From the NCBI GenBank assembly GCA_945787445.1, contig CALZHT010000022.1, positions 1 through 64,000 of the forward strand: DNA of 64,000 nucleotides, given 5' to 3'. The notes under the pieces were generated by a model. The model made no database searches. It had not been told where the DNA came from and saw only the letters and a program-made list of their open reading frames with translations. How positions within the stretch are numbered: the first letter of the stretch is position 1; each line of letters opens with the position of its first letter. Origin of the DNA: an uncultured Desulfobulbaceae bacterium (GTDB lineage: Bacteria > Desulfobacterota > Desulfobulbia > Desulfobulbales > CALZHT01). Positions 1 to 64,000 of the stretch are shown here, in pieces. The translations under genes and the position numbers were made by a program.

Positions 1-2
1 TG

Positions 3-1442
3 CAGGAGAATTTTGCCATTGAACTTCCCGGCGCGGCAGAGGTGGTTATCAACACCAGCACCGCCCCGATTATCTACAGTAAGGGCGGCTCCATCCTGCG
101 GCAGATTCAGGGATATATCGGTGATGATGCTTTTAAAAAAGGGGTGCACCTCTATTTGCAGAACCATGCGTATGATTGTGCCGCCAGCCATCACCTCTGG
201 GAAGCATTTGAACAGGCTGCCAAGCAACCGGTGGAAGCCATCATGAAAAGCTGGGTTGAGCAGCCGGGATTTCCTCTGGTGATTTCAAAAAGAGTAGAAA
301 ACTCATTGGTGTTGCAACAGAAACGGTTTACCTACCTGCCCGGTGCGGATGACCAGAAATGGCTCATCCCGCTCACTGTAAGCCTGTATTCGGCAAACGG
401 TGAGGTCCGCCGGCTCACCGCAGTGATGGATGAGAAGGAATGCACCATAGAGATTGATCCCACCACAAAGGCTTATAAAATCAATGACCGACAGACCGGA
501 TTTTACCGGATCCAGTATGATGATCCGGAAAATTTCCAAGAGCTTGCCAAAATGGTTGTTGATAAAACCTTGCCGCCCGAAGACCGTTGGGGGTTGCAAA
601 ACGATCTCTATGGTCTGGTCAGAAGCGGCGGGCTGCATATGCAGGACTATGTGGATTTTCTCAATCACTATGCCGCGGAAGATGGATATTTACCACTGTC
701 AAGCATTGCGGCCAATCTCATGCAGGCCTATCGCATCCTTGAAGATGATTGGCGGCGAAAAATAGCAGGATTAGCTTTGCCGTGGCTGGAATCGATCCTT
801 ACCAGAATCGGCCATGAACCTTCTGTATCAGAAGACCACACCATAACCATTATGCGGGACCGGTTGATTGGCCATGCAGTGCAATACGGCTCCCCGGCGG
901 TAACGGAGTTTGCTTTACAGCAGTTTGAGACATTGAAGCAAGGCGGCACCGTGCATCCGGACATTATGGGCAGTATCATGCTGGCAGGAGCCTGGACCGG
1001 GGATGCCATTATTTTTGACTGGTTTGCGCAGCGGTTCAAAAACGCTCCTGCAGAACATGAACGGATGAACATCCTAGCCGCCATTGGCTTTTTTCAGGAC
1101 CGTCATGGGTTGGAAAAGGCGCGGCACTATGTTCTGGATGAAGTGCCGGCCCGCAATAAATTTATCCCGGTGATGGCCATGGCAGCTAACCCTGCTGCGG
1201 TTCCTTTTTTGTGGGACTGGTATGTCGGAAATCTTACCCAAATTGAGCAATTCCATCCCATGCTTTATGAGCGGGTATTGGCTGCCGTCATCCCGGCTGC
1301 CGGGATGATGCAACCGGATGAGGTGCGCACCTTTTTTGCAGACTACCTTGCCAAGAAGAACAAAGCCGTGGATGTTATCAAACTTTCCCTGGAGCGATTG
1401 GAAATTAATCTCCGCATGCGGGAATTGAATAAACATAACTGA
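3..1442 (+). CDS. M1 family aminopeptidase, C-terminal part (5' end outside window)
   Basis: The reading frame is open from the left edge and ends with TGA at 1440-1442, so this is the C-terminal part of a larger protein. It begins just after the metalloprotease core: the YSKGGSILRQIQGYIGDDAF segment followed by a Trp-rich WVEQPGFPLV stretch is the hallmark of the end of the M1 catalytic domain. About 370 residues of helical ERAP1/APN-type C-terminal domain follow. The HExxH zinc site lies upstream and cannot be checked. M1 enzymes remove N-terminal residues from peptides; a general peptide-turnover role is likely. No operon partner is visible downstream. Confidence 0.88.
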   Translation, partial: QENFAIELPGAAEVVINTSTAPIIYSKGGSILRQIQGYIGDDAFKKGVHLYLQNHAYDCAASHHLWEAFEQAAKQPVEAIMKSWVEQPGFPLVISKRVENSLVLQQKRFTYLPGADDQKWLIPLTVSLYSANGEVRRLTAVMDEKECTIEIDPTTKAYKINDRQTGFYRIQYDDPENFQELAKMVVDKTLPPEDRWGLQNDLYGLVRSGGLHMQDYVDFLNHYAAEDGYLPLSSIAANLMQAYRILEDDWRRKIAGLALPWLESILTRIGHEPSVSEDHTITIMRDRLIGHAVQYGSPAVTEFALQQFETLKQGGTVHPDIMGSIMLAGAWTGDAIIFDWFAQRFKNAPAEHERMNILAAIGFFQDRHGLEKARHYVLDEVPARNKFIPVMAMAANPAAVPFLWDWYVGNLTQIEQFHPMLYERVLAAVIPAAGMMQPDEVRTFFADYLAKKNKAVDVIKLSLERLEINLRMRELNKHN

Positions 1443-1523
1443 TACAGCAACAGGACGCTATCGAATCAATAGTGCATTCTGTGTAGCATTCTAATGGTTG
1501 GAGAAAAAAAATCCGGCCATTGG

Positions 1524-1769
1524 TCAGCCACACTCTTCAATCTTACTTTTTATGGTACGCAGGGAGGCAGCAAGTATATCCGCTTCAATCGCCCGCAATC
1601 CGGTCCAGCCCACACCCTCGCCGATGCGCTTAATTTCCTCTTGCCAGTAATCTTTAAAGGCGACATCTGTTTCGAGGATGGATTTTGCCGCACGATCAGT
1701 CTCTTTGTTGCCGGCTTCAAAATAATCTATCATTGTGTCCAATAGCCGCAGAATGTGGATTGTATCCAT
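1524..1769 (-). CDS. Small hypothetical protein (81 aa)
   Basis: An 81-residue, mostly helical, acidic protein starting MDTIHILRLLDTMIDYFEAG. It has no membrane segment, cysteine cluster or recognisable motif. Its composition looks protein-like (regular charged/hydrophobic spacing), and it is convergent with the aminopeptidase gene. I do not recognise the family. It is real with moderate probability only, because there is no operon context. Confidence 0.5.
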   Translation of the reverse strand: MDTIHILRLLDTMIDYFEAGNKETDRAAKSILETDVAFKDYWQEEIKRIGEGVGWTGLRAIEADILAASLRTIKSKIEECG

Positions 1770-1843
1770 ATTGCCAGACCTCCCCGGTTACATTCTCCTG
1801 GTTTAATAAATAAACTTGATGAATTTGTAAAAAGTCTTTTTAT

Positions 1844-1924
1844 ACCACAGAGGACCCAGAGAGCACAGAGTAAAACTTTATCCTTTCAAGCAGTTACCTC
1901 TGTGCTCTCTGTGTCCTCTGTGGT
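1844..1924. repeat. Long inverted repeat, 27-bp arms
   Basis: Arms 1844-1870 and 1898-1924 are reverse complements over 26 of 27 bases (one mismatch) around a 27-base spacer. The arms are built from CACAGAG/CTCTGTG words. The element stands alone between a small gene and a membrane-protein gene and would form a strong hairpin. There is no T-tract, so a terminator role is not supported. It looks like an interspersed palindromic element. Confidence 0.8.
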
Positions 1925-2007
1925 GAATTTATAGTTTTTGTGAGTCTGTCAAACTTGATTAACTCGCAAAAAGCCACAGGATGGCTAAGCAAAAAGTTCG
2001 ATTAAAC

Positions 2008-2628
2008 TTATTTTGCTTTATTCAAATAGCGGTCCTGCAGGATATCGTACTGGGTTTTGGAGTCAGGCCTCCAACTGGTCTTGAAGTAAAAGCGGGCTGT
2101 ATTTTTCGTGGCTGCATAGTCCACGCGCTTGCTGGCCGGGACTTCATCTTTGGGTTGGAGGATATCGGGGATCTTGGAGATATATTCTGGAACAAGCATG
2201 CGTAACGTCCGGGGCGTAGTGGAGTGGTCGGCTACATACTGCAGAAAAGCGGGCCGTATCTTTTGGAAGGCGGTCTCGCGTTCTCTATTGAACTCCCGCA
2301 TATCAGAATTGAGGTAAACAAGCAGGATAGGAGCAATCCCGAAAACAAGCAGGCTGAGGACCTTGGTGGGACTTATCCGTGAAAGTATTCTTTGTGGTTT
2401 TTCCTTTACAGCTGCATCCTTTATATCCCGGATAATAAAGAATCCGTAGATGAAGGCCACAGCGGCAAATAGTGACAGGAAGACAAAGGCGATAATATCA
2501 TTGGTCATTAAGGCTTCCGCAGCAAGGGAACTTCCTATGCCCCAGACGCCGGTAAGGAGGAAAAACAGGCCAATGAACCAGAAAACGATGATCAGGAGAT
2601 AATGGAATTTTTTTTCTGCAGGTTGCAT
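2008..2628 (-). CDS. Membrane protein of unknown function (206 aa)
   Basis: The protein has hydrophobic segments at about residues 10-32, 44-67 and 90-107, followed by a soluble C-terminal domain of about 100 residues rich in charged and aromatic residues. The arrangement is that of an inner-membrane protein with a C-terminal extracytoplasmic or cytoplasmic domain. No family motif is recognisable. It is flanked by palindromic repeats on both sides and has no co-directional partner within 250 bp. Confidence 0.72.
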   Translation of the reverse strand: MQPAEKKFHYLLIIVFWFIGLFFLLTGVWGIGSSLAAEALMTNDIIAFVFLSLFAAVAFIYGFFIIRDIKDAAVKEKPQRILSRISPTKVLSLLVFGIAPILLVYLNSDMREFNRERETAFQKIRPAFLQYVADHSTTPRTLRMLVPEYISKIPDILQPKDEVPASKRVDYAATKNTARFYFKTSWRPDSKTQYDILQDRYLNKAK

Positions 2629-2697
2629 ATGTCGTTATCAGACTCAGTTACGATTAATAGTTCACTTTTCAGGCAGCAGCTTGTATTTGTTTATTTC

Positions 2698-2791
2698 GTG
2701 CTCGTGCTCGTAATCGTAATCGAAAAGGAAGCATAGTTATCTGTCTGATCATGAAAAAACAAGATCGATTACGAGCACGATCACGAGCACG
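2698..2791. repeat. Inverted repeat of CGTGCTCGTAATCG words
   Basis: The segment at 2698-2722 (CGTGCTCGTGCTCGTAATCG and on) is matched in reverse complement by 2766-2791 (CGATTACGAGCACGATCACG and on). The arms are themselves internally repetitive (CGAGCACG, CGATTACG). A related word, GATCGATTACGAGCAG, occurs near 40683-40698. It lies between the membrane protein and glgX; no coding potential is seen. Confidence 0.65.
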
Positions 2792-2884
2792 ATACAGACG
2801 GGTCCATTTGACCCATGTTCGAAATTTCAGTCCTTTTCCTTCAACCCCCTGTCTTTAGGCGGAGGTTGTCCAGTTTTTCATGTT

Positions 2885-4993
2885 TTAGCGTGAAACGAGC
2901 ACCACCAAGCTTCTTCGCTCCACCTTGAAGCGCTCTTTTTGAAAGCCGATTGCGGGCGCATCCTCCTCGACCTCGTAAATATCTTCAGGTGGAGTTCTGG
3001 CGGTGTCGATGACACGCAACCATTCCTTGCCATTATGCGGCACCTCAAAATACCGAGATTTTTCTGAGGCATTGAGCATCACGAAAATGTCTTTATCTGG
3101 TGTCTCCGGCGCCTTGTTACCTTCCAGCAAAAAGGCGATCCAGCGGGCCTCCTTTGACCAGTCCGGTTTGTTTGCCCTTTTGCCGTGCCAACTGATGCCG
3201 GGGCCGCCGCTGAAGAAGTGCTCCCGGCGCAGGCTGTGATGGCGCTTGCGAAAGGCGATCATCAGCCGCGTAAAACGCAGCATATCCTCATGCTGTGCAG
3301 CCAGGTCCCAGTTGATCCAGCTTATTGTATTATCCTGGCAATAGGCGTTGTTATTGCCGTTCTGCGATCGGCAGAATTCATCGCCGCCCAGGAGCATAGG
3401 CACGCCCTGGCTCAACAACAGTGTGGCCATGAGGTTCTTTATATGCCGGTTGCGCATGCGGTTGATTTTATCGATGTCGGTCGGCCCTTCCACCCCAAAG
3501 TTCATAGAATGGTTGTTGTTCTCGCCGTCGCGGTTCTCTTCGCCGTTGTCTTCGTTGTGCTTTTCGTTATAGGAAACAAGATCGATCAGCGTAAAACCGT
3601 CATGGGCGGTGATAAAATTAATGGAGTGATAGGGCCAGCGTCCGGTTGGCTGGTACAGGTCCTCCGAGCCGCAGAGGCGGTTGGCGAGATGGCTCACCTG
3701 TCCCGGGTCGCCACGCCAGAAAGCGCGCACCTGGTCACGATAGTAGCCATTCCATTCGGCCCATCGGCCCCAAACCGGGAAGCTGCCAACCTGGTAAAGG
3801 CCCGCTGCATCCCACGCCTCGGCAATTATCTTGGTATCTGCCAGCACCGGATCCGCGGCAATACGCTCAAGCAGCGGCGGATTCTCAAGTATTTCTCCAT
3901 TTTCGCCGCGGCCGAGAATTGATGCCAGATCAAAGCGGAAACCATCGATATGCATCTCCGATACCCAGTAATGCAGACAATCGATAATCATGGCACGTAC
4001 GTGCGGATGGTTGCAGTTGAGGGTGTTGCCGCACCCCGAAAAGTTAAGGTAACCACCTTCATTGTCCAGCATGTAATAGATACTGTTGTCAATGCCGCGC
4101 ATGGAGATAGTGGGGCCACGCTCGTCGCCTTCGCCGGTATGGTTAAAGACAACATCAAGATAGACCTCAATATCGGCGCGGTGAAATGCCTTTACCATCT
4201 CGCGAAACTCGTTGACCTGGTTGCCGTTACGCCCGTTAAAGGCAAAGCTCGCCTTGGGCGCAAAAAAGGCAAGGGGGGAATATCCCCAGAAGTTGCGCAT
4301 GAGTTCTCCGGTGTGTGGATGGTGGCGCAAATGTTCGTTCTCATCGAATTCGAATACCGGCATGAGTTCCACCGCTGTGACGCCAAGCTCTTGCAGGTAG
4401 GGTATTTTCTCGGTGAGCCCCAGGTATGTTCCAGGATGGCGCACCCCGGAAGAAGGATGAACAGTGAAGCCGCGGACATGCAGTTCATAAATAACCGTCT
4501 CTCCCAGCGGTGTACGAGGCGGTGCATCGCCCTGCCAGTCAAAATCTTCTAAAGGTAGACATCCCAGGCGATGGTGGAAGATTTTTTCGCCCTCCGGTCC
4601 TTTTGCATGCTGGATGCCGGATTCGCCCCAAACCGAACCGCCACTCAGGCCTCTGGCATAAGGATCGATCAGGACGGCATTGGGATCGAACCGATGGAGA
4701 TTTTTCGGTTCACTCGGGCCATTCAATCGCCAACCATAGAGGATGGAGGGATCCAGACCGCACACTAGAATATGCCAGACATGGCCGGTGCGATGAAAAT
4801 GGGGATCCAGTGGAATTTCGACCATTGGTTCGTCCGTGTCTTGCCGAAAGAGAACCAGAGAGGCAGCAGTAACATGTTTGGAAAAAAACGAGAAATTAAT
4901 GCCACGTCCAAGCTCGGAAGCGCCAAATGGAAGGGGCTTGCCGCGCTCGAGCCTGAAGGCGCCGGCGGCCCAGGATTCCTGCTGTGCAGCCAC
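2885..4993 (-). CDS. glgX: Glycogen debranching enzyme GlgX / isoamylase-type (GH13)
   Basis: A 702-residue protein of normal GlgX length. An N-terminal CBM48-like domain (about 15-120, LPFGASELGRGINFSFFSK) precedes a GH13 catalytic barrel. Catalytic landmarks are the nucleophile Asp in GFRFDLASILGR, the acid/base Glu in IIAEAWDAAG and the third Asp in TAHDGFTL. It hydrolyses alpha-1,6 branches of glycogen or amylopectin. The start is GTG at 4991-4993, preceded by AAGGAGTAGGG on the minus strand. It is the last gene of a five-gene glucan operon and lies 8 bp after glgA. Isoamylase-type debranching is what shapes crystalline starch in plants, which matters given the dikinases nearby. Confidence 0.93.
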   Translation of the reverse strand: MAAQQESWAAGAFRLERGKPLPFGASELGRGINFSFFSKHVTAASLVLFRQDTDEPMVEIPLDPHFHRTGHVWHILVCGLDPSILYGWRLNGPSEPKNLHRFDPNAVLIDPYARGLSGGSVWGESGIQHAKGPEGEKIFHHRLGCLPLEDFDWQGDAPPRTPLGETVIYELHVRGFTVHPSSGVRHPGTYLGLTEKIPYLQELGVTAVELMPVFEFDENEHLRHHPHTGELMRNFWGYSPLAFFAPKASFAFNGRNGNQVNEFREMVKAFHRADIEVYLDVVFNHTGEGDERGPTISMRGIDNSIYYMLDNEGGYLNFSGCGNTLNCNHPHVRAMIIDCLHYWVSEMHIDGFRFDLASILGRGENGEILENPPLLERIAADPVLADTKIIAEAWDAAGLYQVGSFPVWGRWAEWNGYYRDQVRAFWRGDPGQVSHLANRLCGSEDLYQPTGRWPYHSINFITAHDGFTLIDLVSYNEKHNEDNGEENRDGENNNHSMNFGVEGPTDIDKINRMRNRHIKNLMATLLLSQGVPMLLGGDEFCRSQNGNNNAYCQDNTISWINWDLAAQHEDMLRFTRLMIAFRKRHHSLRREHFFSGGPGISWHGKRANKPDWSKEARWIAFLLEGNKAPETPDKDIFVMLNASEKSRYFEVPHNGKEWLRVIDTARTPPEDIYEVEEDAPAIGFQKERFKVERRSLVVLVSR

Positions 4994-5001
4994 GGTTTTC
5001 C

Positions 5002-6468
5002 CTACTCCTTGATGTAATCGTAAATATTTATATAATGACCGCCGGGATGATTCCAGGAATAGTCGTATCGCATGCCGTTAATCATCAATTCTCGAAAATG
5101 TTGGGGATGGCTGTACCACATGCCGATGGCCCGGTGCAGTGCTGATTCCATACCTTGGTAATTGAAATCATTGAACAAATAACCATTTCGTTCATGATAT
5201 GGCCTGTGGGCGTAATTCGCATCAAAAACAGTATCGGTCAGGCCGCCGGTATTGCGAACCACGGGAACCGTGCCGTATTTCATGGCGATCATCTGCGTCA
5301 GGCCGCATGGTTCAAAGGCGCTGGGGATAAGAATCATGTCAGCGCCCGCATAGATGAGATGGGCCAATTCTTCATGATACGAGATTTCCAGATGGCAGTC
5401 AGGGTTATCGTTCAAAGAATGTTTGAGTTGCCAATATTCATGGTTTATGCGTGGATCAGGACTTGAACCCAGCAGCACAAACTGGCAGCCGTTGGCCAAA
5501 GAATAAGAAATCGCATGGCGGATCAGTTCTACGCCCTTTTGATGGTCCAGGCGGCTTACCACCGCAACAAGCGGTTTATAATCATGTCTAAGCCACAAAC
5601 GTTGGCGCAAAGCTTCTTTGTTTTTGTATTTGTCATCAAGGGTATTGATTGAATAGCGGTGCGCGATATATGGATCGGTTTCAGGGTTCCAGGCGTTGTA
5701 ATCAAGCCCGTTCAAAACGCCGCCGAACTTCCCGCCATGCTCGTGCAGGGTATGCTGGAGCCCGTAACCGAGGTCCGTATGCTTAATCTCTTCAGAATAG
5801 TGGGGCGACACCGTAGTCACAAAGTTGGAATAGACTATCCCTCCCTTCATGATATTGACCGCACCGTGGTTAAAGTTGTCCTGCAGCCGTTCCTGGGTCA
5901 TATAATGAGCAGGGTTCAACCCTACCTGCCGGAGAATATATTCCCCGGTCACTCCCTGATGTTTGAGATTGTGCAGCGTATAGCACACCCTGGGGTGGGT
6001 CATTCCCAAATGCGTATACATGTCATACAAAAGGACCGGCACGAGCCCAGTCTGCCAGTCATGGCAATGGATAATATCAGGGTGCTTATTCGCCTTCAGC
6101 ATAAACTCCAATGCTGCGCGGCAAAAAAAGGCGAACCGCTCGGGATCGTCGTTATGTCCATAATAGATCCCGCGGTTAAAGAAGTTCGTGAACGAATGCG
6201 ATTCAATAAAAAAACATTTCAGACCTTCAACGAAACCAAAATATACATCGCAATGAAAATGCATGTCGTGATAGGGCACCCAGAGGTCCCCGAATACCTT
6301 ATGAAGATCCCAGATGCGGTCGTAGCGCATGCAGTCATATTTGGGGAGAATAACCTCTACCGCGTTGCCCCGGATCATGAGTTCCCGGGAAAGACCCTGC
6401 ACCACGTCCGCCAACCCCCCGACTTTCGCAACCGGCGCGCACTCCGGAGCAATCATAACGACATACAT
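5002..6468 (-). CDS. glgA: Glycogen (starch) synthase, GT5 family
   Basis: A glycogen synthase that transfers glucose from ADP- or UDP-glucose to the non-reducing end of an alpha-1,4-glucan. The substrate-binding KVGGLADV loop occurs near residue 15, and the C-terminal half carries the GT-B motif PSAFEPCGLTQMIAMKYG and the TGGLTDTV segment. I chose the ATG at 6466-6468, giving MYVVMIAPE, because family members start this way and AGAGG lies 9 bases upstream. An ATG 36 bases further upstream would overlap the preceding gene. The stop of the upstream GH57 gene is 1-2 bases away, so the two are translationally linked. The length of 488 aa is normal. Confidence 0.93.
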   Translation of the reverse strand: MYVVMIAPECAPVAKVGGLADVVQGLSRELMIRGNAVEVILPKYDCMRYDRIWDLHKVFGDLWVPYHDMHFHCDVYFGFVEGLKCFFIESHSFTNFFNRGIYYGHNDDPERFAFFCRAALEFMLKANKHPDIIHCHDWQTGLVPVLLYDMYTHLGMTHPRVCYTLHNLKHQGVTGEYILRQVGLNPAHYMTQERLQDNFNHGAVNIMKGGIVYSNFVTTVSPHYSEEIKHTDLGYGLQHTLHEHGGKFGGVLNGLDYNAWNPETDPYIAHRYSINTLDDKYKNKEALRQRLWLRHDYKPLVAVVSRLDHQKGVELIRHAISYSLANGCQFVLLGSSPDPRINHEYWQLKHSLNDNPDCHLEISYHEELAHLIYAGADMILIPSAFEPCGLTQMIAMKYGTVPVVRNTGGLTDTVFDANYAHRPYHERNGYLFNDFNYQGMESALHRAIGMWYSHPQHFRELMINGMRYDYSWNHPGGHYINIYDYIKE

Positions 6469-6469
6469 G

Positions 6470-8062
6470 TCAATAAGCCTCTGTAGAAAATGATTGGTGG
6501 TCAATTTGAGGAAAAATATTGTTGTGGCTTTCGATCGTTGCGAGCCATTCCTCGTCTATCATCCGGCCTTCGATTTCATTCTTAAGCCTGTTCAGCCGCA
6601 GAAGGTGGGTTTTTGTTCTTCGGGTGGCATACTCCGGCATCGTGCCGTTGTTGATCATAAAGGCCCAGTCGCTCGCCTGTGCCATCAGCAGTTCCCGTGC
6701 CGCCTGCTTGAGTGCCCGTAGCGTCAAGCCCTCTGGCTGGGGGTAATGCCTGGCCAGCTTTTCCATTACCTGCGTTCCTTGGTGCAGATGACGATAGATC
6801 CAGTCATTACTGCCATTGAGCCAGGTTTCGTGGAAGCCGTTGTATCCCCAACTGGAAGTACAGGGGGTCGCGACCTGATTGACGGGATGTTCTGCCAGGT
6901 ATTCGGAAAGAGTGATGAGGCGGATTGTTTTCTGTTCCGCACTGATCTTGCGGATCAGTCCATTGAGCCATATTGGCCCTTCATGCCACCAGTGGCCAAA
7001 TAGTTCGGCATCGTAAGGAGCCACAATGATGGGCTTGCGATCCATAACCGAAGCCAGATGTTCGATTTGTTTCTGCCGGTTGGCGATGAAGTTTTCGGCG
7101 TGCAGTTCCGCTTTGTTTTCCGCCCATTCAGGAACATAGATTTCTTTGTGATTAGTCTTGCCGGTGATGCGGAAATACTTGAAGCCGCTGTCAAGCCGTA
7201 TATTGTCTTGATGAATATATGGCTTGATATACTCAAGATCGAGATCGTAGGCGATATCACGATAAAATTCCCGATAATCATAATCCCCTGGATAGCCGTC
7301 AACTGAACTCCAGACCTGCCTGGACGATTCCGGATCACGTCCGAAAACAGCAGCTCCTGACGAGCAATAGATCGGCGTATAGACCCCGTGTTTCGGCCGC
7401 GGCTGAGCCCGGGTGATGCCATGGGTCTCTGCGATAGTGTGACGAATGGACTGATCCATGAGTACCTGGTCAACGCCGGGATAGTAGCCGCATTCCGGCA
7501 ACCAGAAACCCTTTGGCCTTTGACCGAAGAGGTGTTGATAATGGTCTATTCCCACCCGGATCTGGGCGCGCACCGCTGCTGGATTGACGGCAAGCAGCGG
7601 CAGGAATCCGTGAGTGGCTGCACTGGCCAGAAATTCTACCTTGCCAAGGGTCTGGAAGCGTTTAAAAGCCTGCACCAAGTTGCGCTTGTAACGATTGAGG
7701 AAAGCGGCGTGCACATTTTGCAGCTGCCTTGAGTACATGCGTGCCAGAGTATTCAATTCGGGCTGTAATCTGGTGCGCTTGATTTCTTTTTGGCCCAGCT
7801 CTATCAACCGTTCTAGTCTATTGAGATAACGTTGCTGTAAGAACGGATCAACAAGCATCGAAGCAAGAGTGGGGGAGAGCGAAAGGGTGAGCCGGAAATC
7901 AACCCCGTCTTCCAGCAAACTTTCCAGCATCAAGAGGAGAGGGATGTATGTTTCGGTGATGGCTTCGTAGAGCCAGTATTCTTCGAGGGCATCCTCATAT
8001 TCTGGGTGCCGCACGTAAGGAAGATGGGCGTGCAGGACAATTGCCAGATAACCTTTTTCCAT
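6470..8062 (-). CDS. GH57 family 1,4-alpha-glucan branching-type enzyme
   Basis: A 530-residue GH57 protein opening with MEKGYLAIVLHAHLPYVRHP, the typical N-terminus of GH57 branching enzymes. The WLPECGYYPGVD segment carries the catalytic Glu, and APYDAELFGHWWHEGP carries the second catalytic Asp. The C-terminal helical region ends with the MPEYATRRTKTHLLR motif of the DUF1957 group. It is expected to form alpha-1,6 branches in the cytoplasm. It sits directly before glgA and after a DUF4912 gene. Amylase or 4-alpha-glucanotransferase activity is the alternative within the family. Confidence 0.9.
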   Translation of the reverse strand: MEKGYLAIVLHAHLPYVRHPEYEDALEEYWLYEAITETYIPLLLMLESLLEDGVDFRLTLSLSPTLASMLVDPFLQQRYLNRLERLIELGQKEIKRTRLQPELNTLARMYSRQLQNVHAAFLNRYKRNLVQAFKRFQTLGKVEFLASAATHGFLPLLAVNPAAVRAQIRVGIDHYQHLFGQRPKGFWLPECGYYPGVDQVLMDQSIRHTIAETHGITRAQPRPKHGVYTPIYCSSGAAVFGRDPESSRQVWSSVDGYPGDYDYREFYRDIAYDLDLEYIKPYIHQDNIRLDSGFKYFRITGKTNHKEIYVPEWAENKAELHAENFIANRQKQIEHLASVMDRKPIIVAPYDAELFGHWWHEGPIWLNGLIRKISAEQKTIRLITLSEYLAEHPVNQVATPCTSSWGYNGFHETWLNGSNDWIYRHLHQGTQVMEKLARHYPQPEGLTLRALKQAARELLMAQASDWAFMINNGTMPEYATRRTKTHLLRLNRLKNEIEGRMIDEEWLATIESHNNIFPQIDHQSFSTEAY

Positions 8063-8129
8063 ATTTCAACCCATACTATTACCGCAGCAACCGGAGAAGA
8101 GGATAGTAGCCGCCCGGCGGAACCATGGC

Positions 8130-9032
8130 TTATTTTGACGAGACGCCAAAGCTGAACCGAGCCTCGCACACATCCGTAAGATTATGGTCCTTCTCTTTGG
8201 CATGTCGAGCATGAATGTTTTGCGGCCTTGAATTTTCCGGCCCAATGGAAGGCCTGATTTTCACGACAACCTTGCGGAACGGTTGGTTTTTTTTCGGTAG
8301 GCCTGGTGTTGATTCGCCTAACCGGAAAAGGGCAGCTTGATCCGATGCCGGTAGCGCGTCTTGGATCTTCTCTTTAGGGGGCTGCTTTTCGGCCGCCGTT
8401 TGTCCATCTCGCAAAGATTCTTCGCGAACTTCGGTGGTCAGCTCAGCTCCGCCGGTCTCTTCTGCTACGAACAGATACTGTTCATCTCCATCAGGAACAG
8501 GCCAGGCGCGCGGGGTCTCCACAATGTTTGACCGGGCCGCCGGAAAAAATTTGTCATTTTCAGCCCGAAAACCTATTTCGGCCAGGTATTCCTTCTCAGG
8601 GCTCCAGAGATGGACATACTGGTTTTGCACGGCAAGATCGATATCCACGTCAAAAAAGCTGTGGGCATTCTCTCCGTTAAAAACAATGTTGCTGACATCA
8701 TAGAATCTCAAAACAGGCCGTGTTTGTCTCGGGTCATCCTGGGGCCGTTGTTTTACTCGTTCAAAGCCGGCGGAAGGACTTGGATGTTGGCGAAAATGAA
8801 ATTCCCAATAAGCATGCACTACAAAGGGGCCAACCGGAAGCAACATCACTCTGTTTTCACCGTATGATTCAGGTAAATCGCCGTTTTCCCAAACCAGTTC
8901 ACGGCTTGAAGCTTCAACTTTATCATTCTTTCCTGTCTGCTGGGGAGCAACGGCCTCTGCACCATTACCTTGCTTGAGCGCATTCCGGGCATCATTTTTT
9001 GCCAGCTGCTGTTTAGCTTTTTTCCCAACCAT
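8130..9032 (-). CDS. DUF4912 domain protein (glucan operon)
   Basis: A 300-residue protein. After a basic N-terminus (MVGKKAKQQLAKNDARNALK), residues about 50-200 match the DUF4912 pattern: LPESYGENRVMLLPVGPFVVHAYWEF, then a conserved Trp-Ser-Pro-Glu-rich strand region ending in WPVPDGDEQYLFVAEE (given here as landmarks, not one run). The C-terminal 100 residues are low complexity and probably disordered. The start has GAGAGGG five bases upstream. DUF4912 genes commonly accompany GH57 and GlgA genes; its function is unknown. By its fold pattern (beta-rich, aromatic) a carbohydrate-binding or scaffold role is plausible but unproven. Confidence 0.8.
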   Translation of the reverse strand: MVGKKAKQQLAKNDARNALKQGNGAEAVAPQQTGKNDKVEASSRELVWENGDLPESYGENRVMLLPVGPFVVHAYWEFHFRQHPSPSAGFERVKQRPQDDPRQTRPVLRFYDVSNIVFNGENAHSFFDVDIDLAVQNQYVHLWSPEKEYLAEIGFRAENDKFFPAARSNIVETPRAWPVPDGDEQYLFVAEETGGAELTTEVREESLRDGQTAAEKQPPKEKIQDALPASDQAALFRLGESTPGLPKKNQPFRKVVVKIRPSIGPENSRPQNIHARHAKEKDHNLTDVCEARFSFGVSSK

Positions 9033-9189
9033 GTTACCCTCTCACCGGAGGTTATGCGCCACGAATTATCTTCAATGCTAACAATAATAATACAAAGCGA
9101 TAAGGGTGCATCGTGTTCTATCCAACGATAGAGTAAGTCTTGCCGAGAGGTTACAAAAGTTCCAGCAAAAACTCAAGGTAGATTATGGC

Positions 9190-10476
9190 TCAATCTTCCG
9201 CCACCGAATCTCTTGCAGTGATCAGCACTATTCCTTGGCCAGGTTGAAGGTCATAGGAAAACGGTGCCGGTATGTAGCCCAGCGGGTTTTCCGGAGAGAC
9301 ATCAATAAGCGGTGCCCCTGCCTGAACAAAACTTTGCAGATTTTCCGCATAAAAATGCTGTTTGGTATGCATATCTTTATTGAGAATTAGCAACGCTTCT
9401 TCTTGTGTTTTGACCGAGGCCTTCCACATAAGCAAAACATTGGGATTGGAAGTGGGAAGTATTGTAGTGGGAGGTTCCTCTTGAAAGATTGCATGACGTG
9501 ATTTGATTGTATTGACAGCCCTTATGAATGAAGTCAGATCAGTATCTGTTTGTTCCCAATCTTCCGGTCTGGTTTTAACGACATGGAGTTTTTTTTGAAA
9601 TCCAAATTCGAAACCCATGGGCATCATAATGCCGGCTGAAAACAGGGCGGCGAAAAGATAGCGTTGCTTAACGCCTTCCACGTTGCCGAGCAATTCAGCC
9701 CAGAGGCGCTCGGTGTCGTGGCTCTCCGGGAAGCTTATTGACGGGGCGATCTCGCGCGTAAGGGTATATTGTTCCACCAGCCAGGGGCTCTGGAAATCCC
9801 ACCATTTGGAACTGTTGAATATGAAATCAAAGCCGGCTTTGGCGGTTTTTCTGGTTTGATCCGGGGGACATCCAAGAGTTTCTGCAAAAAAGAGGACATG
9901 GGGATGGAATTTTTTGGTTTCCCGGATGAGCCTTTTCCATAGACTTCCCGGGACCTGATAAGCGGCATCACAGCGAAATCCACTGAAACCCAATTCTACC
10001 AAGAACCTAACCATATGAAGAAAGAATTGAAAGAGGCCCTCTCTATCGCTGGTGTTTTTATGATCAAACTTGGCTAAATCTTTCCAGACTACCTTTTTCC
10101 CGTTTTCATAACAGAAAGGGTGCGCAACCTTTCCGGACTTTTCCCACAGAAACCACTCAGGATGCTGCTGGAGCAGATCCGAATCCGCTGCGCAGTGGCT
10201 GATCACCAGATCGACCATCACCTTGAGCCCCATCGTATCCGCGGCCGTGATCATTTCCTTTATCTGTTCCCGGGGTTCTTTTTTGCTTTTTGAGGCAACC
10301 AGGAGAGGATTAAAGGCGTAATAATCCGCTATGGAATACAGGCTGCCTGAAGAGCCGGGGCGCTGAACGGGATTGACAAATATCCAGGTGAAGCCCATGG
10401 CGGCTGCCCGCGACAGATGTTTTTTCCAATCAGTAAAACGGCCTGCCAGGAGGGGGAACAAATTATATATAATCAT
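9190..10476 (-). CDS. GH13 alpha-amylase family protein
   Basis: A 428-residue GH13 barrel beginning MIIYNLFPLLAGRF, with AAMGFTWIFVNPV and VMVDLVISHCA as strand landmarks. The catalytic triad is in place: Asp in GFSGFRCDAAYQVP, Glu in VLFFAETLG and Asp in SFPESHDTERLW. A short C-terminal beta domain follows. The sequence resembles the GlgE-like/oligosaccharide-acting GH13 branches more than secreted amylases: no signal peptide, small size, Cys in the nucleophile motif. Hydrolysis or transfer on malto-oligosaccharides in the cytoplasm is likely. It is the first gene of the minus-strand operon (AAGGAGT before the ATG) and diverges from the GWD gene. Confidence 0.85.
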   Translation of the reverse strand: MIIYNLFPLLAGRFTDWKKHLSRAAAMGFTWIFVNPVQRPGSSGSLYSIADYYAFNPLLVASKSKKEPREQIKEMITAADTMGLKVMVDLVISHCAADSDLLQQHPEWFLWEKSGKVAHPFCYENGKKVVWKDLAKFDHKNTSDREGLFQFFLHMVRFLVELGFSGFRCDAAYQVPGSLWKRLIRETKKFHPHVLFFAETLGCPPDQTRKTAKAGFDFIFNSSKWWDFQSPWLVEQYTLTREIAPSISFPESHDTERLWAELLGNVEGVKQRYLFAALFSAGIMMPMGFEFGFQKKLHVVKTRPEDWEQTDTDLTSFIRAVNTIKSRHAIFQEEPPTTILPTSNPNVLLMWKASVKTQEEALLILNKDMHTKQHFYAENLQSFVQAGAPLIDVSPENPLGYIPAPFSYDLQPGQGIVLITARDSVAED

Positions 10477-10545
10477 GAATACTCCTTAGTATCGTGGGAA
10501 TTAGGAATTCCTGACTCCGAAAAGTACTTCCAGTGAGTTACTGTA

Positions 10546-10628
10546 AAAGTGCCTAAAGTGCGAAGTGCCAAAAGTGCCTAAAGTTAGAGGAATCATCTAA
10601 TCAGAAAAGTGCAATAAATTTAGGCACT
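10546..10628. repeat. Intergenic repeat with AAGTGCCTAAAGT words (copy 1)
   Basis: The stretch contains AGTGCCTAAAGT twice and a closing inverted AATTTAGGCACT, separated by ATCATCTAATCAGAAAAGTGC. Related copies occur at 50718-50757 and 59873-59956, the last with the same ATCTAAT(T/C)AGAAAAGT core. This copy lies in the divergent region between the GH13 operon and the GWD gene, so it may overlap their promoters. Confidence 0.7.
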
Positions 10629-10725
10629 GAAATTGTTCGCTTTTGTTCGGTATCATGATACATTCTCCCGAGGTCAGGTTGTCTGAAAATTATATTTATA
10701 CTACCATGTTGCAAAGTGTACGATC

Positions 10726-13611
10726 ATGAAAATGGACAGTCAAGATATTAGCATCAGAAATAATTTACCATTGAACATAGAAAGGCGTTCTGTTGATAGC
10801 CGGATGGAGGTGTCGCTTTCTCTGCAGAGCAAGAAAAAGTGTGTGCTGCACTGGGGAGTCTGTCGTCATATAAAGGCGCCCTGGCAGATTCCTCCGCAAT
10901 CGATCTGGCCTGCCGGTACGGATGCGTTTGGCCCAAACGCTGCTCAGACCCCGTTTACAACACACAACGATGTAAATCAAATCAAAATTACCCTGGATCA
11001 GGACCTTGAATTCTCCATAATCGCTTTTGCCCTCTTTTTCCCGGAGGAAAATTATTGGGATAACAACCATGACAGAAATTATATAATCACCCTGACAAAA
11101 TCCGGAGAACCTTTGATTTTGCCCCATCAGGCGCTTGCCGAGGAGACTACCGAAAAGGAAATTGTTTTCCAGCAGGTATACCACCTTGATGAGGATAGAG
11201 AGTTGGCAGCGGCGGTCTGCAAAGAAGGGGACCGTTATCGGATAATTCTGATTGCCGATATTCCCGGCACCCTGGTCCTGCATTGGGGAGTTGCCAAAAA
11301 ATCGAAATATGAATGGCTCATGCCTCCTCCTTCTCTCCGGCCTGTTGACACGATAATCAGTGATAACAGTGCAGCACAAACGGTGTTTGTTGCAGAAAAA
11401 GGTCTCCAGCAACTGCAGATCGAAGTTGCCGAGCAGGATGCGGTGTTAGGTCTTGCTTTTGTGCTGAAGAGGTCTGATACCGGGAAATGGTATAAAAAAC
11501 ACCGTGGTAATTTTTATATTCCTGTGCATGTTTCACTTTATGAGGAAACGGTATTAGAAACGCAGGAGCTTGCCGATCTTGCGGAAGATATTGTTCAGAA
11601 GGAATCAGGACGCAATTCCTGGACCCTTATGCACCGTTTTAATTTGTGTCATGACTTGTTGGACCGAGTGCACAATTATGTGGAAGGGCTGGCGCTCCTT
11701 TTTGTGTGGCTGCGATTCTCAGCCATCAGGCAGTTGGATTGGCAGCGAAATTACAATACCAAGCCGCGGGAGTTGGCGCACGCCCAAAAGCGGTTGACCC
11801 TCAAACTTGCCGCAGCATATGGAGACGCCGCACCGGCGAGCCGGGAAATTATCCGCCTCATGCTATCCACCTTGGGACGGGGGGGTGAAGGAGGTAAGGG
11901 CCAGAGGATTCGCGATGATATCCTCCACATCATGCACCGCCATAAGATCAAGGAAGTTTCCGGCCATTTTATGGAGGAATGGCACCAGAAGCTCCACAAC
12001 AACGCCACTCCTGACGATATCGTTATATGTGAGGCGTATCTGGAGTTTTTACGCAGTTACGGTGACCATGCCCTTTTTTACAAGACCCTTAAGAATGGCG
12101 GGGTAACCAAGAAACGGCTTGCAAGCTTTGAACGGCCGATAACCACTGCCCCAGATTTTGTCCCGCATATCAGAGACGGCCTGATCCACGATTTTGAAAA
12201 TTATCTGCAGCTCCTCCAATCAATTCACTCCGCCACTGATCTGGCCAGCGCGGTGGCGACCTCCAGCCGCTGTCTCAACGAACAGCTGCAAGGACAGACG
12301 GCATATATTCACCAATCCCGCGATGATGGGGGGATTGATGTGGTTGATCGCGTCCGGTCCATCACCGAAGTACGCGGCTCACTTAACATTTTCCTTAATG
12401 AAGGGATTGGGGAAGAATGCGTTCGCGATATACTGTATCTTGATCTGGCCCTGGAAGAGTTTTTGCGCGTTGTAGTGGAGCGCGATATCCATAGGGGACT
12501 CAAAATAAAAGAACTCGCGCAATTAATCGGTATGTTGATTGAGAATGTGCGGTTTGCCCATGACAATACAGAACTTGCCTATTGCGCCACGCAGTGGGAA
12601 CGACTCCTTAGGGTAGATACGATCGACAAAAACTGGGCCCTGCATTCCAGATCCATGCTCGAAAGGATTACCCGGATACTGGGCGCTTTTAGCGATTATT
12701 ACTATAAGCTTTTGCAGGCCAAAGCAGAACATCTGGGACATGGTTTTGGCGCCGAGGCATGGACAATTGACCTTTTTAGCCAAGAAATTGTGCGCGCCGG
12801 TTCGCCGTTCGTCCTCTCCATCCTGCTGCAGCACTTCGATCCCATGCTGCGTAAGGTTGCCCGGCTCGGGAGCTGGCAGGTGATCAGCCAGACGGAAACC
12901 GCCGGCCACGTGGAAATTGCCACATTGCTCGACATCCAGGAGAAGATATTCGACCGTTCCACCGTGATTATCACCGACAGAGTTACGGGGGACGAGGAGA
13001 TCCCTGCCGGCGTCACCGCAGTAATAACGCCGGATGTGGTTGATGTTCTATCCCATGTGTCGATTCGCGCCAGGAACGGTTCTATCCTGTTTGCCACCTG
13101 CTATGATATGAAGATCATTGATGCGTTCAAGTCGCATAACGGCGAGATGCTGCAACTCAAGGTCAATGGTACGGGAGATGTGGAATTTGCAAAGGCTGAG
13201 GAAAAGATAAAAAGTACACGGAAGAGAGGAGAGGGAAGCGGTAAAGGGCCGGTAAAATTAATGCCGGCAGCTTTCACCCATTTAGCTATTGCTTCGCCAA
13301 ATTTTACCGGCATGGTGGTCGGCGGCAAGTCCTTACAACTGCAGCTTCTCCAGGGCAGGCTACCCGGCTGGATCCATCTGCCCCGGTCCGTAGCAATATC
13401 GTTTGGTGTTTGCGAAAAAGTGCTTGCCGAACCGGGCAACAAAACGGTCAACGCGCAGTATACCAGGTTAACCGAACAGGTTGACCAACAGCCCGGTAAG
13501 ATTTTGCCGGAACTTCGTAAGACCCTCATGGCTCTCGAAGGACCGGAGGCGCTGGTCACCTCTCTTCCACGCGGACCTACAGATGGCGGTCCTCATCCAG
13601 CAAGTAGTTGA
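10726..13611 (+). pseudogene. Alpha-glucan water dikinase, GWD1-type, N-terminal part (frameshifted)
   Basis: This frame encodes most of a plant-type GWD, which transfers the beta-phosphate of ATP to C6 of glucans. Two CBM45-like starch-binding modules are marked by VLHWGVCRH (about residue 42) and LVLHWGVAKKSKYEW (about 184). The helical core has the GWD signatures STLGRGGEGGKGQRIRDDIL and EEWHQKLHNNATPDDIVICE. The phosphohistidine swivel domain has VDVLSHVSIRARN with the catalytic His at about residue 777. The start of the ATP-grasp domain follows (VVGGKSLQLQLL, SVAISFGVCEKVL). After about residue 940 the frame leaves homology and stops. The remaining nucleotide-binding part continues in another frame from 13568. 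Alignment by eye to plant GWD suggests about 45-50 codons are missing at the junction. Confidence 0.88.
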
Positions 13612-14125
13612 GGCGGAATATGCCTTTGTGATCCATACCGCTAATCCGTTTACCGGGGCGCGGGATGAACTCTATGGAGAGGTGGTCTTGGGACTTGGGG
13701 AAACGCTTTGCAGCGGTAACTATCCAGGCAGAGCTCTCGGTTTTATCTGCCGAAAGTCCAAAACTCTCCAACCTCGTCTTGTCTCATATCCGAGCAAGGG
13801 TGTTGCCCTTCGAGGCAAGGGGCTGATAGTCCGTTCAGACTCCAACGGCGAGGACCTTGAAGAGTATGCCGGCGCCGGCCTTTATGATTCAGTGTTGCTG
13901 GAGCCTCCTCATGAAGAGCTGCTGGATTACACAGAGAGTCCACTATTATGGGATGAGCAATACAGGAAGGAATTTTTTAAAAAAATCACCAAGATCGGCA
14001 TTGAAATCGAAAAGGCTCTGGACGGCTGTCCCCAGGATATAGAGGGCGCTTTTCAAAACGGCGAGTATTATGTGGTGCAGACCCGCCCGCAGGTGGGCAT
14101 AAGCACTACCCTAAAAGGTGGATAA
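13568..14125 (+). pseudogene. Alpha-glucan water dikinase, C-terminal part (second frame of the broken GWD)
   Basis: From HADLQMAVLIQQVV onward this frame holds the rest of the GWD ATP-binding domain: AFVIHTANPFTGARDE, EVVLGLGETL, then the GWD1-type late RSDSNGEDLEEYAGAGLYDS motif and the C-terminal QDIEGAF and YVVQTRPQVG. In plant GWD1, RSDSNGEDL comes after MAVLVQ, as here, so the order is canonical. No start codon or ribosome site supports separate translation. The segment normally found before it (Trp-rich, with VWASKWNERA) is absent on both sides of the junction, so this is a deletion with frameshift rather than a single-base slip. Confidence 0.85.
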
Positions 14126-14138
14126 CAGTCTACTGTTA

Positions 14139-14493
14139 GTCATTCCGGCGAACGCCGGAATCCAGAGCTGCTAACATGATCAAGCAACCAGCCGTATATA
14201 TTCTTGCAAGCAGAAGAAATGGCACTCTATATGTCGGTGTGACTTCGAACCTCGTCAAGAGGATATGGGAACATAAAAATAATATGGCTAATGGCTTCAC
14301 TAAGCGCTATGGAGTTCATCGGTTGGTTTGGTATGAGCTGCATGAGAACATGGAATCCGCCATTCAGCGGGAGAAAAGATTAAAGGATTGGAAGCGTGCG
14401 TGGAAACTGGATTTAATCGAACACATCAATCCTGATTGGCATGACTTGTATCCTGCGATTGTATAACTGGATTCCGGCGTTCGCCGGAATGAC
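14139..14493. mobile_element. GIY-YIG gene module bounded by perfect 27-bp inverted repeats
   Basis: 14139-14165 (GTCATTCCGGCGAACGCCGG and on) and 14467-14493 are perfect reverse complements. Each arm is itself a palindrome (TTCCGGCGAACGCCGGAA), as in REP sequences. The enclosed gene runs almost from arm to arm. The same arrangement of CGTCATTCCGG palindromes around a small GIY-YIG gene is familiar from many proteobacteria and suggests a non-autonomous or REP-like mobile unit inserted between the two dikinase genes. Confidence 0.72.
14176..14466 (+). CDS. GIY-YIG nuclease superfamily protein (96 aa)
   Basis: A 96-residue protein with the GIY-YIG core: VYILASRRNGTLYVGVTSN, Arg in LVKRIWEH, and the downstream Glu-containing MESAIQREKRLKDWKR. 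This is the UPF0213/YhbQ-like single-domain class, a putative endonuclease. It lies within perfect inverted repeats, so it was probably mobilised with them. The ATG at 14176 follows the left arm by 10 bases, with no strong ribosome site. It has no functional link to the flanking dikinases that I can see. Confidence 0.88.
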   Translation: MIKQPAVYILASRRNGTLYVGVTSNLVKRIWEHKNNMANGFTKRYGVHRLVWYELHENMESAIQREKRLKDWKRAWKLDLIEHINPDWHDLYPAIV

Positions 14494-14655
14494 GTGCAAG
14501 GAACCTTGACATCTTAAGTTAGCGCTTATGCTGCAGGTGGGTGTGGCATGGCGGTGAAGGATTGGCAAGTAGGCGCTTAGTTGGGTCAATTGCGAAAACT
14601 TTGTCTATCTATTAATTTATGTTGCATTACCAGGTTGTTACAAATTGAATCGCGC

Positions 14656-14702
14656 CAGAAGGCAGAAGGCAGAAGGCAGAAGGCAGAAGGCAGAAGGCAG
14701 AA
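14656..14702. repeat. 7-bp tandem repeat (CAGAAGG)6-7
   Basis: Six exact copies of CAGAAGG run head to tail from 14656 to 14697, with a partial seventh. The tract lies about 85 bp upstream of the PWD-type gene, in a 294-bp non-coding gap that otherwise shows nothing. A purine-rich heptamer of this kind can vary in copy number by slippage. Confidence 0.9.
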
Positions 14703-14787
14703 AAGAGAAAATGGGAGTGATAGATTCGATAGGCGGTAAAGCCTCTTTGGCTAAATCCAGGAAAGTTGATAGCCGGAGTGAGATATC

Positions 14788-17700
14788 ATGAAAACCGGCA
14801 GCCGTATCCGAATCGGCAACCAGACTGCCTATAGCGCTTCTTCGTTATTCGCGCCTTTTCTTTACGCAATAAACAACGGTTTTGATGCCTTTGAGTGGTT
14901 TCCCGACAAAAAAGAATCGGGCGCCGGTTGGGATACAAGCGACCTGAATGGGGAAAGACGTCAATACATACGGGAGACAGCCCTTGCTCATGATATTGCC
15001 TTAACCGTGCATGCGCAATGGTGGGCCAATCCCTTGCAGCCAAACACCCATGAACTCATTATACAAGATATCGCTTTTGCACAGGACATCGGCGCAACCC
15101 TGTTCAATATTCACCTGTATACTGAAAAGGGAATAGAAGCCTATATTCAGGCGCTTTTACCGGTCATCAATGCCACCCGGAAGGCCGGTCTTAAACTTGC
15201 CATCGAAAACACACCTCTTACCACTGCGGCCGATTTCAATCGCTTGTTTGCTCTCCTGCGAAACATGCGGGACACGCCCGCGGAACATGTGGGCATCTGT
15301 CTTGACCTGGGCCACGCCAATCTGTCCGCAGCAACCCGCAACAACTATTTGGCGTTCATTGATCAACTGGACGCCACCCTGCCCATCGTCCATATTCATC
15401 TCCATGAAAATTACGGGGATCAGGACAGCCACCTGGTTATTTTTTCCGGTCCGGCCGGCACTGATGATACCGGTGTGTACGGATTTATCGAAAGGATAAC
15501 AAAGCGTGCCTTTGGAGGCTCCATTATCCTCGAACAATGGCCGGAACCAGCATCTCTGCTTAATCAGGCGCGGGACAGGCTTCTCCATATGACTTCCACG
15601 TATAAGGTAAAGAAAAAATCCCTCGCCAGGCCCGGTAAAGCAAAACCGTTGAAAAAAACAGAAAATGAGCACGGGGCCCCAACAGGCATGCCGCTAAAAA
15701 GTTCCGTGGTAGCCGCAACAAATGATGTAAAGCCGTCCCCGGGAAAAGAAGCACTTCTCCCTGATAAAGAAATAGCCCAAGATGCGTTTGCAAAAAAGAT
15801 TGTGGCCCAGGATAAACACCGCAGCAGTTGGCGGGAAAAATTAGCGGGGGTCTGTGATCTCCTGCACGATGAAGAATCGGTCATAACCACTGAAAGCCTC
15901 ATTTATCTGGCCATCTATCTGCGCTTCCTGGGGACCGGTGCGGTCGCTTGCCGCGAAGACGGCCGTCATTTCCGGCCCAGCCGCCTTTCCCGCCTGTCCC
16001 AAAAGATTCAGCAATATCTGGTGGCTCATACCAGCAATGACAACCTTTTCATCCTGCGGAAGATCTACCCCTGGCTTCCTTCTTATGACAGCACCTTCAT
16101 GAGGTCGGAACCGTTAACGAGAATACGGGATATTGCCCATAGAAACGACATTCCACAGGAACTGAAAAAAGAGATCAAACATACTCTGCAAAATAAACTG
16201 CACCGCTGTGCAGGACCTGAGGATCTTCGTACTTCCGAATCGATCCTTGCCCGCATCACGGCTGCCGGTGCCGATTATTCTCCCTCTTTCGTGGAACAGT
16301 TCACCATCTTCCACCGCGAGCTGCAGGAGTTTTTCAATGCCCCTTCTCTCGAGGAAAGGCTCCGGACAATGCTTGAGAAAAACGAGATTAAACCAAAGGA
16401 TCTTGCCAAGCGGTTTCTCAATGCCAAGAGTGATCTAAACAATACACCTGATCGACAGCTTGTCGCCCTTGAACGTGCAACAGAACTCCGTAGTCTGCTG
16501 CTCAAGAAGACAAAAAATGATGCAAGTGCCCAGGCCCAGAATATGCGGCTGGTTGATATAGGTCTTGAGGATTTCGCTTTTGTTCTTCTGAGCGGTATGA
16601 TCAACAGCCTTGCAACTCTGCAAGGAGATATTGCCTGGAAACCGGCCCTCCATGGAGTGGAGTTTATCGTGGACAATCTCCGGATCAGTGGTGTGCATCC
16701 AGAGGAATGCTCCGCCATTGTTTCTGCTTTTCATGCCTGGCGCCGCGCCTTTGATCCTGGCGATCGGGAGCAGCTGTTGCGGCTGAAGGCAACGCTTGCC
16801 AGGTGCCGCCGGCTGGCCGATACCTATAGCGATACAGTGCTGGCCCTGTTTCTCGACAGGGTTGTATGGCTGGGCCGCGCCCTGGGTGTGGCTGATCACG
16901 TGATCCAAACCTATTGCGAGGGAGATATCCGCGGCAACCTCATATTCCAACTGTCAAAACTTGTTTCCTTACTACTCAAAGAAATAAGGAGAGTGTCAGA
17001 CCTCCCTCCCTGGGATATTCTAGTCCCAGGCAAAGCTACGGGACGTCTGGTTGCTGCCGAGTATTTGACCGACCTGACCGGTCCTTTTGATGAAGAGGTC
17101 CTGGTTCTGTTGGAAAGGGCGGAAGGAGATGAGGAGATTCCAAGGGGTGTGGCCGGTATTATTCTTTGCCATGAATTGCCCCATCTTTCCCATTTCGGGG
17201 TCAGGTGCCGTCAGGACAGGGTGGTGCTGGTGGCCTATGAAGATGAGGAGCAATTACAGTCCTTAGGGCAATATGTGGGGGAGCGGCTCACTTTTACTGT
17301 GAGCGGCGAAGGTGTCACTGTTGATCCTGCCATGTCGCTCCAAGAGAAAAAGAAGAATGAACCACAGAGACTGTTCTGCGTTCCGCACGTTCACCTAATT
17401 CCTGAAGGCAAGGTCCTTGAGTTGGAGAAGGTAACGATTGCCAACAGCGGCGGTAAGGCTGATGGGGCGAGGCGGCTTGCAGAGTTGTCCCGCCAAAATG
17501 GCGCCGGCTTTCATACCCCTGCCGGGCTGGTAATTCCCTTTGGTGTGCTGGGAGAGGTCCTCAATTCCGGGTCAACGCTCAAAAAGCGGTATAAAATGCT
17601 GATGCAGCGCTTACAAACTCCGGGAGAGGCTGAATTTCTTGCAGCTGTGGAAGAGCTCCGCGACCTGATTGAAACGCTATCTATACCTGATGAATTAATC

Positions 17701-18366
17701 TCTATCGTTATGAAAACGTTTGCAGGAAATGAGCGGTTGATGGTTCGTTCGAGCGCAAACTGTGAGGACCTGGAAGAACTGGCAGGAGCGGGGCTGTATG
17801 ATTCGATCGCCAATGTGGCGCCGCCAAATGTGGGAGAAGGGGTGCGCAAGGTCTGGGCGTCACTGTGGACAAGGCGCGCCGCCATGAGCAGAAGACAAGC
17901 CGGTATCCCTCATGATCAGGCTCATATGGCGGTGCTTGTCCAACAGATGATTGTTCCCGAATATTCCTTTATCATGCACACGGTAAATCCCATTACTGCC
18001 AGAAAGGATGAAATATACCTGGAATTGGCGGTCGGACTGGGTGAGACACTTGCCTCGGGAGCAGCACGGGGTGAGCCCTATCGTTTGGTGTGCAGCAAAG
18101 ACATGGTATTGGTCCAGACGCTTTCCTTTGCTAATTTCAGTCATGCACTGTGGCCGCATGCCAAAACAGGGGTCTATTCTGAAACAGTGGATTATGCAAA
18201 GGTCGCCCTTTCCACCGACAGTAAAGTGCGGAATAAAATGGGCAGGCACTTGGCCGCTGCCGGCCGGTTCGTGGAAGCAGCGTTCGGCGGACCCCAAGAT
18301 ATCGAGGGTGTTATTGTTGGCCAAGACATCTATCTAGTCCAGTCCAGGCCCCAGCCGGGAGTGTAA
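14788..18366 (+). CDS. TIM-barrel / phosphoglucan water dikinase (PWD/GWD3-type) fusion
   Basis: A 1192-residue fusion. Residues 1-270 form a sugar-isomerase-like (AP endonuclease 2 superfamily) TIM barrel with likely metal ligands in LKLAIENTP, GICLDLGHANLS, VHIHLHENYGD and ILEQW. A low-complexity linker (about 275-345) leads to a PWD-type dikinase: WDILVPGKATGRLV, the swivel motif ELPHLSHFGVRCRQ with catalytic His about 802, then an ATP-grasp domain with RSSANCEDLEELAGAGLYDS (about 987), KVWASLWTRRAAMSRRQAG, MAVLVQQMI, GLGETLASG and C-terminal QDIEGV and YLVQSRPQP. The early position of RSSANCEDL and the PHLSHxGVR motif are PWD rather than GWD1 features. PWD phosphorylates C3 of pre-phosphorylated glucan in plants. 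The usual N-terminal CBM20 is replaced by the barrel. Confidence 0.88.
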   Translation: MKTGSRIRIGNQTAYSASSLFAPFLYAINNGFDAFEWFPDKKESGAGWDTSDLNGERRQYIRETALAHDIALTVHAQWWANPLQPNTHELIIQDIAFAQDIGATLFNIHLYTEKGIEAYIQALLPVINATRKAGLKLAIENTPLTTAADFNRLFALLRNMRDTPAEHVGICLDLGHANLSAATRNNYLAFIDQLDATLPIVHIHLHENYGDQDSHLVIFSGPAGTDDTGVYGFIERITKRAFGGSIILEQWPEPASLLNQARDRLLHMTSTYKVKKKSLARPGKAKPLKKTENEHGAPTGMPLKSSVVAATNDVKPSPGKEALLPDKEIAQDAFAKKIVAQDKHRSSWREKLAGVCDLLHDEESVITTESLIYLAIYLRFLGTGAVACREDGRHFRPSRLSRLSQKIQQYLVAHTSNDNLFILRKIYPWLPSYDSTFMRSEPLTRIRDIAHRNDIPQELKKEIKHTLQNKLHRCAGPEDLRTSESILARITAAGADYSPSFVEQFTIFHRELQEFFNAPSLEERLRTMLEKNEIKPKDLAKRFLNAKSDLNNTPDRQLVALERATELRSLLLKKTKNDASAQAQNMRLVDIGLEDFAFVLLSGMINSLATLQGDIAWKPALHGVEFIVDNLRISGVHPEECSAIVSAFHAWRRAFDPGDREQLLRLKATLARCRRLADTYSDTVLALFLDRVVWLGRALGVADHVIQTYCEGDIRGNLIFQLSKLVSLLLKEIRRVSDLPPWDILVPGKATGRLVAAEYLTDLTGPFDEEVLVLLERAEGDEEIPRGVAGIILCHELPHLSHFGVRCRQDRVVLVAYEDEEQLQSLGQYVGERLTFTVSGEGVTVDPAMSLQEKKKNEPQRLFCVPHVHLIPEGKVLELEKVTIANSGGKADGARRLAELSRQNGAGFHTPAGLVIPFGVLGEVLNSGSTLKKRYKMLMQRLQTPGEAEFLAAVEELRDLIETLSIPDELISIVMKTFAGNERLMVRSSANCEDLEELAGAGLYDSIANVAPPNVGEGVRKVWASLWTRRAAMSRRQAGIPHDQAHMAVLVQQMIVPEYSFIMHTVNPITARKDEIYLELAVGLGETLASGAARGEPYRLVCSKDMVLVQTLSFANFSHALWPHAKTGVYSETVDYAKVALSTDSKVRNKMGRHLAAAGRFVEAAFGGPQDIEGVIVGQDIYLVQSRPQPGV

Positions 18367-18513
18367 GTGGCCACAGGCACCGCACCCCAAGGGCATTTAC
18401 TTCGCTGCACATCTTCGCACGATCGCTCCTGCCCGCATAGCGGGCTATAGCGAACAGTCGCGCTCGGAGTCTACGCTTACCTGCACGAATCTACGGTGCC
18501 TGTGACCACTTAC
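18363..18513. repeat. MITE-like element with 20-bp terminal inverted repeats (element A)
   Basis: Ends 18363-18382 (GTAAGTGGCCACAGGCACCG) and 18494-18513 are reverse complements over 19 of 20 bases. The 110-bp interior contains CCCGC-ATA-GCGGG, a central hairpin, followed by a CTCGGAGTC stretch. The left end contains the TAA stop codon (18364-18366) of the dikinase gene. Elements at 44205-44329 and 51145-51343 have different ends but the same plan. Confidence 0.75.
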
Positions 18514-18579
18514 GATTTTTTCTTTGTAAATTCGGAGTAGTGTCTACTCCGTAATCGGTTACCCTGGAGTTATATAATT

Positions 18580-19611
18580 ATGCCATCTGCAGGCCCGCGC
18601 TATCTTGCGCTTTTTCAAAAAAGGATCGATGGCGATGATGCTCTCCTGGAACTGGCGCGCCTTCGTTTTCAAGAAGCTGGGCTGGGTACGGAATTCTACG
18701 CTGGTACGCCGGACGAACTGCATCACCTCTTGCAGTATAGGCCCTGGCCCGATGCTCCTGTCGTGGTGCACCTTCCTAGAGAATTAGACCTGTTCAACGA
18801 GGAACACCGCAGACAGATTGTTCATTTCGCGGCATCCTGTGAAGCAAATGTCTATGGATTCGTTATCCACGATACTGCCGAACTGAAGACGCGCTTCAGC
18901 GAATATATTGCGACTTTGCAAGAGGTTAATTCTGCCTTGCAATCATTGACCATTGCCCCTTATCTGTTTGTCGAGTATGCCGCAGGGCTGGAACCCGGAC
19001 TCTTTTGCGAACTTTTTAAAAACTTACAGGATCTTGAGCACATCAGTGCGTGCATTGACATTGGTCACATAGGGATATGGCAGGCACGATATCTTTACCG
19101 CAAAAAGTATCCAGGCATAGATCTCTGCGGGCTTGCGCCCACTAACCCTGCACTGCCGGAATTAATAATGGATGTGGTAGATGCAGTACATGGGGCGCTG
19201 CCGACTGTGCTTGAAGTGATTCGGAGACTGGGGAGTCATGGCAGACCCCTCCACTTTCATCTCCATGACGCCCATCCTCTTTCGACTTTCAGCCCCTTTG
19301 GGATTTCAGACCATTTGAGTTTTTTTGCGGAGATTCCGATCCCCTTTGCCTACAAGGGGAAAAATATGCTCCATCCCATGTTCGGGCCTGCAGGGCTTGC
19401 AAAAATTGTTACCGCTTTACGAGAAGTGATTGACCCCGGGCTCGTTTCTTTTACCCTGGAGATTCATCCGGTGCCGGGAAGGCTTCCCCTTGGTAGTGCC
19501 TCCTCTCTGTTTACCCATTGGCAGGACAAAACAAATGCGGAACAGATGAATTTCTGGCTGTCGGTTTTGCTTGAGAATTACCGCCTGTTATTGAAGACAA
19601 GTAACAATTGA
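18580..19611 (+). CDS. Sugar isomerase-like TIM-barrel protein
   Basis: A 343-residue protein of the xylose isomerase/AP endonuclease 2 superfamily. Landmarks are the probable metal ligands Glu in YLFVEYAAG, Asp and His in ACIDIGHIGIWQA, His in HFHLHDAHPLS and Glu in SFTLEIHP. GGAG lies about 10 bases before the ATG. It follows the dikinase fusion, which carries its own barrel of the same superfamily, so a shared substrate such as a glucan-derived sugar or sugar phosphate is plausible. The sequence itself does not reveal the reaction. An endonuclease role is unlikely in this context. Confidence 0.78.
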   Translation: MPSAGPRYLALFQKRIDGDDALLELARLRFQEAGLGTEFYAGTPDELHHLLQYRPWPDAPVVVHLPRELDLFNEEHRRQIVHFAASCEANVYGFVIHDTAELKTRFSEYIATLQEVNSALQSLTIAPYLFVEYAAGLEPGLFCELFKNLQDLEHISACIDIGHIGIWQARYLYRKKYPGIDLCGLAPTNPALPELIMDVVDAVHGALPTVLEVIRRLGSHGRPLHFHLHDAHPLSTFSPFGISDHLSFFAEIPIPFAYKGKNMLHPMFGPAGLAKIVTALREVIDPGLVSFTLEIHPVPGRLPLGSASSLFTHWQDKTNAEQMNFWLSVLLENYRLLLKTSNN

Positions 19612-19721
19612 TGAATGGGGCAACTCGGATCGAAATTATGATTCCAAATCAATTCAAAAGATGCACTTTTTTCATAACTTTCAAGGATGAAGCAGATTCA
19701 TAGCCATCGGGGAGAAAATTT

Positions 19722-20996
19722 ATGAAAATAGGACTGCAGACCTGGGGCAGTGATGGCGATATCCGCCCCTTTCTGGCATTGGCAGGTGGATTAAGCACCG
19801 CGGGCCATGAGGTCTCACTTGTCATAACAAGTGTCGACAACAAGGATTACAGCAGGTTCGGGCAGGAGATGAATTTTTCCGTCTCCCATGTCGGCAGGTT
19901 GGACTATAAAGAGGACTTCCTCAATAACTTTGCAGTCAAGTTGCGTGGTGCTCGGGTTCCGATAAAGCAGCTTCATTTGATTTTCAAGTATTTCTTTGAT
20001 CCACTAATTCCGGAGATGTATGGCGCAGCTCAGGAGCTATGTGCTGTAACCGACATGGTCATCGGCCATTTTGCCCATCACCCTGTGCAGGCCGCCGCCG
20101 AAAAGGCCCGAAAACCATATGTCACGGTAACTTTAAATCACAGCGGCATCCCATCGCGATACACCGTACCGCTTGGCGTCCCGAATTTGGGCATCTGGAT
20201 GAATCCTTTCTGGTGGAAGCTGGTTTTTGTTGTCGTGGATGGAGTGCTCAAGGCAGGAATCAATAATCTCAGAAAGCAGGAGCAACTGCCGCCTGTGGCA
20301 AATGTACTGCAAGAAGTCTGGACTTCACGGAATTTAAATCTTATTGCGGTCAGTTCAGCAATATGCCAACCACGGTCAGACTGGAACTTGGTCCATAAGG
20401 TGTGCGGTTTCTTTAATGTGCCTCAGGCTGCGGAGAAATGGACAATGGCTGAGGATCTCAAGGACTTTCTCCGTGCAGGTCCCCCGCCGGTCTATCTTAC
20501 AGTAGGCAGCATGCTCTCTCTTGACACTGCACCGGAGATAATTACAACAATACTGGTTGAAGGGGCAAGAAAGGCAGGGTGCCGGGCCCTGATCCAGTCA
20601 CGATGGGATGAATTGCCGGAATTTCCAGATTATCCCGAGATTTATAAAATCAAGGCAACACCCCACCAGCACATTTTCCCACATTGCGCAGTAGTTGTGC
20701 ACCATGGCGGGGCAGGCACAACCCAATCCGCCACCAGGCACGGTTGCCCATCAATCATTATCGAGCATTTCGGTGACCAAATTTTCTGGGCCAAAGAATT
20801 ACAACGCCTTGGCATTGCGGCCAAGGTTCTGCACCGGAGAAATATAACCGCGGAGAAATTGGCGCACACCATCCGCACGGTCCTTGATTCGCCGGGTATG
20901 AAGGAAAAGACCGAGAAACTCGGGGAAATTATACGCCATGAAGATGGCGTAAAGAAGGCTGTCGGGTTTATCGATCAATGTTGTGCGCAGGGATAG
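19722..20996 (+). CDS. GT1 family glycosyltransferase (UGT/sterol glucosyltransferase-like)
   Basis: A 424-residue GT-B glycosyltransferase. The N-terminus MKIGLQTWGSDGDIRPFLALA is the glycine-rich start of the sterol/flavonoid glucosyltransferase (YjiC) group. The C-terminal donor-binding region is VVVHHGGAGTTQSATRHGCP followed by FGDQIFWAKEL. Such enzymes move a sugar from a nucleotide donor to a lipid or small hydrophobic acceptor; the acceptor cannot be read from the sequence. GGGGAG precedes the ATG. It is 110 bp after the TIM-barrel gene, so possibly co-transcribed with the glucan genes. Confidence 0.86.
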   Translation: MKIGLQTWGSDGDIRPFLALAGGLSTAGHEVSLVITSVDNKDYSRFGQEMNFSVSHVGRLDYKEDFLNNFAVKLRGARVPIKQLHLIFKYFFDPLIPEMYGAAQELCAVTDMVIGHFAHHPVQAAAEKARKPYVTVTLNHSGIPSRYTVPLGVPNLGIWMNPFWWKLVFVVVDGVLKAGINNLRKQEQLPPVANVLQEVWTSRNLNLIAVSSAICQPRSDWNLVHKVCGFFNVPQAAEKWTMAEDLKDFLRAGPPPVYLTVGSMLSLDTAPEIITTILVEGARKAGCRALIQSRWDELPEFPDYPEIYKIKATPHQHIFPHCAVVVHHGGAGTTQSATRHGCPSIIIEHFGDQIFWAKELQRLGIAAKVLHRRNITAEKLAHTIRTVLDSPGMKEKTEKLGEIIRHEDGVKKAVGFIDQCCAQG

Positions 20997-21102
20997 CTGG
21001 GGAGTGAAGAGAAAATCAGGATTTTGGATATAACTTATTCTAATAGCATAAAAAAATTCAACAAAGATATTAATTTCGCAAATTGGTCAGCCGAATTGCC
21101 TA

Positions 21103-22506
21103 TTATGCTACTCGAAGTGTTATAAGGCTTATCTCTCCAGGGCAATTGAACCTGAGCGGCACACCGGAGGCGCCCACCCCACGGCTGGTATATCCCTCTA
21201 TTCCCTTATAGTGCCATCTTCCTGCCGCTGTAAACCGTGGCGCCCTGCTGTTGGTATAAATCGGCCCCCTACCGGGCAGACGGATCTGGCCGCCGTGGGT
21301 GTGGCCGCAGAGATACAGATGCGGCTGATAAGGAACTGCTTCATCATAGGCTTCCGGGGAATGCGCTATAAGGATGGTGAATGCACCATCCGGTACCTTT
21401 CTGAAAGCCATCTCCAGGTTATGCACTTTGTAGTAGTTGGGATCATCTATGCCGATAATCCATATTGTTTCGTTGTTCCGGACAATGGATTGGGCATCGT
21501 TGACAAGCATCAACATGCCGGCCTCTTCAAAATCAGGCACTAACTCAATACAGTCATGGTTGCCCAATACACCATAGATGCCATGTCGCGCCCTGATGTT
21601 GACAAGCAAACGGCGCAACAGCCGCAAAGAAGGAGCAACAGGACCGTATACATCCATGCGGACATCGCCGCCAATCAGACAAATATCCACATCCATTTCT
21701 TTGACCCTGTCAATAATAACCTCGGTAAGGCCGGGGAGGCCGTCGAGATGAAGATCGGTTAAAAACAGGATGCGCATTCCATCAAATTCCTGCGGTAGAG
21801 AATGTAAAATGAATGTTTCTTCCTGCCGCCTGATATCCAGGCTGTTCCGGATCCCTTGCTCATAGAGTCCTGATACCTTGAAAATCCAGGTCAACGCAAT
21901 GCGATGAAAAATAAAATTGGGAAAATTCAATAAGGTATGCCACCGGGCCACAGGCATATGGCATGCCCGCCATTCCCGCAGACGAACGGTGGATCGGATG
22001 ATACGGGTGTAATTCTTCATCTCCGGTCGATAGATTACGAAATGCCAGAAACGCGAGCCAAGTAAGGTAATCGGAATAAATAACAGCATGATGGCCAGAA
22101 TCTGCCACCAGACAAGGTTAAGGAATAGAGCCAGATAAAGGGTGGGAAAAAGCCCTTCAAAAAGCTGGTCCAGAATTCCAACCGGTTTGCCAGGAGCATA
22201 GTGAAGACGGCGTTTTATAAAGCTGGTCAACAGGTCGCCGGTCATTGCTAATCCGGCGGCCACAACACCTACCCACCACTGCAGTCCCAGAAGGAGTAAG
22301 AGCGTTGCCCCTCCTGCTATTGCTGCCAGTATGCCGCGGATGGTTTTATTCGATCCGAAAATCGGCCGACCGTCAAACCACAACCGGTTGCCATCGAGCG
22401 GCTGGTTCATGGCTTCCTTCCAGATAAGGTTTGCCAGTGGCGGCATGAAATTTATCCATAAGAGGAAGATGATAACTTTAATGATCTCGACCACATTGTA
22501 CCTCAT
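21103..22506 (-). CDS. CDP-archaeol synthase-like / metallophosphoesterase fusion
   Basis: A 467-residue fusion. Residues 1-165 form a CarS-like (DUF46) membrane domain with about four membrane segments and the signature RLWFDGRPIFGSNKTIRG; family members attach CDP to unsaturated archaeol or related lipids. From about residue 230 there is a calcineurin-like phosphoesterase with DLHLDG, GGDV, GNHD and GHTHGGQIRLPG, as in the YkuE/UDP-2,3-diacylglucosamine hydrolase-like group. The combination suggests a membrane lipid or pyrophosphate-lipid processing enzyme acting at the membrane surface; the substrate is not known. It is convergent with the GT1 gene. Confidence 0.85.
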   Translation of the reverse strand: MRYNVVEIIKVIIFLLWINFMPPLANLIWKEAMNQPLDGNRLWFDGRPIFGSNKTIRGILAAIAGGATLLLLLGLQWWVGVVAAGLAMTGDLLTSFIKRRLHYAPGKPVGILDQLFEGLFPTLYLALFLNLVWWQILAIMLLFIPITLLGSRFWHFVIYRPEMKNYTRIIRSTVRLREWRACHMPVARWHTLLNFPNFIFHRIALTWIFKVSGLYEQGIRNSLDIRRQEETFILHSLPQEFDGMRILFLTDLHLDGLPGLTEVIIDRVKEMDVDICLIGGDVRMDVYGPVAPSLRLLRRLLVNIRARHGIYGVLGNHDCIELVPDFEEAGMLMLVNDAQSIVRNNETIWIIGIDDPNYYKVHNLEMAFRKVPDGAFTILIAHSPEAYDEAVPYQPHLYLCGHTHGGQIRLPGRGPIYTNSRAPRFTAAGRWHYKGIEGYTSRGVGASGVPLRFNCPGEISLITLRVA

Positions 22507-22779
22507 GTATCAGCCTGGATTGGGAACCATCTCGCAGTTCTGGTAAACAATGTCAGGTTGGACAATTAGCTAATATTGTGGTGTGAAACTATCATGTGTC
22601 AAGCCTGTCATCACTCCCATATCTTTTTCCTGCCAAATTCAGAAAAAGTCAGTAATCACTTTACAGTAAGTTTTTTTTCTATAATATAATTTTTACTGAT
22701 ATTTGCGTTGATACCTGACAAATGTGGATGGAATCGCTAATCCCCCAACGAAATTTCTGCTAAAGGCAAAAGTGTTGGT

Positions 22780-23895
22780 ATGGATCTTCCGGTTATTGAA
22801 CCGCCAATATTTCCGCGATGGGTATGGATAGAGGAAATCACCTACTCCCATATTCCCATTGCCACACTGATCACGGCGTTAATGACCGTGGCACCGGTGT
22901 TTGAATACATCGGTTATAAAAAGAACGATCCCCGTTATGACAGGCTGGCCAGAAGTTTCATCAACTTTTCGCTGATTCTCTTTTCTCCCGGTGCTGCGCT
23001 GGGCACCGGTATTCCAATGTGGATCATGGGTACCTATCCGGAGTTCTGGTCGCGTTGGTCAAATCTCTTTTTCTGGCCCCTGATCGCCCAGTTCGGGTTT
23101 TTTATCGGCGAAGTCGTGTTTCTGTTCTTCCTCTATTATCTGACCTGGGACCGTTTCCAGGCAAAAAAGAGGCTGCATATCTTCTTTGGTTGCGTGGCCG
23201 CGATTTTCGGACTGCTCGTCCAGATAGTCTGGGATGCCCTTGGCAGCTATATGCTCACTCCGGGTGCTGTTGCCCTTCCGGGAGTGGATGAGCCGGTTGC
23301 CTGGTCTGCCCAGGCCTTTTTCAACCCGAGCTTTCCGTTTTTATTTTCCCACCGTTTTTTCGGCAATATCAGCTACGTCATGCTGTTGACCGGTGGTGTG
23401 TTCGCAATCAGGTCTTTGTGGATCAAGGACACTGAAGAAAGGGGATATTACAACTTTGTGGCCAGACTTACATTTACCATAGGATTTTTTGCCTTTTTCG
23501 CCATGCCTTTCATCGGCTGGGGATATGCCGGCGTGATCAAGGAGCACGCGCCGGTCGCCTTTCATGCCATTATGGGCGGCCATGTATCGCCCAATTTCAT
23601 GGTGAAAATGTCCTTCAAGTCTTTATCTGGTATTTCATTGGCATCCTCCCATCCGGTTGATTCCAGGCGGGCCCATGACCTGGCGCCTGGTCTACACCTT
23701 TCTGCTGGCTGGTTTTCTGCTCTTTTTGTGGCTGGTTGCCAGAAAAATATCCATCCAGGGGCGGATCCGGCAATGGTCCATGTTTGCAGTCGGCATCGCG
23801 GCATTTGCCGCCTTTCTGATCGGCGGTTTTGTGCGGGAGCGCAGCAAAAGTCCTTATACCGTGTACAGGGAGATTGTCAAACCCGAGGTTACTGA
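22780..23895 (+). pseudogene. Cytochrome bd-like subunit I with haem c tail, N-terminal part (frameshifted)
   Basis: The first 275 residues of this frame are a CydA-like membrane protein with about eight helices. His24 (EEITYSHIPIATL) and the His in FLFSHRFFGNISY match haem-ligand positions of CydA. The GRQPW quinol-loop motif is not present. After NFMVKM (about 23609) homology leaves this frame. The sequence VFIWYFIGILPSG lies in the next frame (about 23610-23655), and IPGGPMTWRLVYTFLLAGF in the third. Restoring one A in the A4 run at 23605-23608 and one T at 23657-23658 gives a single 434-residue protein. The defects are either genuine mutations or homopolymer read errors. Confidence 0.82.
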
Positions 23896-24082
23896 CCAGG
23901 AAGCGGACCGGTTTTTGTTGTATCATAAATGTTTTGGCTGCCATCGGGCATCCGACTTTAAAAATTACCGGCGGAATGACTGGCCGGCCCGGGTGGAAAT
24001 GGAACGGCAACGGACTGAGGTAAGTCTTACCAATGAAGAAGCGTCCAGAATTGTACATTATCTGGAGGAAAGGTATCGATGA
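23657..24082 (+). pseudogene. Cytochrome bd-like subunit I, C-terminal part with CxxCH haem c motif
   Basis: Continuation of the frameshifted gene upstream. It holds two further membrane helices (TWRLVYTFLLAGFLLFLWLVA and the WSMFAVGIAAFAAFLIGG segment) and a short periplasmic tail with the haem c motif CFGCH. After this comes the YRRNDWPARVEMERQR stretch, which parallels YRLDNWELIVDQMRAY in the next gene. It ends ATGA-overlapped with that gene (24079-24082), so the pair is a tight operon. The TTG at 23657 is not a credible start. Confidence 0.8.
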
Positions 24083-25554
24083 ACCCAAAGCACATCGAAT
24101 TTCCCGTTTTAGGGGCGAAATGGTTCATCGGGTTCACCGCACTGTCTCATACCGCGGTCGCCTCCCTGGCTATCGGCTTTGCCTTTATCGTAACCATTGC
24201 CCAGATTATCGGCTACCTGGACAAGGACCGCTCCTATGATCTTCTCGCCAAGCGGATACAGCTCTTTCATGTCTGCATCTACAATATCGGTACCATTGTC
24301 GCCATCGGACTTGTATTCGGACTCTCGGGCCTGTACCCCCAGTTTTGGAGCCAGCTTTTCGTGCACCAGTTCTGGACCCTGATTCTCGAAGAGTTTCTCT
24401 TTTTTCTGCTGGCCACGACCTTGACCTTCCATTATTTCTTCTGGGACCATCTGTGGGGCCACAAAAAACTGCACATTTTTCTCGGCGCCCTTCTTACTCC
24501 ACTCTTTCTGCTGCAATTCTATCTGATCAACGGCATTGGCGGTTTCATGCTTACTCCCGGTTTTCAGGAAGGACAGGCAAGCCTTTCCCAAGGAATTTTA
24601 GGGTGGGATAAACAGGCCTTTTACAATCCCTCTTTCCTGATGCTCACCCTGCACCGCACCTTTGCCAACATATCCTATGGCGGCTTTGTAGTTGCCGGCT
24701 TGTGCGGGGCCATGCTCTTCCGCCCGAACAGTGGAGCGATTAAAGCCTGTTATGAAAAGGGCGGCCACCTGTCCTTTGCCGTTGCCTTTATAGCCCTGCT
24801 CTCGCTGCCGATTGTCGGTTATTTTTATTCCTATGTCCTGAAGTATGAGGCCAACGAGGCATTTGTCAATCTGATGTGGGGCAAAGGGGATGTTATTGCC
24901 GGCGGCATCGATTGGTGGTGGATCAAACATCTTTGCGTCGCCGGCATGCTCGGTATGACACTGACCTATTTCTGGCATGAAGATACGGCAGATTCAAGGT
25001 TTTCCATGCCGCTGGTGATGATCGTCACCATAGGTTTGTTTTACCTCATTTTTTATATGTCCATGGGCATGATCATGACCTGGAAGTTTTTCTGGATTAT
25101 GTTGGCATTTGCCCTCATCGGCGGCCTGCTGGCCCGCCATCTGGTATCCTTTCACAAGGGCTCTCCTCGCGCTCTTTACGTGCTGGTCGGTATTATTTCG
25201 TTTCTGACGGTAATGTTGGGTGGCTATGTACGCGAGGCTTCACGGCCCCGGTTTGTAAACCGTATTGCCCATTATGATAAAATATACACCCCGGCGGAAA
25301 GGGCGCCGTATCTCATGGTCGACGTTGATCCGCGGACCATACCTCCACCGCCGGAAGCTATTGAGAAGCCGTCATTAGCTGTGCAATTGATCAGGCAGAA
25401 ATGCATCGGCTGCCATACCCTTGAGCGGGTGAGGAACTACCGGCTCGATAACTGGGAACTGATCGTTGACCAGATGCGGGCTTATGGTCTCAAACTTGCC
25501 ACCACGGAAGCGGAAATCATCATCACCCATTTGAGGGAAAAACAACCATATTGA
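24079..25554 (+). CDS. Cytochrome bd-like subunit I with C-terminal haem c
   Basis: A 491-residue paralogue of the preceding gene. His24 (FTALSHTAVASL) and the His in MLTLHRTFANISY are conserved as in CydA. The protein has about nine or ten membrane helices, no GRQPW quinol-loop motif, and a C-terminal tail with the haem c motif CIGCH at about residue 443. No CydB gene accompanies the pair. This resembles the bd-superfamily lineages described as built from two CydA-type subunits, some with cytochrome c domains. The electron donor would then be a cytochrome rather than, or in addition to, quinol. The reduced substrate (O2 or otherwise) is not known. Confidence 0.85.
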   Translation: MNPKHIEFPVLGAKWFIGFTALSHTAVASLAIGFAFIVTIAQIIGYLDKDRSYDLLAKRIQLFHVCIYNIGTIVAIGLVFGLSGLYPQFWSQLFVHQFWTLILEEFLFFLLATTLTFHYFFWDHLWGHKKLHIFLGALLTPLFLLQFYLINGIGGFMLTPGFQEGQASLSQGILGWDKQAFYNPSFLMLTLHRTFANISYGGFVVAGLCGAMLFRPNSGAIKACYEKGGHLSFAVAFIALLSLPIVGYFYSYVLKYEANEAFVNLMWGKGDVIAGGIDWWWIKHLCVAGMLGMTLTYFWHEDTADSRFSMPLVMIVTIGLFYLIFYMSMGMIMTWKFFWIMLAFALIGGLLARHLVSFHKGSPRALYVLVGIISFLTVMLGGYVREASRPRFVNRIAHYDKIYTPAERAPYLMVDVDPRTIPPPPEAIEKPSLAVQLIRQKCIGCHTLERVRNYRLDNWELIVDQMRAYGLKLATTEAEIIITHLREKQPY

Positions 25555-25570
25555 TCCAGTTAGACTACCT

Positions 25571-25602
25571 ACACAAAATTGCGAACTACAGCAATTTTGT
25601 GT
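25571..25602. terminator. Stem-loop after the bd-like pair (no T-tract)
   Basis: ACACAAAATTGC at 25571-25582 pairs perfectly with 25591-25602 around an 8-base loop. It lies 17 bases after the stop of the second bd-like gene. There is no T-run, so an intrinsic terminator is uncertain; an mRNA-end stabilising hairpin is equally possible. Confidence 0.45.
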
Positions 25603-25733
25603 TAAACGCGGCTACGCCGCTATTAAAGCCAGAGCTAAATTTATGGCAAGTAATTATTTGATTTAACTAGATAAAAAATAACATAACAAATTTATTTGTT
25701 ATCTTTAGGCGCAGAGCGCCTGTGGTAGCTGAC

Positions 25734-26021
25734 ATGAAAAGCAACAACAATCCCGAAGATGAAACCATTGATTCCACTGGGAAACAGGATATGAATGCGT
25801 CCACCATACTATCTGAAGACGAGAATAATGAATCAGGAAAGGAAGTTTCCCAATCCAAATCCAGCCATCCCTGGGAAGTGGAACTGGGCGTCTATCCTCT
25901 GCGGCCGGCTGCTGAAGATCCCAAATGGGCCATACGTCTTGTCAAGTCCTGGGCCGTCATTGCCGTTTTATCAGGGATTTTTGTCATTGCTCTGCTCATT
26001 CTGGGATTTTTCTTTGATTAA
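25734..26021 (+). CDS. Small single-span membrane protein (95 aa)
   Basis: A 95-residue protein: a hydrophilic, Asn/Glu/Ser-rich N-terminus of about 45 residues, a short conserved-looking segment (HPWEVELGVYPLRPA) and one membrane helix near the C-terminus (SWAVIAVLSGIFVIALLILG). It is followed after 14 bp by another small membrane protein and preceded by the bd-like pair, so it is a candidate accessory subunit. The start is uncertain: GTG at 25722 is in frame too, and neither has a clear Shine-Dalgarno sequence. Confidence 0.68.
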   Translation: MKSNNNPEDETIDSTGKQDMNASTILSEDENNESGKEVSQSKSSHPWEVELGVYPLRPAAEDPKWAIRLVKSWAVIAVLSGIFVIALLILGFFFD

Positions 26022-26035
26022 CTGAAGAAGGAATA

Positions 26036-26617
26036 ATGCTGCACATAATTAAAAAACTCCTACTCTTCGTGCTTAAGGTTTTTGTTTTGATGTTCGTCGC
26101 TACCCTGGCCGTTAAGCAGATACCGGAACTGCGCTATGATTTTGGCCCGAAGAAACCGGTTGAGATCCTTAGCCCGCAAGATCTCACGCCGGATGGTTTT
26201 GTGTCCTCGGTATTTGTCTCCATTCATGGAATCCCTGATTTTCAATATGCATTCAGCTATCGGCGCTATGGCCTCACTTTTACATACTTTACTTTGGAGC
26301 CGTATGGCCTGCATGTTGTGGTGCGGACACATGACAGAGTGACGGATGAATGGAATGACCTCAATCGGTTTCTGGGCCGGCTCAGGCCCTTTGAGAAGCA
26401 GCCATTTTCGTACCGCATTCAGGAGATTTTACGTGAGAAGATGAATGTGGAAATCCCGGAAGACTCCTATTTCCTGGCCCTGGATGACGTGCCGAAGCCC
26501 AGTGGGTGGCAGATTGGAGCGCTTGCATTTTCCGGAGTGCTCTGGGTGGTGCTTTTTTATCTCTTCTTTCTCTACCGGGGGACGTTAAAGAGACCTTCAG
26601 CTACAAAGCCGGGGTGA
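26036..26617 (+). CDS. Membrane-anchored protein of unknown function (193 aa)
   Basis: A 193-residue protein with an N-terminal membrane helix (LLLFVLKVFVLMFVATLAV), an extracytoplasmic alpha/beta domain of about 120 residues and a second helix at about 160-180 (IGALAFSGVLWVVLFYLFFLY). No motif is recognisable. GAAGAAGGAATA before the ATG is a good ribosome site. It is probably co-transcribed with the bd-like genes and could be an assembly or accessory factor; this is inferred from position only. The 3' end overlaps the convergent gene by 17 bp. Confidence 0.72.
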   Translation: MLHIIKKLLLFVLKVFVLMFVATLAVKQIPELRYDFGPKKPVEILSPQDLTPDGFVSSVFVSIHGIPDFQYAFSYRRYGLTFTYFTLEPYGLHVVVRTHDRVTDEWNDLNRFLGRLRPFEKQPFSYRIQEILREKMNVEIPEDSYFLALDDVPKPSGWQIGALAFSGVLWVVLFYLFFLYRGTLKRPSATKPG

Positions 26618-27077
26618 CCGTTTGCACGCCTTTGATCAGTATCAGGAACATCCAGCCTGCCACGCCCCACAATACTAATGTGCCGATAGCGAGCATAATC
26701 CCGAGCAGGGGAATGTAGGGCCGATAATTTTTATAGAATCTGGCAAAACCGACTTTGAGCAGGAAAAGCCCGAATAAAGCCATGGCTAATATGGCGTGGC
26801 CGTAGCCGCGCGCATCAAGAGTATATCCTCCCGCCCTGGCCAGGCGTCCCATCATGTCAATGCAAATCCAGGAGATCCAGATAAAGTAGATGCCGAACAC
26901 ATAACCGAAGAGACGATGCAGTCTCATAAGCAGGCGGGCATGGGCGTGGGGCCCTTTACGGCCAAATAGATGCATGGCGGCCAGAAATTCAAATGTGGCA
27001 AGAACCACCAGGCCGAATGAAAGATAGGACTTGGTCACAGGGTTAATCTGCAAAAATTGCCAACTGTTGGGATCCAA
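26601..27077 (-). CDS. Four-helix membrane protein, cytochrome b561-like layout
   Basis: A 158-residue protein with four predicted membrane helices. His residues near the membrane face of helix 2 (LLMRLHRLFGYVFG) and helix 3 (GYGHAILAMALFGL) are spaced as in b561-type dihaem proteins. The family is not certain. It is convergent with, and overlaps, the last gene of the bd-like operon. A role in membrane electron transfer is a reasonable guess but rests on the His pattern alone. Confidence 0.68.
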   Translation of the reverse strand: MDPNSWQFLQINPVTKSYLSFGLVVLATFEFLAAMHLFGRKGPHAHARLLMRLHRLFGYVFGIYFIWISWICIDMMGRLARAGGYTLDARGYGHAILAMALFGLFLLKVGFARFYKNYRPYIPLLGIMLAIGTLVLWGVAGWMFLILIKGVQTVTPAL

Positions 27078-27354
27078 CTCTATATTCTCCGAATGATTGA
27101 AGCGTTATTGCGAATATCGAATGAAGTTCATACCCCCTTGCGGGGTAAACAATGACCGTAGAATGATGAAGGTTTCACTTCGAAATTCGACATTCCTTGT
27201 TCGATATTCTGCGGTTCAAATGAAAATGAGCAGTTGCAGCATTTATTACCTGATAATGGCCATTTTCATTGAACTTTCATGCGATTGCCCTGCCATCCGA
27301 GGATTGTCTGTAGGCATCCCTCTTGGACTGCCAATCAGCGTACCATATTCTCCG

Positions 27355-27558
27355 TCACTCAAAGCGCAGCCTGGTGTCGGCCGTCACCCGTACCGGACCC
27401 GGTGGATTGGTTGTGGCGATTTCAAAGGTCACAAAACGATCGCCTTCCTGACATTCTGTCCCCAATAATTTTTTCTGCACAATAAAACGGTGGAAAGGCG
27501 GAGCTTTGGGACGCAGGTTGCGTAGCACTACTTCGATGCCTTCAGGGATTTCAGACAT
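27355..27558 (-). CDS. Small hypothetical protein (67 aa)
   Basis: A 67-residue, basic, beta-rich protein (MSEIPEGIEVVLRNLRPKAP...) whose start overlaps the end of the UspA gene by 8 bp on the same strand, an arrangement typical of coupled genes. It contains one Cys and no membrane segment. I do not recognise the family. The gap from here to 27078 shows no gene. Confidence 0.55.
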   Translation of the reverse strand: MSEIPEGIEVVLRNLRPKAPPFHRFIVQKKLLGTECQEGDRFVTFEIATTNPPGPVRVTADTRLRFE

Positions 27559-28771
27559 TATCCGGGGTCTCTCTGTTATTGTTTGTAGTCATGCCGAAAT
27601 GATTTGCAGCCTGCTGGAAAAGGGCTGTGGTAACCTGGGTAGCGCCGGTTGATCGGGCAAACTCTTCTATACCTTTTCTGGCCATTGCCCGGGCATGGGA
27701 TGGGATACGTTCCAGCCGCTGCAATGCTTCCTGTTCCCAATCGAGAGCATCTTCGTCCGGTTTTATTATGGCCAGGTTTTCGCCTGCAGCTGCAGTAATC
27801 AGAACACTGCATTTAGATAACCGCACCACAGCCTCAGCATTGGAGCCTAAGTCGGATATATCTTCCCGGTTATGGCCAAAACGGCCCAGAACAACAATTG
27901 CCGCATGCTCCCGGCTGGCAAGATCCGTCAGGGCCCGGTAAGCCTTGCCGCGTAAAAGTTCTGTCTTTGGCTTGCAACCGAGAGAAACAGCCATTTCGGC
28001 GGCCTGATTAAGGTAATTGCCATAAAGGGCCTCAAGGCTTTTGTCAATCAGGTCTTCATGAAGAGTCTCCTGGCGATCAAGGCCAACTTCCTGCTGTTTT
28101 TCGACTGACATTGAATGGGCCATGGTTTTGAATACATTTTGGTGAAACGCCACATCATAGGCTGCTGCCACATGCAATTGACCGCCAAGGATATCGGTTA
28201 AGGCGGCTCCTTTTTCTAATGCTGCCAGAGCATGGGCGCTACCGTCAGTTCCGACCAGAACCGGACCTCTATCATCCACTTCTCCATGGCGCGCTATCAG
28301 AACATCACAAGTAGCCTTTCTCAAGATCCGCGCAGCAGTGCTGCCGAGCAAACCGTCATGCTGGGAACCAAGGCCGGTGGCGCCCAGGATAACAAGATCA
28401 ACCTTCTTTTCATCAATAAACTGCAATATGCCGACATAATTACGATTCTCGATCACGACCTCTTCGAGATTTACTCCCTTTTCCCTGGCCAACGAGACAA
28501 TGTCCTCCATGTATCCATGGGAAAGAGCCTGGAATCCATCGGTCATAAGACTATCATGTTCGGTGCGCAATTTTTTGAGGGAGCCTCCCGATCTGTATTT
28601 CTCTGGTAAGCCGGGCTCCATTTCACGAAAACGGCTGTTATGGATTCGCGAATCATAAACGTGGACGGCAAAAACCTTGCTGCCCAGGCCGCGGGCTATG
28701 TCAAGGGCCAATGCGGCCCCGGCAAGGGAGTCCTCTGAGCCATCCAGGGCTGTTACTATCGATGGGTACAT
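27551..28771 (-). CDS. Tandem universal stress protein with C-terminal PCP_red-like domain
   Basis: A 406-residue protein with two UspA domains. The first (about 1-160) has the ATP-binding pattern GATGLGSQ...GSTAARIL. The second (about 168-325) has VLVGTDGSAHALAALEKG and VLGRFGHNREDI, with a poorer nucleotide loop. The last 65 residues (DWEQEALQRLERIPSHARAM, then RKGIEEFARSTGATQVTTAL) match the PCP_red domain first named from the protochlorophyllide reductase subunit. The next gene downstream of its start ends with the same domain. A stress or redox-linked ligand-binding role is likely; the partner is unknown. Confidence 0.84.
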   Translation of the reverse strand: MYPSIVTALDGSEDSLAGAALALDIARGLGSKVFAVHVYDSRIHNSRFREMEPGLPEKYRSGGSLKKLRTEHDSLMTDGFQALSHGYMEDIVSLAREKGVNLEEVVIENRNYVGILQFIDEKKVDLVILGATGLGSQHDGLLGSTAARILRKATCDVLIARHGEVDDRGPVLVGTDGSAHALAALEKGAALTDILGGQLHVAAAYDVAFHQNVFKTMAHSMSVEKQQEVGLDRQETLHEDLIDKSLEALYGNYLNQAAEMAVSLGCKPKTELLRGKAYRALTDLASREHAAIVVLGRFGHNREDISDLGSNAEAVVRLSKCSVLITAAAGENLAIIKPDEDALDWEQEALQRLERIPSHARAMARKGIEEFARSTGATQVTTALFQQAANHFGMTTNNNRETPDNV

Positions 28772-28823
28772 TATGCTTTTTTCTGATATTTCTTATTGGT
28801 TGGCGAGTAGTTTTCGGTATGCA

Positions 28824-29771
28824 TCATTTGCTTACTTGTTTGCGGAACAATACCTTCCTGGCCTCTTGCATGACCGCGGAGGTAATATTCTTAAAACCAC
28901 GTTCCTTTGCATACCTTTCGATTTGATGGCGTATATGCAATCGGTTCATTCCAGGAATATTCTGCAGTAATAATGCAGCATCATGGTCCCACGCCGGAGC
29001 GGTCCCGGCGGATAAAGATCCATCTTTTCGAGCGATGTCCGGCACCCGGTGCGGTGTTTTATCAATAACCTCAGTTATCCAGAAGATATAGCCATATTGA
29101 AATTGCGGTTGGGCAATATGGAAACCGTCGAATTCGAAGAGAGTACGTGACAGCTTGATGAATGTAAACCGGGGATCATTTTCATCGATAATTTCCACGG
29201 CGCAGTTGAGCTGGAAGCTTGTATAGGTTGGTGAAGTCCCGGTATATAAGAGTGACGCCAATGGAAATCGCAATAAATTCTTGAATGTGGTCTTTTGAAA
29301 TATTTCGAGGGAAGCCAGGCAGCGGTAATCAATACCGCCGTGGTCTTCATTAAATTTGGAGGCTGTTTGTATGCGCGCAGGCAGTGAATCTTGCCAGGGA
29401 ATACCGCGGCTGGCTTCGATAGTCCTTTCATACAAATCATTATAGGATTCAAGCGCCTTTGATGTGGGCAGAAAGCCTACCCCCTTGTTGCCGCAGTTAA
29501 AAGGGAATAATGAGTTGGCGGAATAGGTGACAAGAACCGGCAGGTGCTGCGAGAAAAAACGAATTTTATCGCTGTTCTCCAGGATCTGATCATAGACGGA
29601 CTGCCGGCCCATTTTAATCCATTGGACGAGATGATCCGGTAGTTTCACTTTTGGTAAGGTCTCAGGACCGGATGGTAAATGAAGAGAAACCGTATCGCCT
29701 GTAACTTCAATCCGCGTCTGGTGCTCAGCAAGGATAGCAGAATAATCTGTTTGCATTTCCATGGACTGCAT
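28824..29771 (-). CDS. Protein with C-terminal PCP_red-like domain (315 aa)
   Basis: The first 240 residues form an unrecognised soluble domain with features such as FFSQHLPVLVTYSANSLFPF and FPLASLLYTGTSPTYTSF. The last 55 residues (WDHDAALLLQNIPGMNRLHI, then RHQIERYAKERGFKNITSAV) match the PCP_red pattern of a conserved Trp, an IPxxxR motif and a closing E-A-R helix. It lies 52 bp upstream of the UspA-PCP_red gene on the same strand, so the two are probably co-expressed. Start is ambiguous between residues 1 and 6 (both Met). Confidence 0.72.
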   Translation of the reverse strand: MQSMEMQTDYSAILAEHQTRIEVTGDTVSLHLPSGPETLPKVKLPDHLVQWIKMGRQSVYDQILENSDKIRFFSQHLPVLVTYSANSLFPFNCGNKGVGFLPTSKALESYNDLYERTIEASRGIPWQDSLPARIQTASKFNEDHGGIDYRCLASLEIFQKTTFKNLLRFPLASLLYTGTSPTYTSFQLNCAVEIIDENDPRFTFIKLSRTLFEFDGFHIAQPQFQYGYIFWITEVIDKTPHRVPDIARKDGSLSAGTAPAWDHDAALLLQNIPGMNRLHIRHQIERYAKERGFKNITSAVMQEARKVLFRKQVSK

Positions 29772-30191
29772 ATCAGTAAATTATTGACCGTTAAAAAAAC
29801 CACTCTTCCTAATTAGCTGCCACAGTCTATGATAATACGTTTTTAAATGCAAAGAATTTGGCAAGCTGGAAGGCCCTGCATGACAAAGTTTTGATGGCCT
29901 GCCCTCAAAATCATCCCTCAGAATCAAGAGCTCCGGCCTTTTTTTGACACAATGCGGAATTGTATGAGAAAGTAGAAGTTGCTGCAAAAATTTCGCCGGT
30001 CTAGCAGATGGTATTGACAAATGATTACCTTACTATTGGCGCTGCAGTTCAACAGGTTCTTTGCGAAGTAGGACCATCTATCAAACCCTAGAATCGTGGG
30101 TGTTGGAGGCGGCTTGCTCAAAATATGTTCTAGGCCATAAGAAATTTGTCCAACTCCCTGTCAAATCCTGAACTATCAAGAAAGTTGCAAC
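29772..30191. other. Non-coding stretch, no supported gene
   Basis: About 420 bases between the PCP_red gene and the PilZ-like gene. Short reading frames exist on the minus strand but have unbalanced composition and no ribosome sites. No hairpin, repeat or RNA motif is recognisable. It may hold decayed coding sequence. Confidence 0.4.
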
Positions 30192-30506
30192 TTATACATG
30201 TTGGCCTGCTGTGGTGAATTCGATGGTTGCTCTCGTGATGTTCTTGATGGTGATGTTGTCGCGGCGATTATGCTGGGTGAGATTAACGCATTGCCCCTTC
30301 AGGGTGGTCATCTTTTCAGAAATTCTTACGGATTCGAAAGTAACATAAAAATACTCGTCACAGGTACAGTGGACTTGTACGGTCTTTTTCAGATGTTTCA
30401 ATTGGGCGGCAGATATTTTTTTCCTATGCTTGCAGCGGGGACAAGTTATCACCACAGGAGAATTCTGTTTGATAAAAATCTTAATCGGATCCTTGAGATT
30501 GTCCAA
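30192..30506 (-). CDS. PilZ-like protein with N-terminal Cys pairs (short)
   Basis: A 104-residue protein: an N-terminal zinc-ribbon-like segment with CPRCKHRKK and VHCTCDEYF, then a partial PilZ-type barrel (TTLKGQCVNLTQ, ITIKNITRATIEF). Deltaproteobacterial proteins with this order are usually about 200 residues, so this copy stops early, just after the NITRATIEF strand. The RxxxR c-di-GMP motif is weak (VRISEKMTTL). It may be a truncated or degenerate c-di-GMP receptor. Confidence 0.62.
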   Translation of the reverse strand: MDNLKDPIKIFIKQNSPVVITCPRCKHRKKISAAQLKHLKKTVQVHCTCDEYFYVTFESVRISEKMTTLKGQCVNLTQHNRRDNITIKNITRATIEFTTAGQHV

Positions 30507-30807
30507 AGTATCCCCTTCGAATTTTTTCTTATTGTCAGGCAGACAAAGAAAAATTGACTGGCATGAACTTTTCCCATCTACAAAAAATATTGTAGCATTA
30601 TTGAAACCGTATTTGAAAATTTATCCGCATGGTTCCGCATCCAACATCTTCAAGGAAACAAACCAGGAGCATACGGGATTAAAGGCAAAAGAGATTATTT
30701 GGCAACATGAGGATGCCGTAAGGTCGCAATGTAAACATGATCCAGGCTAAAGAATTTTGGTTGACTTTCTCGCATAACGCCTTAGGGTTAATGTTTTAAC
30801 AGAGAAG

Positions 30808-30850
30808 CCCGATGGAACCGCCATTTATGGTTTCATCGGGAATTTTTTTT
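30808..30850 (+). terminator. Strong intrinsic terminator without an obvious upstream gene
   Basis: CCCGATGGAACC (30808-30819) pairs with GGTTTCATCGGG (30829-30840) with one G-U pair and a 9-base loop, followed by AATTTTTTTT. It is oriented on the plus strand, but no plus-strand protein gene lies upstream within several kilobases. The 300 bases before it (30507-30807) hold no convincing ORF, so a small RNA could end here. Confidence 0.7.
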
Positions 30851-30972
30851 GAACACGATCAGCGAGTGCATTCCCCGCAGCTTGCTGCGGGATTAGCGAG
30901 CGCATGTAAAATAGTAAAAAAGTACATTACGTACGAAGATTCCCCGCGGCTTGCCGCGGGGAGCTTCAATTT
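30850..30972. repeat. Interspersed repeat with CCCCGC hairpins (copy 1)
   Basis: Starts TGAACACGATCAGCGAG and contains two hairpins, CCCGCAGCTTGCTGCGGG and CCCCGCGGCTTGCCGCGGGG, ending GGGGAGCTTCAATT. A second copy with the same ends lies at 43727-43806, and a fragment (GAAGCTCCCCGC) at 46814-46825. This copy ends at the ribosome site of slyD. Confidence 0.72.
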
Positions 30973-30985
30973 AAGGAGGTATTTA

Positions 30986-31504
30986 ATGAATATCGCAGAA
31001 AAATCATATGTTGCTATGGAATATAAACTCACCCTCGAATCGGGGCAAGATGTTGACAGTTCCCCGGAGGGCAAACCGCTAACTTTTATCACCGGTGCCG
31101 GCCAGATCATTCCAGGCCTGGAAAAAGCCCTCATTGGCAAGAAAGCCGGTGACAGTGACAAGATAACAGTGGAGCCTGAAGAAGCATATGGTCAGGTCAA
31201 GCAGGAGATGTTCAGGGAAATCCCCATGAGTCAATTCCCAGACGACGTCGAGATCAAGCCTGGCATGGCCTTTGAGGCACAGGGCCCGCAAGGCCCTTTT
31301 ATGATTCGAGTGGCAAAGATTAATGGCAACGATTCCATCACTGTTGACCTGAACCATCCCTTGGCCGGCGAGCGCCTTATTTTTGATATTACTATTGTTG
31401 AAGTTCGGGAACCGACCGCTGATGAATTGGCGCAGCTTTCCGCTGGTTGCGGCTGCGGTACAACTGAGCAGGTAAGCTGCGGATCGGGTTGTAATTGCGG
31501 CTAG
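30986..31504 (+). CDS. slyD: FKBP-type peptidyl-prolyl isomerase, SlyD-like
   Basis: A 172-residue SlyD-type isomerase and chaperone. The FKBP core includes GLEKALIGKKAGD and EEAYGQVKQEMFREIP. An inserted flap (about 70-130) contains the substrate-binding IF domain, and VDLNHPLAG is the conserved return to the core. The C-terminal tail GCGCGTTEQVSCGSGCNCG is a Cys-rich metal-binding tail like that of SlyD, which delivers nickel to hydrogenase. The start is ATG at 30986 with AAGGAGGT six bases upstream; an earlier in-frame start would run through the repeat and is rejected. Confidence 0.92.
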   Translation: MNIAEKSYVAMEYKLTLESGQDVDSSPEGKPLTFITGAGQIIPGLEKALIGKKAGDSDKITVEPEEAYGQVKQEMFREIPMSQFPDDVEIKPGMAFEAQGPQGPFMIRVAKINGNDSITVDLNHPLAGERLIFDITIVEVREPTADELAQLSAGCGCGTTEQVSCGSGCNCG

Positions 31505-31605
31505 AGGAAAAATTGGATCGCGGCTGTCAATGCCTGGCTTTCAGACATTGATTCGCATCAGCAGATAAATAATTGTTTCGCTGAAATATTAATGAGCACT
31601 GCGGA

Positions 31606-32763
31606 TTAAATGAGGTGCCCGGATGTCTCCTCTTTATGTTTTTTCAGGTAGATCATAAAGGGCGTTCCTCCGGTGCCGATTTCCGTTGGATTGGCTGCTC
31701 TTTGCTGACTCTGTCTCTGGATGTAACGCCCGGCGTAGTCAAGGTGCGTGGTGCGGAAACGTTCCAGCAAGTGCACACATTCATTATATGCCTCCCGAAG
31801 AGCAGGGTAGCCGGCCTGGTGTTCAATGGCGTAATCGCGGATGGAAGGACCCTGTTCAACGCTCTCGATAAAGGCGCGGTGCCTGGGAGGCATATACTCC
31901 CGCATTTCCATCAGGTAGATGCGTAAAGCATCGTGCTCGTGCTGAATGCCCAATGCACCATCCAGGGCGGGGATAATTGCGCTTTGGGCGCCGGTCTCTC
32001 CCCGGAACTTCTGCGGCACTCCTCCATATTCTTCAACTCCTTCATAGACCAGGCCCTCAGGAAGTGCCGGATTGTCTTTCCAGCCGTGAATATAGGGCCT
32101 TACCCTGGTGTAATAGATATAGGGATCACAATTTTCCACCATGCGGTCCAAGGTATGACATATCGCCTGCAAAGACGAGGCAATTGTTGCGAGCCGATTC
32201 ACCAGTGAGCTACTATCTTGCTCCGCAACCGCCTGTTGGGCATGGAGCAGCGAGGAAAGAGCAGGGGCAGCCTTGGCCTCGATATCCACATGAATGAGAA
32301 TGAACCATTCCTCGTCCAAACCGCCGAGAAAGTTCTGCAGCAATGCGATGTTGCCCAGGGCAATGGGACCGTCAGCCTTTATCCTTCGCCAGTTACGCAA
32401 GGCATAACTCGAATAGGAAAGTACCGGCGGACGGCCTAAAAGTGTGGCAACTCGGTGCCACGGGACGGACAGGGAGGCGGGAAGCTGGCCGGATGGCTTT
32501 TTCGCTCCCCAGACATAGGCATGGCCAAGGTAGGAAAGGATAACCATAGCCCGTTCAATTTCCGCCTCTGACCGGAGTTGATCAGAATCAAAGGGTGGAA
32601 GTTCTTGGAGCACTTGCCTGAGTTGGTCGCTGACCAGAAGCTTTGGCAGCTCGGCTGCTGTTTTCTCCCATGCTTGAAAGGCATGCGGAAGCCGGCCAAG
32701 GGGATCGTTGGCCGGGAGAAATCCCCGGTCCAGGCTAATATCTCCGCTGCGAAGTCGAGCCAT
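31606..32763 (-). CDS. Indoleamine 2,3-dioxygenase family protein
   Basis: A 385-residue haem dioxygenase-type protein. Family marks are the DPLGRLPHAFQAWE start, VPWHRVATLLGRPPVLSYSS, DEEWFILIHVDIEA, the VRPYIHGWKDNP segment, GETGAQSAIIPALDGALG, YMPPRHRAF and the C-terminal GTGGTPFMIYLKKHKEET. The proximal haem His lies in LERFRTTHLDYAGRY. Such enzymes open the indole ring of tryptophan using O2; bacterial members have varied activities. It has no kynurenine-pathway neighbour here. An O2-dependent enzyme in a presumed anaerobe is notable. Confidence 0.88.
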   Translation of the reverse strand: MARLRSGDISLDRGFLPANDPLGRLPHAFQAWEKTAAELPKLLVSDQLRQVLQELPPFDSDQLRSEAEIERAMVILSYLGHAYVWGAKKPSGQLPASLSVPWHRVATLLGRPPVLSYSSYALRNWRRIKADGPIALGNIALLQNFLGGLDEEWFILIHVDIEAKAAPALSSLLHAQQAVAEQDSSSLVNRLATIASSLQAICHTLDRMVENCDPYIYYTRVRPYIHGWKDNPALPEGLVYEGVEEYGGVPQKFRGETGAQSAIIPALDGALGIQHEHDALRIYLMEMREYMPPRHRAFIESVEQGPSIRDYAIEHQAGYPALREAYNECVHLLERFRTTHLDYAGRYIQRQSQQRAANPTEIGTGGTPFMIYLKKHKEETSGHLI

Positions 32764-32893
32764 AGAAACAGCTTCCCATTAGACTGATAAGATAAAATAT
32801 TTAGAAAAATTGAGGCTTAAAAGAGTATGTCTTTTTAGCAATGATAATTTCATCGATTATAATTCAAAATGTATACCCAGCTCCCTCTCATTT

Positions 32894-33742
32894 TCAAGAA
32901 AAGAGAAGATAATACAAGGAGCTGACGACAGCCCAGGCAAGGATCAGTGCCGTTATTATTAGGCAACTCATGCCGATGGTTTTGTGTCGTAAATTCTCCC
33001 GCCGTTTTTCCTGGTATCCTAAAAGATACCCGAGTGCTGCCCCGGCAACCATGCCGCCGCCATGCCCCCAGTTATTGATGCCCGGAACCAAAAAGCCGAA
33101 GATAAAAATAAATATTGCCCAGCCGAAAATCTGGCTGTACAGGGCTTTGCCGTATGTGCCGCCACGGCTTTTCCCGTAATAGAGAATGGCGCCGATCAGG
33201 CTGCAGACTGCCGCGGATGCACCGATAGTAAGCCTGATGCCGGCAAAAAAGGAAATAACATAGCCGAATACCCCTCCCAGAGTATAGATGATTAGCATCC
33301 GGTAGCCGCCAAATTCCTGGATGACCAGAGGACCAAGTTGCCGCAAAGCCATCATGTTGAATAGGATATGAAGCAGGCTGCCGTGCAGATAATTTGCAGA
33401 GACCAAAGACCACCAGCGATGCAGGTTAAGAATGGGGACAGTTCCGGTGGAACCCAGGAGTAAAAGACTTCTGTTGCTTGGTGACAGAAAATCAAAAGGA
33501 TTAAAGGCAAAACCCGAACTGCCCGGATTGAGCAGCAGGGAAATACCATACATGATGATATTGGTATAAATTATCAGGCGAACAAATTGGCTCGGATCGG
33601 AGAACCCTGCCGTAAAACGATTGTTTTTCCACCAGGCTGCCGGATTACGGGTGTGGCAGTAAGGACAGGCAGGCTCGTCACGGCTTATCAGCTTGCGGCA
33701 GTTAGGACAAAGCAGGGAGTTTTTGGTCGGGCGATTTGTCAT
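32894..33742 (-). CDS. Rhomboid family serine protease with zinc-ribbon N-terminus
   Basis: A 282-residue protein with a zinc-ribbon N-terminus (LCPNCRKLI, CPYCHTRNP), then six or seven membrane helices of rhomboid type. The catalytic Ser is in GASAAVCSLIGA and the His in NNWGHGGGMVAGAALGYLLG. The loop HRWWSLVSANYLHGSLLHIL and NMMALRQLGPLV fits rhomboids. It cleaves membrane-spanning substrates within the inner membrane. There is no partner gene; it is probably monocistronic. Confidence 0.9.
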   Translation of the reverse strand: MTNRPTKNSLLCPNCRKLISRDEPACPYCHTRNPAAWWKNNRFTAGFSDPSQFVRLIIYTNIIMYGISLLLNPGSSGFAFNPFDFLSPSNRSLLLLGSTGTVPILNLHRWWSLVSANYLHGSLLHILFNMMALRQLGPLVIQEFGGYRMLIIYTLGGVFGYVISFFAGIRLTIGASAAVCSLIGAILYYGKSRGGTYGKALYSQIFGWAIFIFIFGFLVPGINNWGHGGGMVAGAALGYLLGYQEKRRENLRHKTIGMSCLIITALILAWAVVSSLYYLLFS

Positions 33743-33999
33743 CGTTTATTTTCCTAAAAAAATGAATCCCTGGGTAATAGATTATTGAGAACATCTCACG
33801 CAGCATACCTGAGTATCAACCGCCTTAACAACAATTAATAATCAGAAATCTGGTTTTGGACCCGGGACTTACTGAAAGGATAGAATTGTGTATTTGCCTT
33901 AATAGGCTAGATTTTATAGAATAATAGATAGGGCGAAAAAATTATTTAGTTGCAACAACAGCAGAAAATCTTTCCTGATGAGAATGTTACCTGAATAGT

Positions 34000-34521
34000 A
34001 TGCTGAGGCGGATATTCTTTTTTAAAATAGAGAAGCGAACAACAAAGAAGCCAGGCAGACTCTTGTCTTTGAATTTGCTTGGGAAAATAGGATTTACCCT
34101 TATAGAGCTCATGATTGTTATTGCTATTATCGGGACGCTTGCCGGTATTGGAATCCCTTCCTACAACCGTTTCATTACCAACACCCGCAACCAAAATACT
34201 ATATTTGAAATCCAGGTGATCGCATCGGAACTCGTGCAATATGAGGCGCTTAACGAAGAATTTCCTGAAAACTTGAGTGAACTGGGACCAGATATTCCCC
34301 TTGATCGGTGGGGTAATCCCTATCAATATACCAGAGTGGCCGGCGCCAAAATTGGAGAGTTGCGGAAGGATAAAAATTTGGTGCCGGTTAATACGGATTT
34401 TGATCTATATAGCATGGGCGCGGACGGCAAAAGCAAAAAACCTTTTACTACACCAATGAGCAAGGACGACATAGTTCGCGCAAATAACGGTGAGTTTGTG
34501 GGCCTGGTTTCGGATTACTGA
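34000..34521 (+). CDS. Type II secretion pseudopilin, GspG-like
   Basis: A 173-residue prepilin. The N-terminal leader ends at KIG, with cleavage expected before FTLIELMIVIAIIGTLAGIG, the conserved pilin helix. The C-terminal part has the GspG features DRWGNPYQY and DFDLYSMGADGKSKK. The leader of about 32 residues from this ATG is long, so a later TTG start is possible. No other secretion gene is nearby; the HD-GYP gene follows after 11 bp. Confidence 0.85.
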   Translation: MLRRIFFFKIEKRTTKKPGRLLSLNLLGKIGFTLIELMIVIAIIGTLAGIGIPSYNRFITNTRNQNTIFEIQVIASELVQYEALNEEFPENLSELGPDIPLDRWGNPYQYTRVAGAKIGELRKDKNLVPVNTDFDLYSMGADGKSKKPFTTPMSKDDIVRANNGEFVGLVSDY

Positions 34522-34532
34522 TATCAAATGGT

Positions 34533-36728
34533 ATGAAAATCAAGACAAAAGTATTCTATAGCAAGATAGCCCGGAGAATCTTTGCGTTGTTTGTCAGCTG
34601 CGCGTTGCTGCCGGTTCTTATTTTAACGGTGTTGACATTCAATCAGGTCACTGCCAGTCTGGAAGACCAGTACAGAATACGCTTGCAGCATATGGCCAAG
34701 TCAGTGGGGATGACCATCTACGAGCGGTTACTTTTGTTGGAATCCAATCTGGAAATTATCATCTCGGGTTTTGATAATCTTCACCCATTGTTCTCTTTTG
34801 CAAGTGAGGCCCAGAAGAAACACTATGAGCAATGGTTCGAGGGGATTGTTCATCTCGTACCTCCCGGAGAAACAACCGCTGTTTTCAAAACCATTGAAAA
34901 CGTCCCGGAGTTTTCCGACAATAAATATGGCCAGGATTATCCTGGAAGAACCCTTGTTCTAAGTGATAATCGCGAGCAATCCAGCCGTATCTTCATGATT
35001 AAACCTCTAGATGTGCATATTCCTGCCACCGGGTTTTTGGTAGCGGAAATCAATACGGATTTCCTCTGGGGTGTAGGAAATGTCAATACGATTCCCCAGC
35101 AGACTCGTATAAGCGTGCTTGATCAATCCAATATATTACTTTTCAATCCGTTTAAAAAGCCCCAGGGTATGCTGAGAGAAATGGAACGCAGCAAACTGGT
35201 CAACGGCGGCAACAACCGTCATTTTGAATTTGAAAATGACAACATTAACTATTTGGCAAGTTTCTGGTCCATCTTTCTGCGCTCCAATTTTGCCGCCCCG
35301 GATTGGATTGTCGTCTTAAGCCAAGATAAAGCAGATGTCCTGGAACCTCTCCACCATTTTGAAAGAATTTTTCCCTTGGTCATCCTTCTTTCGGTGTGGA
35401 TAGTGCTCCTTCTGAGCATCATCTATATTCGCAAAAGCCTCGTCCCCTTGGAAAGTCTCAAAACAGGAACAGAGCGTATCGCTCAAGGTGACTTCAGCAG
35501 CCGGGTTGAAGTGAACAGCAAAGATGAATTTGCCGACTTGGCATATTCATTCAATGCAATGTCCGGCCAGCTCAGCGGACAATTCAACACCCTGACCACA
35601 ATGTCAGAAATAGACAGGGCCATTCTCTCTTCCTTGGAAACAGATACTATTGTTGATACGATGCTCAGTCGTTTATTTTCTTTCTTGAATTGTGAAATGG
35701 TGGCCATTGGTCTTGTTACCCCTGATAATGGTAAACATCTGCACTATTCACTGCAGGACAAGGAAAAAGGCGTAGTTCGCCTGGAACAAGGGGCAGAAAT
35801 GACTCCTGCGCATGCTAAACAATTACTTTCAGGTGAAGTTGTTATTGATACAGGAGAAAAAGTACCGGACTACCTGACTCTATTGCAACACTATTCCGCG
35901 ACAGCCTATGCCGTTATTCCTCTGGTTCTCAAAGAGAAACTCGCCGGCGTGTTTGTACTCGGTTATGCTGAAGGGACAATAAAGGACAAGGAGGACGATA
36001 TTGCCCATGCCAGCCAACTGGCCACGCAGATGGCTGTTGCCCTGGCAAATTCACACCTTATTGAAGAACTTGAACGGTTGAGCTGGGGTGCAATTCAGGC
36101 TTTTGGAAGAACCGTAGATGCGAAGTCTTCATGGACTGCCGGTCATTCCGAGCGTGTAACAATCTATGCCCTACAGATTGCTCAGGCTATTCCGCTTTCC
36201 AAGGAGCGTCAAGAAATACTGCGGCGGGCCGCTTTCTTGCATGATATTGGTAAAATTGGCGTCCCTGTTACATTGCTCGATAAGAATGGCAAGCTTACCG
36301 ACGAGGAGTATGATGCTGTCAAGAAACATCCAGCTATGGGAGCACGAATTTTAGAGCCTATCGGAGCCTTTGAGGAAATTATCCCGATCATTAAACAGCA
36401 TCATGAACATTATGATGGAAACGGATATCCTGATGGCTTGCAAGAAGGTCAAATAACACTTGAGGGAAGAATTCTAGCAGTGGCCGATGTATTTGATGCG
36501 CTGATTTCTGATCGCCCCTACCGGGAAAAGTGGACCAGAGAAAAAATTGTTCTTTACATGCAGGAGAAGGCTGGAACACAATTCGATCCGGAAATTGTTG
36601 CCATATTTCTCAATCTCTTGGAAAACGAGGCTATCACTTTAAATCCTTTGACACTTTTTGAAAGCGAATATGGTCTAAAAGATGAGCTGGTAGTAGCTGC
36701 CAGTTCCGCAGCCGCAGCGCACTGGTAA
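34533..36728 (+). CDS. Membrane HD-GYP c-di-GMP phosphodiesterase with HAMP and GAF domains
   Basis: A 731-residue signalling protein. Membrane helix 1 at about 13-33, an extracytoplasmic sensor domain of about 240 residues, helix 2 at about 282-303, a HAMP linker (SLVPLESLKTGTERIAQGDF), a GAF domain (about 365-505) and an HD-GYP domain (about 515-690). The active-site motifs are intact: FLHDIGKIGVP near residue 568 and HHEHYDGNGYPDGL near 622. It hydrolyses c-di-GMP in response to a periplasmic or GAF-bound signal. It lies 11 bp after the pseudopilin gene and is likely co-transcribed. Confidence 0.9.
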   Translation: MKIKTKVFYSKIARRIFALFVSCALLPVLILTVLTFNQVTASLEDQYRIRLQHMAKSVGMTIYERLLLLESNLEIIISGFDNLHPLFSFASEAQKKHYEQWFEGIVHLVPPGETTAVFKTIENVPEFSDNKYGQDYPGRTLVLSDNREQSSRIFMIKPLDVHIPATGFLVAEINTDFLWGVGNVNTIPQQTRISVLDQSNILLFNPFKKPQGMLREMERSKLVNGGNNRHFEFENDNINYLASFWSIFLRSNFAAPDWIVVLSQDKADVLEPLHHFERIFPLVILLSVWIVLLLSIIYIRKSLVPLESLKTGTERIAQGDFSSRVEVNSKDEFADLAYSFNAMSGQLSGQFNTLTTMSEIDRAILSSLETDTIVDTMLSRLFSFLNCEMVAIGLVTPDNGKHLHYSLQDKEKGVVRLEQGAEMTPAHAKQLLSGEVVIDTGEKVPDYLTLLQHYSATAYAVIPLVLKEKLAGVFVLGYAEGTIKDKEDDIAHASQLATQMAVALANSHLIEELERLSWGAIQAFGRTVDAKSSWTAGHSERVTIYALQIAQAIPLSKERQEILRRAAFLHDIGKIGVPVTLLDKNGKLTDEEYDAVKKHPAMGARILEPIGAFEEIIPIIKQHHEHYDGNGYPDGLQEGQITLEGRILAVADVFDALISDRPYREKWTREKIVLYMQEKAGTQFDPEIVAIFLNLLENEAITLNPLTLFESEYGLKDELVVAASSAAAAHW

Positions 36729-36997
36729 GCCCTATTCTGAAAAGGTTCTGAGCGGCTGCTGGGAGGTTCGATGAACCAAAGATGTTTCTGCCGCAAAATC
36801 CGCAACCTATATATTCTTTTCCTACAAAGAAGTTTTTTCAGTCTGGTATTCTATATATGATAAAATTGTCAATCTAGCAGGGCATCATCAGCCCCTCCTC
36901 TAAAATACCTGATTACCAACTTGAAAAGTAGTTCCAGTATCCTAAGATCTATAAATAACAGCACCGTTACCAAAACGGAATACAGGACGGATACGAA

Positions 36998-38128
36998 ATG
37001 ACTGATAAGAACGCAGACCTGGCCGGACCAGGCATCGGCAATTATGACGACGTTTTTGAAAGCCTCCCCAAGGACTACGAAGCCCTTCTCCCTCCGAAGG
37101 AAAGAATGGACGCCGTCTTTGCAATGAAAAAGTATATTGAGGAAAATCTGTGCCGCGAACTCAATCTGCACATGGTTCAGGTTCCTCTAATTGTTGACAA
37201 GGACAGCGGGGTAAACGATTACCTGGATCGCGACGGTTCACGAACCCCAGTGGAATTCCTCTGCGGTCTGGGTCTCGAAAAGCCCATAACAGCCCAGGTT
37301 GTCCAGGCCGCTACCAAATGGAAACGAGTGGCTCTCAAACAGTTCGGTTGCAAGGTTGGCGAAGGCATCTGCACCGATATGAAGGCGGTGCGCAAGGACT
37401 ATTTTCTGGACCATGATCACAGCGCCTATGTGGATCAATGGGATTGGGAGCGGGTCATCACCATGGAAGAACGCAACCTTGACTTCTTAAAGGATGTGGT
37501 ACAAAAGATCTGGAAGGTGATCCGGGGAGCCGGCCGGATGGCCCAGGATATGTTCCCTGAGCTCAAGACCTCTAAATACCCCGATTTTCCCGATGAGCTC
37601 ACATTCCTCCATGCCGAAGAGATTCTCGATATGTACCCGGATCTGCCAAGGAAGGAGAGGGAGACCCGCGTTTTAAAGGAGAAATCCCCGGCAATCTTTA
37701 TCATCGGCATTGGCTGGCCCCTGAAGGACGGCTATCCACACGAGATGCGCGCAGCGGATTATGATGATTGGGCTACCGGGACTATTGTCAAAAACAATGA
37801 GCACTACCACGGCTTAAACGGAGATATCCTGGTCTGGAACCCGGTGACGGAAAGACGCCATGAGTTGACCTCGATGGGGATACGGGTCACCAAGGAGTCT
37901 CTCAAAGTTCAGCTTAAAATGTCCGGCCAGGAGGATTTCCTCAACCTGCCTTATCACCAGGCCATCCTTAATGATGAGATTCCGCTGAGTATCGGCGGAG
38001 GTATCGGCCAGTCCAGGACTTACATGTATCTGCTGCGCACCGCCCATATCGGAGAGGTCAGCGTCTCAGTGTGGCCGAAGATCCTCAAAGACATATGTGC
38101 GCAAAAAAATATCCTCGTTCTGGAGTAA
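36998..38128 (+). CDS. asnA: Aspartate-ammonia ligase
   Basis: A 376-residue AsnA, which makes asparagine from aspartate, ammonia and ATP, with a class II tRNA-synthetase-like fold. Landmarks are FAMKKYIEENLCRELNL, VPLIVDKDSGVNDYL, KWKRVALKQF, the LDHDHSAYVDQWDWE block and the ATP-site IGGGIGQSRTYMYLL. An N-terminal extension of about 30 residues and an internal insertion make it longer than the approximately 330-residue enterobacterial enzyme. It is monocistronic by context. Confidence 0.92.
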   Translation: MTDKNADLAGPGIGNYDDVFESLPKDYEALLPPKERMDAVFAMKKYIEENLCRELNLHMVQVPLIVDKDSGVNDYLDRDGSRTPVEFLCGLGLEKPITAQVVQAATKWKRVALKQFGCKVGEGICTDMKAVRKDYFLDHDHSAYVDQWDWERVITMEERNLDFLKDVVQKIWKVIRGAGRMAQDMFPELKTSKYPDFPDELTFLHAEEILDMYPDLPRKERETRVLKEKSPAIFIIGIGWPLKDGYPHEMRAADYDDWATGTIVKNNEHYHGLNGDILVWNPVTERRHELTSMGIRVTKESLKVQLKMSGQEDFLNLPYHQAILNDEIPLSIGGGIGQSRTYMYLLRTAHIGEVSVSVWPKILKDICAQKNILVLE

Positions 38129-38464
38129 CAAGCCGAATATAATGCAATTGTGGAAACCTGAAGAATGAATGGAGTAATTGGAAATGGCAACGTGTTCAGA
38201 TATTTTGCGCAAGGGTCGTTTTGGTTGGATACTACACAATCCATTATAAAATTATTGATAAAACCGGAATGATGATATGATTATGAACAAGTCAATAATT
38301 ATGTGTTTATGCGGCTGTAATGCCTGGCGCTCGCCTGGTTATCCCGGTTGGCGCGCCCCATTCGCTCCAGCATTTATTGCTCGTCGAAAAGCAAAAGAAT
38401 GATGAAATTTCAACCAGAGAGATTTTAGCAGTGTTCTTTGTGCCGCTTACTGGTGGAGAAAGGT

Positions 38465-38719
38465 ATGAGTGATACTGTATTTGATATCAGAGTCTCATGT
38501 TATGCAGGGTTTCGTGGGGAAGAAACACCGCGCCGTTTCTTCCTGCAAGAAAGGCGAGTAGAAGTGCTGGAAGTTATTGATCGTTGGCTCGCGCCTGACC
38601 ATAGATATTTCAAGGTTCGTGGTGATGACGGCGCCATGTATATTCTCCGGCACGACATATCCTCAGAAAAATGGGAATTAATCATGTATGACACTACTCG
38701 GTCAGTGTCGCCGGCCTGA
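38465..38719 (+). CDS. Conserved small cytoplasmic protein (84 aa)
   Basis: An 84-residue protein (MSDTVFDIRVSCYAGFRGEE...) with the stretch VIDRWLAPDHRYFKVRGDDG and a closing SSEKWELIMYD. I recognise the pattern as a family of small uncharacterised proteins in deltaproteobacteria, without a known function. The ATG at 38465 has GGTGGAG at the right distance; a GTG or ATG upstream is less likely. The 336 bases before it (from 38129) show no gene. It is convergent and abutting with the HDOD gene. Confidence 0.7.
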   Translation: MSDTVFDIRVSCYAGFRGEETPRRFFLQERRVEVLEVIDRWLAPDHRYFKVRGDDGAMYILRHDISSEKWELIMYDTTRSVSPA

Positions 38720-39604
38720 CTAAAATTGAGAATCATGCAACATGAATTTTTCCGCTTCAGGTTGTAATTCCGATAATTCTCCCATCAAAACCAGAAATTC
38801 AGATTCTTCAATTTGTAAGGAAGTTTTAATGGTTTGAGCGATTTCTATTTTCTTTTCTTTTTTCAACTCATCACTCAGCAACACGGCTGTTACGTTGCCC
38901 AAGGAAATCATGGAAGTAAAATTTCCCGTTGCGCCTTTATTGGTATGACTGGTCAGGTCATGAAGGCCATGGAAAGAACAGGCTTGTCGAATATTATTGG
39001 GTAATCTCCAACGATCACACAAGAGGGTGCCAAGATAGGCACTTGAAGGGAGGGAATAATGTTTTTCAGCTTCGCTGAAAAGGCATTTATTGATATTGCT
39101 GAATTTATTAATTTCTTTGTACTGATCGGGGAAAAACTTAAGATATATCAACTTGCCTATATCATGCAGAATAGCAGCTGACCAGAGTTCATCTGTGTTC
39201 AGCAGTGGTTCAAATTTAGAAGCCAGACTCTTTGCACACAGGGCGGCAAATACGGAATGGAGCCAAATTGTGTTAAGCTCTTTTTTTTCTTCGGTGGCCA
39301 GGGTGTTAACAACAGAAATCGATAACACAATACGATGTATCGTATTAATACCAAGATAGGCTACGGCAAGTTTTGTATTAGAGATCTCCACCGGCAAACC
39401 ATAATAGGCAGAATTCACAATTTTAAGGATCTGGGCAACCAGTGAAGGATCTCGATTAATAAGGTCGGCTATTCTGTCAATGTCAATGTCTTTCGAGAGA
39501 ATAATATTCTGAATTTGGGTCAAAACTTCAGGCAGGGCAGGGAGTGAACAATGTTCGTATAAAAAAGTTTTCGGATCAATTTCAATAGGGCTGAGCTGAG
39601 TCAT
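38720..39604 (-). CDS. HDOD domain protein
   Basis: A 294-residue protein almost wholly made of an HDOD domain: LPALPEVLTQIQNIILSKD, then NRDPSLVAQILKIVNSAYYG, ILHDIGKLIYLKF and LGTLLCDRWRLPNNI. HDOD is an HD-like regulatory domain found in signalling and motility proteins; most members are thought to be non-catalytic, although an HD pair is visible here. There is no effector domain. It is likely linked to the c-di-GMP proteins on either side. Confidence 0.88.
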   Translation of the reverse strand: MTQLSPIEIDPKTFLYEHCSLPALPEVLTQIQNIILSKDIDIDRIADLINRDPSLVAQILKIVNSAYYGLPVEISNTKLAVAYLGINTIHRIVLSISVVNTLATEEKKELNTIWLHSVFAALCAKSLASKFEPLLNTDELWSAAILHDIGKLIYLKFFPDQYKEINKFSNINKCLFSEAEKHYSLPSSAYLGTLLCDRWRLPNNIRQACSFHGLHDLTSHTNKGATGNFTSMISLGNVTAVLLSDELKKEKKIEIAQTIKTSLQIEESEFLVLMGELSELQPEAEKFMLHDSQF

Positions 39605-40076
39605 AAAAGTATATACCCCTAATAATTTGTCTCTTACTTATTATACAATTTTATTCATACCATTTACCACTTCCACAGGATCATTATTTGATTTTTTCTG
39701 AAAATAAGGAGAGTTTCCGGTTTCGATGTCGGTCCTGACAGTTGTTTCTTTATAAGTATTTTCCATGCCTTTTCCCTAATGCTCTCCTATAGTGCCAGAA
39801 AGAACTAAAGCCCAGTTCATCAAGCACAGAAAACGCATTCCATGCTTCTTGCAGACCAACATTTTTTGGATTTGCCGATGCTTAGGCTAAACCGATGTTG
39901 CCAGCAAGCAAGCGACTGAACCACTGAGGAAATAAATCTTGCTTCTGGGCGCGTTATTTAAGAGGATTAGTTGTCATAACGAAAAAATTGTCTTAATCTG
40001 ACAGAGAGGGTTGCATCTTTCCTGAAACCATGTTTCATCAAAGTAATAACTATTTTTCTTTTTGGAGAAGGGAACA
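39605..40076. other. Non-coding stretch, no supported gene
   Basis: About 470 bases between the divergent HDOD and PilZ genes. It is A/T-rich with scattered short frames. I see no strong hairpin, promoter pair or RNA motif beyond weak candidates, so nothing is called. Confidence 0.4.
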
Positions 40077-40424
40077 ATGGGAACGATCGATAGAAGAGAG
40101 CAAAAAAGGGTGCCGGCCAGGTTTGAAGTCAACTTCATCCATCAGGGAGATTATCTTATCTCCTTCAGTGAAAATATATCCGTTGATGGAATGTTTTTGT
40201 TCACTGAAACTCCCCCACGGGTTGGGGATACCACAAAACTGACATTTTCCGTAGGAGATTTACAGGAAGAATCCGTTGAAGCCAAAGTAATGTGGGTCAA
40301 TCAAAACGGGTCATCTGATGATGCAGGCATTGGAGTTCAGTTCATTAATCCCTCTCAACACCTTAAGGAAGCAATGTTACATGTTGTCAAGCGGGTTGCT
40401 CTTTTTGACGAGAAGCAATTTTAG
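40077..40424 (+). CDS. PilZ domain c-di-GMP-binding protein (115 aa)
   Basis: A single-domain PilZ protein. RREQKRVPARF gives the RxxxR switch, and ENISVDGMFLFTE gives the (D/N)xSxxG part of the c-di-GMP site. The C-terminal strand GIGVQFINPS closes the barrel. The start is ATG at 40077 with GGAGAAGGG upstream; the TTG at 40062 lies inside that ribosome site and is rejected. It probably acts as a c-di-GMP receptor in cell-surface or motility control. Confidence 0.9.
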   Translation: MGTIDRREQKRVPARFEVNFIHQGDYLISFSENISVDGMFLFTETPPRVGDTTKLTFSVGDLQEESVEAKVMWVNQNGSSDDAGIGVQFINPSQHLKEAMLHVVKRVALFDEKQF

Positions 40425-41195
40425 GGCGCACCCAATTCACGTTCCTTGATTTGAGTGCAGGTCAGGCTGGATGCTCAACCATAAAGCAAACAACCATTGC
40501 CCGGCGCATTAAAGGTCCTGAAGTATAAATTTTTACAGCGCCTCGCATGAAATTCCCCGCCGCCCCATGAAAACAGATCCCCTGTTTTGTGCCGTCCGGC
40601 CGCGGCCATTTTACCAGCACTTCCTATGCATTTCTGATTACATCTACAGAGACAGATCATTTTCTTAGGCTGCATTACCCTATGATCGATTACGAGCAGC
40701 GAGAATTATTTTCCTGACATAAAAACATATTCAAGAAGAAACAAGGCGGTAAGGAGGAGGCCCTGGAATCATCCCGGCGGCCCACTGCATTGTTTCGCAA
40801 CAATACTTGTGAGAAAAGCGGGCTAGATGACAAAGATAGAATGTGAATACGATCCGCATGAAAAGATCCGTCGGCTCACGTCGTATCTCTGATGAGATTT
40901 TAGCCTCAATGCGGCCTTTTCCATTGGTGGTTCCGAGGTTTCCGCAAAGGGAAAAAAGAGCAGTAACATCCTTGTTCCGGTCCATCTGCGCATTGACTAA
41001 TTGAATCAATTTTGTTATAAATAAATAGTAAAAAAAGATCTGATAAAAGGCAAATCCATCGAAAGGTGGAGGCGCAAAGTCACCGGTCTACAGGAGCTTT
41101 GTCTCTATGACAGCGGGATTGCCGGATTTACTTAACCACATGCTCACTGCTGATCCTTCTGTTGTTACCAAATGCCGCCCAGAGGAGATGCAGAG
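40425..41195. other. Long non-coding stretch with a conserved 36-base motif
   Basis: About 770 bases without a convincing gene. At 40792-40827 lies a motif (GTTTCGCAACAATACTTGTG and on) about 80% identical to 47579-47614. Reading frames on the minus strand over both copies look alike only because the DNA does. A GATCGATTACGAGCAG word near 40683 recalls the repeat at 2698-2791. Confidence 0.5.
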
Positions 41196-42236
41196 ATGCA
41201 GAAGGCGACACCCTCTTCCAAGAAAGTAACAATTCTGAGAAAAATTTTTAAAAGTAACCGCAGTAATACCTTTTCAGCCGGCTTGATATTCATTTTCGGT
41301 GCAAACCTACTGTTTTTTTTGTTTCTTCTTGTCTGCACCCCTGCTGACGCCGAAGTACAGCACAGTTCCTCGCAGGATCAAAATACAATCCTTGACGAGT
41401 CTGCCTTGCCAACTGCCTACGGGGAAGTGATCTTCCGTCACAATGAATTGAGCCCGAAACAACTCTTTATCATCGGAATGGGCCACAGGAGTTTTCTGAG
41501 CAGGCAAAATGGCAGCAACACCTCAAAAACTCAGGCTGAAGTATTCAGAATAGGAGAATGGCTGAACCGCCATAAAAACTTGCAGCTCATTTTGCCCGAA
41601 GGTTTTTTCAGGGCGGCTGCTGATAACAATGAGGCAAGTTTTGCGCAAATGGGTGATGTTCACTTTGATCTCGAAAGTCAATTGTTTGATGCTCAGATTC
41701 TTGAGCAAAAACTCTCAGACAATTCTTGCTATGTAAATGCTGAAATGCTTTTGATTGAGAATTACATGATGAGAGCGCAGCAAGTGGAGGATATGCATCT
41801 CTATGATGCAGTGAGCAGCAGGCTTGCCAGACTTGAAGAAAGCTCCGATGATTCTAATGATCCTTTGTCGCTGCAATTTGAACTGAATTCTCTGCAGGAA
41901 TTAAGGACCGCAACAATGCTGCAGAATATTCCGGGCATAATAGAGTCCGAGTTCCGTCAGGGCAACATCAAAAAGAGGTTCGCACTGTTGACCATAGGGT
42001 TGGCTCACATCAATGAGATCATCAGGTTTGTTGATGAAAACAGAATAGAAATATCTTCCCCCGATAATCTTCCTGGGCAGCGTGGAGATTATCTCTCTGA
42101 TGTAAATCTAGTAAGAGAAGGATTCGGCATCACAATTATCATCCCACGGACACTGGCGGAAGACCGGGAGGTCCTTAAAGTAACCAAGCTGGAAGACATT
42201 TTTGTCAAAGATCAGGTTGTAATGGCCTCTCCTTGA
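41196..42236 (+). CDS. Secreted protein of unknown function (346 aa)
   Basis: The N-terminus is basic, followed by a hydrophobic segment (AGLIFIFGANLLFFLFLLVC) and then TPADAE, a plausible signal-peptide cleavage region. The mature part of about 290 residues is soluble and acidic. The order GMGHRSF, EVFRIGEWLN, LILPEGFF and LLTIGLAHINEII faintly recalls TraB/ChaN-like proteins, but I cannot assign it. The ATG at 41196 has AGAGGAG eight bases upstream and is preferred to 41172. Confidence 0.7.
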   Translation: MQKATPSSKKVTILRKIFKSNRSNTFSAGLIFIFGANLLFFLFLLVCTPADAEVQHSSSQDQNTILDESALPTAYGEVIFRHNELSPKQLFIIGMGHRSFLSRQNGSNTSKTQAEVFRIGEWLNRHKNLQLILPEGFFRAAADNNEASFAQMGDVHFDLESQLFDAQILEQKLSDNSCYVNAEMLLIENYMMRAQQVEDMHLYDAVSSRLARLEESSDDSNDPLSLQFELNSLQELRTATMLQNIPGIIESEFRQGNIKKRFALLTIGLAHINEIIRFVDENRIEISSPDNLPGQRGDYLSDVNLVREGFGITIIIPRTLAEDREVLKVTKLEDIFVKDQVVMASP

Positions 42237-42294
42237 AAATTGTTGGAGCCTGTAAAGGGCACATAATATTTACGAATGCATGTACCGTGGCATT

Positions 42295-42323
42295 AAAAAA
42301 GGGCTACCAACTAGTAGTAGCCC
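42295..42323 (-). terminator. Intrinsic terminator of the PRC-barrel gene
   Basis: On the minus strand GGGCTAC and GTAGCCC (plus coordinates 42317-42323 and 42301-42307) form a 7-bp stem with a 9-base loop, followed by TTTTTT (42300-42295). It lies about 70 bases after the stop of the gene at 42394-42870. Confidence 0.85.
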
Positions 42324-42393
42324 CCTGAACGGCAATGATGGGTTTCATGTGCAGAGGCAAGGACAATTCCTTCCACCTGCATACCAAATACTT

Positions 42394-42870
42394 TTACTCC
42401 TTGCTGCCTTCCGTTTTGCTCTCCCATTTCGGCGTAAGTCCATAATATTTATGGATTTCTTTATTAAACTCCTCATTCGACATAGTGGCCTGTTGTTTGG
42501 GGGCGTCGGCCAGTTTTTTTTCATCGATTTTCAAGGCCACCTTATTTTCCTCGCCAAGCATGCTAATGGCCTGAAAGGGTACGGCATGACCTTCTCCACT
42601 GGCGCCGGCCATGGTAACGATTACATAATTGATATTTCCCGAAGCAGCGTCCCGTATCTGATCTGAGATTTTGCCGATAACCTCACCCTGCTGATTGGTC
42701 ACATCCAGCCCGACCAGGCTTTTTTCCGCTGCAACAAGACCCTCCGGATTTTCCGCCGCCATGCTTGCGGACGGTATTTTCTCGGCTTTTTCCATTTCTG
42801 ATGCCACAGATCCGCAAGCAAATGCCAGACTGATCAATGTAAAAAAGATTACCATGTTGATTAGTTTCAT
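42394..42870 (-). CDS. Exported PRC-barrel domain protein
   Basis: A 158-residue protein with an N-terminal signal sequence (MKLINMVIFFTLISLAFACG), an acidic low-complexity linker, and a PRC-barrel domain (about 50-120) marked by LVGLDVTNQQGEVIGKISD, NYVIVTMAG and HAVPFQAI. The Cys at residue 19 could be lipidated, but the preceding residues are a poor lipobox. PRC barrels serve as small adaptor or stress-related domains. GGAGGGG precedes the ATG, and a clear terminator follows. Confidence 0.82.
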   Translation of the reverse strand: MKLINMVIFFTLISLAFACGSVASEMEKAEKIPSASMAAENPEGLVAAEKSLVGLDVTNQQGEVIGKISDQIRDAASGNINYVIVTMAGASGEGHAVPFQAISMLGEENKVALKIDEKKLADAPKQQATMSNEEFNKEIHKYYGLTPKWESKTEGSKE

Positions 42871-43177
42871 TTTTTCCCCTCCTTAGCTATTTATCTACTG
42901 ATACCCATCTTGGCCATTATTGAAATTCTTGATATATATGGAATGGTCGACATGAATTTTGGCAGAAAAGGATTGTATTCATGCAGATACGGCAGCTGCT
43001 GTGAACTTTTGCGGATGCTTTTTTCTTCATGAATCATCCCTAATGTATTCGGTTGTAAAAGTATTTTACTGTTTATTTGGCTATATCTTTGGTGTAGGCC
43101 TGAAGAAATATCCTTGTCAAGAAAAAAATAACAGCAGCTCTTATTACGGTGAAGGTAATTTGGGGGTGGGACAAATT

Positions 43178-43711
43178 ATGGCCAGCTATTCCCGTAATGA
43201 AATATTCTGGGGCGAAGTGGATAGAAAAATTCACCTTGCTCACCATCTTTATAATCTGTTTGGCAGCACAATATTGGCAGTGCCCGCTATGCAGAGGCAG
43301 CTTGAGGGAATGGCACAATGTCTGAGTGATACTAACAAGTTAATGCAGAATATGCGCCTCCCGGAACTGTGCAGCGATTGCGGCAATACCAGTCCGACGG
43401 GCGGTTGTTGCAGCAAGACCATGGATGAAGAAAGCGATGGGATTCTGTTTTTGATCAATTTTCTTGCTGGTTTTCAGATTACTGTGCATGACAATGACAA
43501 CAGGGAATGCACCTTTCTTGGCCCTGAGGGTTGCGGTTTGCCATACAAGCCGATGTTCTGTTTGAACTACCTATGCCGCCGGATCAGTGATAACACGCCG
43601 AAATATTTATTAGATGAACTCGCAAAGTCAACTGGTTGCCTGCTGCAAGAGCAGTATAGTATGGAATTGATGATCCTCGACGCACTCCACGAGCACCGTT
43701 GCCTGCTTTGA
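43178..43711 (+). CDS. Cysteine-cluster protein, YkgJ-like
   Basis: A 177-residue protein with cysteines arranged LCSDCGNTSPTGGCC, then CTFLGPEGCGLPYKPMFC and NYLC. This resembles the YkgJ family, which is thought to bind zinc or an Fe-S cluster; about ten cysteines are present. The frame extends upstream to 42959, but that part is poor in protein-like composition. The ATG at 43178 follows GGGGGTGGG and is the better start. The 300 bases before it (from 42871) show nothing else. No partner gene is seen. Confidence 0.62.
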   Translation: MASYSRNEIFWGEVDRKIHLAHHLYNLFGSTILAVPAMQRQLEGMAQCLSDTNKLMQNMRLPELCSDCGNTSPTGGCCSKTMDEESDGILFLINFLAGFQITVHDNDNRECTFLGPEGCGLPYKPMFCLNYLCRRISDNTPKYLLDELAKSTGCLLQEQYSMELMILDALHEHRCLL

Positions 43712-43726
43712 TTGAGTTAATTCTAG

Positions 43727-43806
43727 TTGAACACGATCAGCGAGCGTATTCCCCGCAGGTTACGCAAAAAGGTCGCGTGCGCAAGCGGCCGCGGGGAGCT
43801 TCAATT
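43727..43806. repeat. Interspersed repeat with CCCCGC ends (copy 2)
   Basis: It starts TTGAACACGATCAGCGAG like the copy at 30850, contains CCCCGCAGG and GGCCGCGGGG, and ends GGGGAGCTTCAATT. The interior differs. It lies 15 bases after the YkgJ-like gene. Apart from this repeat and element B (44205-44329), the 748-base gap from 43712 to 44459 shows no gene. Confidence 0.68.
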
Positions 43807-44204
43807 GATATGGATGAATCAATGATGTGAATGAGGGTTAGGAATTTCGAGTTATATGTCTTCCGTCGATGGTGATGATAGTGTAAGGTCCTGATACTTT
43901 AAGACTATTTCATTTTTTTCCCCCATTTAGCATTTTTTGCTGGACAACTTCCCATCTATTCGATAAATAAAATTACTATATATTGTGTGTGTGGGATCGT
44001 ACGGTGCACAATATATTGTGTTTTTTTATTAAGGGCCTCTATTTTCAATGGCTTGGGCAAAGCTATCTGCCCGCCGTGACAAGCCTTCCGGCTTATCATT
44101 CTGAAAATTATAAAATCGTAATACTTTTTACCGATTATTTTCCGCCGGATCATCACCATGAATGACGGCGATACCAGGATTCGGAGACATTGTGTGTGTG
44201 ATTG

Positions 44205-44329
44205 ATACCAAGTCGCATTCAAATTCTAACTTTGTTGGCTGCGTCGTCGGCTTCCTCGACGTATTTCATATACGCCTCCGGAGCCTCCTCCTTAGCGGCC
44301 TTGTTATCTCTTTGGATGCAACTTGGTAT
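44205..44329. repeat. MITE-like element with 19-bp terminal inverted repeats (element B)
   Basis: Ends 44205-44223 (ATACCAAGTCGCATTCAAA) and 44311-44329 are reverse complements over 17 of 19 bases. The interior has a central hairpin (CGTAT/ATACG) followed by CCTCCGGAGCC. This is the same plan as elements A and C with different ends. It lies 130 bp upstream of nrdJ and may separate that gene from upstream transcription. Confidence 0.68.
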
Positions 44330-44459
44330 TATTTGCCGGCAAACATAGCGGTCGAAAACCCGATTCCGGCATGGATAAAGCACAAGCCAGCAGAAAGCAT
44401 ATGTTGATCTGACTACCATTCGTAAAGGAGTTTCCAAAAATCACAGCAGGAGTTGCCAA

Positions 44460-46727
44460 ATGGTGCCGACAAAAACAAAAACTACTTTCTCCATTCCCTC
44501 CACCCTTATGACCCCGCAGTTTTCGGACAATGCTCTGACCGTTTTAGAACGGCGGTATTTGATGAAGGATGAAAATGGGCAGGTGATGGAAGAGCCGATC
44601 AGTATGCTGTGGCGAGTGGCAAACACCATTGCTGCCGGTGATTTGAACTACAACAGGAAAGTTGACGTCGAATCACTGGCTGGAGAGTTTTATAACCTGC
44701 TGGCTGCTTTTGATTTTCTCCCCAACTCGCCCACCTTGATGAATGCCGGCCGGGAACTGGGCCAGTTGTCAGCCTGCTTTGTCCTGCCGGTTGAAGATAC
44801 CATGGAAAGTATCTTCGAGACCGTCAAACATACGGCATTGATCCATCAAAGCGGAGGCGGCACCGGCTTTTCCTTTTCACGCATCCGCCCGAAAAATGAT
44901 GTGGTCCATTCCACCAAAGGAATTTCCAGCGGACCGTTGTCTTTCATGCAGGTATATGACGTGGCCACCGAAACCATCAAGCAGGGCGGCACCCGACGCG
45001 GCGCCAACATGGGCATTATGCGGGTCGATCATCCAGACATTATGGATTTCATCAAGGCAAAATCCGACCACTCAATCCTGCAGAACTTCAACCTTTCTGT
45101 CGCCATTACCGACCAATTCATGCAAGCCTTGCAGGCAGACAGTGATTACGACCTAATCAATCCCCGCAACGGCGAAGTAGTCAAAAAACAGAACGCCACA
45201 AAACTTTTTCGACAGATTGTCAAGCAGGCCTGGAGTTCCGGCGAGCCGGGCATTGTTTTTATCGACCGGATCAATGCCCACAATCCGACTACGCAGGTAG
45301 GCATGATCGAAAGCACCAATCCCTGCGGCGAACAGCCCCTGTTGCCTTATGAATCGTGTAACCTGGGGTCGCTTAACCTTGCCAATATGGTAACTGACAA
45401 CCGGATTGACTATGACAAACTCGGCAACACCGTGGAACTGGCAGTCCATTTCCTTGACAATGTGGTTGACATCAATCGCTATCCCCTGCCGGAAATTGAG
45501 ACGGTCACCAAGCAAAACCGCAAGATCGGTTTGGGCGTCATGGGTTTTGCCGACATGCTTATCCAGCTTGGCCATCCTTATTCCTCCACCGAGGCCATCA
45601 ATGTTGCTGAGGATGTCATGCAGTTTATAGACGACAAGGCATTTGAAAAGTCCTGCAGGCTCGCGGAAAAGCGTGGTGCTTTTCCGAACTTTGCTAAATC
45701 CATTTATGCGGAGAAAAACCCGGACCAGCCGGTGCGCAATGCCACCCGCACCACCATTGCGCCGACCGGAACGATCAGCATCCTGGCCGGCTGCTCCAGC
45801 GGTGTCGAACCATTGTTTGCCGTTTCCTATGTAAGACGGGTAATGGATAATGATGAACTGTTTGAGGTCAATCCACAATTTGAAAAAATTGCCAAGGATA
45901 ATGATTTCTACTCCATGGACCTGATCAAAACCATTGCTCATCGCGGTAGTCTTCAGGGTATTGATGATATCCCGGCTAAATATCGGCGCCTGTTCGAAAC
46001 CGCCCATGATATCAGCCCCAAGAACCATATCGATATCCAGTCAGCCTTTCAGAAATTTACCAACAACGCGGTGAGCAAGACCATCAACTTCGCCCATGAT
46101 GCGATCCGTGAGGATGTCGAGGAGGCTTTTCTACTTGCATACAATACCGGCTGTAAGGGGCTCACCATTTATCGGGACGGCTGCCGTGAAAATCAGGTAC
46201 TTAATATTGGCAAAACCGACAAAAAAACATCTGCTCAGCCCGCTGCGGCCACCGCCCAGCCCATGGTTAAGCGGAATCGGCCGCGAATGCTTCCTGGCCG
46301 TACATTCCAGATGACCACCGGCTGTGGACCGATGTACGTTACGATCAACGAAGACGATAATCGACATCCCTTTGAGTTGTTCAATATGGTTGGTAAAGCT
46401 GGAGGCTGTGCAGCCAGCCAGTGCGAGGCCATCGGTCGTCTTGTTTCCCTGGCTTGGCGCAGCGGCATGAAGCCTGAGCCGATTGTTAAAGAATTGATCG
46501 GGATCAGTTGCCACAAGCCGGCCGGCTTTGGTGAGAATCGTGTGACATCCTGTGCTGATGCCATAGCCCGCGCCCTGCGACAGCATCTGGAGGAAAACAA
46601 CGGCTGTAAGGACAAAACCCTTACCGAAGACATGACCTTTGGCGCATGTCCTGAATGCGGCGGGGTGGTGGAGCATGAAGGAGGCTGTCACGTCTGCCAC
46701 GCCTGCGGCTATTCTGAATGCGCCTAG
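44460..46727 (+). CDS. nrdJ: Adenosylcobalamin-dependent ribonucleotide reductase (class II)
   Basis: A 755-residue class II reductase that makes deoxyribonucleotides independently of oxygen. It has the R1-like barrel with FLPNSPTLMNAG, GGGTGFSFSRIRP, NPCGEQPLLPYESCNLGSLN (active-site region), IAPTGTISILAGCSSGVEP and ARA-type effector segments. The C-terminal part contains the vitamin B12-dependent extension and a closing zinc-ribbon with redox cysteines (CPECGG, CHVCHACGYSEC). No N-terminal ATP cone is visible. GCAGGAG lies 8 bases before the ATG. No cobalamin riboswitch was recognised upstream. Confidence 0.95.
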   Translation: MVPTKTKTTFSIPSTLMTPQFSDNALTVLERRYLMKDENGQVMEEPISMLWRVANTIAAGDLNYNRKVDVESLAGEFYNLLAAFDFLPNSPTLMNAGRELGQLSACFVLPVEDTMESIFETVKHTALIHQSGGGTGFSFSRIRPKNDVVHSTKGISSGPLSFMQVYDVATETIKQGGTRRGANMGIMRVDHPDIMDFIKAKSDHSILQNFNLSVAITDQFMQALQADSDYDLINPRNGEVVKKQNATKLFRQIVKQAWSSGEPGIVFIDRINAHNPTTQVGMIESTNPCGEQPLLPYESCNLGSLNLANMVTDNRIDYDKLGNTVELAVHFLDNVVDINRYPLPEIETVTKQNRKIGLGVMGFADMLIQLGHPYSSTEAINVAEDVMQFIDDKAFEKSCRLAEKRGAFPNFAKSIYAEKNPDQPVRNATRTTIAPTGTISILAGCSSGVEPLFAVSYVRRVMDNDELFEVNPQFEKIAKDNDFYSMDLIKTIAHRGSLQGIDDIPAKYRRLFETAHDISPKNHIDIQSAFQKFTNNAVSKTINFAHDAIREDVEEAFLLAYNTGCKGLTIYRDGCRENQVLNIGKTDKKTSAQPAAATAQPMVKRNRPRMLPGRTFQMTTGCGPMYVTINEDDNRHPFELFNMVGKAGGCAASQCEAIGRLVSLAWRSGMKPEPIVKELIGISCHKPAGFGENRVTSCADAIARALRQHLEENNGCKDKTLTEDMTFGACPECGGVVEHEGGCHVCHACGYSECA

Positions 46728-46809
46728 CCTCATTTTCATTGTGAAAATTTATAATCAGAATGATACATTATAAATTGGCAAATTTTGTATTTACCATTCT
46801 CACATTTAT

Positions 46810-46849
46810 AATAGAAGCTCCCCGCTGCCTGAAGTGTGGAGCTTCTATT
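46810..46849. terminator. Perfect 12-bp inverted repeat after nrdJ
   Basis: AATAGAAGCTCC (46810-46821) pairs perfectly with 46838-46849 around a 16-base loop. No T-tract follows. The arm word GAAGCTCC plus CCGC recalls the ends of the repeats at 30850 and 43727, so this may be a repeat fragment acting as an mRNA end. Confidence 0.55.
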
Positions 46850-46883
46850 GGTTGGTAACTAAGGAAACTCCACTATCCACGAT

Positions 46884-47300
46884 ATGCTTTCCCTCAGCAA
46901 GAAAAGCAAATACGGCCTCAAGGCTCTTCTGGCTTTAGCCGTGAGTTACGATCAGGGATTATTGCAGATCAAGGATATTGCCGCCAGGCAGGACATACCG
47001 CGGCAGTACCTGGAACAGATTTTCAATCAGCTTGGTAAGGCAAATATTATCAAGAGCGTGCGCGGCAAATATGGCGGCTACAGTCTGGCACGGCCGCCCG
47101 GTCAAATCCTGGCCGCGGAAATCATCACTCTGCTGGAAGGCGGCATTGAGTTTATTCCTATGACCAATGATCCAACCGATGTCGTCTACGACCTTTTTCA
47201 TAAGGCAGAAAAGAAAGTCCTGGAAGTTCTTACGGTGAGCCTGGCCGATCTCCTTTCTCAGCAGCAGTTACGCCGCAATGTTATTTCCTATAATATCTGA
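46884..47300 (+). CDS. Rrf2 family transcriptional regulator
   Basis: A 138-residue Rrf2 protein: winged helix with SKKSKYGLKALLALA, IKDIAARQDIPRQYLEQIF and VRGKYGGYSLARPP. The three-cysteine Fe-S ligand cluster of IscR/NsrR is absent (there is no Cys at all), as in the cysteine-metabolism regulator CymR, so a different ligand or protein partner is expected. It lies 450 bp upstream of the sulfur-carrier operon, whose promoter carries a large palindrome; it is the obvious candidate regulator. This link is inference. Confidence 0.88.
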   Translation: MLSLSKKSKYGLKALLALAVSYDQGLLQIKDIAARQDIPRQYLEQIFNQLGKANIIKSVRGKYGGYSLARPPGQILAAEIITLLEGGIEFIPMTNDPTDVVYDLFHKAEKKVLEVLTVSLADLLSQQQLRRNVISYNI

Positions 47301-47578
47301 TCCCTTATTGAACAGGTAAATCTACGTTTATACTCCCTCATAGGGAGTACAAGTGCCTTTATGCCCTCTTGCGAGGTGCTTCAGGGTGTACTTCATGATG
47401 CTTGTTATCGCTTAGGGAAAATCCCGTTGCACCGGTGAACTTTAATTCCGCCCGTCACAAGCACTGGGTCAAAAATTCACCTTTTATCGCGTAAAGGTTT
47501 TTTTCTCCTAGCCCACATTTCTCACCAGCATCTGCTGCAACGCTGCAATGGCAGATGTCTACTGCTTCGCGGCACACC

Positions 47579-47614
47579 GTTTCGCGATGATACTTGTAAG
47601 AAATTCGGGCCAGA
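47579..47614. other. Conserved 36-base intergenic motif (second copy)
   Basis: GTTTCGCGATGATACTTGTA and on: about 80% identical to 40792-40827, with GTTTCGC, ATACTTGT, AGAAA, CGGGC and AGA preserved. Both copies lie in long gaps. A weak hairpin with a T-run (47479-47504) precedes it. Confidence 0.5.
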
Positions 47615-47652
47615 AAAGATGCAGGAGATTTTTTGAGAGAGACATTTTTTTC

Positions 47653-47713
47653 TTGACAGGGTGAGCTTTGTGACTTAATCTTGATTAAATTGATCAATTT
47701 AATCAAGATTAAG
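47653..47713 (+). promoter_or_regulatory. Promoter of the sulfur-carrier operon overlapped by a perfect 40-bp palindrome
   Basis: TTGACA at 47653-47658 and TAATCT at 47676-47681 are 17 bases apart, a near-ideal sigma-70 layout. A perfect palindrome of 40 bases occupies 47674-47713; its left half is CTTAATCTTGATTAAATTGA and its right half the exact reverse complement. It covers the -10 box and the expected start of transcription, as a repressor operator would, and ends 34 bases before the ATG. Confidence 0.82.
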
Positions 47714-47747
47714 AAAATTAAGAAAATGATTTTGAGTGGAGGAAGGC

Positions 47748-47963
47748 ATGCAGATCACTATCAATGGCGAAGATCAGCAACTTGATGATGCACGTCTCAC
47801 AATTGCCCAGCTGTTACAGGTAAAAGATGTAGAATCACCGGACATGGTCTCAGTGCAGCTCAATGGTGAGATAGTTGACCGGTCGCGATATGATGCGACA
47901 GAGATCTCGGACAACGATCATGTAGAATTCCTGTATTTCATGGGGGGCGGCACTTTCGCATGA
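47748..47963 (+). CDS. ThiS/MoaD-like sulfur carrier protein with extended C-terminus (HcyS-like)
   Basis: A 71-residue beta-grasp protein (MQITINGEDQQLDDARLTIA...). Its end is EFLYFMGGGTFA, so three or so residues follow the Gly-Gly that must be exposed for adenylation. In Wolinella the HcyS carrier is likewise trimmed by a JAMM protease before activation by an E1-like enzyme, and its thiocarboxylate feeds homocysteine synthesis. All partners occur here in order. GGAGG lies five bases before the ATG at 47748. The stop overlaps the next start (ATGA). Confidence 0.86.
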   Translation: MQITINGEDQQLDDARLTIAQLLQVKDVESPDMVSVQLNGEIVDRSRYDATEISDNDHVEFLYFMGGGTFA

Positions 47964-49192
47964 AAGGATTCACTACTAAGGCCGTTCATGGGGCCTCCCT
48001 GAAGAAAGATGTGCATGGTTCCTTACGGATGCCGGTTTATGACAGCGTTGCCTTTGAGCATGAAAGCGCCCGCTCGATCCAACTTACTTTTGAAGGGAAA
48101 AAACCTGCACACGCCTATTCCCGTATTTCTAATCCCACGGTTGAGGACTTTGAGCAGCGGCTGCGGTTGCTTTCCGGCGGGACGGCGGTGTTGGCAGTGG
48201 CTTCAGGAATGGCCGCCATAAGCAATACCATTCTGGCATTGGCAGAAACCGGAACTAACATCGTGACCACCAGATATCTTTTCGGCAACACCCTGTCGCT
48301 GTTTGAAAAGACCCTTAAGCCTTGGGGTTTGGAGGTCAAGTATGTTTCAATGACCGACCCGGATGAAGTCGATTCCGCTATCGATGCCAATACGCGTGCT
48401 GTGTTTGTTGAAAGCATCACCAATCCACAGCTCGAGGTTGCCGACTGCAGCCAATTGAGTGTAGTGAGCAAGAAACATGGGGTGCCTCTGGTGATGGACA
48501 ACACGCTGCTTACCCCATATCTTTTTAACACCAAAAAGGCAGGGGTGAACATCGAGGTTCTTTCAAGCACCAAATATATTTCCGGCGGAGCAACATCCGT
48601 TGGTGGGGTTATTATCGATAACGGCAATTTTGCCTGGTACAAGTCCCCAAGGCTGGGGAATCTCGCCAAAAAAACGGGACAGATGGCTTTTATAGCCGCC
48701 CTTCGTCAGGAAATTTACCGTAACGTCGGGGCCTGCATGTCTCCCCATAATGCATATCTCCAGAGCCTTGGGCTGGAGACCATGAGCCTGCGTATAGAGA
48801 AAAGCTGTGCAAATACAATGCAACTGGCGAAGTTTCTCGAACAGCATGCAAAGGTCAAGGCGGTCCACTATCCCGGCCTGCCAAGTTCACCTTACTTTGC
48901 AATCGCCGGAAAACAGTTCAACAATAAATACGGCGGTCTGCTGACCTTTGACCTGGAGAGCCGGGAGGCCTGCTTTGCCTTTATAGACAGGTTGCAACTC
49001 ATCAGGCGGGCAACCAATCTCAACGACAACAAGACACTTATCCTGCATCCTGCTTCCACAATATTTACCGAATATTCCGAAGAGGAAAAATTGGCCATGG
49101 GGGTAAGGCCGACCATGCTTCGTTTAGCGGTCGGCATTGAAGACCATGAAGATCTGCTTGAAGACTTGGAAAGGGGGTTCGAACCATTATGA
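47960..49192 (+). CDS. Cys/Met-metabolism PLP enzyme (O-acetylhomoserine sulfhydrylase-type)
   Basis: A 410-residue PLP enzyme of the cystathionine gamma-synthase/MetY family. Landmarks are AYSRISNPTVEDFEQRL, AVASGMAAISNTILAL, the cofactor-binding VDSAIDANTRAVFVESITNP, DNTLLTPYLF and the PLP-lysine segment SSTKYISGGATSVGGV. It starts within the stop of the sulfur-carrier gene. The context argues for homocysteine formation from O-acetylhomoserine using protein thiocarboxylate as sulfur donor. A gamma-lyase or gamma-synthase role is the alternative. Confidence 0.88.
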   Translation: MKGFTTKAVHGASLKKDVHGSLRMPVYDSVAFEHESARSIQLTFEGKKPAHAYSRISNPTVEDFEQRLRLLSGGTAVLAVASGMAAISNTILALAETGTNIVTTRYLFGNTLSLFEKTLKPWGLEVKYVSMTDPDEVDSAIDANTRAVFVESITNPQLEVADCSQLSVVSKKHGVPLVMDNTLLTPYLFNTKKAGVNIEVLSSTKYISGGATSVGGVIIDNGNFAWYKSPRLGNLAKKTGQMAFIAALRQEIYRNVGACMSPHNAYLQSLGLETMSLRIEKSCANTMQLAKFLEQHAKVKAVHYPGLPSSPYFAIAGKQFNNKYGGLLTFDLESREACFAFIDRLQLIRRATNLNDNKTLILHPASTIFTEYSEEEKLAMGVRPTMLRLAVGIEDHEDLLEDLERGFEPL

Positions 49193-49193
49193 T

Positions 49194-49287
49194 TGATGAA
49201 ATCGTAAAAAATACGACTTCATCGTTATATTACGTCGTAACTCGTTATAATTACATGGCACGTTAACCATTTTCCCGATTTTTTACG
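49194..49287. repeat. 100-bp interspersed repeat with TACGAATTCATC-type hairpin (copy 1)
   Basis: It begins TGATGAAATCGTAAAAAATA, passes through ATTACATGGCACGTTAACC and ends TTTTACGG just at the ribosome site of the MoeB-like gene. Copies in the opposite orientation lie at 50117-50211 and 55922-56019. Shared parts are the hairpin, the GTTAACGTG block and the AAAAAGTCG end. Confidence 0.75.
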
Positions 49288-49295
49288 GAGTTATC

Positions 49296-50111
49296 ATGAT
49301 TGACTTTACCTCAGAACAACTGGAACGTTACAGCCGCCATATCCTTCTGCAGGATGTCGGCGTGGAAGGCCAGGCTAAATTGCTTGGCGCCAAAGTGTTG
49401 ATCGTCGGAGCCGGCGGACTCGGGGCTCCTGCCGCCCTGTATTTAGCGGCAGCCGGTATCGGAACCATCGGCATTGTTGACAGTGATACCGTGGAAATCT
49501 CCAACCTGCAGCGGCAGGTTGTGCATTTTACCAAAGACATCGATATGCCCAAGGTTGAATCGGCCAAGGAGAAAATGCTTGCCATCAATCCCGGTATTGA
49601 GGTCAAGACCTATCAGGAATGCCTGAATGCCGATAATATCAGGGCGATCATCCGTGACTACGATTTTGTCGTGGATGGTACAGATAATTTTCCCACCAAA
49701 TTTCTGGTGAACGATGCCTGTGTCATGGATAATATTCCCTTTTCCCATGGGGGAATTCTGCGGTTCGATGGTCAGACTATGACGGTGGTGCCTGGGAAAT
49801 CGGCGTGCTACCGGTGCTTTTTTCGGAAACCACCCCCTCCTGATGCGGTGCCGACCTGTTCCCAAGCCGGAGTGCTTGGAGCAATCGCCGGTATGCTCGG
49901 CACAATCCAGGCAGCCGAGGCTTTAAAGTATGTTACTGAAGTGGGAGAACTCCTCACCGACACCTTGCTCTCCTTTAATGCCAAAACCATGAATTTCAGA
50001 AAAGTAACATTGCAAAAGCAAAAAAACTGCCCCATTTGCGGTGAAAACCCAACTGTAACCGAACTTATCGATGAAGAACAGGCTTTGACTTGTAATCTGC
50101 GGCAATATTGA
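49296..50111 (+). CDS. MoeB/ThiF/HesA-type E1-like activating enzyme
   Basis: A 271-residue adenylating enzyme that activates the C-terminal Gly-Gly of a beta-grasp carrier. The N-terminus RYSRHILLQDVGVEGQAKL is the MoeB/ThiF signature; the nucleotide loop is VGAGGLGAPAALYL, with the adenylation Arg in ISNLQRQVVH and DGTDNFPTKFLVND. Zinc ligands are CYRCF and CPICG. The Cys near ALGAPTCSQAGVLG-type position is present as PTCSQAGVLG. It lies between the PLP enzyme and JAMM protease genes, so the HcyS-like protein is the likely partner (HcyF role). Confidence 0.9.
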   Translation: MIDFTSEQLERYSRHILLQDVGVEGQAKLLGAKVLIVGAGGLGAPAALYLAAAGIGTIGIVDSDTVEISNLQRQVVHFTKDIDMPKVESAKEKMLAINPGIEVKTYQECLNADNIRAIIRDYDFVVDGTDNFPTKFLVNDACVMDNIPFSHGGILRFDGQTMTVVPGKSACYRCFFRKPPPPDAVPTCSQAGVLGAIAGMLGTIQAAEALKYVTEVGELLTDTLLSFNAKTMNFRKVTLQKQKNCPICGENPTVTELIDEEQALTCNLRQY

Positions 50112-50116
50112 TGGCC

Positions 50117-50211
50117 CTGTAAAAAGTCGGGAAAAAGGTTAACGTGGAATGTAAAATTAGGGATTTACACCCTGATACAACGGTGAATTCGTATTTTTAC
50201 GAATTCATCAA
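50117..50211. repeat. 100-bp interspersed repeat (copy 2, inverted)
   Basis: TGTAAAAAGTCGGGAAAAAG, then GTTAACGTGGAATGT, ending in the hairpin TGAATTCGTATTTTTACGAATTCA. It occupies nearly the whole gap between the MoeB-like and JAMM genes, in the opposite orientation to the copy at 49194. Transcripts of the operon would carry both and could pair. Confidence 0.78.
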
Positions 50212-50232
50212 TATTAGAAGGGCGTCACAACT

Positions 50233-50643
50233 ATGCTGAAAGTGAAAGAAAATGTCATCAGGGCCATTATTTCCCACGCAGAAAAAGAGCTGCCCTATGA
50301 AGCATGTGGTTATCTGGCTGCAGAGGCCGGCCTGGTCGGCCACCATTACGAGATGACCAACACCGATAAAGCAGCTGATCATTTCAGCATGGATCCCCAA
50401 GAACAATTCGCAGCGGTAAAAGATATACGGAATCGGGGACTGACACTCTGTGGCGTGTACCATAGCCATCCGGAGACCCCGGCCCGGCCGTCTATCGAAG
50501 ATATCAGATTGGCGTATGACCCGGACCTCAGCTATGTCATAATTTCCCTGGCCGGTAAGGAACCCATAGTCAAATCATTTCTCATCAAGGGAGGGGAAGT
50601 CAGCCCCGAAGCCCTTGAGATCCTTAAAGAGGAAGGAATTTAA
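50233..50643 (+). CDS. JAMM/Mov34 metalloprotease (HcyD-like)
   Basis: A 136-residue JAMM protein. The zinc site is complete: Glu in ELPYEACGYL, then VYHSHPETPARPSIEDIR with both His and the Asp. Bacterial stand-alone JAMM proteases in ThiS/MoaD clusters remove residues after the Gly-Gly of the carrier. The carrier in this cluster ends GGGTFA, which requires exactly such a step. The family includes Mec+ and HcyD. Expected location is the cytoplasm. Confidence 0.9.
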   Translation: MLKVKENVIRAIISHAEKELPYEACGYLAAEAGLVGHHYEMTNTDKAADHFSMDPQEQFAAVKDIRNRGLTLCGVYHSHPETPARPSIEDIRLAYDPDLSYVIISLAGKEPIVKSFLIKGGEVSPEALEILKEEGI

Positions 50644-50717
50644 TTCTGGAATTTCTATGCCCGAAACAAATTTCAGGAGGTTATGAAGTGATATCGAATT
50701 TTACATGGACAGCAGTG

Positions 50718-50757
50718 AAGTGCCTAAAGTTCGAAGTGTACTAAAGTGCCTAAAGTT
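50718..50757. repeat. AAGTGCCTAAAGT repeat (copy 2, short)
   Basis: AAGTGCCTAAAGT occurs twice here around TCGAAGTGTACT. Related to 10546-10628 and 59873-59956. It lies between the JAMM and TusA-like genes. Confidence 0.65.
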
Positions 50758-50823
50758 GTGGTTCATGACAAAATTTTTCAAGGTCAAATTGCCTGTAATC
50801 AATCATCCATATCGGAGGATACC

Positions 50824-51066
50824 ATGACAAAGATAAAAACAGCAGACGCGGTCAAAAATTGCCGTGGAGTCGGATGCCCCATGAACATGGTCTATACAAA
50901 GGTGGAACTGGCCAAATTACAGTCTGGCCAGGTCCTTGAATTGATCCTGGACGATGGTCCGCCCATTAATAATGTGCCGGGATCGGTTATCAAAGAAGGG
51001 CATAAAATTCTGGAACAGAGACAGCTTGCAGACGGCGCCTGGTTGGTACTGGTTGAAAAGGGCTAA
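50824..51066 (+). CDS. TusA/SirA-like sulfur-transfer protein
   Basis: An 80-residue TusA-fold protein. The conserved Cys is in KNCRGVGCPMNMVYTKVEL, equivalent to the CPxP motif of TusA, with Met-Asn in place of the usual Pro-containing end. The GQVLELILDDGPPINNVPGS stretch fits the family. CGGAGGAT precedes the ATG at 50824. It closes the sulfur cluster and may carry persulfide sulfur to the E1-like enzyme or carrier; this is inference. Confidence 0.85.
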   Translation: MTKIKTADAVKNCRGVGCPMNMVYTKVELAKLQSGQVLELILDDGPPINNVPGSVIKEGHKILEQRQLADGAWLVLVEKG

Positions 51067-51144
51067 TCCGGGAGAAATGTGAATGTGGATTGAAGAATTT
51101 AGAAGTTTCGCAATTCTCAATTCACCATTCAACTATTGAATGAT

Positions 51145-51343
51145 TAGCTAGTTTCCATCCGGAAACGCCCCTTTTGCGAAATCTCTGCGTCGATCTGCGG
51201 AATTGCTTGTGCAACGTACACAAGTACGTCTCCGCGCAATTCATTGATCTCCTTGACCTTTCGCAAAATTGTCAGTTTCCGAATTGGATACAACTTGATC
51301 AAGCATCCTCCAAGTCTGCGACTTTCCGGATGGGAACTAGCTA
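51145..51343. repeat. MITE-like element with 21-bp terminal inverted repeats (element C)
   Basis: Ends 51145-51165 (TAGCTAGTTTCCATCCGGAA and one more) and 51323-51343 are reverse complements over 20 of 21 bases. The interior has a central hairpin (ACGTAC-ACAA-GTACGT) followed by CTCCGCGC. The right end contains the TAG stop codon of prfC (51337-51339, minus strand). Same plan as elements A and B. Confidence 0.8.
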
Positions 51344-52923
51344 TACTCTCTGGTCTTGTGGAAGTTTATATCGGGGAAAAGCTCCATGGTGCGGGATAGT
51401 CGCCACTCACTGGCTGCCAGAAAGGAGAGATGACCCTCCGCGTCCATGGCCAGGTTGGCCTGGTTTTTGTTTGTAAACTCCTCAAGCTTTTTTTTGTCAT
51501 CACAGCTAATCCAGCGGGCCGTAGCGTATTCCACTCCTTCGTATACCGCATCAACTCCATATTCCGCCTTGAGCCGCGACATGGTCACGTCAAACTGCAG
51601 CACCCCCACAGCCCCCAAGATATAGTCACTGCCCATAACCGGTCTGAACATCTGCACCGCACCTTCTTCGGCCAACTGCAGCAGCCCCTTATTGAGCTGT
51701 TTGGCTTTGAGCGGGTTCTTGAGCAGGACCCGGCGGAAATGTTCGGGTGCGAAATTTGGAATCCCGGTAAATTTGAGCGGCTCCTTGTCGGTGAAGGTGT
51801 CGCCGATCTTGATGGTGCCGTGGTTGTGGATGCCGATAATATCGCCCGGATAGGCCTCCTCCACATTGCTGCGGTCCTGGGCCAGGAAGATGGTGGCATT
51901 GGCCAGGGCCACTTCTTTGCCGAGCCGGTGGTGACGCACCTTCATGCCGCGGTTGAACTTCCCGGAACAAATACGGAAAAATGCGATGCGGTCCCGGTGG
52001 GCTGGATTCATATTAGCCTGGATTTTAAAAGCAAAACCTGAAAAAGATTGTTCGTCTGGGGAGACCTGCCGGCTGGTGGTGGAGCGGGGACCAGGTGCTG
52101 GTGCCAGTTCAACAAAGGCGTCTAATAATTCCTTGATTCCGAAATTATTGATGGCACTGCCGAAAAATACCGGAGTCTGGCTCGCCTTTAAATATTCTTT
52201 ATGTTCAAAGGGATTGGCCGCTCCTTCCAGGAGCTCTATATCCTCGCGAAGTTTATCAGCCTGACGACCTAGTAATTCGTCAAGCATCGGGTCATCAAGG
52301 TCTTTAACCACGATACTGTCCTGCGGCCGGGTATCCTGGCCGGGAGTGAAGAGGTGCAGCTGCCGCTGGTAAATGTTGTACACCCCTTTGAAGCTTTTGC
52401 CCATGCCAATTGGCCAGGAAAGCGGCGTGCATTCAATCTGCAGCTTTTCCTCAATATCAGCAAGGATGTCCAGCGGCTCCATACCTTCCCGGTCAAGTTT
52501 ATTGATAAAGGTTATTACCGGGGTATTACGCATCCGGCAAACTTCCATTAATTTCTCGGTCTGCGCCTCAACGCCCTTGGCGTTGTCAATCACCATGAGT
52601 GCACTGTCAACTGCGGTCAGTACACGATAGGTATCTTCGGAAAAGTCCTGATGACCGGGAGTGTCCAGCAGGTTAATCTCAAAATCTTGGTAATTGAATT
52701 TCATCACCGAAGTGGTGACTGATATTCCACGTTCCTTTTCAATGGACATCCAGTCGCTGACCGCGTGATTGGCTGTTTTGCGCGATTTCACCGCGCCGGC
52801 CATCTGGATGGCGCCGCCAAAAAGCAGCAATTTTTCAGTTAGGGTTGTCTTGCCGGCATCCGGATGGCTGATGATACCAAAAGTGCGGCGACGATTAATT
52901 TCATTCGTATGTTTTGCGCTCAA
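51337..52923 (-). CDS. prfC: Peptide chain release factor 3
   Basis: A 528-residue translational GTPase that recycles RF1 and RF2. The G domain has [16 protein letters not shown] (G1), [11 protein letters not shown] (G2), [16 protein letters not shown] (G3) and [10 protein letters not shown] (G4). Domains II and III follow, with [19 protein letters not shown]. The C-terminus [13 protein letters not shown] aligns with the end of other RF3 proteins, so the gene is complete. The start is TTG at 52921-52923 (no in-frame ATG nearby) with AAGAGGT upstream. The final Ser codon and stop lie in MITE-like element C. Confidence 0.95.
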
Positions 52924-53099
52924 TGTATGATGACCTCTTAAAAAGAAGAAGATTTACCTGCTGCCTCGAGATAATCTCAAAAAGTCGAAAAGGGTTTCTT
53001 TGTTGGTCACATGTTGTAAATGGGATCGACAAGGTAGGGTCTTTTTCTATCAAGTAGCATACCCTCGAGACTTACAGATGCAGGTTGTCCTCCAGACAT

Positions 53100-53129
53100 A
53101 AAAAAAGACGGGCCGGAATACCGGCCCGT
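53100..53129 (-). terminator. Intrinsic terminator upstream of prfC (possible attenuator)
   Basis: On the minus strand ACGGGCCGG, a 4-base loop and CCGGCCCGT form a perfect 9-bp G+C-rich stem (53129-53108), followed by seven T residues (53106-53100). It points toward prfC, about 180 bases upstream of its start, and no minus-strand protein gene lies before it. Confidence 0.82.
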
Positions 53130-53139
53130 AGACCAAATA

Positions 53140-53168
53140 ACTATAATCAAAGAATCCCTATTTGTCCA
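53140..53168 (-). promoter_or_regulatory. Sigma-70-type promoter on the minus strand, just before the terminator
   Basis: TGGACA (53168-53163) and TATAGT (53145-53140) are separated by exactly 17 bases. Transcription would begin near 53133 and meet the terminator hairpin after only a few bases. This is the best promoter candidate for prfC. Confidence 0.65.
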
Positions 53169-53243
53169 GCGTTTCCCTTGGCAATGTCTATGTTATGGTT
53201 GGTGCTGTCTGCGTAATTTAATAAATGTAGAAAATTTACCAGC

Positions 53244-53272
53244 TTGACAGGAGAAGGGTGTTCCCTTATATT
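53244..53272 (+). promoter_or_regulatory. Promoter of the MarR-family gene, leaderless layout
   Basis: TTGACA (53244-53249) and TATATT (53267-53272) are 17 bases apart. The start codon ATG at 53283 follows the -10 box by only 10 bases, so transcription would start about 3 bases or fewer before the ATG. There is no room for a ribosome site. Confidence 0.72.
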
Positions 53273-53282
53273 AGTTATTACT

Positions 53283-53762
53283 ATGAACGATCAGAAGGAG
53301 CAGGCCCAACGACTGGCAGGTTATCAAACAAACAGACTGCAGGAACTCATCCTTGAAATGCATGATTGCTGCAAAGAAGCAATGCATTTCCAGGCCCGTT
53401 CCTTTGGTCTCCTGCAATCGGAACTCAAATGTCTTCTCCTTTTTGAAGGCCATAAGTATCTAACCGGCATGGAGATTGCCGCTTTGCTCGAAGTGGCCAA
53501 AAGCAGGGCCACCGTGATCATCGACAATCTTGACAAAAAAGGATTTGTCAGCCGGGTAGCGGACCCGAACGACGCCAGGGTAAAGCTCATAAGTCTCACA
53601 TCTGTCGGGGTAAAAAAAGTGCAAGAGATTGAAGAATTCATCTTCGGTCTCTATTTCAAACTCCTCAACCATATAAATCCTGCCAAACGCAACGAAGTTA
53701 TAGCGGCATTGGAAACCTTGCGTTCCGCAATGCTCTCTATTCAGGAGATGCATAAAAAATAA
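53283..53762 (+). CDS. MarR family transcriptional regulator
   Basis: A 159-residue MarR-type protein: helical dimerisation ends and a central winged helix (LTGMEIAALLEVAKSRATVI, then DNLDKKGFVSRVADPNDARV with the wing Asp and Arg). It has two neighbouring Cys in EMHDCCKEAMHF, which could sense oxidants or sulfur species. I chose ATG 53283 because the longer frame would begin inside the -35 box. The haem c/rhodanese selenoprotein gene follows 119 bp downstream and is a likely target. Confidence 0.86.
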   Translation: MNDQKEQAQRLAGYQTNRLQELILEMHDCCKEAMHFQARSFGLLQSELKCLLLFEGHKYLTGMEIAALLEVAKSRATVIIDNLDKKGFVSRVADPNDARVKLISLTSVGVKKVQEIEEFIFGLYFKLLNHINPAKRNEVIAALETLRSAMLSIQEMHKK

Positions 53763-53881
53763 TTTTTTTATCTCTAAGGTTAACAGTATGAACTAAATGG
53801 AGGTGTTTAAATAAAGAAAACCGATCGATAGGAAGAAAGGCAATTATAGAAGTTTGTCAAATTTTACAGGAGGACGGATAC

Positions 53882-55234
53882 ATGTCCCTGAAAAAGACCT
53901 TACTCGCCACAATTATGATGCTTTGCCTTGGACTGACAATCCATACCGGCAAAGCCCTTGCCGCTAAGCCCAACACTATGAAAGGCTGCAAGGAATGCCA
54001 CACCCCTGATCCCAATGTTGTCAGGGGGAAAAAGCTCGCCCATTCGGAAAAGTTCAAAACCCTGCAGGTTGATGTAGGTTCCGTTGTTTGGGTAATTCAA
54101 TATGATAACAACACACTGCTGAAAGGAGCTGATTCCCTTGCTGCGCTGAAGAAAGGCAAGGAGATATCGGTGACTTACAAAGGAACGGAAAAAAGCCCTG
54201 TTGCCACGGCAATTTTCGTGAAGCAGCCTTTTAAGGTTCCGGATAAGCAACTGGTATCCGTTGAAGAAATGCTCAAACTTTCAGCAGCGGGGCCGGAAAA
54301 GGGAGGATTCCTGCTTGTTGATTCCAGGCCGCCTGCAGCCTATAATTCTGGCCATATCCCCGACGCCGTATCCATTCCCTTCCCCAAACTCAAGAAAATG
54401 GGAGCTGAAATCCTGCCCAAAGACAAGAACGCGCGGGTCATCTTTTATTGCGGGGGATTTACCTGAGCGTTGAGTCCCACTTCCGCACGTGTTGCGGAAA
54501 AAATCGGATACGCAAACACCCGGGTCTTTCATGACGGAATGCCAGCCTGGAAGAAGGCTAAAGGATTCATGGTATCGGAGCCCGGCTATATAAAAAGCAT
54601 GAGGAAAAAGAATGGTTCATATGTCCTGATTGATTTGAGACCGGTCGTCTCGGCCCAGAGAGGGCATATCAAAGGAGCGGTCAGCATACCTGCCGCCAAA
54701 GTGGCAAATTCCAGAGCCAGATTCCCGAAAGACAAAAAAGCCCCCATCATCCTCTATACAAAAGATGTAGTGGATGAATCCGCCTTCAATACAATAAGAA
54801 ACTGGGGCTATACCAATGTATCGGTTCTTAATGGCGGCATGCAGGGGTGGCTTGCATCCAGAGGAACCCTTGTTTCCGGTGATATGCCGACCACCATCTC
54901 CTATGTCAAGAAAACCCCAAGGGGTGAAATAAGCATCGAGGATTTCGAAGCCATCGTGAAAAAAAATCTGGCCGACAAGTTTATTCTTGATGTCCGAGAT
55001 TCCAACACCGCGGCGCAGGGTATGCTCAAAGGCGCGGTCAACATCCCCCTGGCAGATGTGGAGTTAAGACTCAAGGAGATTCCCAGAGACAAGGAAATCA
55101 TTATACACTGCAATACCGGTATCATGGCCGGCATGTCTAATGAAATTTTGAAAAAAAACGGTTATAAGACCAGAATAGTGAACGCTGTGGTGCAGATTGA
55201 CGCTGACGGCAACTATGAAATAACCGAGAAGTAA
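53882..55234 (+). CDS. Periplasmic haem c / triple-rhodanese selenoprotein (in-frame UGA = Sec)
   Basis: A 450-residue protein read through an in-frame TGA (54464-54466). A signal peptide (about 1-27) is followed by a haem c motif GCKECH, a small domain to about 110, then three rhodanese domains. Domain 1 contains VIFYCGGFT-Sec-ALSPTSARVA, the usual YCGG catalytic loop with Sec four residues after the Cys (positions C-G-G-F-T-U). Domain 2 (about 235-320) lacks the catalytic Cys (IILYTKDVVDE). Domain 3 has IIIHCNTGIMAGMS. Both flanks of the TGA are in one frame and continue one domain, and a SECIS-like hairpin follows. It likely handles sulfur or polysulfide and electrons in the periplasm. AGGAGG precedes the ATG. 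Confidence 0.87.
54464..54499 (+). promoter_or_regulatory. UGA codon with bacterial SECIS-like hairpin
   Basis: After the TGA at 54464-54466, TTCCGCA (54481-54487) pairs perfectly with TGCGGAA (54493-54499) around the loop CGTGT. The loop starts 21 bases after the UGA and has G at its second position, both within the known limits for bacterial SECIS elements. Confidence 0.8.
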
Positions 55235-55244
55235 TCACATATTA

Positions 55245-55276
55245 GGGTGGAAGGCTATTTCTGGAGCCTTCCGCCC
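55245..55276 (+). terminator. Stem-loop after the selenoprotein gene
   Basis: GGGTGGAAGGCT (55245-55256) pairs with AGCCTTCCGCCC (55265-55276) with one G-U pair and an 8-base loop, 10 bases after the stop codon. The following bases are only weakly T-rich, so termination may be Rho-assisted. Confidence 0.65.
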
Positions 55277-55329
55277 ATCATCTTCCATCCGTTTCGATTA
55301 ATTTGAAAATACATCATCGTATTTATGGA

Positions 55330-55554
55330 TTAGAGCACTAAAGTGTTGGTAGGGTTCTCTATCCATATCTTCATACTACTTTTTTTCCCCAACCGTGGTA
55401 AACACCAACAGTTCATCTTTAATTGGTACGCTGATTGAGGCGACTCCTCGTATTGTAAATCGTTAGCTAAAATCGCACCCATAATCGTCCTCCAAATAGT
55501 GCTGTCAAAGTGTTCATTGTCGACGAATTCCGGAGAACAAGGAAATTTCTTCAT
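55330..55554 (-). CDS. Possible small protein (74 aa), uncertain
   Basis: A 74-residue frame starting MKKFPCSPEFVDNEHFDS with AAGGG eight bases before the ATG. There is no recognisable family, and composition is only moderately protein-like. It sits alone in a 440-base gap (55277-55713) that otherwise shows nothing. It may be a decayed gene fragment. Confidence 0.3.
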   Translation of the reverse strand: MKKFPCSPEFVDNEHFDSTIWRTIMGAILANDLQYEESPQSAYQLKMNCWCLPRLGKKSSMKIWIENPTNTLVL

Positions 55555-55713
55555 TCTATTTTCCCTTCTTGAAATAGTGGTTGAAGTTGTCGGGTAAACG
55601 TGTGATAGTCCGCTCTAAATTAAGAAGATTGAATGTAAAATTGAGAAAGAAGGGCCATCTTTCATTTTACGACTGTAACCGGTTAAAAAAGGCCGAAAAA
55701 AATAGGAGTGGAT

Positions 55714-55902
55714 ATGACATTCGATTCATTTGAGCAGGCACTCAAGGTGTGTATGACGGCGGAAGAGGGCAGCGCGGAGCAGGATGCGGCCTTGATTTAT
55801 TGCCTTGAAAATGCGCCGCCGGAATTGCAGGCGGTTATGAAAGAACAATACAGGAAGTTTCATGAACATAAGCACCAATGCGACTGCGGATGCAAGAAAT
55901 GA
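55714..55902 (+). CDS. Small protein with His/Cys-rich tail (62 aa)
   Basis: A 62-residue helical, acidic protein (MTFDSFEQALKVCMTAEEGS...) ending HEHKHQCDCGCKK, a likely metal-binding tail. AGGAG lies five bases before the ATG at 55714; an in-frame GTG at 55708 overlaps that site. The family is unknown. It lies after the selenoprotein region and before a membrane sensor pair. Confidence 0.68.
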   Translation: MTFDSFEQALKVCMTAEEGSAEQDAALIYCLENAPPELQAVMKEQYRKFHEHKHQCDCGCKK

Positions 55903-55921
55903 AAAGGAGGAATTTTGATAG

Positions 55922-56019
55922 TCTCGTAAAAAGTCGAGAAAGCGGTTAACGTGCCATGTAATTTCAATGACTTACACCGTAACACAACGATGAATTCGTA
56001 GTTTTTACGAATTCATCAA
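55922..56019. repeat. 100-bp interspersed repeat (copy 3, inverted)
   Basis: TCTCGTAAAAAGTCGAGAAA, then GGTTAACGTGCCATGTAAT, ending in the hairpin GATGAATTCGTA/TACGAATTCATC. Closely similar to the copies at 49194 and 50117; it fills most of the gap before the membrane protein gene. Confidence 0.78.
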
Positions 56020-56063
56020 TTTTGAAGTAAAAATTTTTTTATTTCAGGATTTAGAGACAACTC

Positions 56064-56528
56064 ATGTTCCGGATATTGCGCTGGGTAACCCTTACAACAC
56101 TGCTCCTGATAGCAGAATTAGCAGGACCTCTTCCGGTCTTTGCATTACAGGCACACGGCTATATAGGATTGTACGTCCATCAGGAAGCTCACATTTTTTT
56201 TCTGTTAGCAATGCTGATTTTCGCCTACAGAATTTACCGATCCGGTTTGATTAACCGGAGGGAGTGGCGCTGGATGTCGCATGGCGCCTTGCTGTTGGCG
56301 CTTTGGAACGGTTGGGCGCTTACCGGCCATTTTATAGAGCGTTTTGTACCGGCAGATCATATCCAATTGCTTGGCGATGATCTGGTGCCGTCGCTTGCCA
56401 TTGCATCTTGGCAGGACGTTGTCTATTTCATCCTCAAGATGGATCACCTACTGAGCGTGCCGGCAATACTCTGCTTTTATCTCGGCATTAAGACCATGCT
56501 GAAGGAATACGAGACCACCAGTCTTTAA
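56064..56528 (+). CDS. His-containing membrane protein paired with a histidine kinase
   Basis: A 154-residue protein with a signal-like first helix and three further membrane segments. Conserved-looking His residues lie near helix ends (YVHQEAHIFF, TGHFIERF, KMDHLLS) and could bind haem or metal. The family is unknown. The kinase gene starts 5 bases after its stop, so it is probably the kinase's sensor partner or ligand-binding subunit. Confidence 0.7.
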   Translation: MFRILRWVTLTTLLLIAELAGPLPVFALQAHGYIGLYVHQEAHIFFLLAMLIFAYRIYRSGLINRREWRWMSHGALLLALWNGWALTGHFIERFVPADHIQLLGDDLVPSLAIASWQDVVYFILKMDHLLSVPAILCFYLGIKTMLKEYETTSL

Positions 56529-56533
56529 AAGAA

Positions 56534-57658
56534 ATGCATGCCATGCAATTTTGGTCATTATCTCCGGTTTGGTTTATTGATTTTTGTGGCTCTGCTGTCA
56601 TGATCATTCTATCTGCCCAGTGCCTCTTTTTGGTGCGGAGACTTTTCAGCAAGGACCCTGAATCCCCTCTAGCCAATTATCTTTTCTGGTTTGTCGGCGC
56701 AATTTTTGCTTTTTCCGCTTCCCGCTCGCTCGGACATATTATCAAACATCTGCTCTATTTTTCCGACCAAAGTGACCTGTGGCGCCAGCTAGTGCCGATC
56801 AGCGGTTCGATAAACTCCATGACCTTCGTAGTGATTGCTTCAGCCACTCTATTTTTTCATCGGATGCAGACCATCATGGAGCGTATGAACAGAGACCGTG
56901 AACGGATTGAAAAAACAAGCCACGAGATTTTCGAGTTGAATAAAAATATTGAGTCCATTGTTTTTGAACGGACCAAGGCTGAAATAGCCTTGCGGATGGC
57001 GCATGAAGTGCGGAATCCCGCCATGATTATCGGCGGTCTGTTGCGGCGCTTACTCATAAACGCATCTGATGACTGTATCGAAGAAAAAGAGCGGCTGGAA
57101 AAAGTTATTGAACAGGTCAGAAAGCTTGAGACTCTGGTGACAAGCTTCGAAAAGGTGCGTCCGGACCTGGAGAAAAAAATCGTGCCATTGGAGCTGAACC
57201 AGCTGGTGGAAGAAACACTTGAGATTCTCCAACCAGAGGCTAACCAGAAAGATATTACCATTCTTCTGGATCGGTCTTCCGCCGGCCTTAATATACAGGG
57301 TAACAGCCAACTCCTGAAAATCGCCATTATGCATGTAATCAGAAATGCCATTGATGCATGTGAGACCGGCAATACTGTCCAGATCACCACTGAACTGACT
57401 GGCCGAGGCATTGAATTGAAAATCCAGGATGACGGTCCCGGCATTCCGGAGGAGCTTTTACATCATATTTATGAACCTTTTTATCTGACCAAGGAAGGGG
57501 AAACCGGTCTTGGCATCCCCTATGTCAAGCAGATCCTTACCGAACATAAAGGGACTATTTCAATCATCAGCAAGGAAAAGGTCGGCACAACAGTGGAAAT
57601 TGTTCTGCCGACGCACCTTGCTCTTCTTAAAGAAGGAATGGCAGATTATCAGATTTAA
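56534..57658 (+). CDS. Membrane sensor histidine kinase
   Basis: A 374-residue kinase. Three membrane helices occupy about residues 10-115, then a coiled coil (RMNRDRERIEKTSHEIFEL), an H-box with RMAHEVRNPAMIIGGLL (phospho-His in AHEVRNP), an N-box (HVIRNAIDAC) and G-boxes (QDDGPGIPEELL, GETGLGIPYVKQIL). All catalytic motifs are intact. No response regulator gene is adjacent. The start could also be the Met at residue 4. Confidence 0.9.
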   Translation: MHAMQFWSLSPVWFIDFCGSAVMIILSAQCLFLVRRLFSKDPESPLANYLFWFVGAIFAFSASRSLGHIIKHLLYFSDQSDLWRQLVPISGSINSMTFVVIASATLFFHRMQTIMERMNRDRERIEKTSHEIFELNKNIESIVFERTKAEIALRMAHEVRNPAMIIGGLLRRLLINASDDCIEEKERLEKVIEQVRKLETLVTSFEKVRPDLEKKIVPLELNQLVEETLEILQPEANQKDITILLDRSSAGLNIQGNSQLLKIAIMHVIRNAIDACETGNTVQITTELTGRGIELKIQDDGPGIPEELLHHIYEPFYLTKEGETGLGIPYVKQILTEHKGTISIISKEKVGTTVEIVLPTHLALLKEGMADYQI

Positions 57659-57676
57659 TACAAGTTGCAATACAAC

Positions 57677-59809
57677 ATGGAACAGATTCAACAGCACCAT
57701 AAATCCATAGCGCGGGAACTTGATATCAGAGTTGATCAGGTGGCAGCAACTGCGGCGTTGCTTGCCGATGGCGCCACGGTTCCGTTTATCGCCAGATACC
57801 GGAAGGAGGCGACCGGTCTGCTGGATGAAACCAGGATTACTGCAATCAGAAACCGGCTTGCTAAATTGTCCGAGCTCCATAAAAGACGGCAAGCCATTAT
57901 TGCTTCGCTAATTGAGCGCGGCCTGCTCACCGATGATCTGAAAGAAAACCTTCTTGGTGCTCCCAATCTCACGATCCTTGAAGATATCTATCTGCCTTTC
58001 CGGCCCAAAAGAAGAACCAAAGCCATAGTTGCCAGGGAAAAGGGGCTTGAGCCCTTGGCCCACGCTGTATTTGCCCAAGACGGAAGATCCGTGCAGCCGG
58101 AACGGTTTATCAATCAGGAAAAAGAAGTATTAACGGCGGAAGATGCCCTGGCCGGCGCCCGGGATATCATGGCGGAATGGATCAGTGAAAACTCGACAAC
58201 CCGTGCCAAACTGCGCCAGGTATTCACTGCAAAGAGCATAATCAGATCTTCAGTGGTTACGAAAAACCAGGAGAAGGGCACCAAGTTCAGAGATTATTTC
58301 GACTGGCAGGAACCGACACCGCAAGTTCCGGGCCATCGACTCCTTGCCATGTTCAGAGGTGAGAGCGAAAAAGTGCTTACCCTTTCCATTCGGCCGCCGG
58401 AAGATGAAGCCCTCTCTCTTCTATACCGGCAATATGTAAAGACAGATGATTACTCAGGCCGCCAAGTCGTCCTGGCCGTTAATGACAGTTACAAAAGACT
58501 ACTGGCACCATCGCTTGAAAACGAACTCAGAAATGCACTTAAAGAGCGCGCGGACAAGGAGGCAATCCAGGTATTTGCCGACAATTTACGAGAACTTTTG
58601 CTTGCCCCGCCTTTGGGACAGAAGCGGATTTTGGCCTTGGACCCTGGCTTTCGCACCGGTGCCAAGTTGACCTGTCTGGACGGGCAGGGAAAGCTTCTGT
58701 ATTTTACCACCATTTATCCGACTCATAGCAGTAGGAAGGTTCTGGAAGCTGGGAAGATTGTCATTGAACTCTGTGAAAAATACCATATCGAGGCCATCGC
58801 CATCGGTAACGGCACGGCAAGCCGTGAAACAGAATCCTTTATTCGCAACCTTGATCTGCCCTCGGAAACCATGATCACCCTTGTCGATGAAAGCGGCGCT
58901 TCGGTATATTCTGCATCGTCGACGGCCCGGCTTGAATTTCCGAACCAGGATGTTACTGTCCGCGGCGCTGTTTCCATAGGTAGGCGATTGCAGGATCCCC
59001 TGGCGGAACTGGTGAAGATCGACCCCAAGTCCATAGGGGTGGGCCAGTACCAGCATGATGTCAACCAGGGCGAACTGAAAAAAAGCCTGGATGATGTGGT
59101 CGAAAGCTGTGTCAACAATGTCGGTGTAGAAGTTAATACTGCGAGTGTGGAACTCCTCACCTCTGTTTCCGGACTAGGGCCGGTTTTGGCTAAAAACATC
59201 ATTCAATACCGGGATGAGCATGGCCCGTTTGCAAGCCGGCAGGGACTGTTGCAAGTACCGCGCCTGGGTGCCAAAGCCTTTGAACAGTGTGCCGGTTTTC
59301 TGCGCATTGCCGGCGCAAAGAACCCCCTTGACGGCAGTGGTGTGCATCCGGAACGCTACTCTGCCGTGGAGCAGATGGCCGAGGAGGTGGGATGTACGGT
59401 GCGTGAGCTTATGGAGCAGGAGACGTTCAGGAAGCGGATCAATATTGAAAATTATGTCACCGATGAAATCGGGCTGCCGACCTTAAAGGATATTTTGACG
59501 GAGCTTGCCAAACCCGGCCGTGATCCACGGGAAACGTTTACTATTTTTTCCTTTGCCGAAGGGGTGAACACTATTGATGATCTCCGGGCCGGTATGAAAG
59601 TGCCGGGCATTATTACCAATGTGACAAAATTCGGGGCCTTTGTTGATGTCGGGGTGCACCAGGACGGTTTGATCCATATCAGCCAACTGTCTAACCGGTT
59701 TGTCAGGGACCCGGCTGAAGTAGTCAAGGTCCGGCAGCAAGTAATGGTTCGCGTGCTTGATGTGGATCGCGAAAGAAACAGAATTTCCCTTTCGCTTCGT
59801 GATGTTTGA
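57677..59809 (+). CDS. tex: Tex family RNA-binding transcription accessory protein
   Basis: A 710-residue Tex protein. The N-terminus DGATVPFIARYRKEATGLLD is diagnostic; the YqgF-like RNase H domain follows (ILALDPGFRTGAKLTCLD), then the HhH region (SVSGLGPVLAKNIIQYRDEH, RLGAKAFEQCAGFLRI) and a C-terminal S1 domain (GIITNVTKFGAFVDVGVHQD). It binds RNA and influences transcription and gene expression. I prefer the ATG at 57677 to the TTG at 57665. It follows the kinase gene by 18 bp and may share its transcript. Confidence 0.94.
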   Translation: MEQIQQHHKSIARELDIRVDQVAATAALLADGATVPFIARYRKEATGLLDETRITAIRNRLAKLSELHKRRQAIIASLIERGLLTDDLKENLLGAPNLTILEDIYLPFRPKRRTKAIVAREKGLEPLAHAVFAQDGRSVQPERFINQEKEVLTAEDALAGARDIMAEWISENSTTRAKLRQVFTAKSIIRSSVVTKNQEKGTKFRDYFDWQEPTPQVPGHRLLAMFRGESEKVLTLSIRPPEDEALSLLYRQYVKTDDYSGRQVVLAVNDSYKRLLAPSLENELRNALKERADKEAIQVFADNLRELLLAPPLGQKRILALDPGFRTGAKLTCLDGQGKLLYFTTIYPTHSSRKVLEAGKIVIELCEKYHIEAIAIGNGTASRETESFIRNLDLPSETMITLVDESGASVYSASSTARLEFPNQDVTVRGAVSIGRRLQDPLAELVKIDPKSIGVGQYQHDVNQGELKKSLDDVVESCVNNVGVEVNTASVELLTSVSGLGPVLAKNIIQYRDEHGPFASRQGLLQVPRLGAKAFEQCAGFLRIAGAKNPLDGSGVHPERYSAVEQMAEEVGCTVRELMEQETFRKRINIENYVTDEIGLPTLKDILTELAKPGRDPRETFTIFSFAEGVNTIDDLRAGMKVPGIITNVTKFGAFVDVGVHQDGLIHISQLSNRFVRDPAEVVKVRQQVMVRVLDVDRERNRISLSLRDV

Positions 59810-59872
59810 TCCTGAGTTATTCCACCCCTAGAACTCCTGAGCTGGACCTTAATTTCAGGGAGTTACAAAATA

Positions 59873-59956
59873 TAGTGCCTAAAGTTAAAGGATTTATCTA
59901 ATTAGAAAAGTACCATAACTTTAGGCACTTTAGGCACTTCGAACTTTAGGCACCTT
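59873..59956. repeat. AAGTGCCTAAAGT repeat (copy 3)
   Basis: TAGTGCCTAAAGTTAAAGGA, then ATCTAATTAGAAAAGT, then inverted ACTTTAGGCACTTTAGGCAC. It shares its core with 10546-10628, and its ends are inverted relative to each other, so it can form a long hairpin. It lies between the convergent tex and prs genes. Confidence 0.72.
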
Positions 59957-60023
59957 AATGTTATCAACTAAAAATCTGCCAAGTTCAGGGTTATTTGACC
60001 GTGAGCAGGGTTAGGAAAATCGC

Positions 60024-60956
60024 TTAAATGGTGTTGATCCGAAGCTGCATAATGAGTTTTTCAGCAACCAGCGGGGCTGTTGAGTAGATATCCAGAAGGT
60101 CGTCGCTCTTGACGCCTGGGTAGGTGTCCGATCCCATGATTTTTCTGATTCCGGCTTTCTGAAAACGCTGCCGGGCCTCTCCGCAGAGCACCAGGTGGGT
60201 TGCCATGATAAATACATCCTTAGCTCCCGCCTGCCTACAGCGCTCCGCGGTTTGGATAATCGAGCCTCCGGTACGGATCATGTCATCGAATATAATTGCG
60301 GTTTTGCCCTGCACAACGCTTGAAACCTGCTGGACCATGGTGCGGTCCATTTCAAAGCGATCCTTGTCAGCCGCGGTATGCGGCATGTTGAGTTGGCTTG
60401 CCAGGCTGGCCACCCACTTGCTTCTGCCGTAATCCGGGGATACCAGGACACAATCTTTTTTGCAGGTTTCTCTGATTTTATCGACAATAAGGCTGTCGGT
60501 CTGGATATGTTTCGTATGGATGTTGCCGGAATGGGCGTGGAGCACGGCCTCGGAATGGAGATCAATGAATCCGACAAAATCCGGATAGGCTCTGAATATT
60601 TGCCTAGCCCGAGTGATCCCCTTGGGGATTTCCCAGGAACCGGGTTTTGCCCTCTCCATGGTTGAATACCCCAGGTAGGGTATAATTACGTTTACCGAAT
60701 CGGCCCGCCAGAAATGACAGCCATCGACAAGGTCGATCATTTCCTGCATCGATTGGTCATCATGGGTGCTGCCGATTATAATCACATCCCTGCCGGCCAT
60801 TTTTGCAGGAAAGGCATGATACATTTCACCGTCCTGGAACTGTTTCTTGACCATTTCGGTAAGAGGAATGTTCAGCTCCCCAGCCACTTTGCGGGCTAAG
60901 TCTGTTGATGCCTCATTGGCAATGAGAACAATGTTTTCAGGAATGGTTACTTTCAT
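60024..60956 (-). CDS. prs: Ribose-phosphate pyrophosphokinase (PRPP synthetase)
   Basis: A 310-residue PRPP synthetase, which makes PRPP from ribose 5-phosphate and ATP. Landmarks are KKQFQDGEMYH, IIGSTHDDQSMQEM, the LGYSTMERAKPGS flexible loop (differing from the common PYARQDRK), IDLHSEAV, LVSPDYGRSKWV and the PRPP-binding IIFDDMIRTGGSI. The ATG at 60954-60956 (MKVTIPENIVLIA) is chosen; the frame is open for 52 more codons upstream, but those do not look like family sequence. The altered loop suggests a divergent Prs type. Confidence 0.88.
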   Translation of the reverse strand: MKVTIPENIVLIANEASTDLARKVAGELNIPLTEMVKKQFQDGEMYHAFPAKMAGRDVIIIGSTHDDQSMQEMIDLVDGCHFWRADSVNVIIPYLGYSTMERAKPGSWEIPKGITRARQIFRAYPDFVGFIDLHSEAVLHAHSGNIHTKHIQTDSLIVDKIRETCKKDCVLVSPDYGRSKWVASLASQLNMPHTAADKDRFEMDRTMVQQVSSVVQGKTAIIFDDMIRTGGSIIQTAERCRQAGAKDVFIMATHLVLCGEARQRFQKAGIRKIMGSDTYPGVKSDDLLDIYSTAPLVAEKLIMQLRINTI

Positions 60957-61219
60957 AATGTTTCGTGCGGGTACTCGGTTGAGGCAACGGACCTGCAACA
61001 ATGCAAGGATGCAGACCCTTTGTCTTCTATCAAAATGATACCTGGATAGGCAGAACGCGTCAAGTACAGAGCAAGCCAAGGAATTCGCAATGAGCATAAA
61101 ATGGAGTAGCATTGCTCGAGTGATTTATTATTTCACCGTGATGATATGATATAATTATAATCAAAGGTGAAGTTGGATAATCAGTGCAGCTTTAATGCCC
61201 TGTCCCTATTAAAAACAGA

Positions 61220-61696
61220 ATGAATTGGAAGTGGAAAATGCATCGTGAAACCAATCCCCCTGAAGAAATGTTCCGAAGGCTGTTTTATGTCATCTACCTG
61301 GCGTTACTAGCCGGTACTGCTTTGTCTGGAACAATAGCGTTGGCGCAATCGCGGCCCGGATACCTTGTAGTTGCCTTATTTCTTGGCTTCTTGAGCCTGC
61401 GGTGTAAACACTACGGTAAGCGTTACCTGGATTTTGACAGACTTTTCAGGTCATTTCCTTATGGCGAACCAGCAGATGATATTTCCCCTGCTTTTCGTAT
61501 GGAAATCGAAGAGATTATCAGGGAGTCTCACATGCAAGACATTGGTTGGATCGTGCGCCAAGAGCTTCGTCAGCGTTTGGCAGAACTTGTTGAAAAGGAT
61601 GCAAGACTTTTTGAAATTTACAGGGAAGAAATTGCTGCTATCCATCCAACCTTGGCAGCTAAGGCAGACCAGCACCATAATGCCGGCCAGGATTAA
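61220..61696 (+). CDS. Membrane protein of unknown function (158 aa)
   Basis: A 158-residue protein with two membrane helices (about 22-42 and 48-66) and a soluble, charged, helical C-terminal domain (EIEEIIRESHMQDIGWIVRQ and on). No motif is recognised. The gap upstream of it, to the prs gene, shows no other feature. It is convergent with the ferredoxin/SCP2 fusion gene. Confidence 0.65.
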   Translation: MNWKWKMHRETNPPEEMFRRLFYVIYLALLAGTALSGTIALAQSRPGYLVVALFLGFLSLRCKHYGKRYLDFDRLFRSFPYGEPADDISPAFRMEIEEIIRESHMQDIGWIVRQELRQRLAELVEKDARLFEIYREEIAAIHPTLAAKADQHHNAGQD

Positions 61697-61718
61697 TTAA
61701 TCCATGAATTTTTAATAA

Positions 61719-63059
61719 TCATGCCGGAAAGCATTCAGCAAATTTTTTAAGCAGGGCAGGGGTGCCCTTGATTTTGATTTTGCCGCTGATAAACGCCATA
61801 AACAAATTCTTTTCTTTAGCTAAAAATGCGACCCAGGTACGGCTGTCAGCAGTCACGTGAATATTGCTCTTGCCTTGATGGCCTTCCTGTACATCAAGTT
61901 TTTTGTCGCAGATTTCCACAGTTGCCTTGATCTCTTCTTGCCCTGTAAAGCTGAAATGATAAGTGGCATTAAGGTCTGCAGCACACCCGCGCTGAAACGC
62001 CAGCGGCAGGCTTTCAAGAAAGTTCTGTACTGATTTTGGCCGCAAGCCGTTGGCAACCCGTTTTACTTGTTTATGGGGGTAGCGCTTGGTGACATGGGCC
62101 TCGGCGTCGGAATCCGGTACTACGAAGACGAATTCACCATTTTGCTGCAGCGGTTTCACCACGGTTTCAATATAGCCTTTTTTATCCTCGATAAATGGGC
62201 CGATAACCTCATCTCCGGCTGGGCATACTGCCATGCAGTACGATGATTTGTTGCAGATTCCAAAGGCTAAGCTCTGCCACATGGAAACCGTTTCAGGATC
62301 ACTCACCTTTTTGCGGTACGCAATGTTGTTTTTACTTGCCGCGATCTTTTCCACCCAATCGGCAAAGCCGCCCATCCGGTCCCGGTAGTTGTGGGTCATG
62401 CAGTTGGCAAAACTGAAATGGCCATCCGCACTGATTGCACCAACAGGGCACACTGCCGCGCAAAGCTTGCAATTAAGGCAAGGTTCATATTGCAAAGGAC
62501 GGTCATATTCCGTCATCTCCCGATCAAGGAGCATAGTGCCTAAGATAATGAAGTTTCCAAATCGGGGATGGATTACGAGCCGATTGAGCCCTATTCGGCC
62601 CAGACCTGCTTCCACTGCCATCGGCTTGTGCGACAGTGGCCACATCTTGCCGGGCCATTTTTCAAGATCCATTGGAAATCCTGAGGAGGGAGCCATGGAC
62701 ATTACACCCATTTCTCTGATCATGGTTGACGCCCGGTGCAAGGCATTGTTTACACTATGAAAGACCTGGATGTATTCGGTATCCGATACACTGCGGGACA
62801 CGCAGCGGATATTTTCCGGGTTCAAACGACAGGCAATGCTAACCACGGTTCTGGCGCGGGGAAAAATCGTCAGTATGTCCGAAAAGTGGGGTGCGATTTC
62901 CGGTCGGTTTACCTCGATAAATCCCACATCATCGGCGCCTGCTGCAAGAAAGAGTTCCTTGATTCTGCCGGCTTCAAGGGGCAGGTTTTCCCCTTTGGTA
63001 TCCATGTTTGCTGACTTCTGACGATAACGCTGCACAGTCGGATGATCTTGAAGGCGCAT
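61719..63059 (-). CDS. QueG-like iron-sulfur protein fused to SCP2 sterol-carrier domain
   Basis: A 446-residue fusion. Residues about 25-300 resemble the epoxyqueuosine reductase-like/reductive family (VEAGLGRIGLNRLVIHPRFG), followed by [4Fe-4S] ligands in CLNCKLCAAVCPVGA and CNKSSYCMAVCPAGD. Residues about 345-446 form an SCP2-like lipid-binding domain (YHFSFTGQEEIKATVEI, then FMAFISGKIKIKGTPALLKK). The HEAT repeats of true QueG are absent. A redox role on a hydrophobic substrate is plausible. AAGGAG lies seven bases before the ATG. A small TetR-linked gene lies upstream on the same strand. Confidence 0.85.
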   Translation of the reverse strand: MRLQDHPTVQRYRQKSANMDTKGENLPLEAGRIKELFLAAGADDVGFIEVNRPEIAPHFSDILTIFPRARTVVSIACRLNPENIRCVSRSVSDTEYIQVFHSVNNALHRASTMIREMGVMSMAPSSGFPMDLEKWPGKMWPLSHKPMAVEAGLGRIGLNRLVIHPRFGNFIILGTMLLDREMTEYDRPLQYEPCLNCKLCAAVCPVGAISADGHFSFANCMTHNYRDRMGGFADWVEKIAASKNNIAYRKKVSDPETVSMWQSLAFGICNKSSYCMAVCPAGDEVIGPFIEDKKGYIETVVKPLQQNGEFVFVVPDSDAEAHVTKRYPHKQVKRVANGLRPKSVQNFLESLPLAFQRGCAADLNATYHFSFTGQEEIKATVEICDKKLDVQEGHQGKSNIHVTADSRTWVAFLAKEKNLFMAFISGKIKIKGTPALLKKFAECFPA

Positions 63060-63177
63060 GATCCAACTCCTTATAATTATAAAGATTTTTTGTCTTCTTA
63101 AAAAAATGGCGTACTATCATCCGGAGACTGTAAAAGCCCCCGGATGATACATGAAGGCTGCAGAGCGCGCCGGAGCA

Positions 63178-63471
63178 TCATTTTGCAGCGGCAGTCATTA
63201 ATGCCTTAAGGTTTTGTTTATACTCTTCGCATTTAACCTTTCCGGTAATCATGTGGACCCACTTGTCTTTGTTGGCGTCGGCGACCAATTTGGCGAGGTC
63301 GTCCATATGCTTTCCACTCGACTTGATAATTTCACCCTTGATCTTGTCTTTTAAGACTTCGTACCAGGCTTCGTCCGCCAGATTTAGCAATTTCTCCGGC
63401 ATATCGCAATGTTCAACAGTTGACGGTTGCGTTGCACAGCTTTCTTCGACATTACATTGATGTGCAGACAT
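63178..63471 (-). CDS. Small Cys-containing protein downstream of TetR operator (97 aa)
   Basis: A 97-residue protein with three Cys in its first 25 residues (HQCNVEESCATQPSTVEHCD) and an alpha-helical remainder (WYEVLKDKIKGEIIKSSGKH, and one more Cys in VKCEEYKQN). The family is not recognised. AGGAGGT precedes the ATG. A perfect 16-bp palindrome 78 bases upstream and the TetR gene beyond it suggest repressor control. The QueG-like/SCP2 gene follows on the same strand. Confidence 0.75.
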   Translation of the reverse strand: MSAHQCNVEESCATQPSTVEHCDMPEKLLNLADEAWYEVLKDKIKGEIIKSSGKHMDDLAKLVADANKDKWVHMITGKVKCEEYKQNLKALMTAAAK

Positions 63472-63548
63472 GGTAGACCTCCTATGATTAAGGTTATTAG
63501 GATTGATCCGTCTCTATCCTTACAGAGACAATTTAATATTCAGATCTA

Positions 63549-63564
63549 AATAGACCGGTCTATT
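63549..63564. promoter_or_regulatory. Palindromic operator AATAGACCGGTCTATT
   Basis: A perfect 16-base palindrome between the TetR gene and the small gene at 63178-63471. TAGACCGGTCTA is a shape typical of TetR/NemR-type operators. Autoregulation or control of the downstream genes is inferred. Confidence 0.7.
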
Positions 63565-63607
63565 ATTTGTGGCTTGAAAAGAATCCTCCGGTCTTTGGTG
63601 TTTCGAA

Positions 63608-64000
63608 CTAATCTGCACGCAAAACCCGATTCAGAATGAACTTGCTCCAGATCTCCAATGGCTCAAGACTTTTGGCGACTTTCATCCGCATGAGCGCGCC
63701 ATGCCAGCTGCTCACCATAAAATAGGCGGTCTCCCGCAAGTCAAGATCAGGGGATATATCGCCTGTTTCTTTGGCTTCACTGAGTATGGCTGTGTAAATA
63801 TCAGCCATGTGATCGATGGCGCTGTTCAATTTTTCCCGGAATACGGGATTTAAATCACCCATTTCCTGGGCCAGGTTGCCAATGGGGCATCCCAGGGTGT
63901 AGTCCTGTGACTTGAAGAAGTCGGCAAAAATATCGAAAAATTGTCTGAGCCTGTCGAGCGGCGGCAAGTTTTTGTCGGCCAATATTTCGGCGGCAATGGA
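63608..64000 (-). CDS. TetR family regulator, C-terminal part (5' end outside window)
   Basis: The frame stays open to the right edge, so the N-terminal DNA-binding helix-turn-helix is not visible. The part present is a TetR ligand-binding domain with the C-terminal signature LGCPIGNLAQEMGDLNPVFRE (given in part) and YFMVSSWHGALMRMKVA. The Cys-Pro in LGCPIGN matches the redox-sensing or electrophile-sensing subgroup that recognises TAGACC palindromes. Such a palindrome lies just downstream. Confidence 0.85.
   Translation of the reverse strand, partial: SIAAEILADKNLPPLDRLRQFFDIFADFFKSQDYTLGCPIGNLAQEMGDLNPVFREKLNSAIDHMADIYTAILSEAKETGDISPDLDLRETAYFMVSSWHGALMRMKVAKSLEPLEIWSKFILNRVLRAD

Follow-up and report, generated by a model that had tools for sequence, protein, structure and literature searches.

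Genes for two dikinases, one of the GWD1 type and one resembling PWD/GWD3, stand beside five glucan genes in a 64,000-nucleotide stretch (the window) of contig CALZHT010000022.1, from an uncultured Desulfobulbaceae bacterium, together with two endonuclease IV (EndoIV)-like TIM barrels, one fused to the PWD-like dikinase and one (TIM2) encoded by its own gene. We consider it fairly probable that the locus serves phosphate cycling on an alpha-glucan of the bacterium, with two dikinases adding phosphate and the EndoIV-like barrels serving as phosphatases. The dikinases would transfer phosphate from ATP, by way of a conserved histidine, onto a storage glucan made by the neighboring GlgA, GH57 branching enzyme and GlgX, and both barrels would remove it again through an EndoIV-like multinuclear metal site, thereby filling the role of eukaryotic SEX4/laforin. 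The basis for this proposal is observed: gene content, the homology of the first dikinase to plant GWD, catalytic residues, a nine-ligand metal site, fusion of TIM2 to a GH13 homologue, and recurrence in other genomes. From these we infer that the dikinases act on the glucan, at which positions they would do so (in plants C6 for GWD and then C3 for PWD), and that the barrels would be phosphatases.

Layout of the locus

The features are as follows (coordinates in the window):

2885..4993, minus strand: GlgX, isoamylase-type glycogen debranching enzyme (TIGR02100 at 737.8 bits, cut-off 640.9; CBM48 and ISOA1-3_C domains)
5002..6504, minus strand: GlgA, ADP-glucose glycogen/starch synthase (NF001905 at 887 bits and TIGR02095 at 540 bits, both above cut-off)
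6470..8062, minus strand: GH57 alpha-glucan branching enzyme (PF03065; PF09210, BE_C; NCBIfam branching models match below cut-off)
8130..9032, minus strand: DUF4912 protein (PF16258, 2.4e-30)
9190..10476, minus strand: GH13 alpha-amylase-superfamily enzyme, glycogen-debranching-like (PF14701, 2.3e-22; PF00128, 1.7e-10)
10726..13611, plus strand: GWD1-type alpha-glucan dikinase, N-terminal 961 aa (PF23166 twice, PF22973; central domain with WHQKLHNN; phospho-His domain)
13481..14125, plus strand: GWD ATP-binding domain continued in another frame, with late RSDSNGEDL (from open frames, Pfam and alignment to relatives)
14788..18366, plus strand: PWD/GWD3-like dikinase, 1192 aa, intact (PF01261, PF22973, PF01326; early RSSANCEDL)
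14788..15600, plus strand: N-terminal TIM barrel of the PWD-like protein (EndoIV-like nine-ligand metal site; model pLDDT 91.1)
18580..19611, plus strand: TIM2, second EndoIV-like TIM barrel gene (top Foldseek matches endonuclease IV 5zhz and 4hno; model pLDDT 92.2)

Pfam E-values, a direct match to a chloroplast GWD structure and recurrence in other genomes together argue that these genes are not chance resemblances. All genes and motifs named in a sequence-only reading of the locus were present, with both dikinase types on the plus strand (by Pfam domains, matches to chloroplast GWD 9ha9 and phospho-His) and the GH13, DUF4912, GH57, GlgA and GlgX genes beside them on the minus strand. The end of the span given in that reading proved to be the TIM2 gene and not a dikinase, and the TIM barrel at the N-terminus of the PWD-like protein had been overlooked. 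Its suggestion of a semi-crystalline storage glucan gained no support, our data saying nothing either way; GlgX, scoring above the TIGR02100 cut-off, is an ordinary bacterial debranching enzyme.

Identity of the two dikinases

In the GWD-type protein, Pfam found Ig_N_CWD1 (PF23166) in two stretches (2.3e-49, 167 bits), the tandem N-terminal starch-binding (CBM45/Ig-like) domain of GWD1, and GWD1_pHisD at 2.1e-35. Its central domain matched that of chloroplast GWD 9ha9 at 37.8% identity over 437 residues (1.4e-83), and a profile built from six relatives matched the same structure at 1e-124. The N-terminal, pHis and PPDK_N domains were found in all six relatives scanned, and the phospho-His was kept in 85 of the 85 GWD family sequences, including the window's, when counted by alignment column (a strict regular expression for the motif overlooked many sequences). 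The ATP-binding domain is C-terminal with a permuted ATP site; the late RSDSNGEDL corresponds to the motif order of plant GWD1.

The PWD-like protein runs from its N-terminal TIM barrel through a GWD-like central domain and a phospho-His domain to a C-terminal ATP-binding domain, with GWD1_pHisD (PF22973) at 1.9e-20 and PPDK_N (PF01326) at 1.7e-42. A PWD profile matched 9ha9 over part of the domain only, at 2.2e-9; the resemblance of the central domain to that of plant GWD is strong in the GWD-type protein and weak in the PWD-like one. The phospho-His is present in all 27 PWD sequences that reach the position, the other four of the 31 being cut short. We take the early ATP-domain motif to resemble that of plant GWD3. 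No CBM20 was matched in the PWD-like protein by Pfam at E ≤ 0.01, the PF01261 barrel standing there instead; CBM20 does occur in a red-algal PWD, according to PMC8703398.

We rejected identity of these proteins with PEP synthase/PPDK, the outcome that would have undone the earlier reading, on the pHis domain, the central domain and the domain order. The GWD pHis model hit none of 14 control genomes although PPDK_N was found in 13 of the same 14, so it is not a simple marker of PEP synthase or PPDK, and neither dikinase has a Pfam match at E ≤ 0.01 to a PEP-utilizing C-terminal barrel after the His domain.

The GWD gene is broken and not a single open frame: two frames (10726-13611, then 13481-14125) meet at a junction near 13560, where about 45 residues common to relatives are missing, as read from the multiple alignment (BLASTP ends were blurred at the break). 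The break, together with a PWD likewise split across two frames in G045, may mean that the system is decaying in the window organism, or that the assembly is at fault, a reading to which we give serious though not majority weight. Against decay, two members of the same order, G008 and G009, carry GWD as an uninterrupted frame, the window's own PWD, TIM2 and five glucan genes are open frames, and an assembly error is plausible in a draft of 227 contigs.

Two EndoIV-like barrels

Pfam labels residues 27-255 of the PWD-like protein a xylose-isomerase-like TIM barrel (PF01261), and by overall fold this first barrel is as close to sugar epimerases as to endonuclease IV: VIA-align gave Z-scores of 22.5 for an epimerase, 22.4 for AP endonuclease 6ki3 and 20.3 for E. 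coli endonuclease IV, with D-tagatose/D-psicose 3-epimerases at 21-22.5, and Foldseek likewise returned a mixture of epimerase and endonuclease IV matches. Its nine ligands (H75, H109, E140, D173, H176, H204, D213, H215 and E249) are invariant in 54 of 54 sequences and align with all nine residues of the trinuclear zinc site in both E. coli Nfo and MJ1311, while at the same positions the epimerase controls UlaE and YcjR matched six and five. The Nfo ligands we take to be residues 69, 109, 145, 179, 182, 216, 229, 231 and 261; the nine zinc residues are reportedly conserved in the MJ1311 structure paper. A xylose-isomerase-like epimerase fits in fold, yet the barrel carries ligands beyond a single E-D-H-E metal site. 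Searched against solved sequences at E ≤ 0.01, the first-barrel profile found seven, namely MJ1311 (3wqo) and six endonuclease IV/AP endonuclease entries; NCBIfam nfo matched the region weakly (0.0014). Because the first barrel keeps all nine EndoIV zinc-site residues, it is likelier to be a phosphoesterase than an isomerase.

TIM2 is harder to place: across its 17 members, Pfam assigned no family at E ≤ 0.01. Eight of the nine metal-site positions are identical to those of the first barrel in the alignment; the place of H109 is taken by V95 in TIM2, and an invariant histidine, H97, follows two residues later, leaving one ligand unaligned. Foldseek superposes it loosely on endonuclease IV (TM 0.49, rmsd 6.2), a ketose 3-epimerase tops the VIA-align list (Z 19.9), CbiR matches weakly (0.0014), and neither barrel's VIA-align list distinguishes epimerases from endonuclease IV. 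TIM2 and the cluster's GH13 homologue form one open frame in two Nitrospirota (L040 and L042), and TIM2 tracks PWD, being present at 17 of the 19 PWD loci with room for it (L037 and L060 lack it) and at none of 26 loci without PWD.

These observations bear on what the barrels do. They could be sugar or sugar-phosphate isomerases or epimerases that handle the products of glucan breakdown while the dikinases phosphorylate glucan, as the Pfam name of the first barrel and the high-ranking epimerases for both barrels would suggest; we think this unlikely, given that the first barrel exceeds the two epimerase controls by three or four ligands, that its solved relatives by sequence profile are MJ1311 and endonuclease IV-type proteins, and that phosphate removal accounts better for the fusion to a dikinase and for the tracking of PWD. 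A further alternative, in keeping with the action of endonuclease IV-type sites on phosphodiesters, makes the barrels phosphodiesterases or phosphatases for a small-molecule or nucleic-acid-like substrate, with the dikinases acting on a soluble oligosaccharide or cell-surface glucan rather than a storage polymer. The CbiR match of TIM2 and the 45 of 80 loci with no homologue of the tested glucan genes within the stretch examined lean that way, but we judge it improbable: a GH57/GH13/DUF4912 cluster houses the dikinase set in the window and in L038, L042, L043 and L050 (DUF4912 recurring as a neighbor of GH57/GH13 in the same surroundings), GlgA lies within the cluster in three of these (the window, L043 and L050), GH13 is the fusion partner of TIM2 in L040 and L042, and the window's GWD carries the N-terminal domain of GWD1 in tandem.

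Distribution in bacteria

Of the 113 stretches confirmed in our GWD scan, 80 were retained; judging by their titles, most of these records are MAGs and none clearly comes from a cultured isolate. Family sets were drawn at bit scores above 150 (TIM), 300 (PWD) and 500 (GWD), with L029 (a duplicate of G185) and L106 (a duplicate of G009) excluded from the sets and included among the 80 loci; alignment A4 held 48 of the barrels, A5 17 and A6 23. GWD and PWD shared a locus in 28 of the 80, spanning six phyla going by record titles, and absence of the pair from related genomes, the other outcome that would have counted against the earlier reading, was not what we found, the pair occurring in relatives and in other phyla. 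The GWD pHis model scored over cut-off in four of 58 relatives and four of 395 genomes of the phylum, the window's own genome being in both counts, and the same four of 395 carry the first barrel. Identities of GWD and PWD were correlated (r = 0.80, n = 25, using PWD rows filled at more than 700 positions), a value reached in none of 2000 permutations.

In L079 a TIM barrel adjoins GWD. Eight of 19 genomes without a barrel adjoining GWD had no barrel genome-wide at E ≤ 1e-25 (the completeness of these genomes not being stated), so that GWD probably does occur in some genomes lacking a barrel. The DSPc domain of SEX4/laforin had no match in the window's genome, which is 95.6% complete, and was found in seven of 14 controls.

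A mobile or viral origin was rejected: no GWD or PWD relative was confirmed in viral contigs, phages gave no GWD match, and the matches in 13 plasmid records were partial, covering at most 30% of the query and, where annotated, being mostly PEP synthase or PEP/pyruvate-binding. Algal contamination of the MAGs we think unlikely, with the loci sitting among bacterial-type genes; the L029 locus lies within a 2.63 Mb scaffold and that of L074 within a 3.17 Mb chromosome.

Origin of the pair

The GWD tree held 45 of 86 rows, the others having been removed by a 70% identity thinning and a minimum length. In it, midpoint rooting, which does not set direction, put the single chloroplast sequence outside all 44 bacterial rows, with bootstrap not fully settled. 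Bacterial pairs were at least 42% identical, and the chloroplast sequence at most 44% identical to any of them. This position makes it unlikely that individual bacterial lineages acquired the gene recently from plants. Transfer from a eukaryote into bacteria, followed by spread among bacteria and later co-option, in place of an old bacterial system, is the authors' own suggestion for some bacterial GWD in the Fig. 9 legend of PMC6260743, where bacteria are colored in the GWD tree, and it would suit the patchy distribution; the long chloroplast branch outside the bacteria and the occurrence of the pair in six phyla weigh against it, and we see it as possible though doubtful. Also rather doubtful, on present evidence, is the most far-reaching form of our own proposal, that each dikinase would have its own EndoIV-like phosphatase in several phyla (the first barrel with GWD, TIM2 with PWD) and that the bacterial pair would predate the plant starch dikinases and might have given rise to them.

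In PMC6260743 and PMC6805951, the phosphorylation of starch is regarded as characteristic of lineages that bear plastids. The former describes GWD as previously known from starch accumulators only and the GWD of Goniomonas as an open question; the latter assigns the duplication that gave GWD1 and GWD3 to the archaeplastid ancestor, having found no clear homologue in the cyanobacterium Gloeomargarita. Starch-style phosphate cycling may extend beyond plants and algae, and a conserved bacterial set with both dikinase types would supply a candidate source or sister group, as well as a simple system in which to ask why glucans are phosphorylated. The earlier statement that no such bacterial system had been described must be narrowed, bacterial GWD being already in PMC6260743; for the combination of GWD with PWD, the fusion of a TIM barrel to PWD, and TIM2 it holds among the matches listed from the open-licence PMC literature, where we found no report.

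Comparison with known systems

The window GWD shares with plant and algal GWD1 (EC 2.7.9.4) the tandem N-terminal domain, the central domain (34-43% identical to 9ha9 among bacterial GWDs), the phospho-His domain and the C-terminal ATP site, but it is bacterial, lies beside glycogen genes and an EndoIV-like barrel, and has a broken frame. The PWD-like protein has in common with plant and algal PWD/GWD3 (EC 2.7.9.5) a central domain distantly related to GWD, a phospho-His and what looks like the same early-motif ATP domain, no plant PWD sequence being among the solved structures searched; it differs in having an N-terminal EndoIV-like TIM barrel and no CBM20. The bacterial GWD homologues of the Goniomonas genome paper (PMC6260743) are a further close precedent, though in the available part of that paper neither a PWD partner in bacteria nor an operon nor a TIM barrel is mentioned.

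With endonuclease IV and MJ1311 (3wqo) the barrels share the fold and, for the first barrel, all nine ligand positions, whereas fusion to a dikinase and association with glucan genes set the barrel here apart. The likeness to the phosphoglucan phosphatases SEX4 and laforin lies in the proposed role alone, removal of glucan phosphate, the fold being unrelated; the EndoIV-like barrels would be a new candidate class of phosphoglucan phosphatase and, if each dikinase does have its own, would parallel the pairing of plant GWD/PWD with SEX4/LSF2.

Gene content of the locus

The glucan genes and the dikinases are transcribed divergently, in a draft genome of 4.46 Mb (227 contigs, completeness 95.6%):

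2885-10476, minus strand: GlgX, GlgA, GH57 branching enzyme, DUF4912 protein and GH13 enzyme
from 10726, plus strand: the two dikinases, GWD then PWD, divergent from the glucan genes
18580-19611, plus strand: TIM2, a separate TIM-barrel gene beyond the dikinases

Because the same genome carries, outside the window, a phosphorylase gene and two neighbouring GlgC-like genes (G000:C3:52544-54867, both below the TIGR02091 (glgC) cut-off), the cell probably makes and degrades glycogen in the usual way; a mixed ADP-glucose pyrophosphorylase might be assembled from the paired GlgC-like paralogues.

Directly after TIM2 lies a glycosyltransferase 28/UDPGT-like gene (19722-20996) whose best NCBIfam match, the rifamycin-inactivating Rgt, scores far below cut-off. 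A single ORF near the glucan locus combines a CarS-like domain with a calcineurin-like phosphoesterase (21103-22506). Two cytochrome bd subunit I-like proteins are encoded side by side at 22780-25554. Between the dikinase genes (14142-14490), 24-bp inverted repeats flank a GIY-YIG ORF (96 aa, 14176-14466, PF01541 at 8.7e-18), with one full copy in the genome; in L021, the corresponding locus of the relative G009, the dikinase genes directly adjoin without this insert.

The two dikinases

The window GWD has two GWD1 N-terminal domains and a GWD phospho-histidine domain, and its central domain aligns with the structurally solved chloroplast GWD 9ha9 over 437 residues (37.8% identity, 1.4e-83), a profile from six relatives reaching 1e-124. 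All 85 bacterial GWDs matched 9ha9 (best-segment identity 34-43%), whereas PWD-type proteins matched it weakly, in 30 of 31 sequences and with a best E of 1e-5; from these similarities we infer that the GWD/PWD split probably predates that of plant GWD1 from bacterial GWD. RSDSNGEDL comes late in its ATP domain, the arrangement of plant GWD1, and all 83 sequences reaching the motif retain its R, E and D. Among the sequences compared, the nearest to the window GWD (55% identity) was L090, from a MAG of Desulfobia, a genus within Desulfobulbales.

The GWD frame changes near 13560, where about 45 residues present in relatives are absent from this draft assembly, through either a genuine loss of sequence or a mistake in assembly. 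The frame is open in the relatives G008 and G009; the PWD of a third, G045 (L025:14131-17607), is likewise split over two frames, so the window is not alone among these draft genomes in having such a break.

The window's PWD-type frame is unbroken and encodes a protein of 1192 residues. The central region of this protein is in part a distant relative of plant GWD (profile 2.2e-9), its phospho-histidine domain matches the GWD model, and RSSANCEDL falls early in its C-terminal ATP domain. Motif resemblance makes the bacterial PWD type a candidate orthologue of plant PWD.

A midpoint-rooted tree that combined 44 bacterial GWDs with the chloroplast sequence, and whose bootstrap had not fully stabilised, put the chloroplast sequence on a long branch; bacterial pairs shared at least 42% identity, and the chloroplast sequence at most 44% with any bacterial one. 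The window, G008, G009 and G045 formed a supported clade (100/99). GWD and PWD identities were correlated (r = 0.80, n = 25, 0 of 2000 permutations as high), so GWD and PWD tend to move, or to evolve, in step.

Distribution

Counting the window's own genome among relatives and phylum, the GWD phospho-histidine model matched 4 of 58 relatives (G000, G008, G009 and G045, two copies each), 5 of 395 phylum genomes (four above cut-off, two of these from one genus) and none of 14 control genomes. Profiles of the first barrel (the N-terminal TIM barrel of PWD) and of TIM2 matched the same four genomes, of the 395 and of the 58, respectively.

A scan of named genomes gave 113 GWD stretches, of which the best 80 were analysed; their record titles covered Nitrospirota, Desulfobacterota/'Deltaproteobacteria', Verrucomicrobia, anammox Planctomycetes, Chromatiales, Fibrobacteria, Acidobacteria, Myxococcales, Nitrospinota and others. 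The dikinase pair that the sequence-only reading had described as a bacterial system recurs: GWD and PWD share one locus in 28 of these best 80, in six phyla by title (grouped by hand), namely the first six listed. Two arrangements of the first barrel were seen, fusion to PWD and a separate gene adjoining GWD: the fusion adjoins GWD in 25 of the 28 pair loci, and the barrel is present in 21 of the 52 loci without PWD. Nineteen genomes had no barrel adjacent to GWD despite at least 3 kb downstream; it was elsewhere in 11 (in L051, further along the same locus) and absent from eight. Of the 19 PWD loci that extend 1.2 kb or more past PWD, 17 had TIM2 (L037 and L060 did not), as against none of 26 PWD-less loci that extend 5 kb or more past GWD (Fisher p = 1.6e-10, uncorrected for relatedness).

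At least one homologue of the tested glucan genes was found in 35 of the 80 loci (29 of 52 among loci of at least 12 kb). Four loci (L038, L042, L043 and L050) share the order GWD, PWD with fused barrel, TIM2, GH13, DUF4912, GH57, followed in L043 and L050 by GlgA; the window has the same genes, but with its glucan half inverted. A PWD-less variant in other genomes of the phylum (L026, 7786-14272; L027; L028) has GWD accompanied by a GT4 glycosyltransferase and an unfused TIM barrel, with GH57 in L026 and GH57, DUF4912 and GH13 in the other two. DUF4912 and a GT4 glycosyltransferase share a single open frame at L057:8385-10139 and L067:18110-19810.

The TIM barrels and a possible glucan cycle

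Both barrels gave confident predicted models (pLDDT 91.1 for the first, 92.2 for TIM2). Nine residues at endonuclease IV zinc-ligand positions are invariant across 54 first-barrel sequences, and profile alignment to E. coli endonuclease IV (Nfo) found identity at 9 of 9 positions (69, 109, 145, 179, 182, 216, 229, 231 and 261), which we take to be its zinc ligands; the same comparison gave 9/9 for the TIM-barrel metal enzyme MJ1311, 6/9 for the epimerase UlaE and 5/9 for the epimerase YcjR. Among solved structures the first-barrel profile retrieved only MJ1311 and endonuclease IV-type entries (E<=0.01); by fold comparison the barrel was equally close to epimerases and AP endonucleases. Since endonuclease IV additionally removes 3'-phosphates, monoester hydrolysis at such a site is plausible.

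TIM2 agrees with the first barrel at eight of the nine metal-site positions; V95 occupies the ninth, and H97, two residues further along, is invariant. Its best Foldseek matches were endonuclease IV, loosely superposed, its VIA-align list was mixed with an epimerase on top, and no Pfam family matched any of 17 members at E<=0.01. In two Nitrospirota loci TIM2 and the cluster GH13 form a single open frame, stop to stop (L040:16351-18861, 837 aa; L042:16259-18805, 849 aa), which ties TIM2 to glucan chemistry.

We propose that both dikinases would phosphorylate the storage glucan, and that the TIM barrels may remove the phosphate, so that successive phosphorylation and dephosphorylation would render the glucan accessible and then degradable. 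A search of the window's genome (95.6% complete) found no DSPc phosphatase, and the phosphatase role is therefore left open for the barrels.

Comparison with known systems

Among the matches listed in the open-access literature, the scope of the search, there was no report of a bacterial GWD/PWD pair or TIM fusion, and the text of PMC7569903 has no word starting with 'bacteri' or 'prokaryot'. One paper presents a tree with bacterial GWD homologues, proposing lateral transfer for some (PMC6260743), another assigns the GWD1/GWD3 duplication to the archaeplastid ancestor (PMC6805951), and a third describes the addition of C6 and C3 phosphate by two dikinases and speculates whether glycogen is phosphorylated in laforin-less organisms, including bacteria (PMC13011383). 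A red-algal PWD carries a CBM20 (PMC8703398), whereas the window PWD has a TIM barrel in that place.

Follow-up and report, generated by a model that had tools for sequence, protein, structure and literature searches.

In the window, a stretch of 64,000 nucleotides, positions 53882–55234 of the forward strand form one gene that encodes a protein of 450 residues when an in-frame TGA is read as selenocysteine (Sec). From the ATG at 53882, an open reading frame of 194 amino acids extends to the TGA at 54464–54466 (forward strand), and the same frame then runs onward to a TAA stop at 55234. A sequence matching a ribosome-binding site (AGGAGG, 53868–53873, forward strand) lies 8 nt 5′ of the ATG. 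As the sequence-only reading had noted, a MarR-family regulator gene precedes the selenoprotein gene, at 53286–53762 on the same strand (PF01047, E = 2.4e-8) and 120 bp upstream of it; the TTG at 53244 could serve as an alternative start of the MarR open reading frame. A scan for promoters and terminators gave numbers near chance, the best candidate being an 11/12 promoter-like site at 53244–53272, before the MarR gene. A search of plasmid records gave no match.

The closest relative found, in a genome of the same GTDB family (G396, locus L096), is 60% identical to the window protein, has the TGA and a CKTCH motif, and also lies downstream of a MarR gene, which is 65% identical to that of the window (tblastn, E = 2e-64). 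MarR was considered as a general partner of the family and rejected, because the tblastn match was confined to L096, with none in the other loci. Likewise, an operon logic was sought by clustering the flanking genes of 15 related loci and was rejected; none of these genes recurs outside closely related contigs. The selenorhodanese gene thus seems to stand alone rather than in an operon, and since its neighbours vary outside the closest relative, they offer no operon hint at the substrate. Just downstream of the selenoprotein gene lies an open reading frame of 64 amino acids (55708–55902, forward strand) with a CDCGCKK tail, which matched no family in Pfam or NCBIfam and had no counterpart in the related loci.

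Pfam assigns three stretches of the window protein to the rhodanese family (PF00581, E = 5.8e-46), and an AlphaFold2 model built on the family alignment (pLDDT 84.8) comprises an N-terminal helix, an OB barrel and three rhodanese domains. The N-terminus, helical at low confidence in the model, resembles a signal peptide by sequence (53882–53962, forward strand), with a basic and a hydrophobic segment and an ALA cleavage-like site. It is followed by CKECH, a haem c motif by conservation (residues 36–40, 53987–54001), and by the barrel (residues 45–120, 54014–54241), which was modeled alone with a pLDDT of 95.1. The best PDB match of the barrel is CusF (E = 2.8e-4, TM about 0.6–0.7), and DUF5666 matches weakly in two family members. 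Rhodanese domain 1 (54242–54571, best PF00581 stretch at residues 136–226) has the loop C190-G-G-F-T-U195, in which Cys190 (54449–54451), nearly invariant in the alignment, is the putative sulfur-accepting nucleophile. The corresponding loop region of domain 2 (54572–54886), LYTKDVV, is placed by Pfam, alignment and model; this domain is presumed to be structural. Domain 3 (54917–55201; Pfam, model) has the loop HC410NTG, and Cys410 is invariant in family alignment A1. The loop Cys of active rhodaneses is thus found in domains 1 and 3 and is absent from domain 2.

Both Cys residues and the His of the CXXCH motif are invariant in 17 members of the haem clade, one of which has CX4CH, a spacing also seen in further relatives of the f32 family. 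The window genome encodes cytochrome c assembly proteins (PF01578, three matches). The sequence-only reading had placed a selenorhodanese and a haem in one exported protein; CKECH and the signal-like N-terminus agree with this, with export read from the sequence and haem from the motif only. We consider it probable that the window protein is exported and carries haem c.

The TGA falls inside the first rhodanese loop (YCGGFT-U-ALSP), as had been claimed, and the homologue alignment shows homology on both sides of it in one common reading frame. Sec195 is the sixth and last residue of the domain 1 loop, five residues after the retained Cys190, and is therefore not a replacement of the nucleophile but its partner. 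Including the window, TGA occupies the same first-loop codon in 45 distinct homologous sequences, all in one alignment column and with the loop pattern C-x4-U-x2-S/T, and Cys occupies it in 15 others. The comparison with Cys-containing homologues that had been suggested thus bears the reading out: the site is Sec or Cys only, save in three divergent homologues with altered loops. A scan of GTDB contigs gave 18 relatives matching over most of the available length, 14 with TGA and four with Cys at the same codon. A relative was present in 39 of 395 sampled genomes of the same phylum as the window genome, in the TGA form in 29 of the 39; a check of all 29 placed the TGA at one and the same position of the loop, and neither TAA nor TAG occurs at the Sec codon among the checked phylum-sample relatives.

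A search of the window genome (4.46 Mb, 227 contigs, 96% complete) for the Sec machinery likewise came out in favour of Sec decoding, with tRNA-Sec (71.5 bits) above the Rfam cut-off and SelB (356 bits), SelA (638 bits) and SelD (340 bits) above curated cut-offs. Of the 39 genomes that encode a relative, 38 also have SelB and the remaining one is 76% complete; Cys forms, too, therefore occur in genomes with Sec machinery. Taken together with the SECIS data below, we regard it as almost certain that UGA 195 encodes selenocysteine and that this is a genuine selenoprotein. The SelD gene of the window genome (C85:3605-4534, L047) has an in-frame TGA of its own, and its product is likely a selenoprotein as well.

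Downstream of the TGA, a candidate bacterial SECIS hairpin (UUCCGCA-CGUGU-UGCGGAA, 54481–54499, forward strand) has 7 bp, the loop CGUGU, a UGA-to-loop distance of 21 nt and a minimum free energy of −9.5 kcal/mol. The 7-bp hairpin with its five-base loop had been said to start at the right distance, and it indeed lies within the published limits for bacterial SECIS elements, which ask for a loop of 3–9 nt with G within its first two positions, a spacing of 16–37 nt and an energy of at most −7.5 kcal/mol (PMC13188914). By chance, the full seven pairs form in 2.7% of synonymous recodings, and such a hairpin follows 80 of the 2324 TGAs in the window (3.4%); being this common, the hairpin was rejected as sufficient evidence on its own. 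Across the family, all five core pairs are present in 38 of 45 TGA genes versus none of 15 Cys genes (Fisher p = 3e-9), the four inner pairs form in 100% of the 45 distinct Sec sequences, and −7.5 kcal/mol is reached by 39/45 Sec versus 2/15 Cys sequences. Two pairs join third codon positions and covary (C-G/T-A/G-C/T-G and C-G/A-T/T-A). One of these, pair 20–32, is C-G in 26, T-A in 10, G-C in 5 and T-G in 4 Sec genes, whereas just 20% of Cys genes form it. An independent count over 15 sequences gave a covariation of 0.248 versus 0.137 for shuffled sequences, with no shuffle as high. The proposed SECIS check thus ended with a hairpin that fits the published model and covaries across the family: weak as evidence by itself, the predicted element is decisively supported family-wide. 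Rfam at gathering thresholds gave no match at the SECIS position. In two sister genomes that encode a haemless relative, the Sec form (G357, L079) and the Cys form (G376, L090) differ by the codon change and by the loss of one core pair; the two capture a Sec/Cys switch soon after it took place.

A maximum-likelihood tree of the family has two well-supported sides. The haem side takes in the window protein, Nitrospirota, Desulfobacterales and several other families, and the side without CXXCH includes several members with lipoprotein-like N-termini. Sec and Cys members occur on both sides, and the haem motif is a trait of one clade, with a sister clade that keeps Sec without CXXCH. At least eight changes are needed to account for the Sec/Cys label on the tree; repeated exchange of this kind is typical of a redox Cys/Sec site. 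Sec and haem had been described as an unusual mix, and they do occur together here, but the combination recurs across Thermodesulfobacteriota and Nitrospirota and is no one-off. Among cultivated bacteria, Thermodesulfovibrio strain N1 has the gene (L041). Several relatives depart from the common pattern. Two haem-side copies (L072 in G327 and L073 in G289) have a shortened, shifted loop (CVGGC and DIGGC, respectively) that is not equivalent, and each of their genomes carries a second copy with TGA. G202 encodes two lipoprotein-like paralogues (L083, L084), one with Sec and one with Cys, which belong to the haemless type and lack the OB barrel, and G287 has a degenerate relative only.

Rhodanese forms 1 to 5 are listed in selenoprotein catalogues (PMC13188914; PMC9312934). 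Form 1 is a rhodanese-like domain-containing selenoprotein with PF00581 and UxxS (WP_010941598.1), credited to Zhang and Gladyshev 2005 (Zhang et al. 2026, PMC13188914), and one survey lists 25 selenoproteins as ‘sulfurtransferase homologous to a rhodanese-like protein’ in 24 organisms (PMC5029168). The window protein carries both motif features of form 1, namely PF00581 (E = 5.8e-46) and UxxS (UALS), and shares its bacterial SECIS. However, the catalogue mentions no haem, WP_010941598.1 being compared by its catalogue description only. TsoB (NF045694, rhodanese/DsbD fusion-like, UxxxxU) agrees with the window protein in loop spacing, Sec lying five residues beyond the first loop residue, and its model aligns to window residues 117–226 (E = 9e-21). 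Membership was nonetheless rejected: the score of 73.6 bits falls far below the cut-off of 805 and Cys replaces the first Sec, while TsoB itself has Sec at both loop ends and a DsbD-like part. The whole model matches the multi-domain rhodaneses 1yt8, EanB (6ktv) and YnjE (3ipo), of which the E. coli YnjE, 1yt8 and EanB similarly combine several rhodanese domains, active and inactive, in one chain. To our knowledge, none of the three has Sec, CXXCH or an OB barrel. ExtH (NF040901), from the Geobacter selenite/tellurite cluster, is likewise rhodanese-like and found in metal- and sulfur-reducing bacteria; membership was rejected, as the window protein gave no match at E = 0.01 (cut-off 200). CusF, a periplasmic Cu/Ag-binding OB fold, shares the barrel fold at about 10–12% identity but has no rhodanese domain, haem or Sec. 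The window protein passes no NCBIfam model. Selenorhodaneses with UxxS are thus known, and the form with haem, OB barrel and three rhodanese domains is undescribed in the literature found, form 1 being compared by description. That search, which covered mainly papers available without subscription, retrieved no paper on a haem-rhodanese selenoprotein.

The distribution of the gene bears on its function. Among the 29 genomes with the TGA form, 26 have dsrA, whereas dsrA is present in 190 of all 395 sampled genomes; this association (p = 2e-6, without correction for relatedness) may reflect shared ancestry. The genomes of the four haem-side Cys forms in the phylum sample (G098, G153, G246 and G362) are dsrA-negative, and the window genome, which is of the sulfate-reducer type, is dsrA-positive. 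This co-occurrence, together with the dsrA of the window genome, favours an exported sulfane-sulfur enzyme, which we think the protein probably is. Because many anaerobic sulfur bacteria share the gene, it probably represents an undescribed Se-dependent enzyme of sulfur metabolism.

Building on the Sec codon, SECIS element, decoding machinery, domain order and Cys/Sec exchange, all evident in the sequences, we infer a plausible scheme comprising export, haem attachment, persulfide chemistry, a reductive role and an electron route. First, SelB would decode UGA 195 as Sec using the hairpin just downstream. In the exported protein, Cys190 of domain 1, and probably Cys410 of domain 3, would form enzyme persulfides by taking sulfane sulfur from thiosulfate, polysulfide or a persulfide. 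The Cys190 persulfide would then be attacked by Sec195, which sits at the far end of the same loop, so that sulfide is released or the sulfur is handed on and a Cys190–Sec195 selenenylsulfide results. Finally, this selenenylsulfide would be re-reduced by electrons, plausibly from periplasmic cytochromes through the haem. A periplasmic sulfane-sulfur transferase/reductase with a Cys190–Sec195 redox pair, possibly re-reduced via the haem, is the best explanation overall, with a probability of about 0.5. Among its parts, a reductive Cys/Sec cycle is put at slightly under even odds, and the haem as electron route is a tentative suggestion. Since Sec is kept in haemless relatives, haem is not essential to the Sec chemistry and would be an added electron route outside the core chemistry. 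Still more speculative is the fullest version, a haem-wired, Se-dependent periplasmic reductase of sulfane sulfur (persulfide, polysulfide or thiosulfate) whose Cys–Sec pair shares a single rhodanese loop and which would be widespread among Thermodesulfobacteriota and Nitrospirota with dissimilatory sulfur metabolism and previously undescribed.

Other explanations were weighed against the sulfane-sulfur transferase/reductase. TGA is a stop in table 11 and the hairpin alone is unexceptional, as would suit a pseudogene, a sequencing error or an ordinary stop separating two genes or truncating a rhodanese. Such a reading is extremely improbable given that only TGA, at one codon, recurs in the 45 distinct sequences from many genomes and that SelB accompanies the gene in every sampled genome except the incomplete one. 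The protein might instead handle selenium rather than sulfur, as a periplasmic rhodanese that processes perselenide or selenite or traffics Se, like the rhodanese of the Geobacter ext cluster. Rhodaneses can carry perselenide (cited in PMC5877670), and ExtH matches weakly in two of 19 members; yet ExtH belongs to a separate family with no match in the window genome at E = 1e-20, the gene adjoins no ext-like cytochrome cluster, and the TGA form tracks dsrA, all of which leave a selenium role unlikely.

Slightly less likely still, CXXCH and the OB barrel could form a CusF-like metal site in an exported protein that handles metal, or mercury or copper, with Cys and Sec binding soft metals. Selenolates bind soft metals strongly, and CusF is the best PDB match of the barrel at the level of fold. 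Three rhodanese domains, with two loops intact, argue otherwise, and the CX4CH spacing of Thermodesulfovibrio-like members, in which C and CH are kept, suits haem c better than a metal site. We give an equally low standing to a sensor of redox or sulfide stress, or a protein-thiol oxidoreductase, with C-x4-U as a redox switch under the control of the upstream MarR. MarR proteins are often thiol or persulfide sensors, one adjoins the gene here and in the same-family relative, and the loop does hold a Cys/Sec pair; against this, the other loci lack a MarR match and the protein has no signalling domain.

Selenorhodaneses have so far been catalogued without a function. This family, with Sec beside a catalytic Cys, genomes that keep Sec, repeated exchanges with Cys and a clade combining the haem motif with export, offers a concrete and testable reason why organisms that reduce sulfate or sulfur would invest selenium in handling sulfane sulfur beyond the cytoplasm.

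Elsewhere in the window, a c-di-GMP-I riboswitch (41039–41126, forward strand; 77.9 bits) lies 45 bp upstream of an open reading frame (41172–42236) for an unannotated, apparently exported protein of 354 amino acids. A compact sulfur-carrier cluster at 47736–51066 (forward strand) encodes a ThiS-like protein, an OAH/OAS-sulfhydrylase-like PLP enzyme, a MoeB/UbaA-like E1, a Prok-JAB (desampylase-like) protease and a TusA/YedF-like protein, an arrangement that we take to resemble a previously described sulfide-to-homocysteine carrier pathway.
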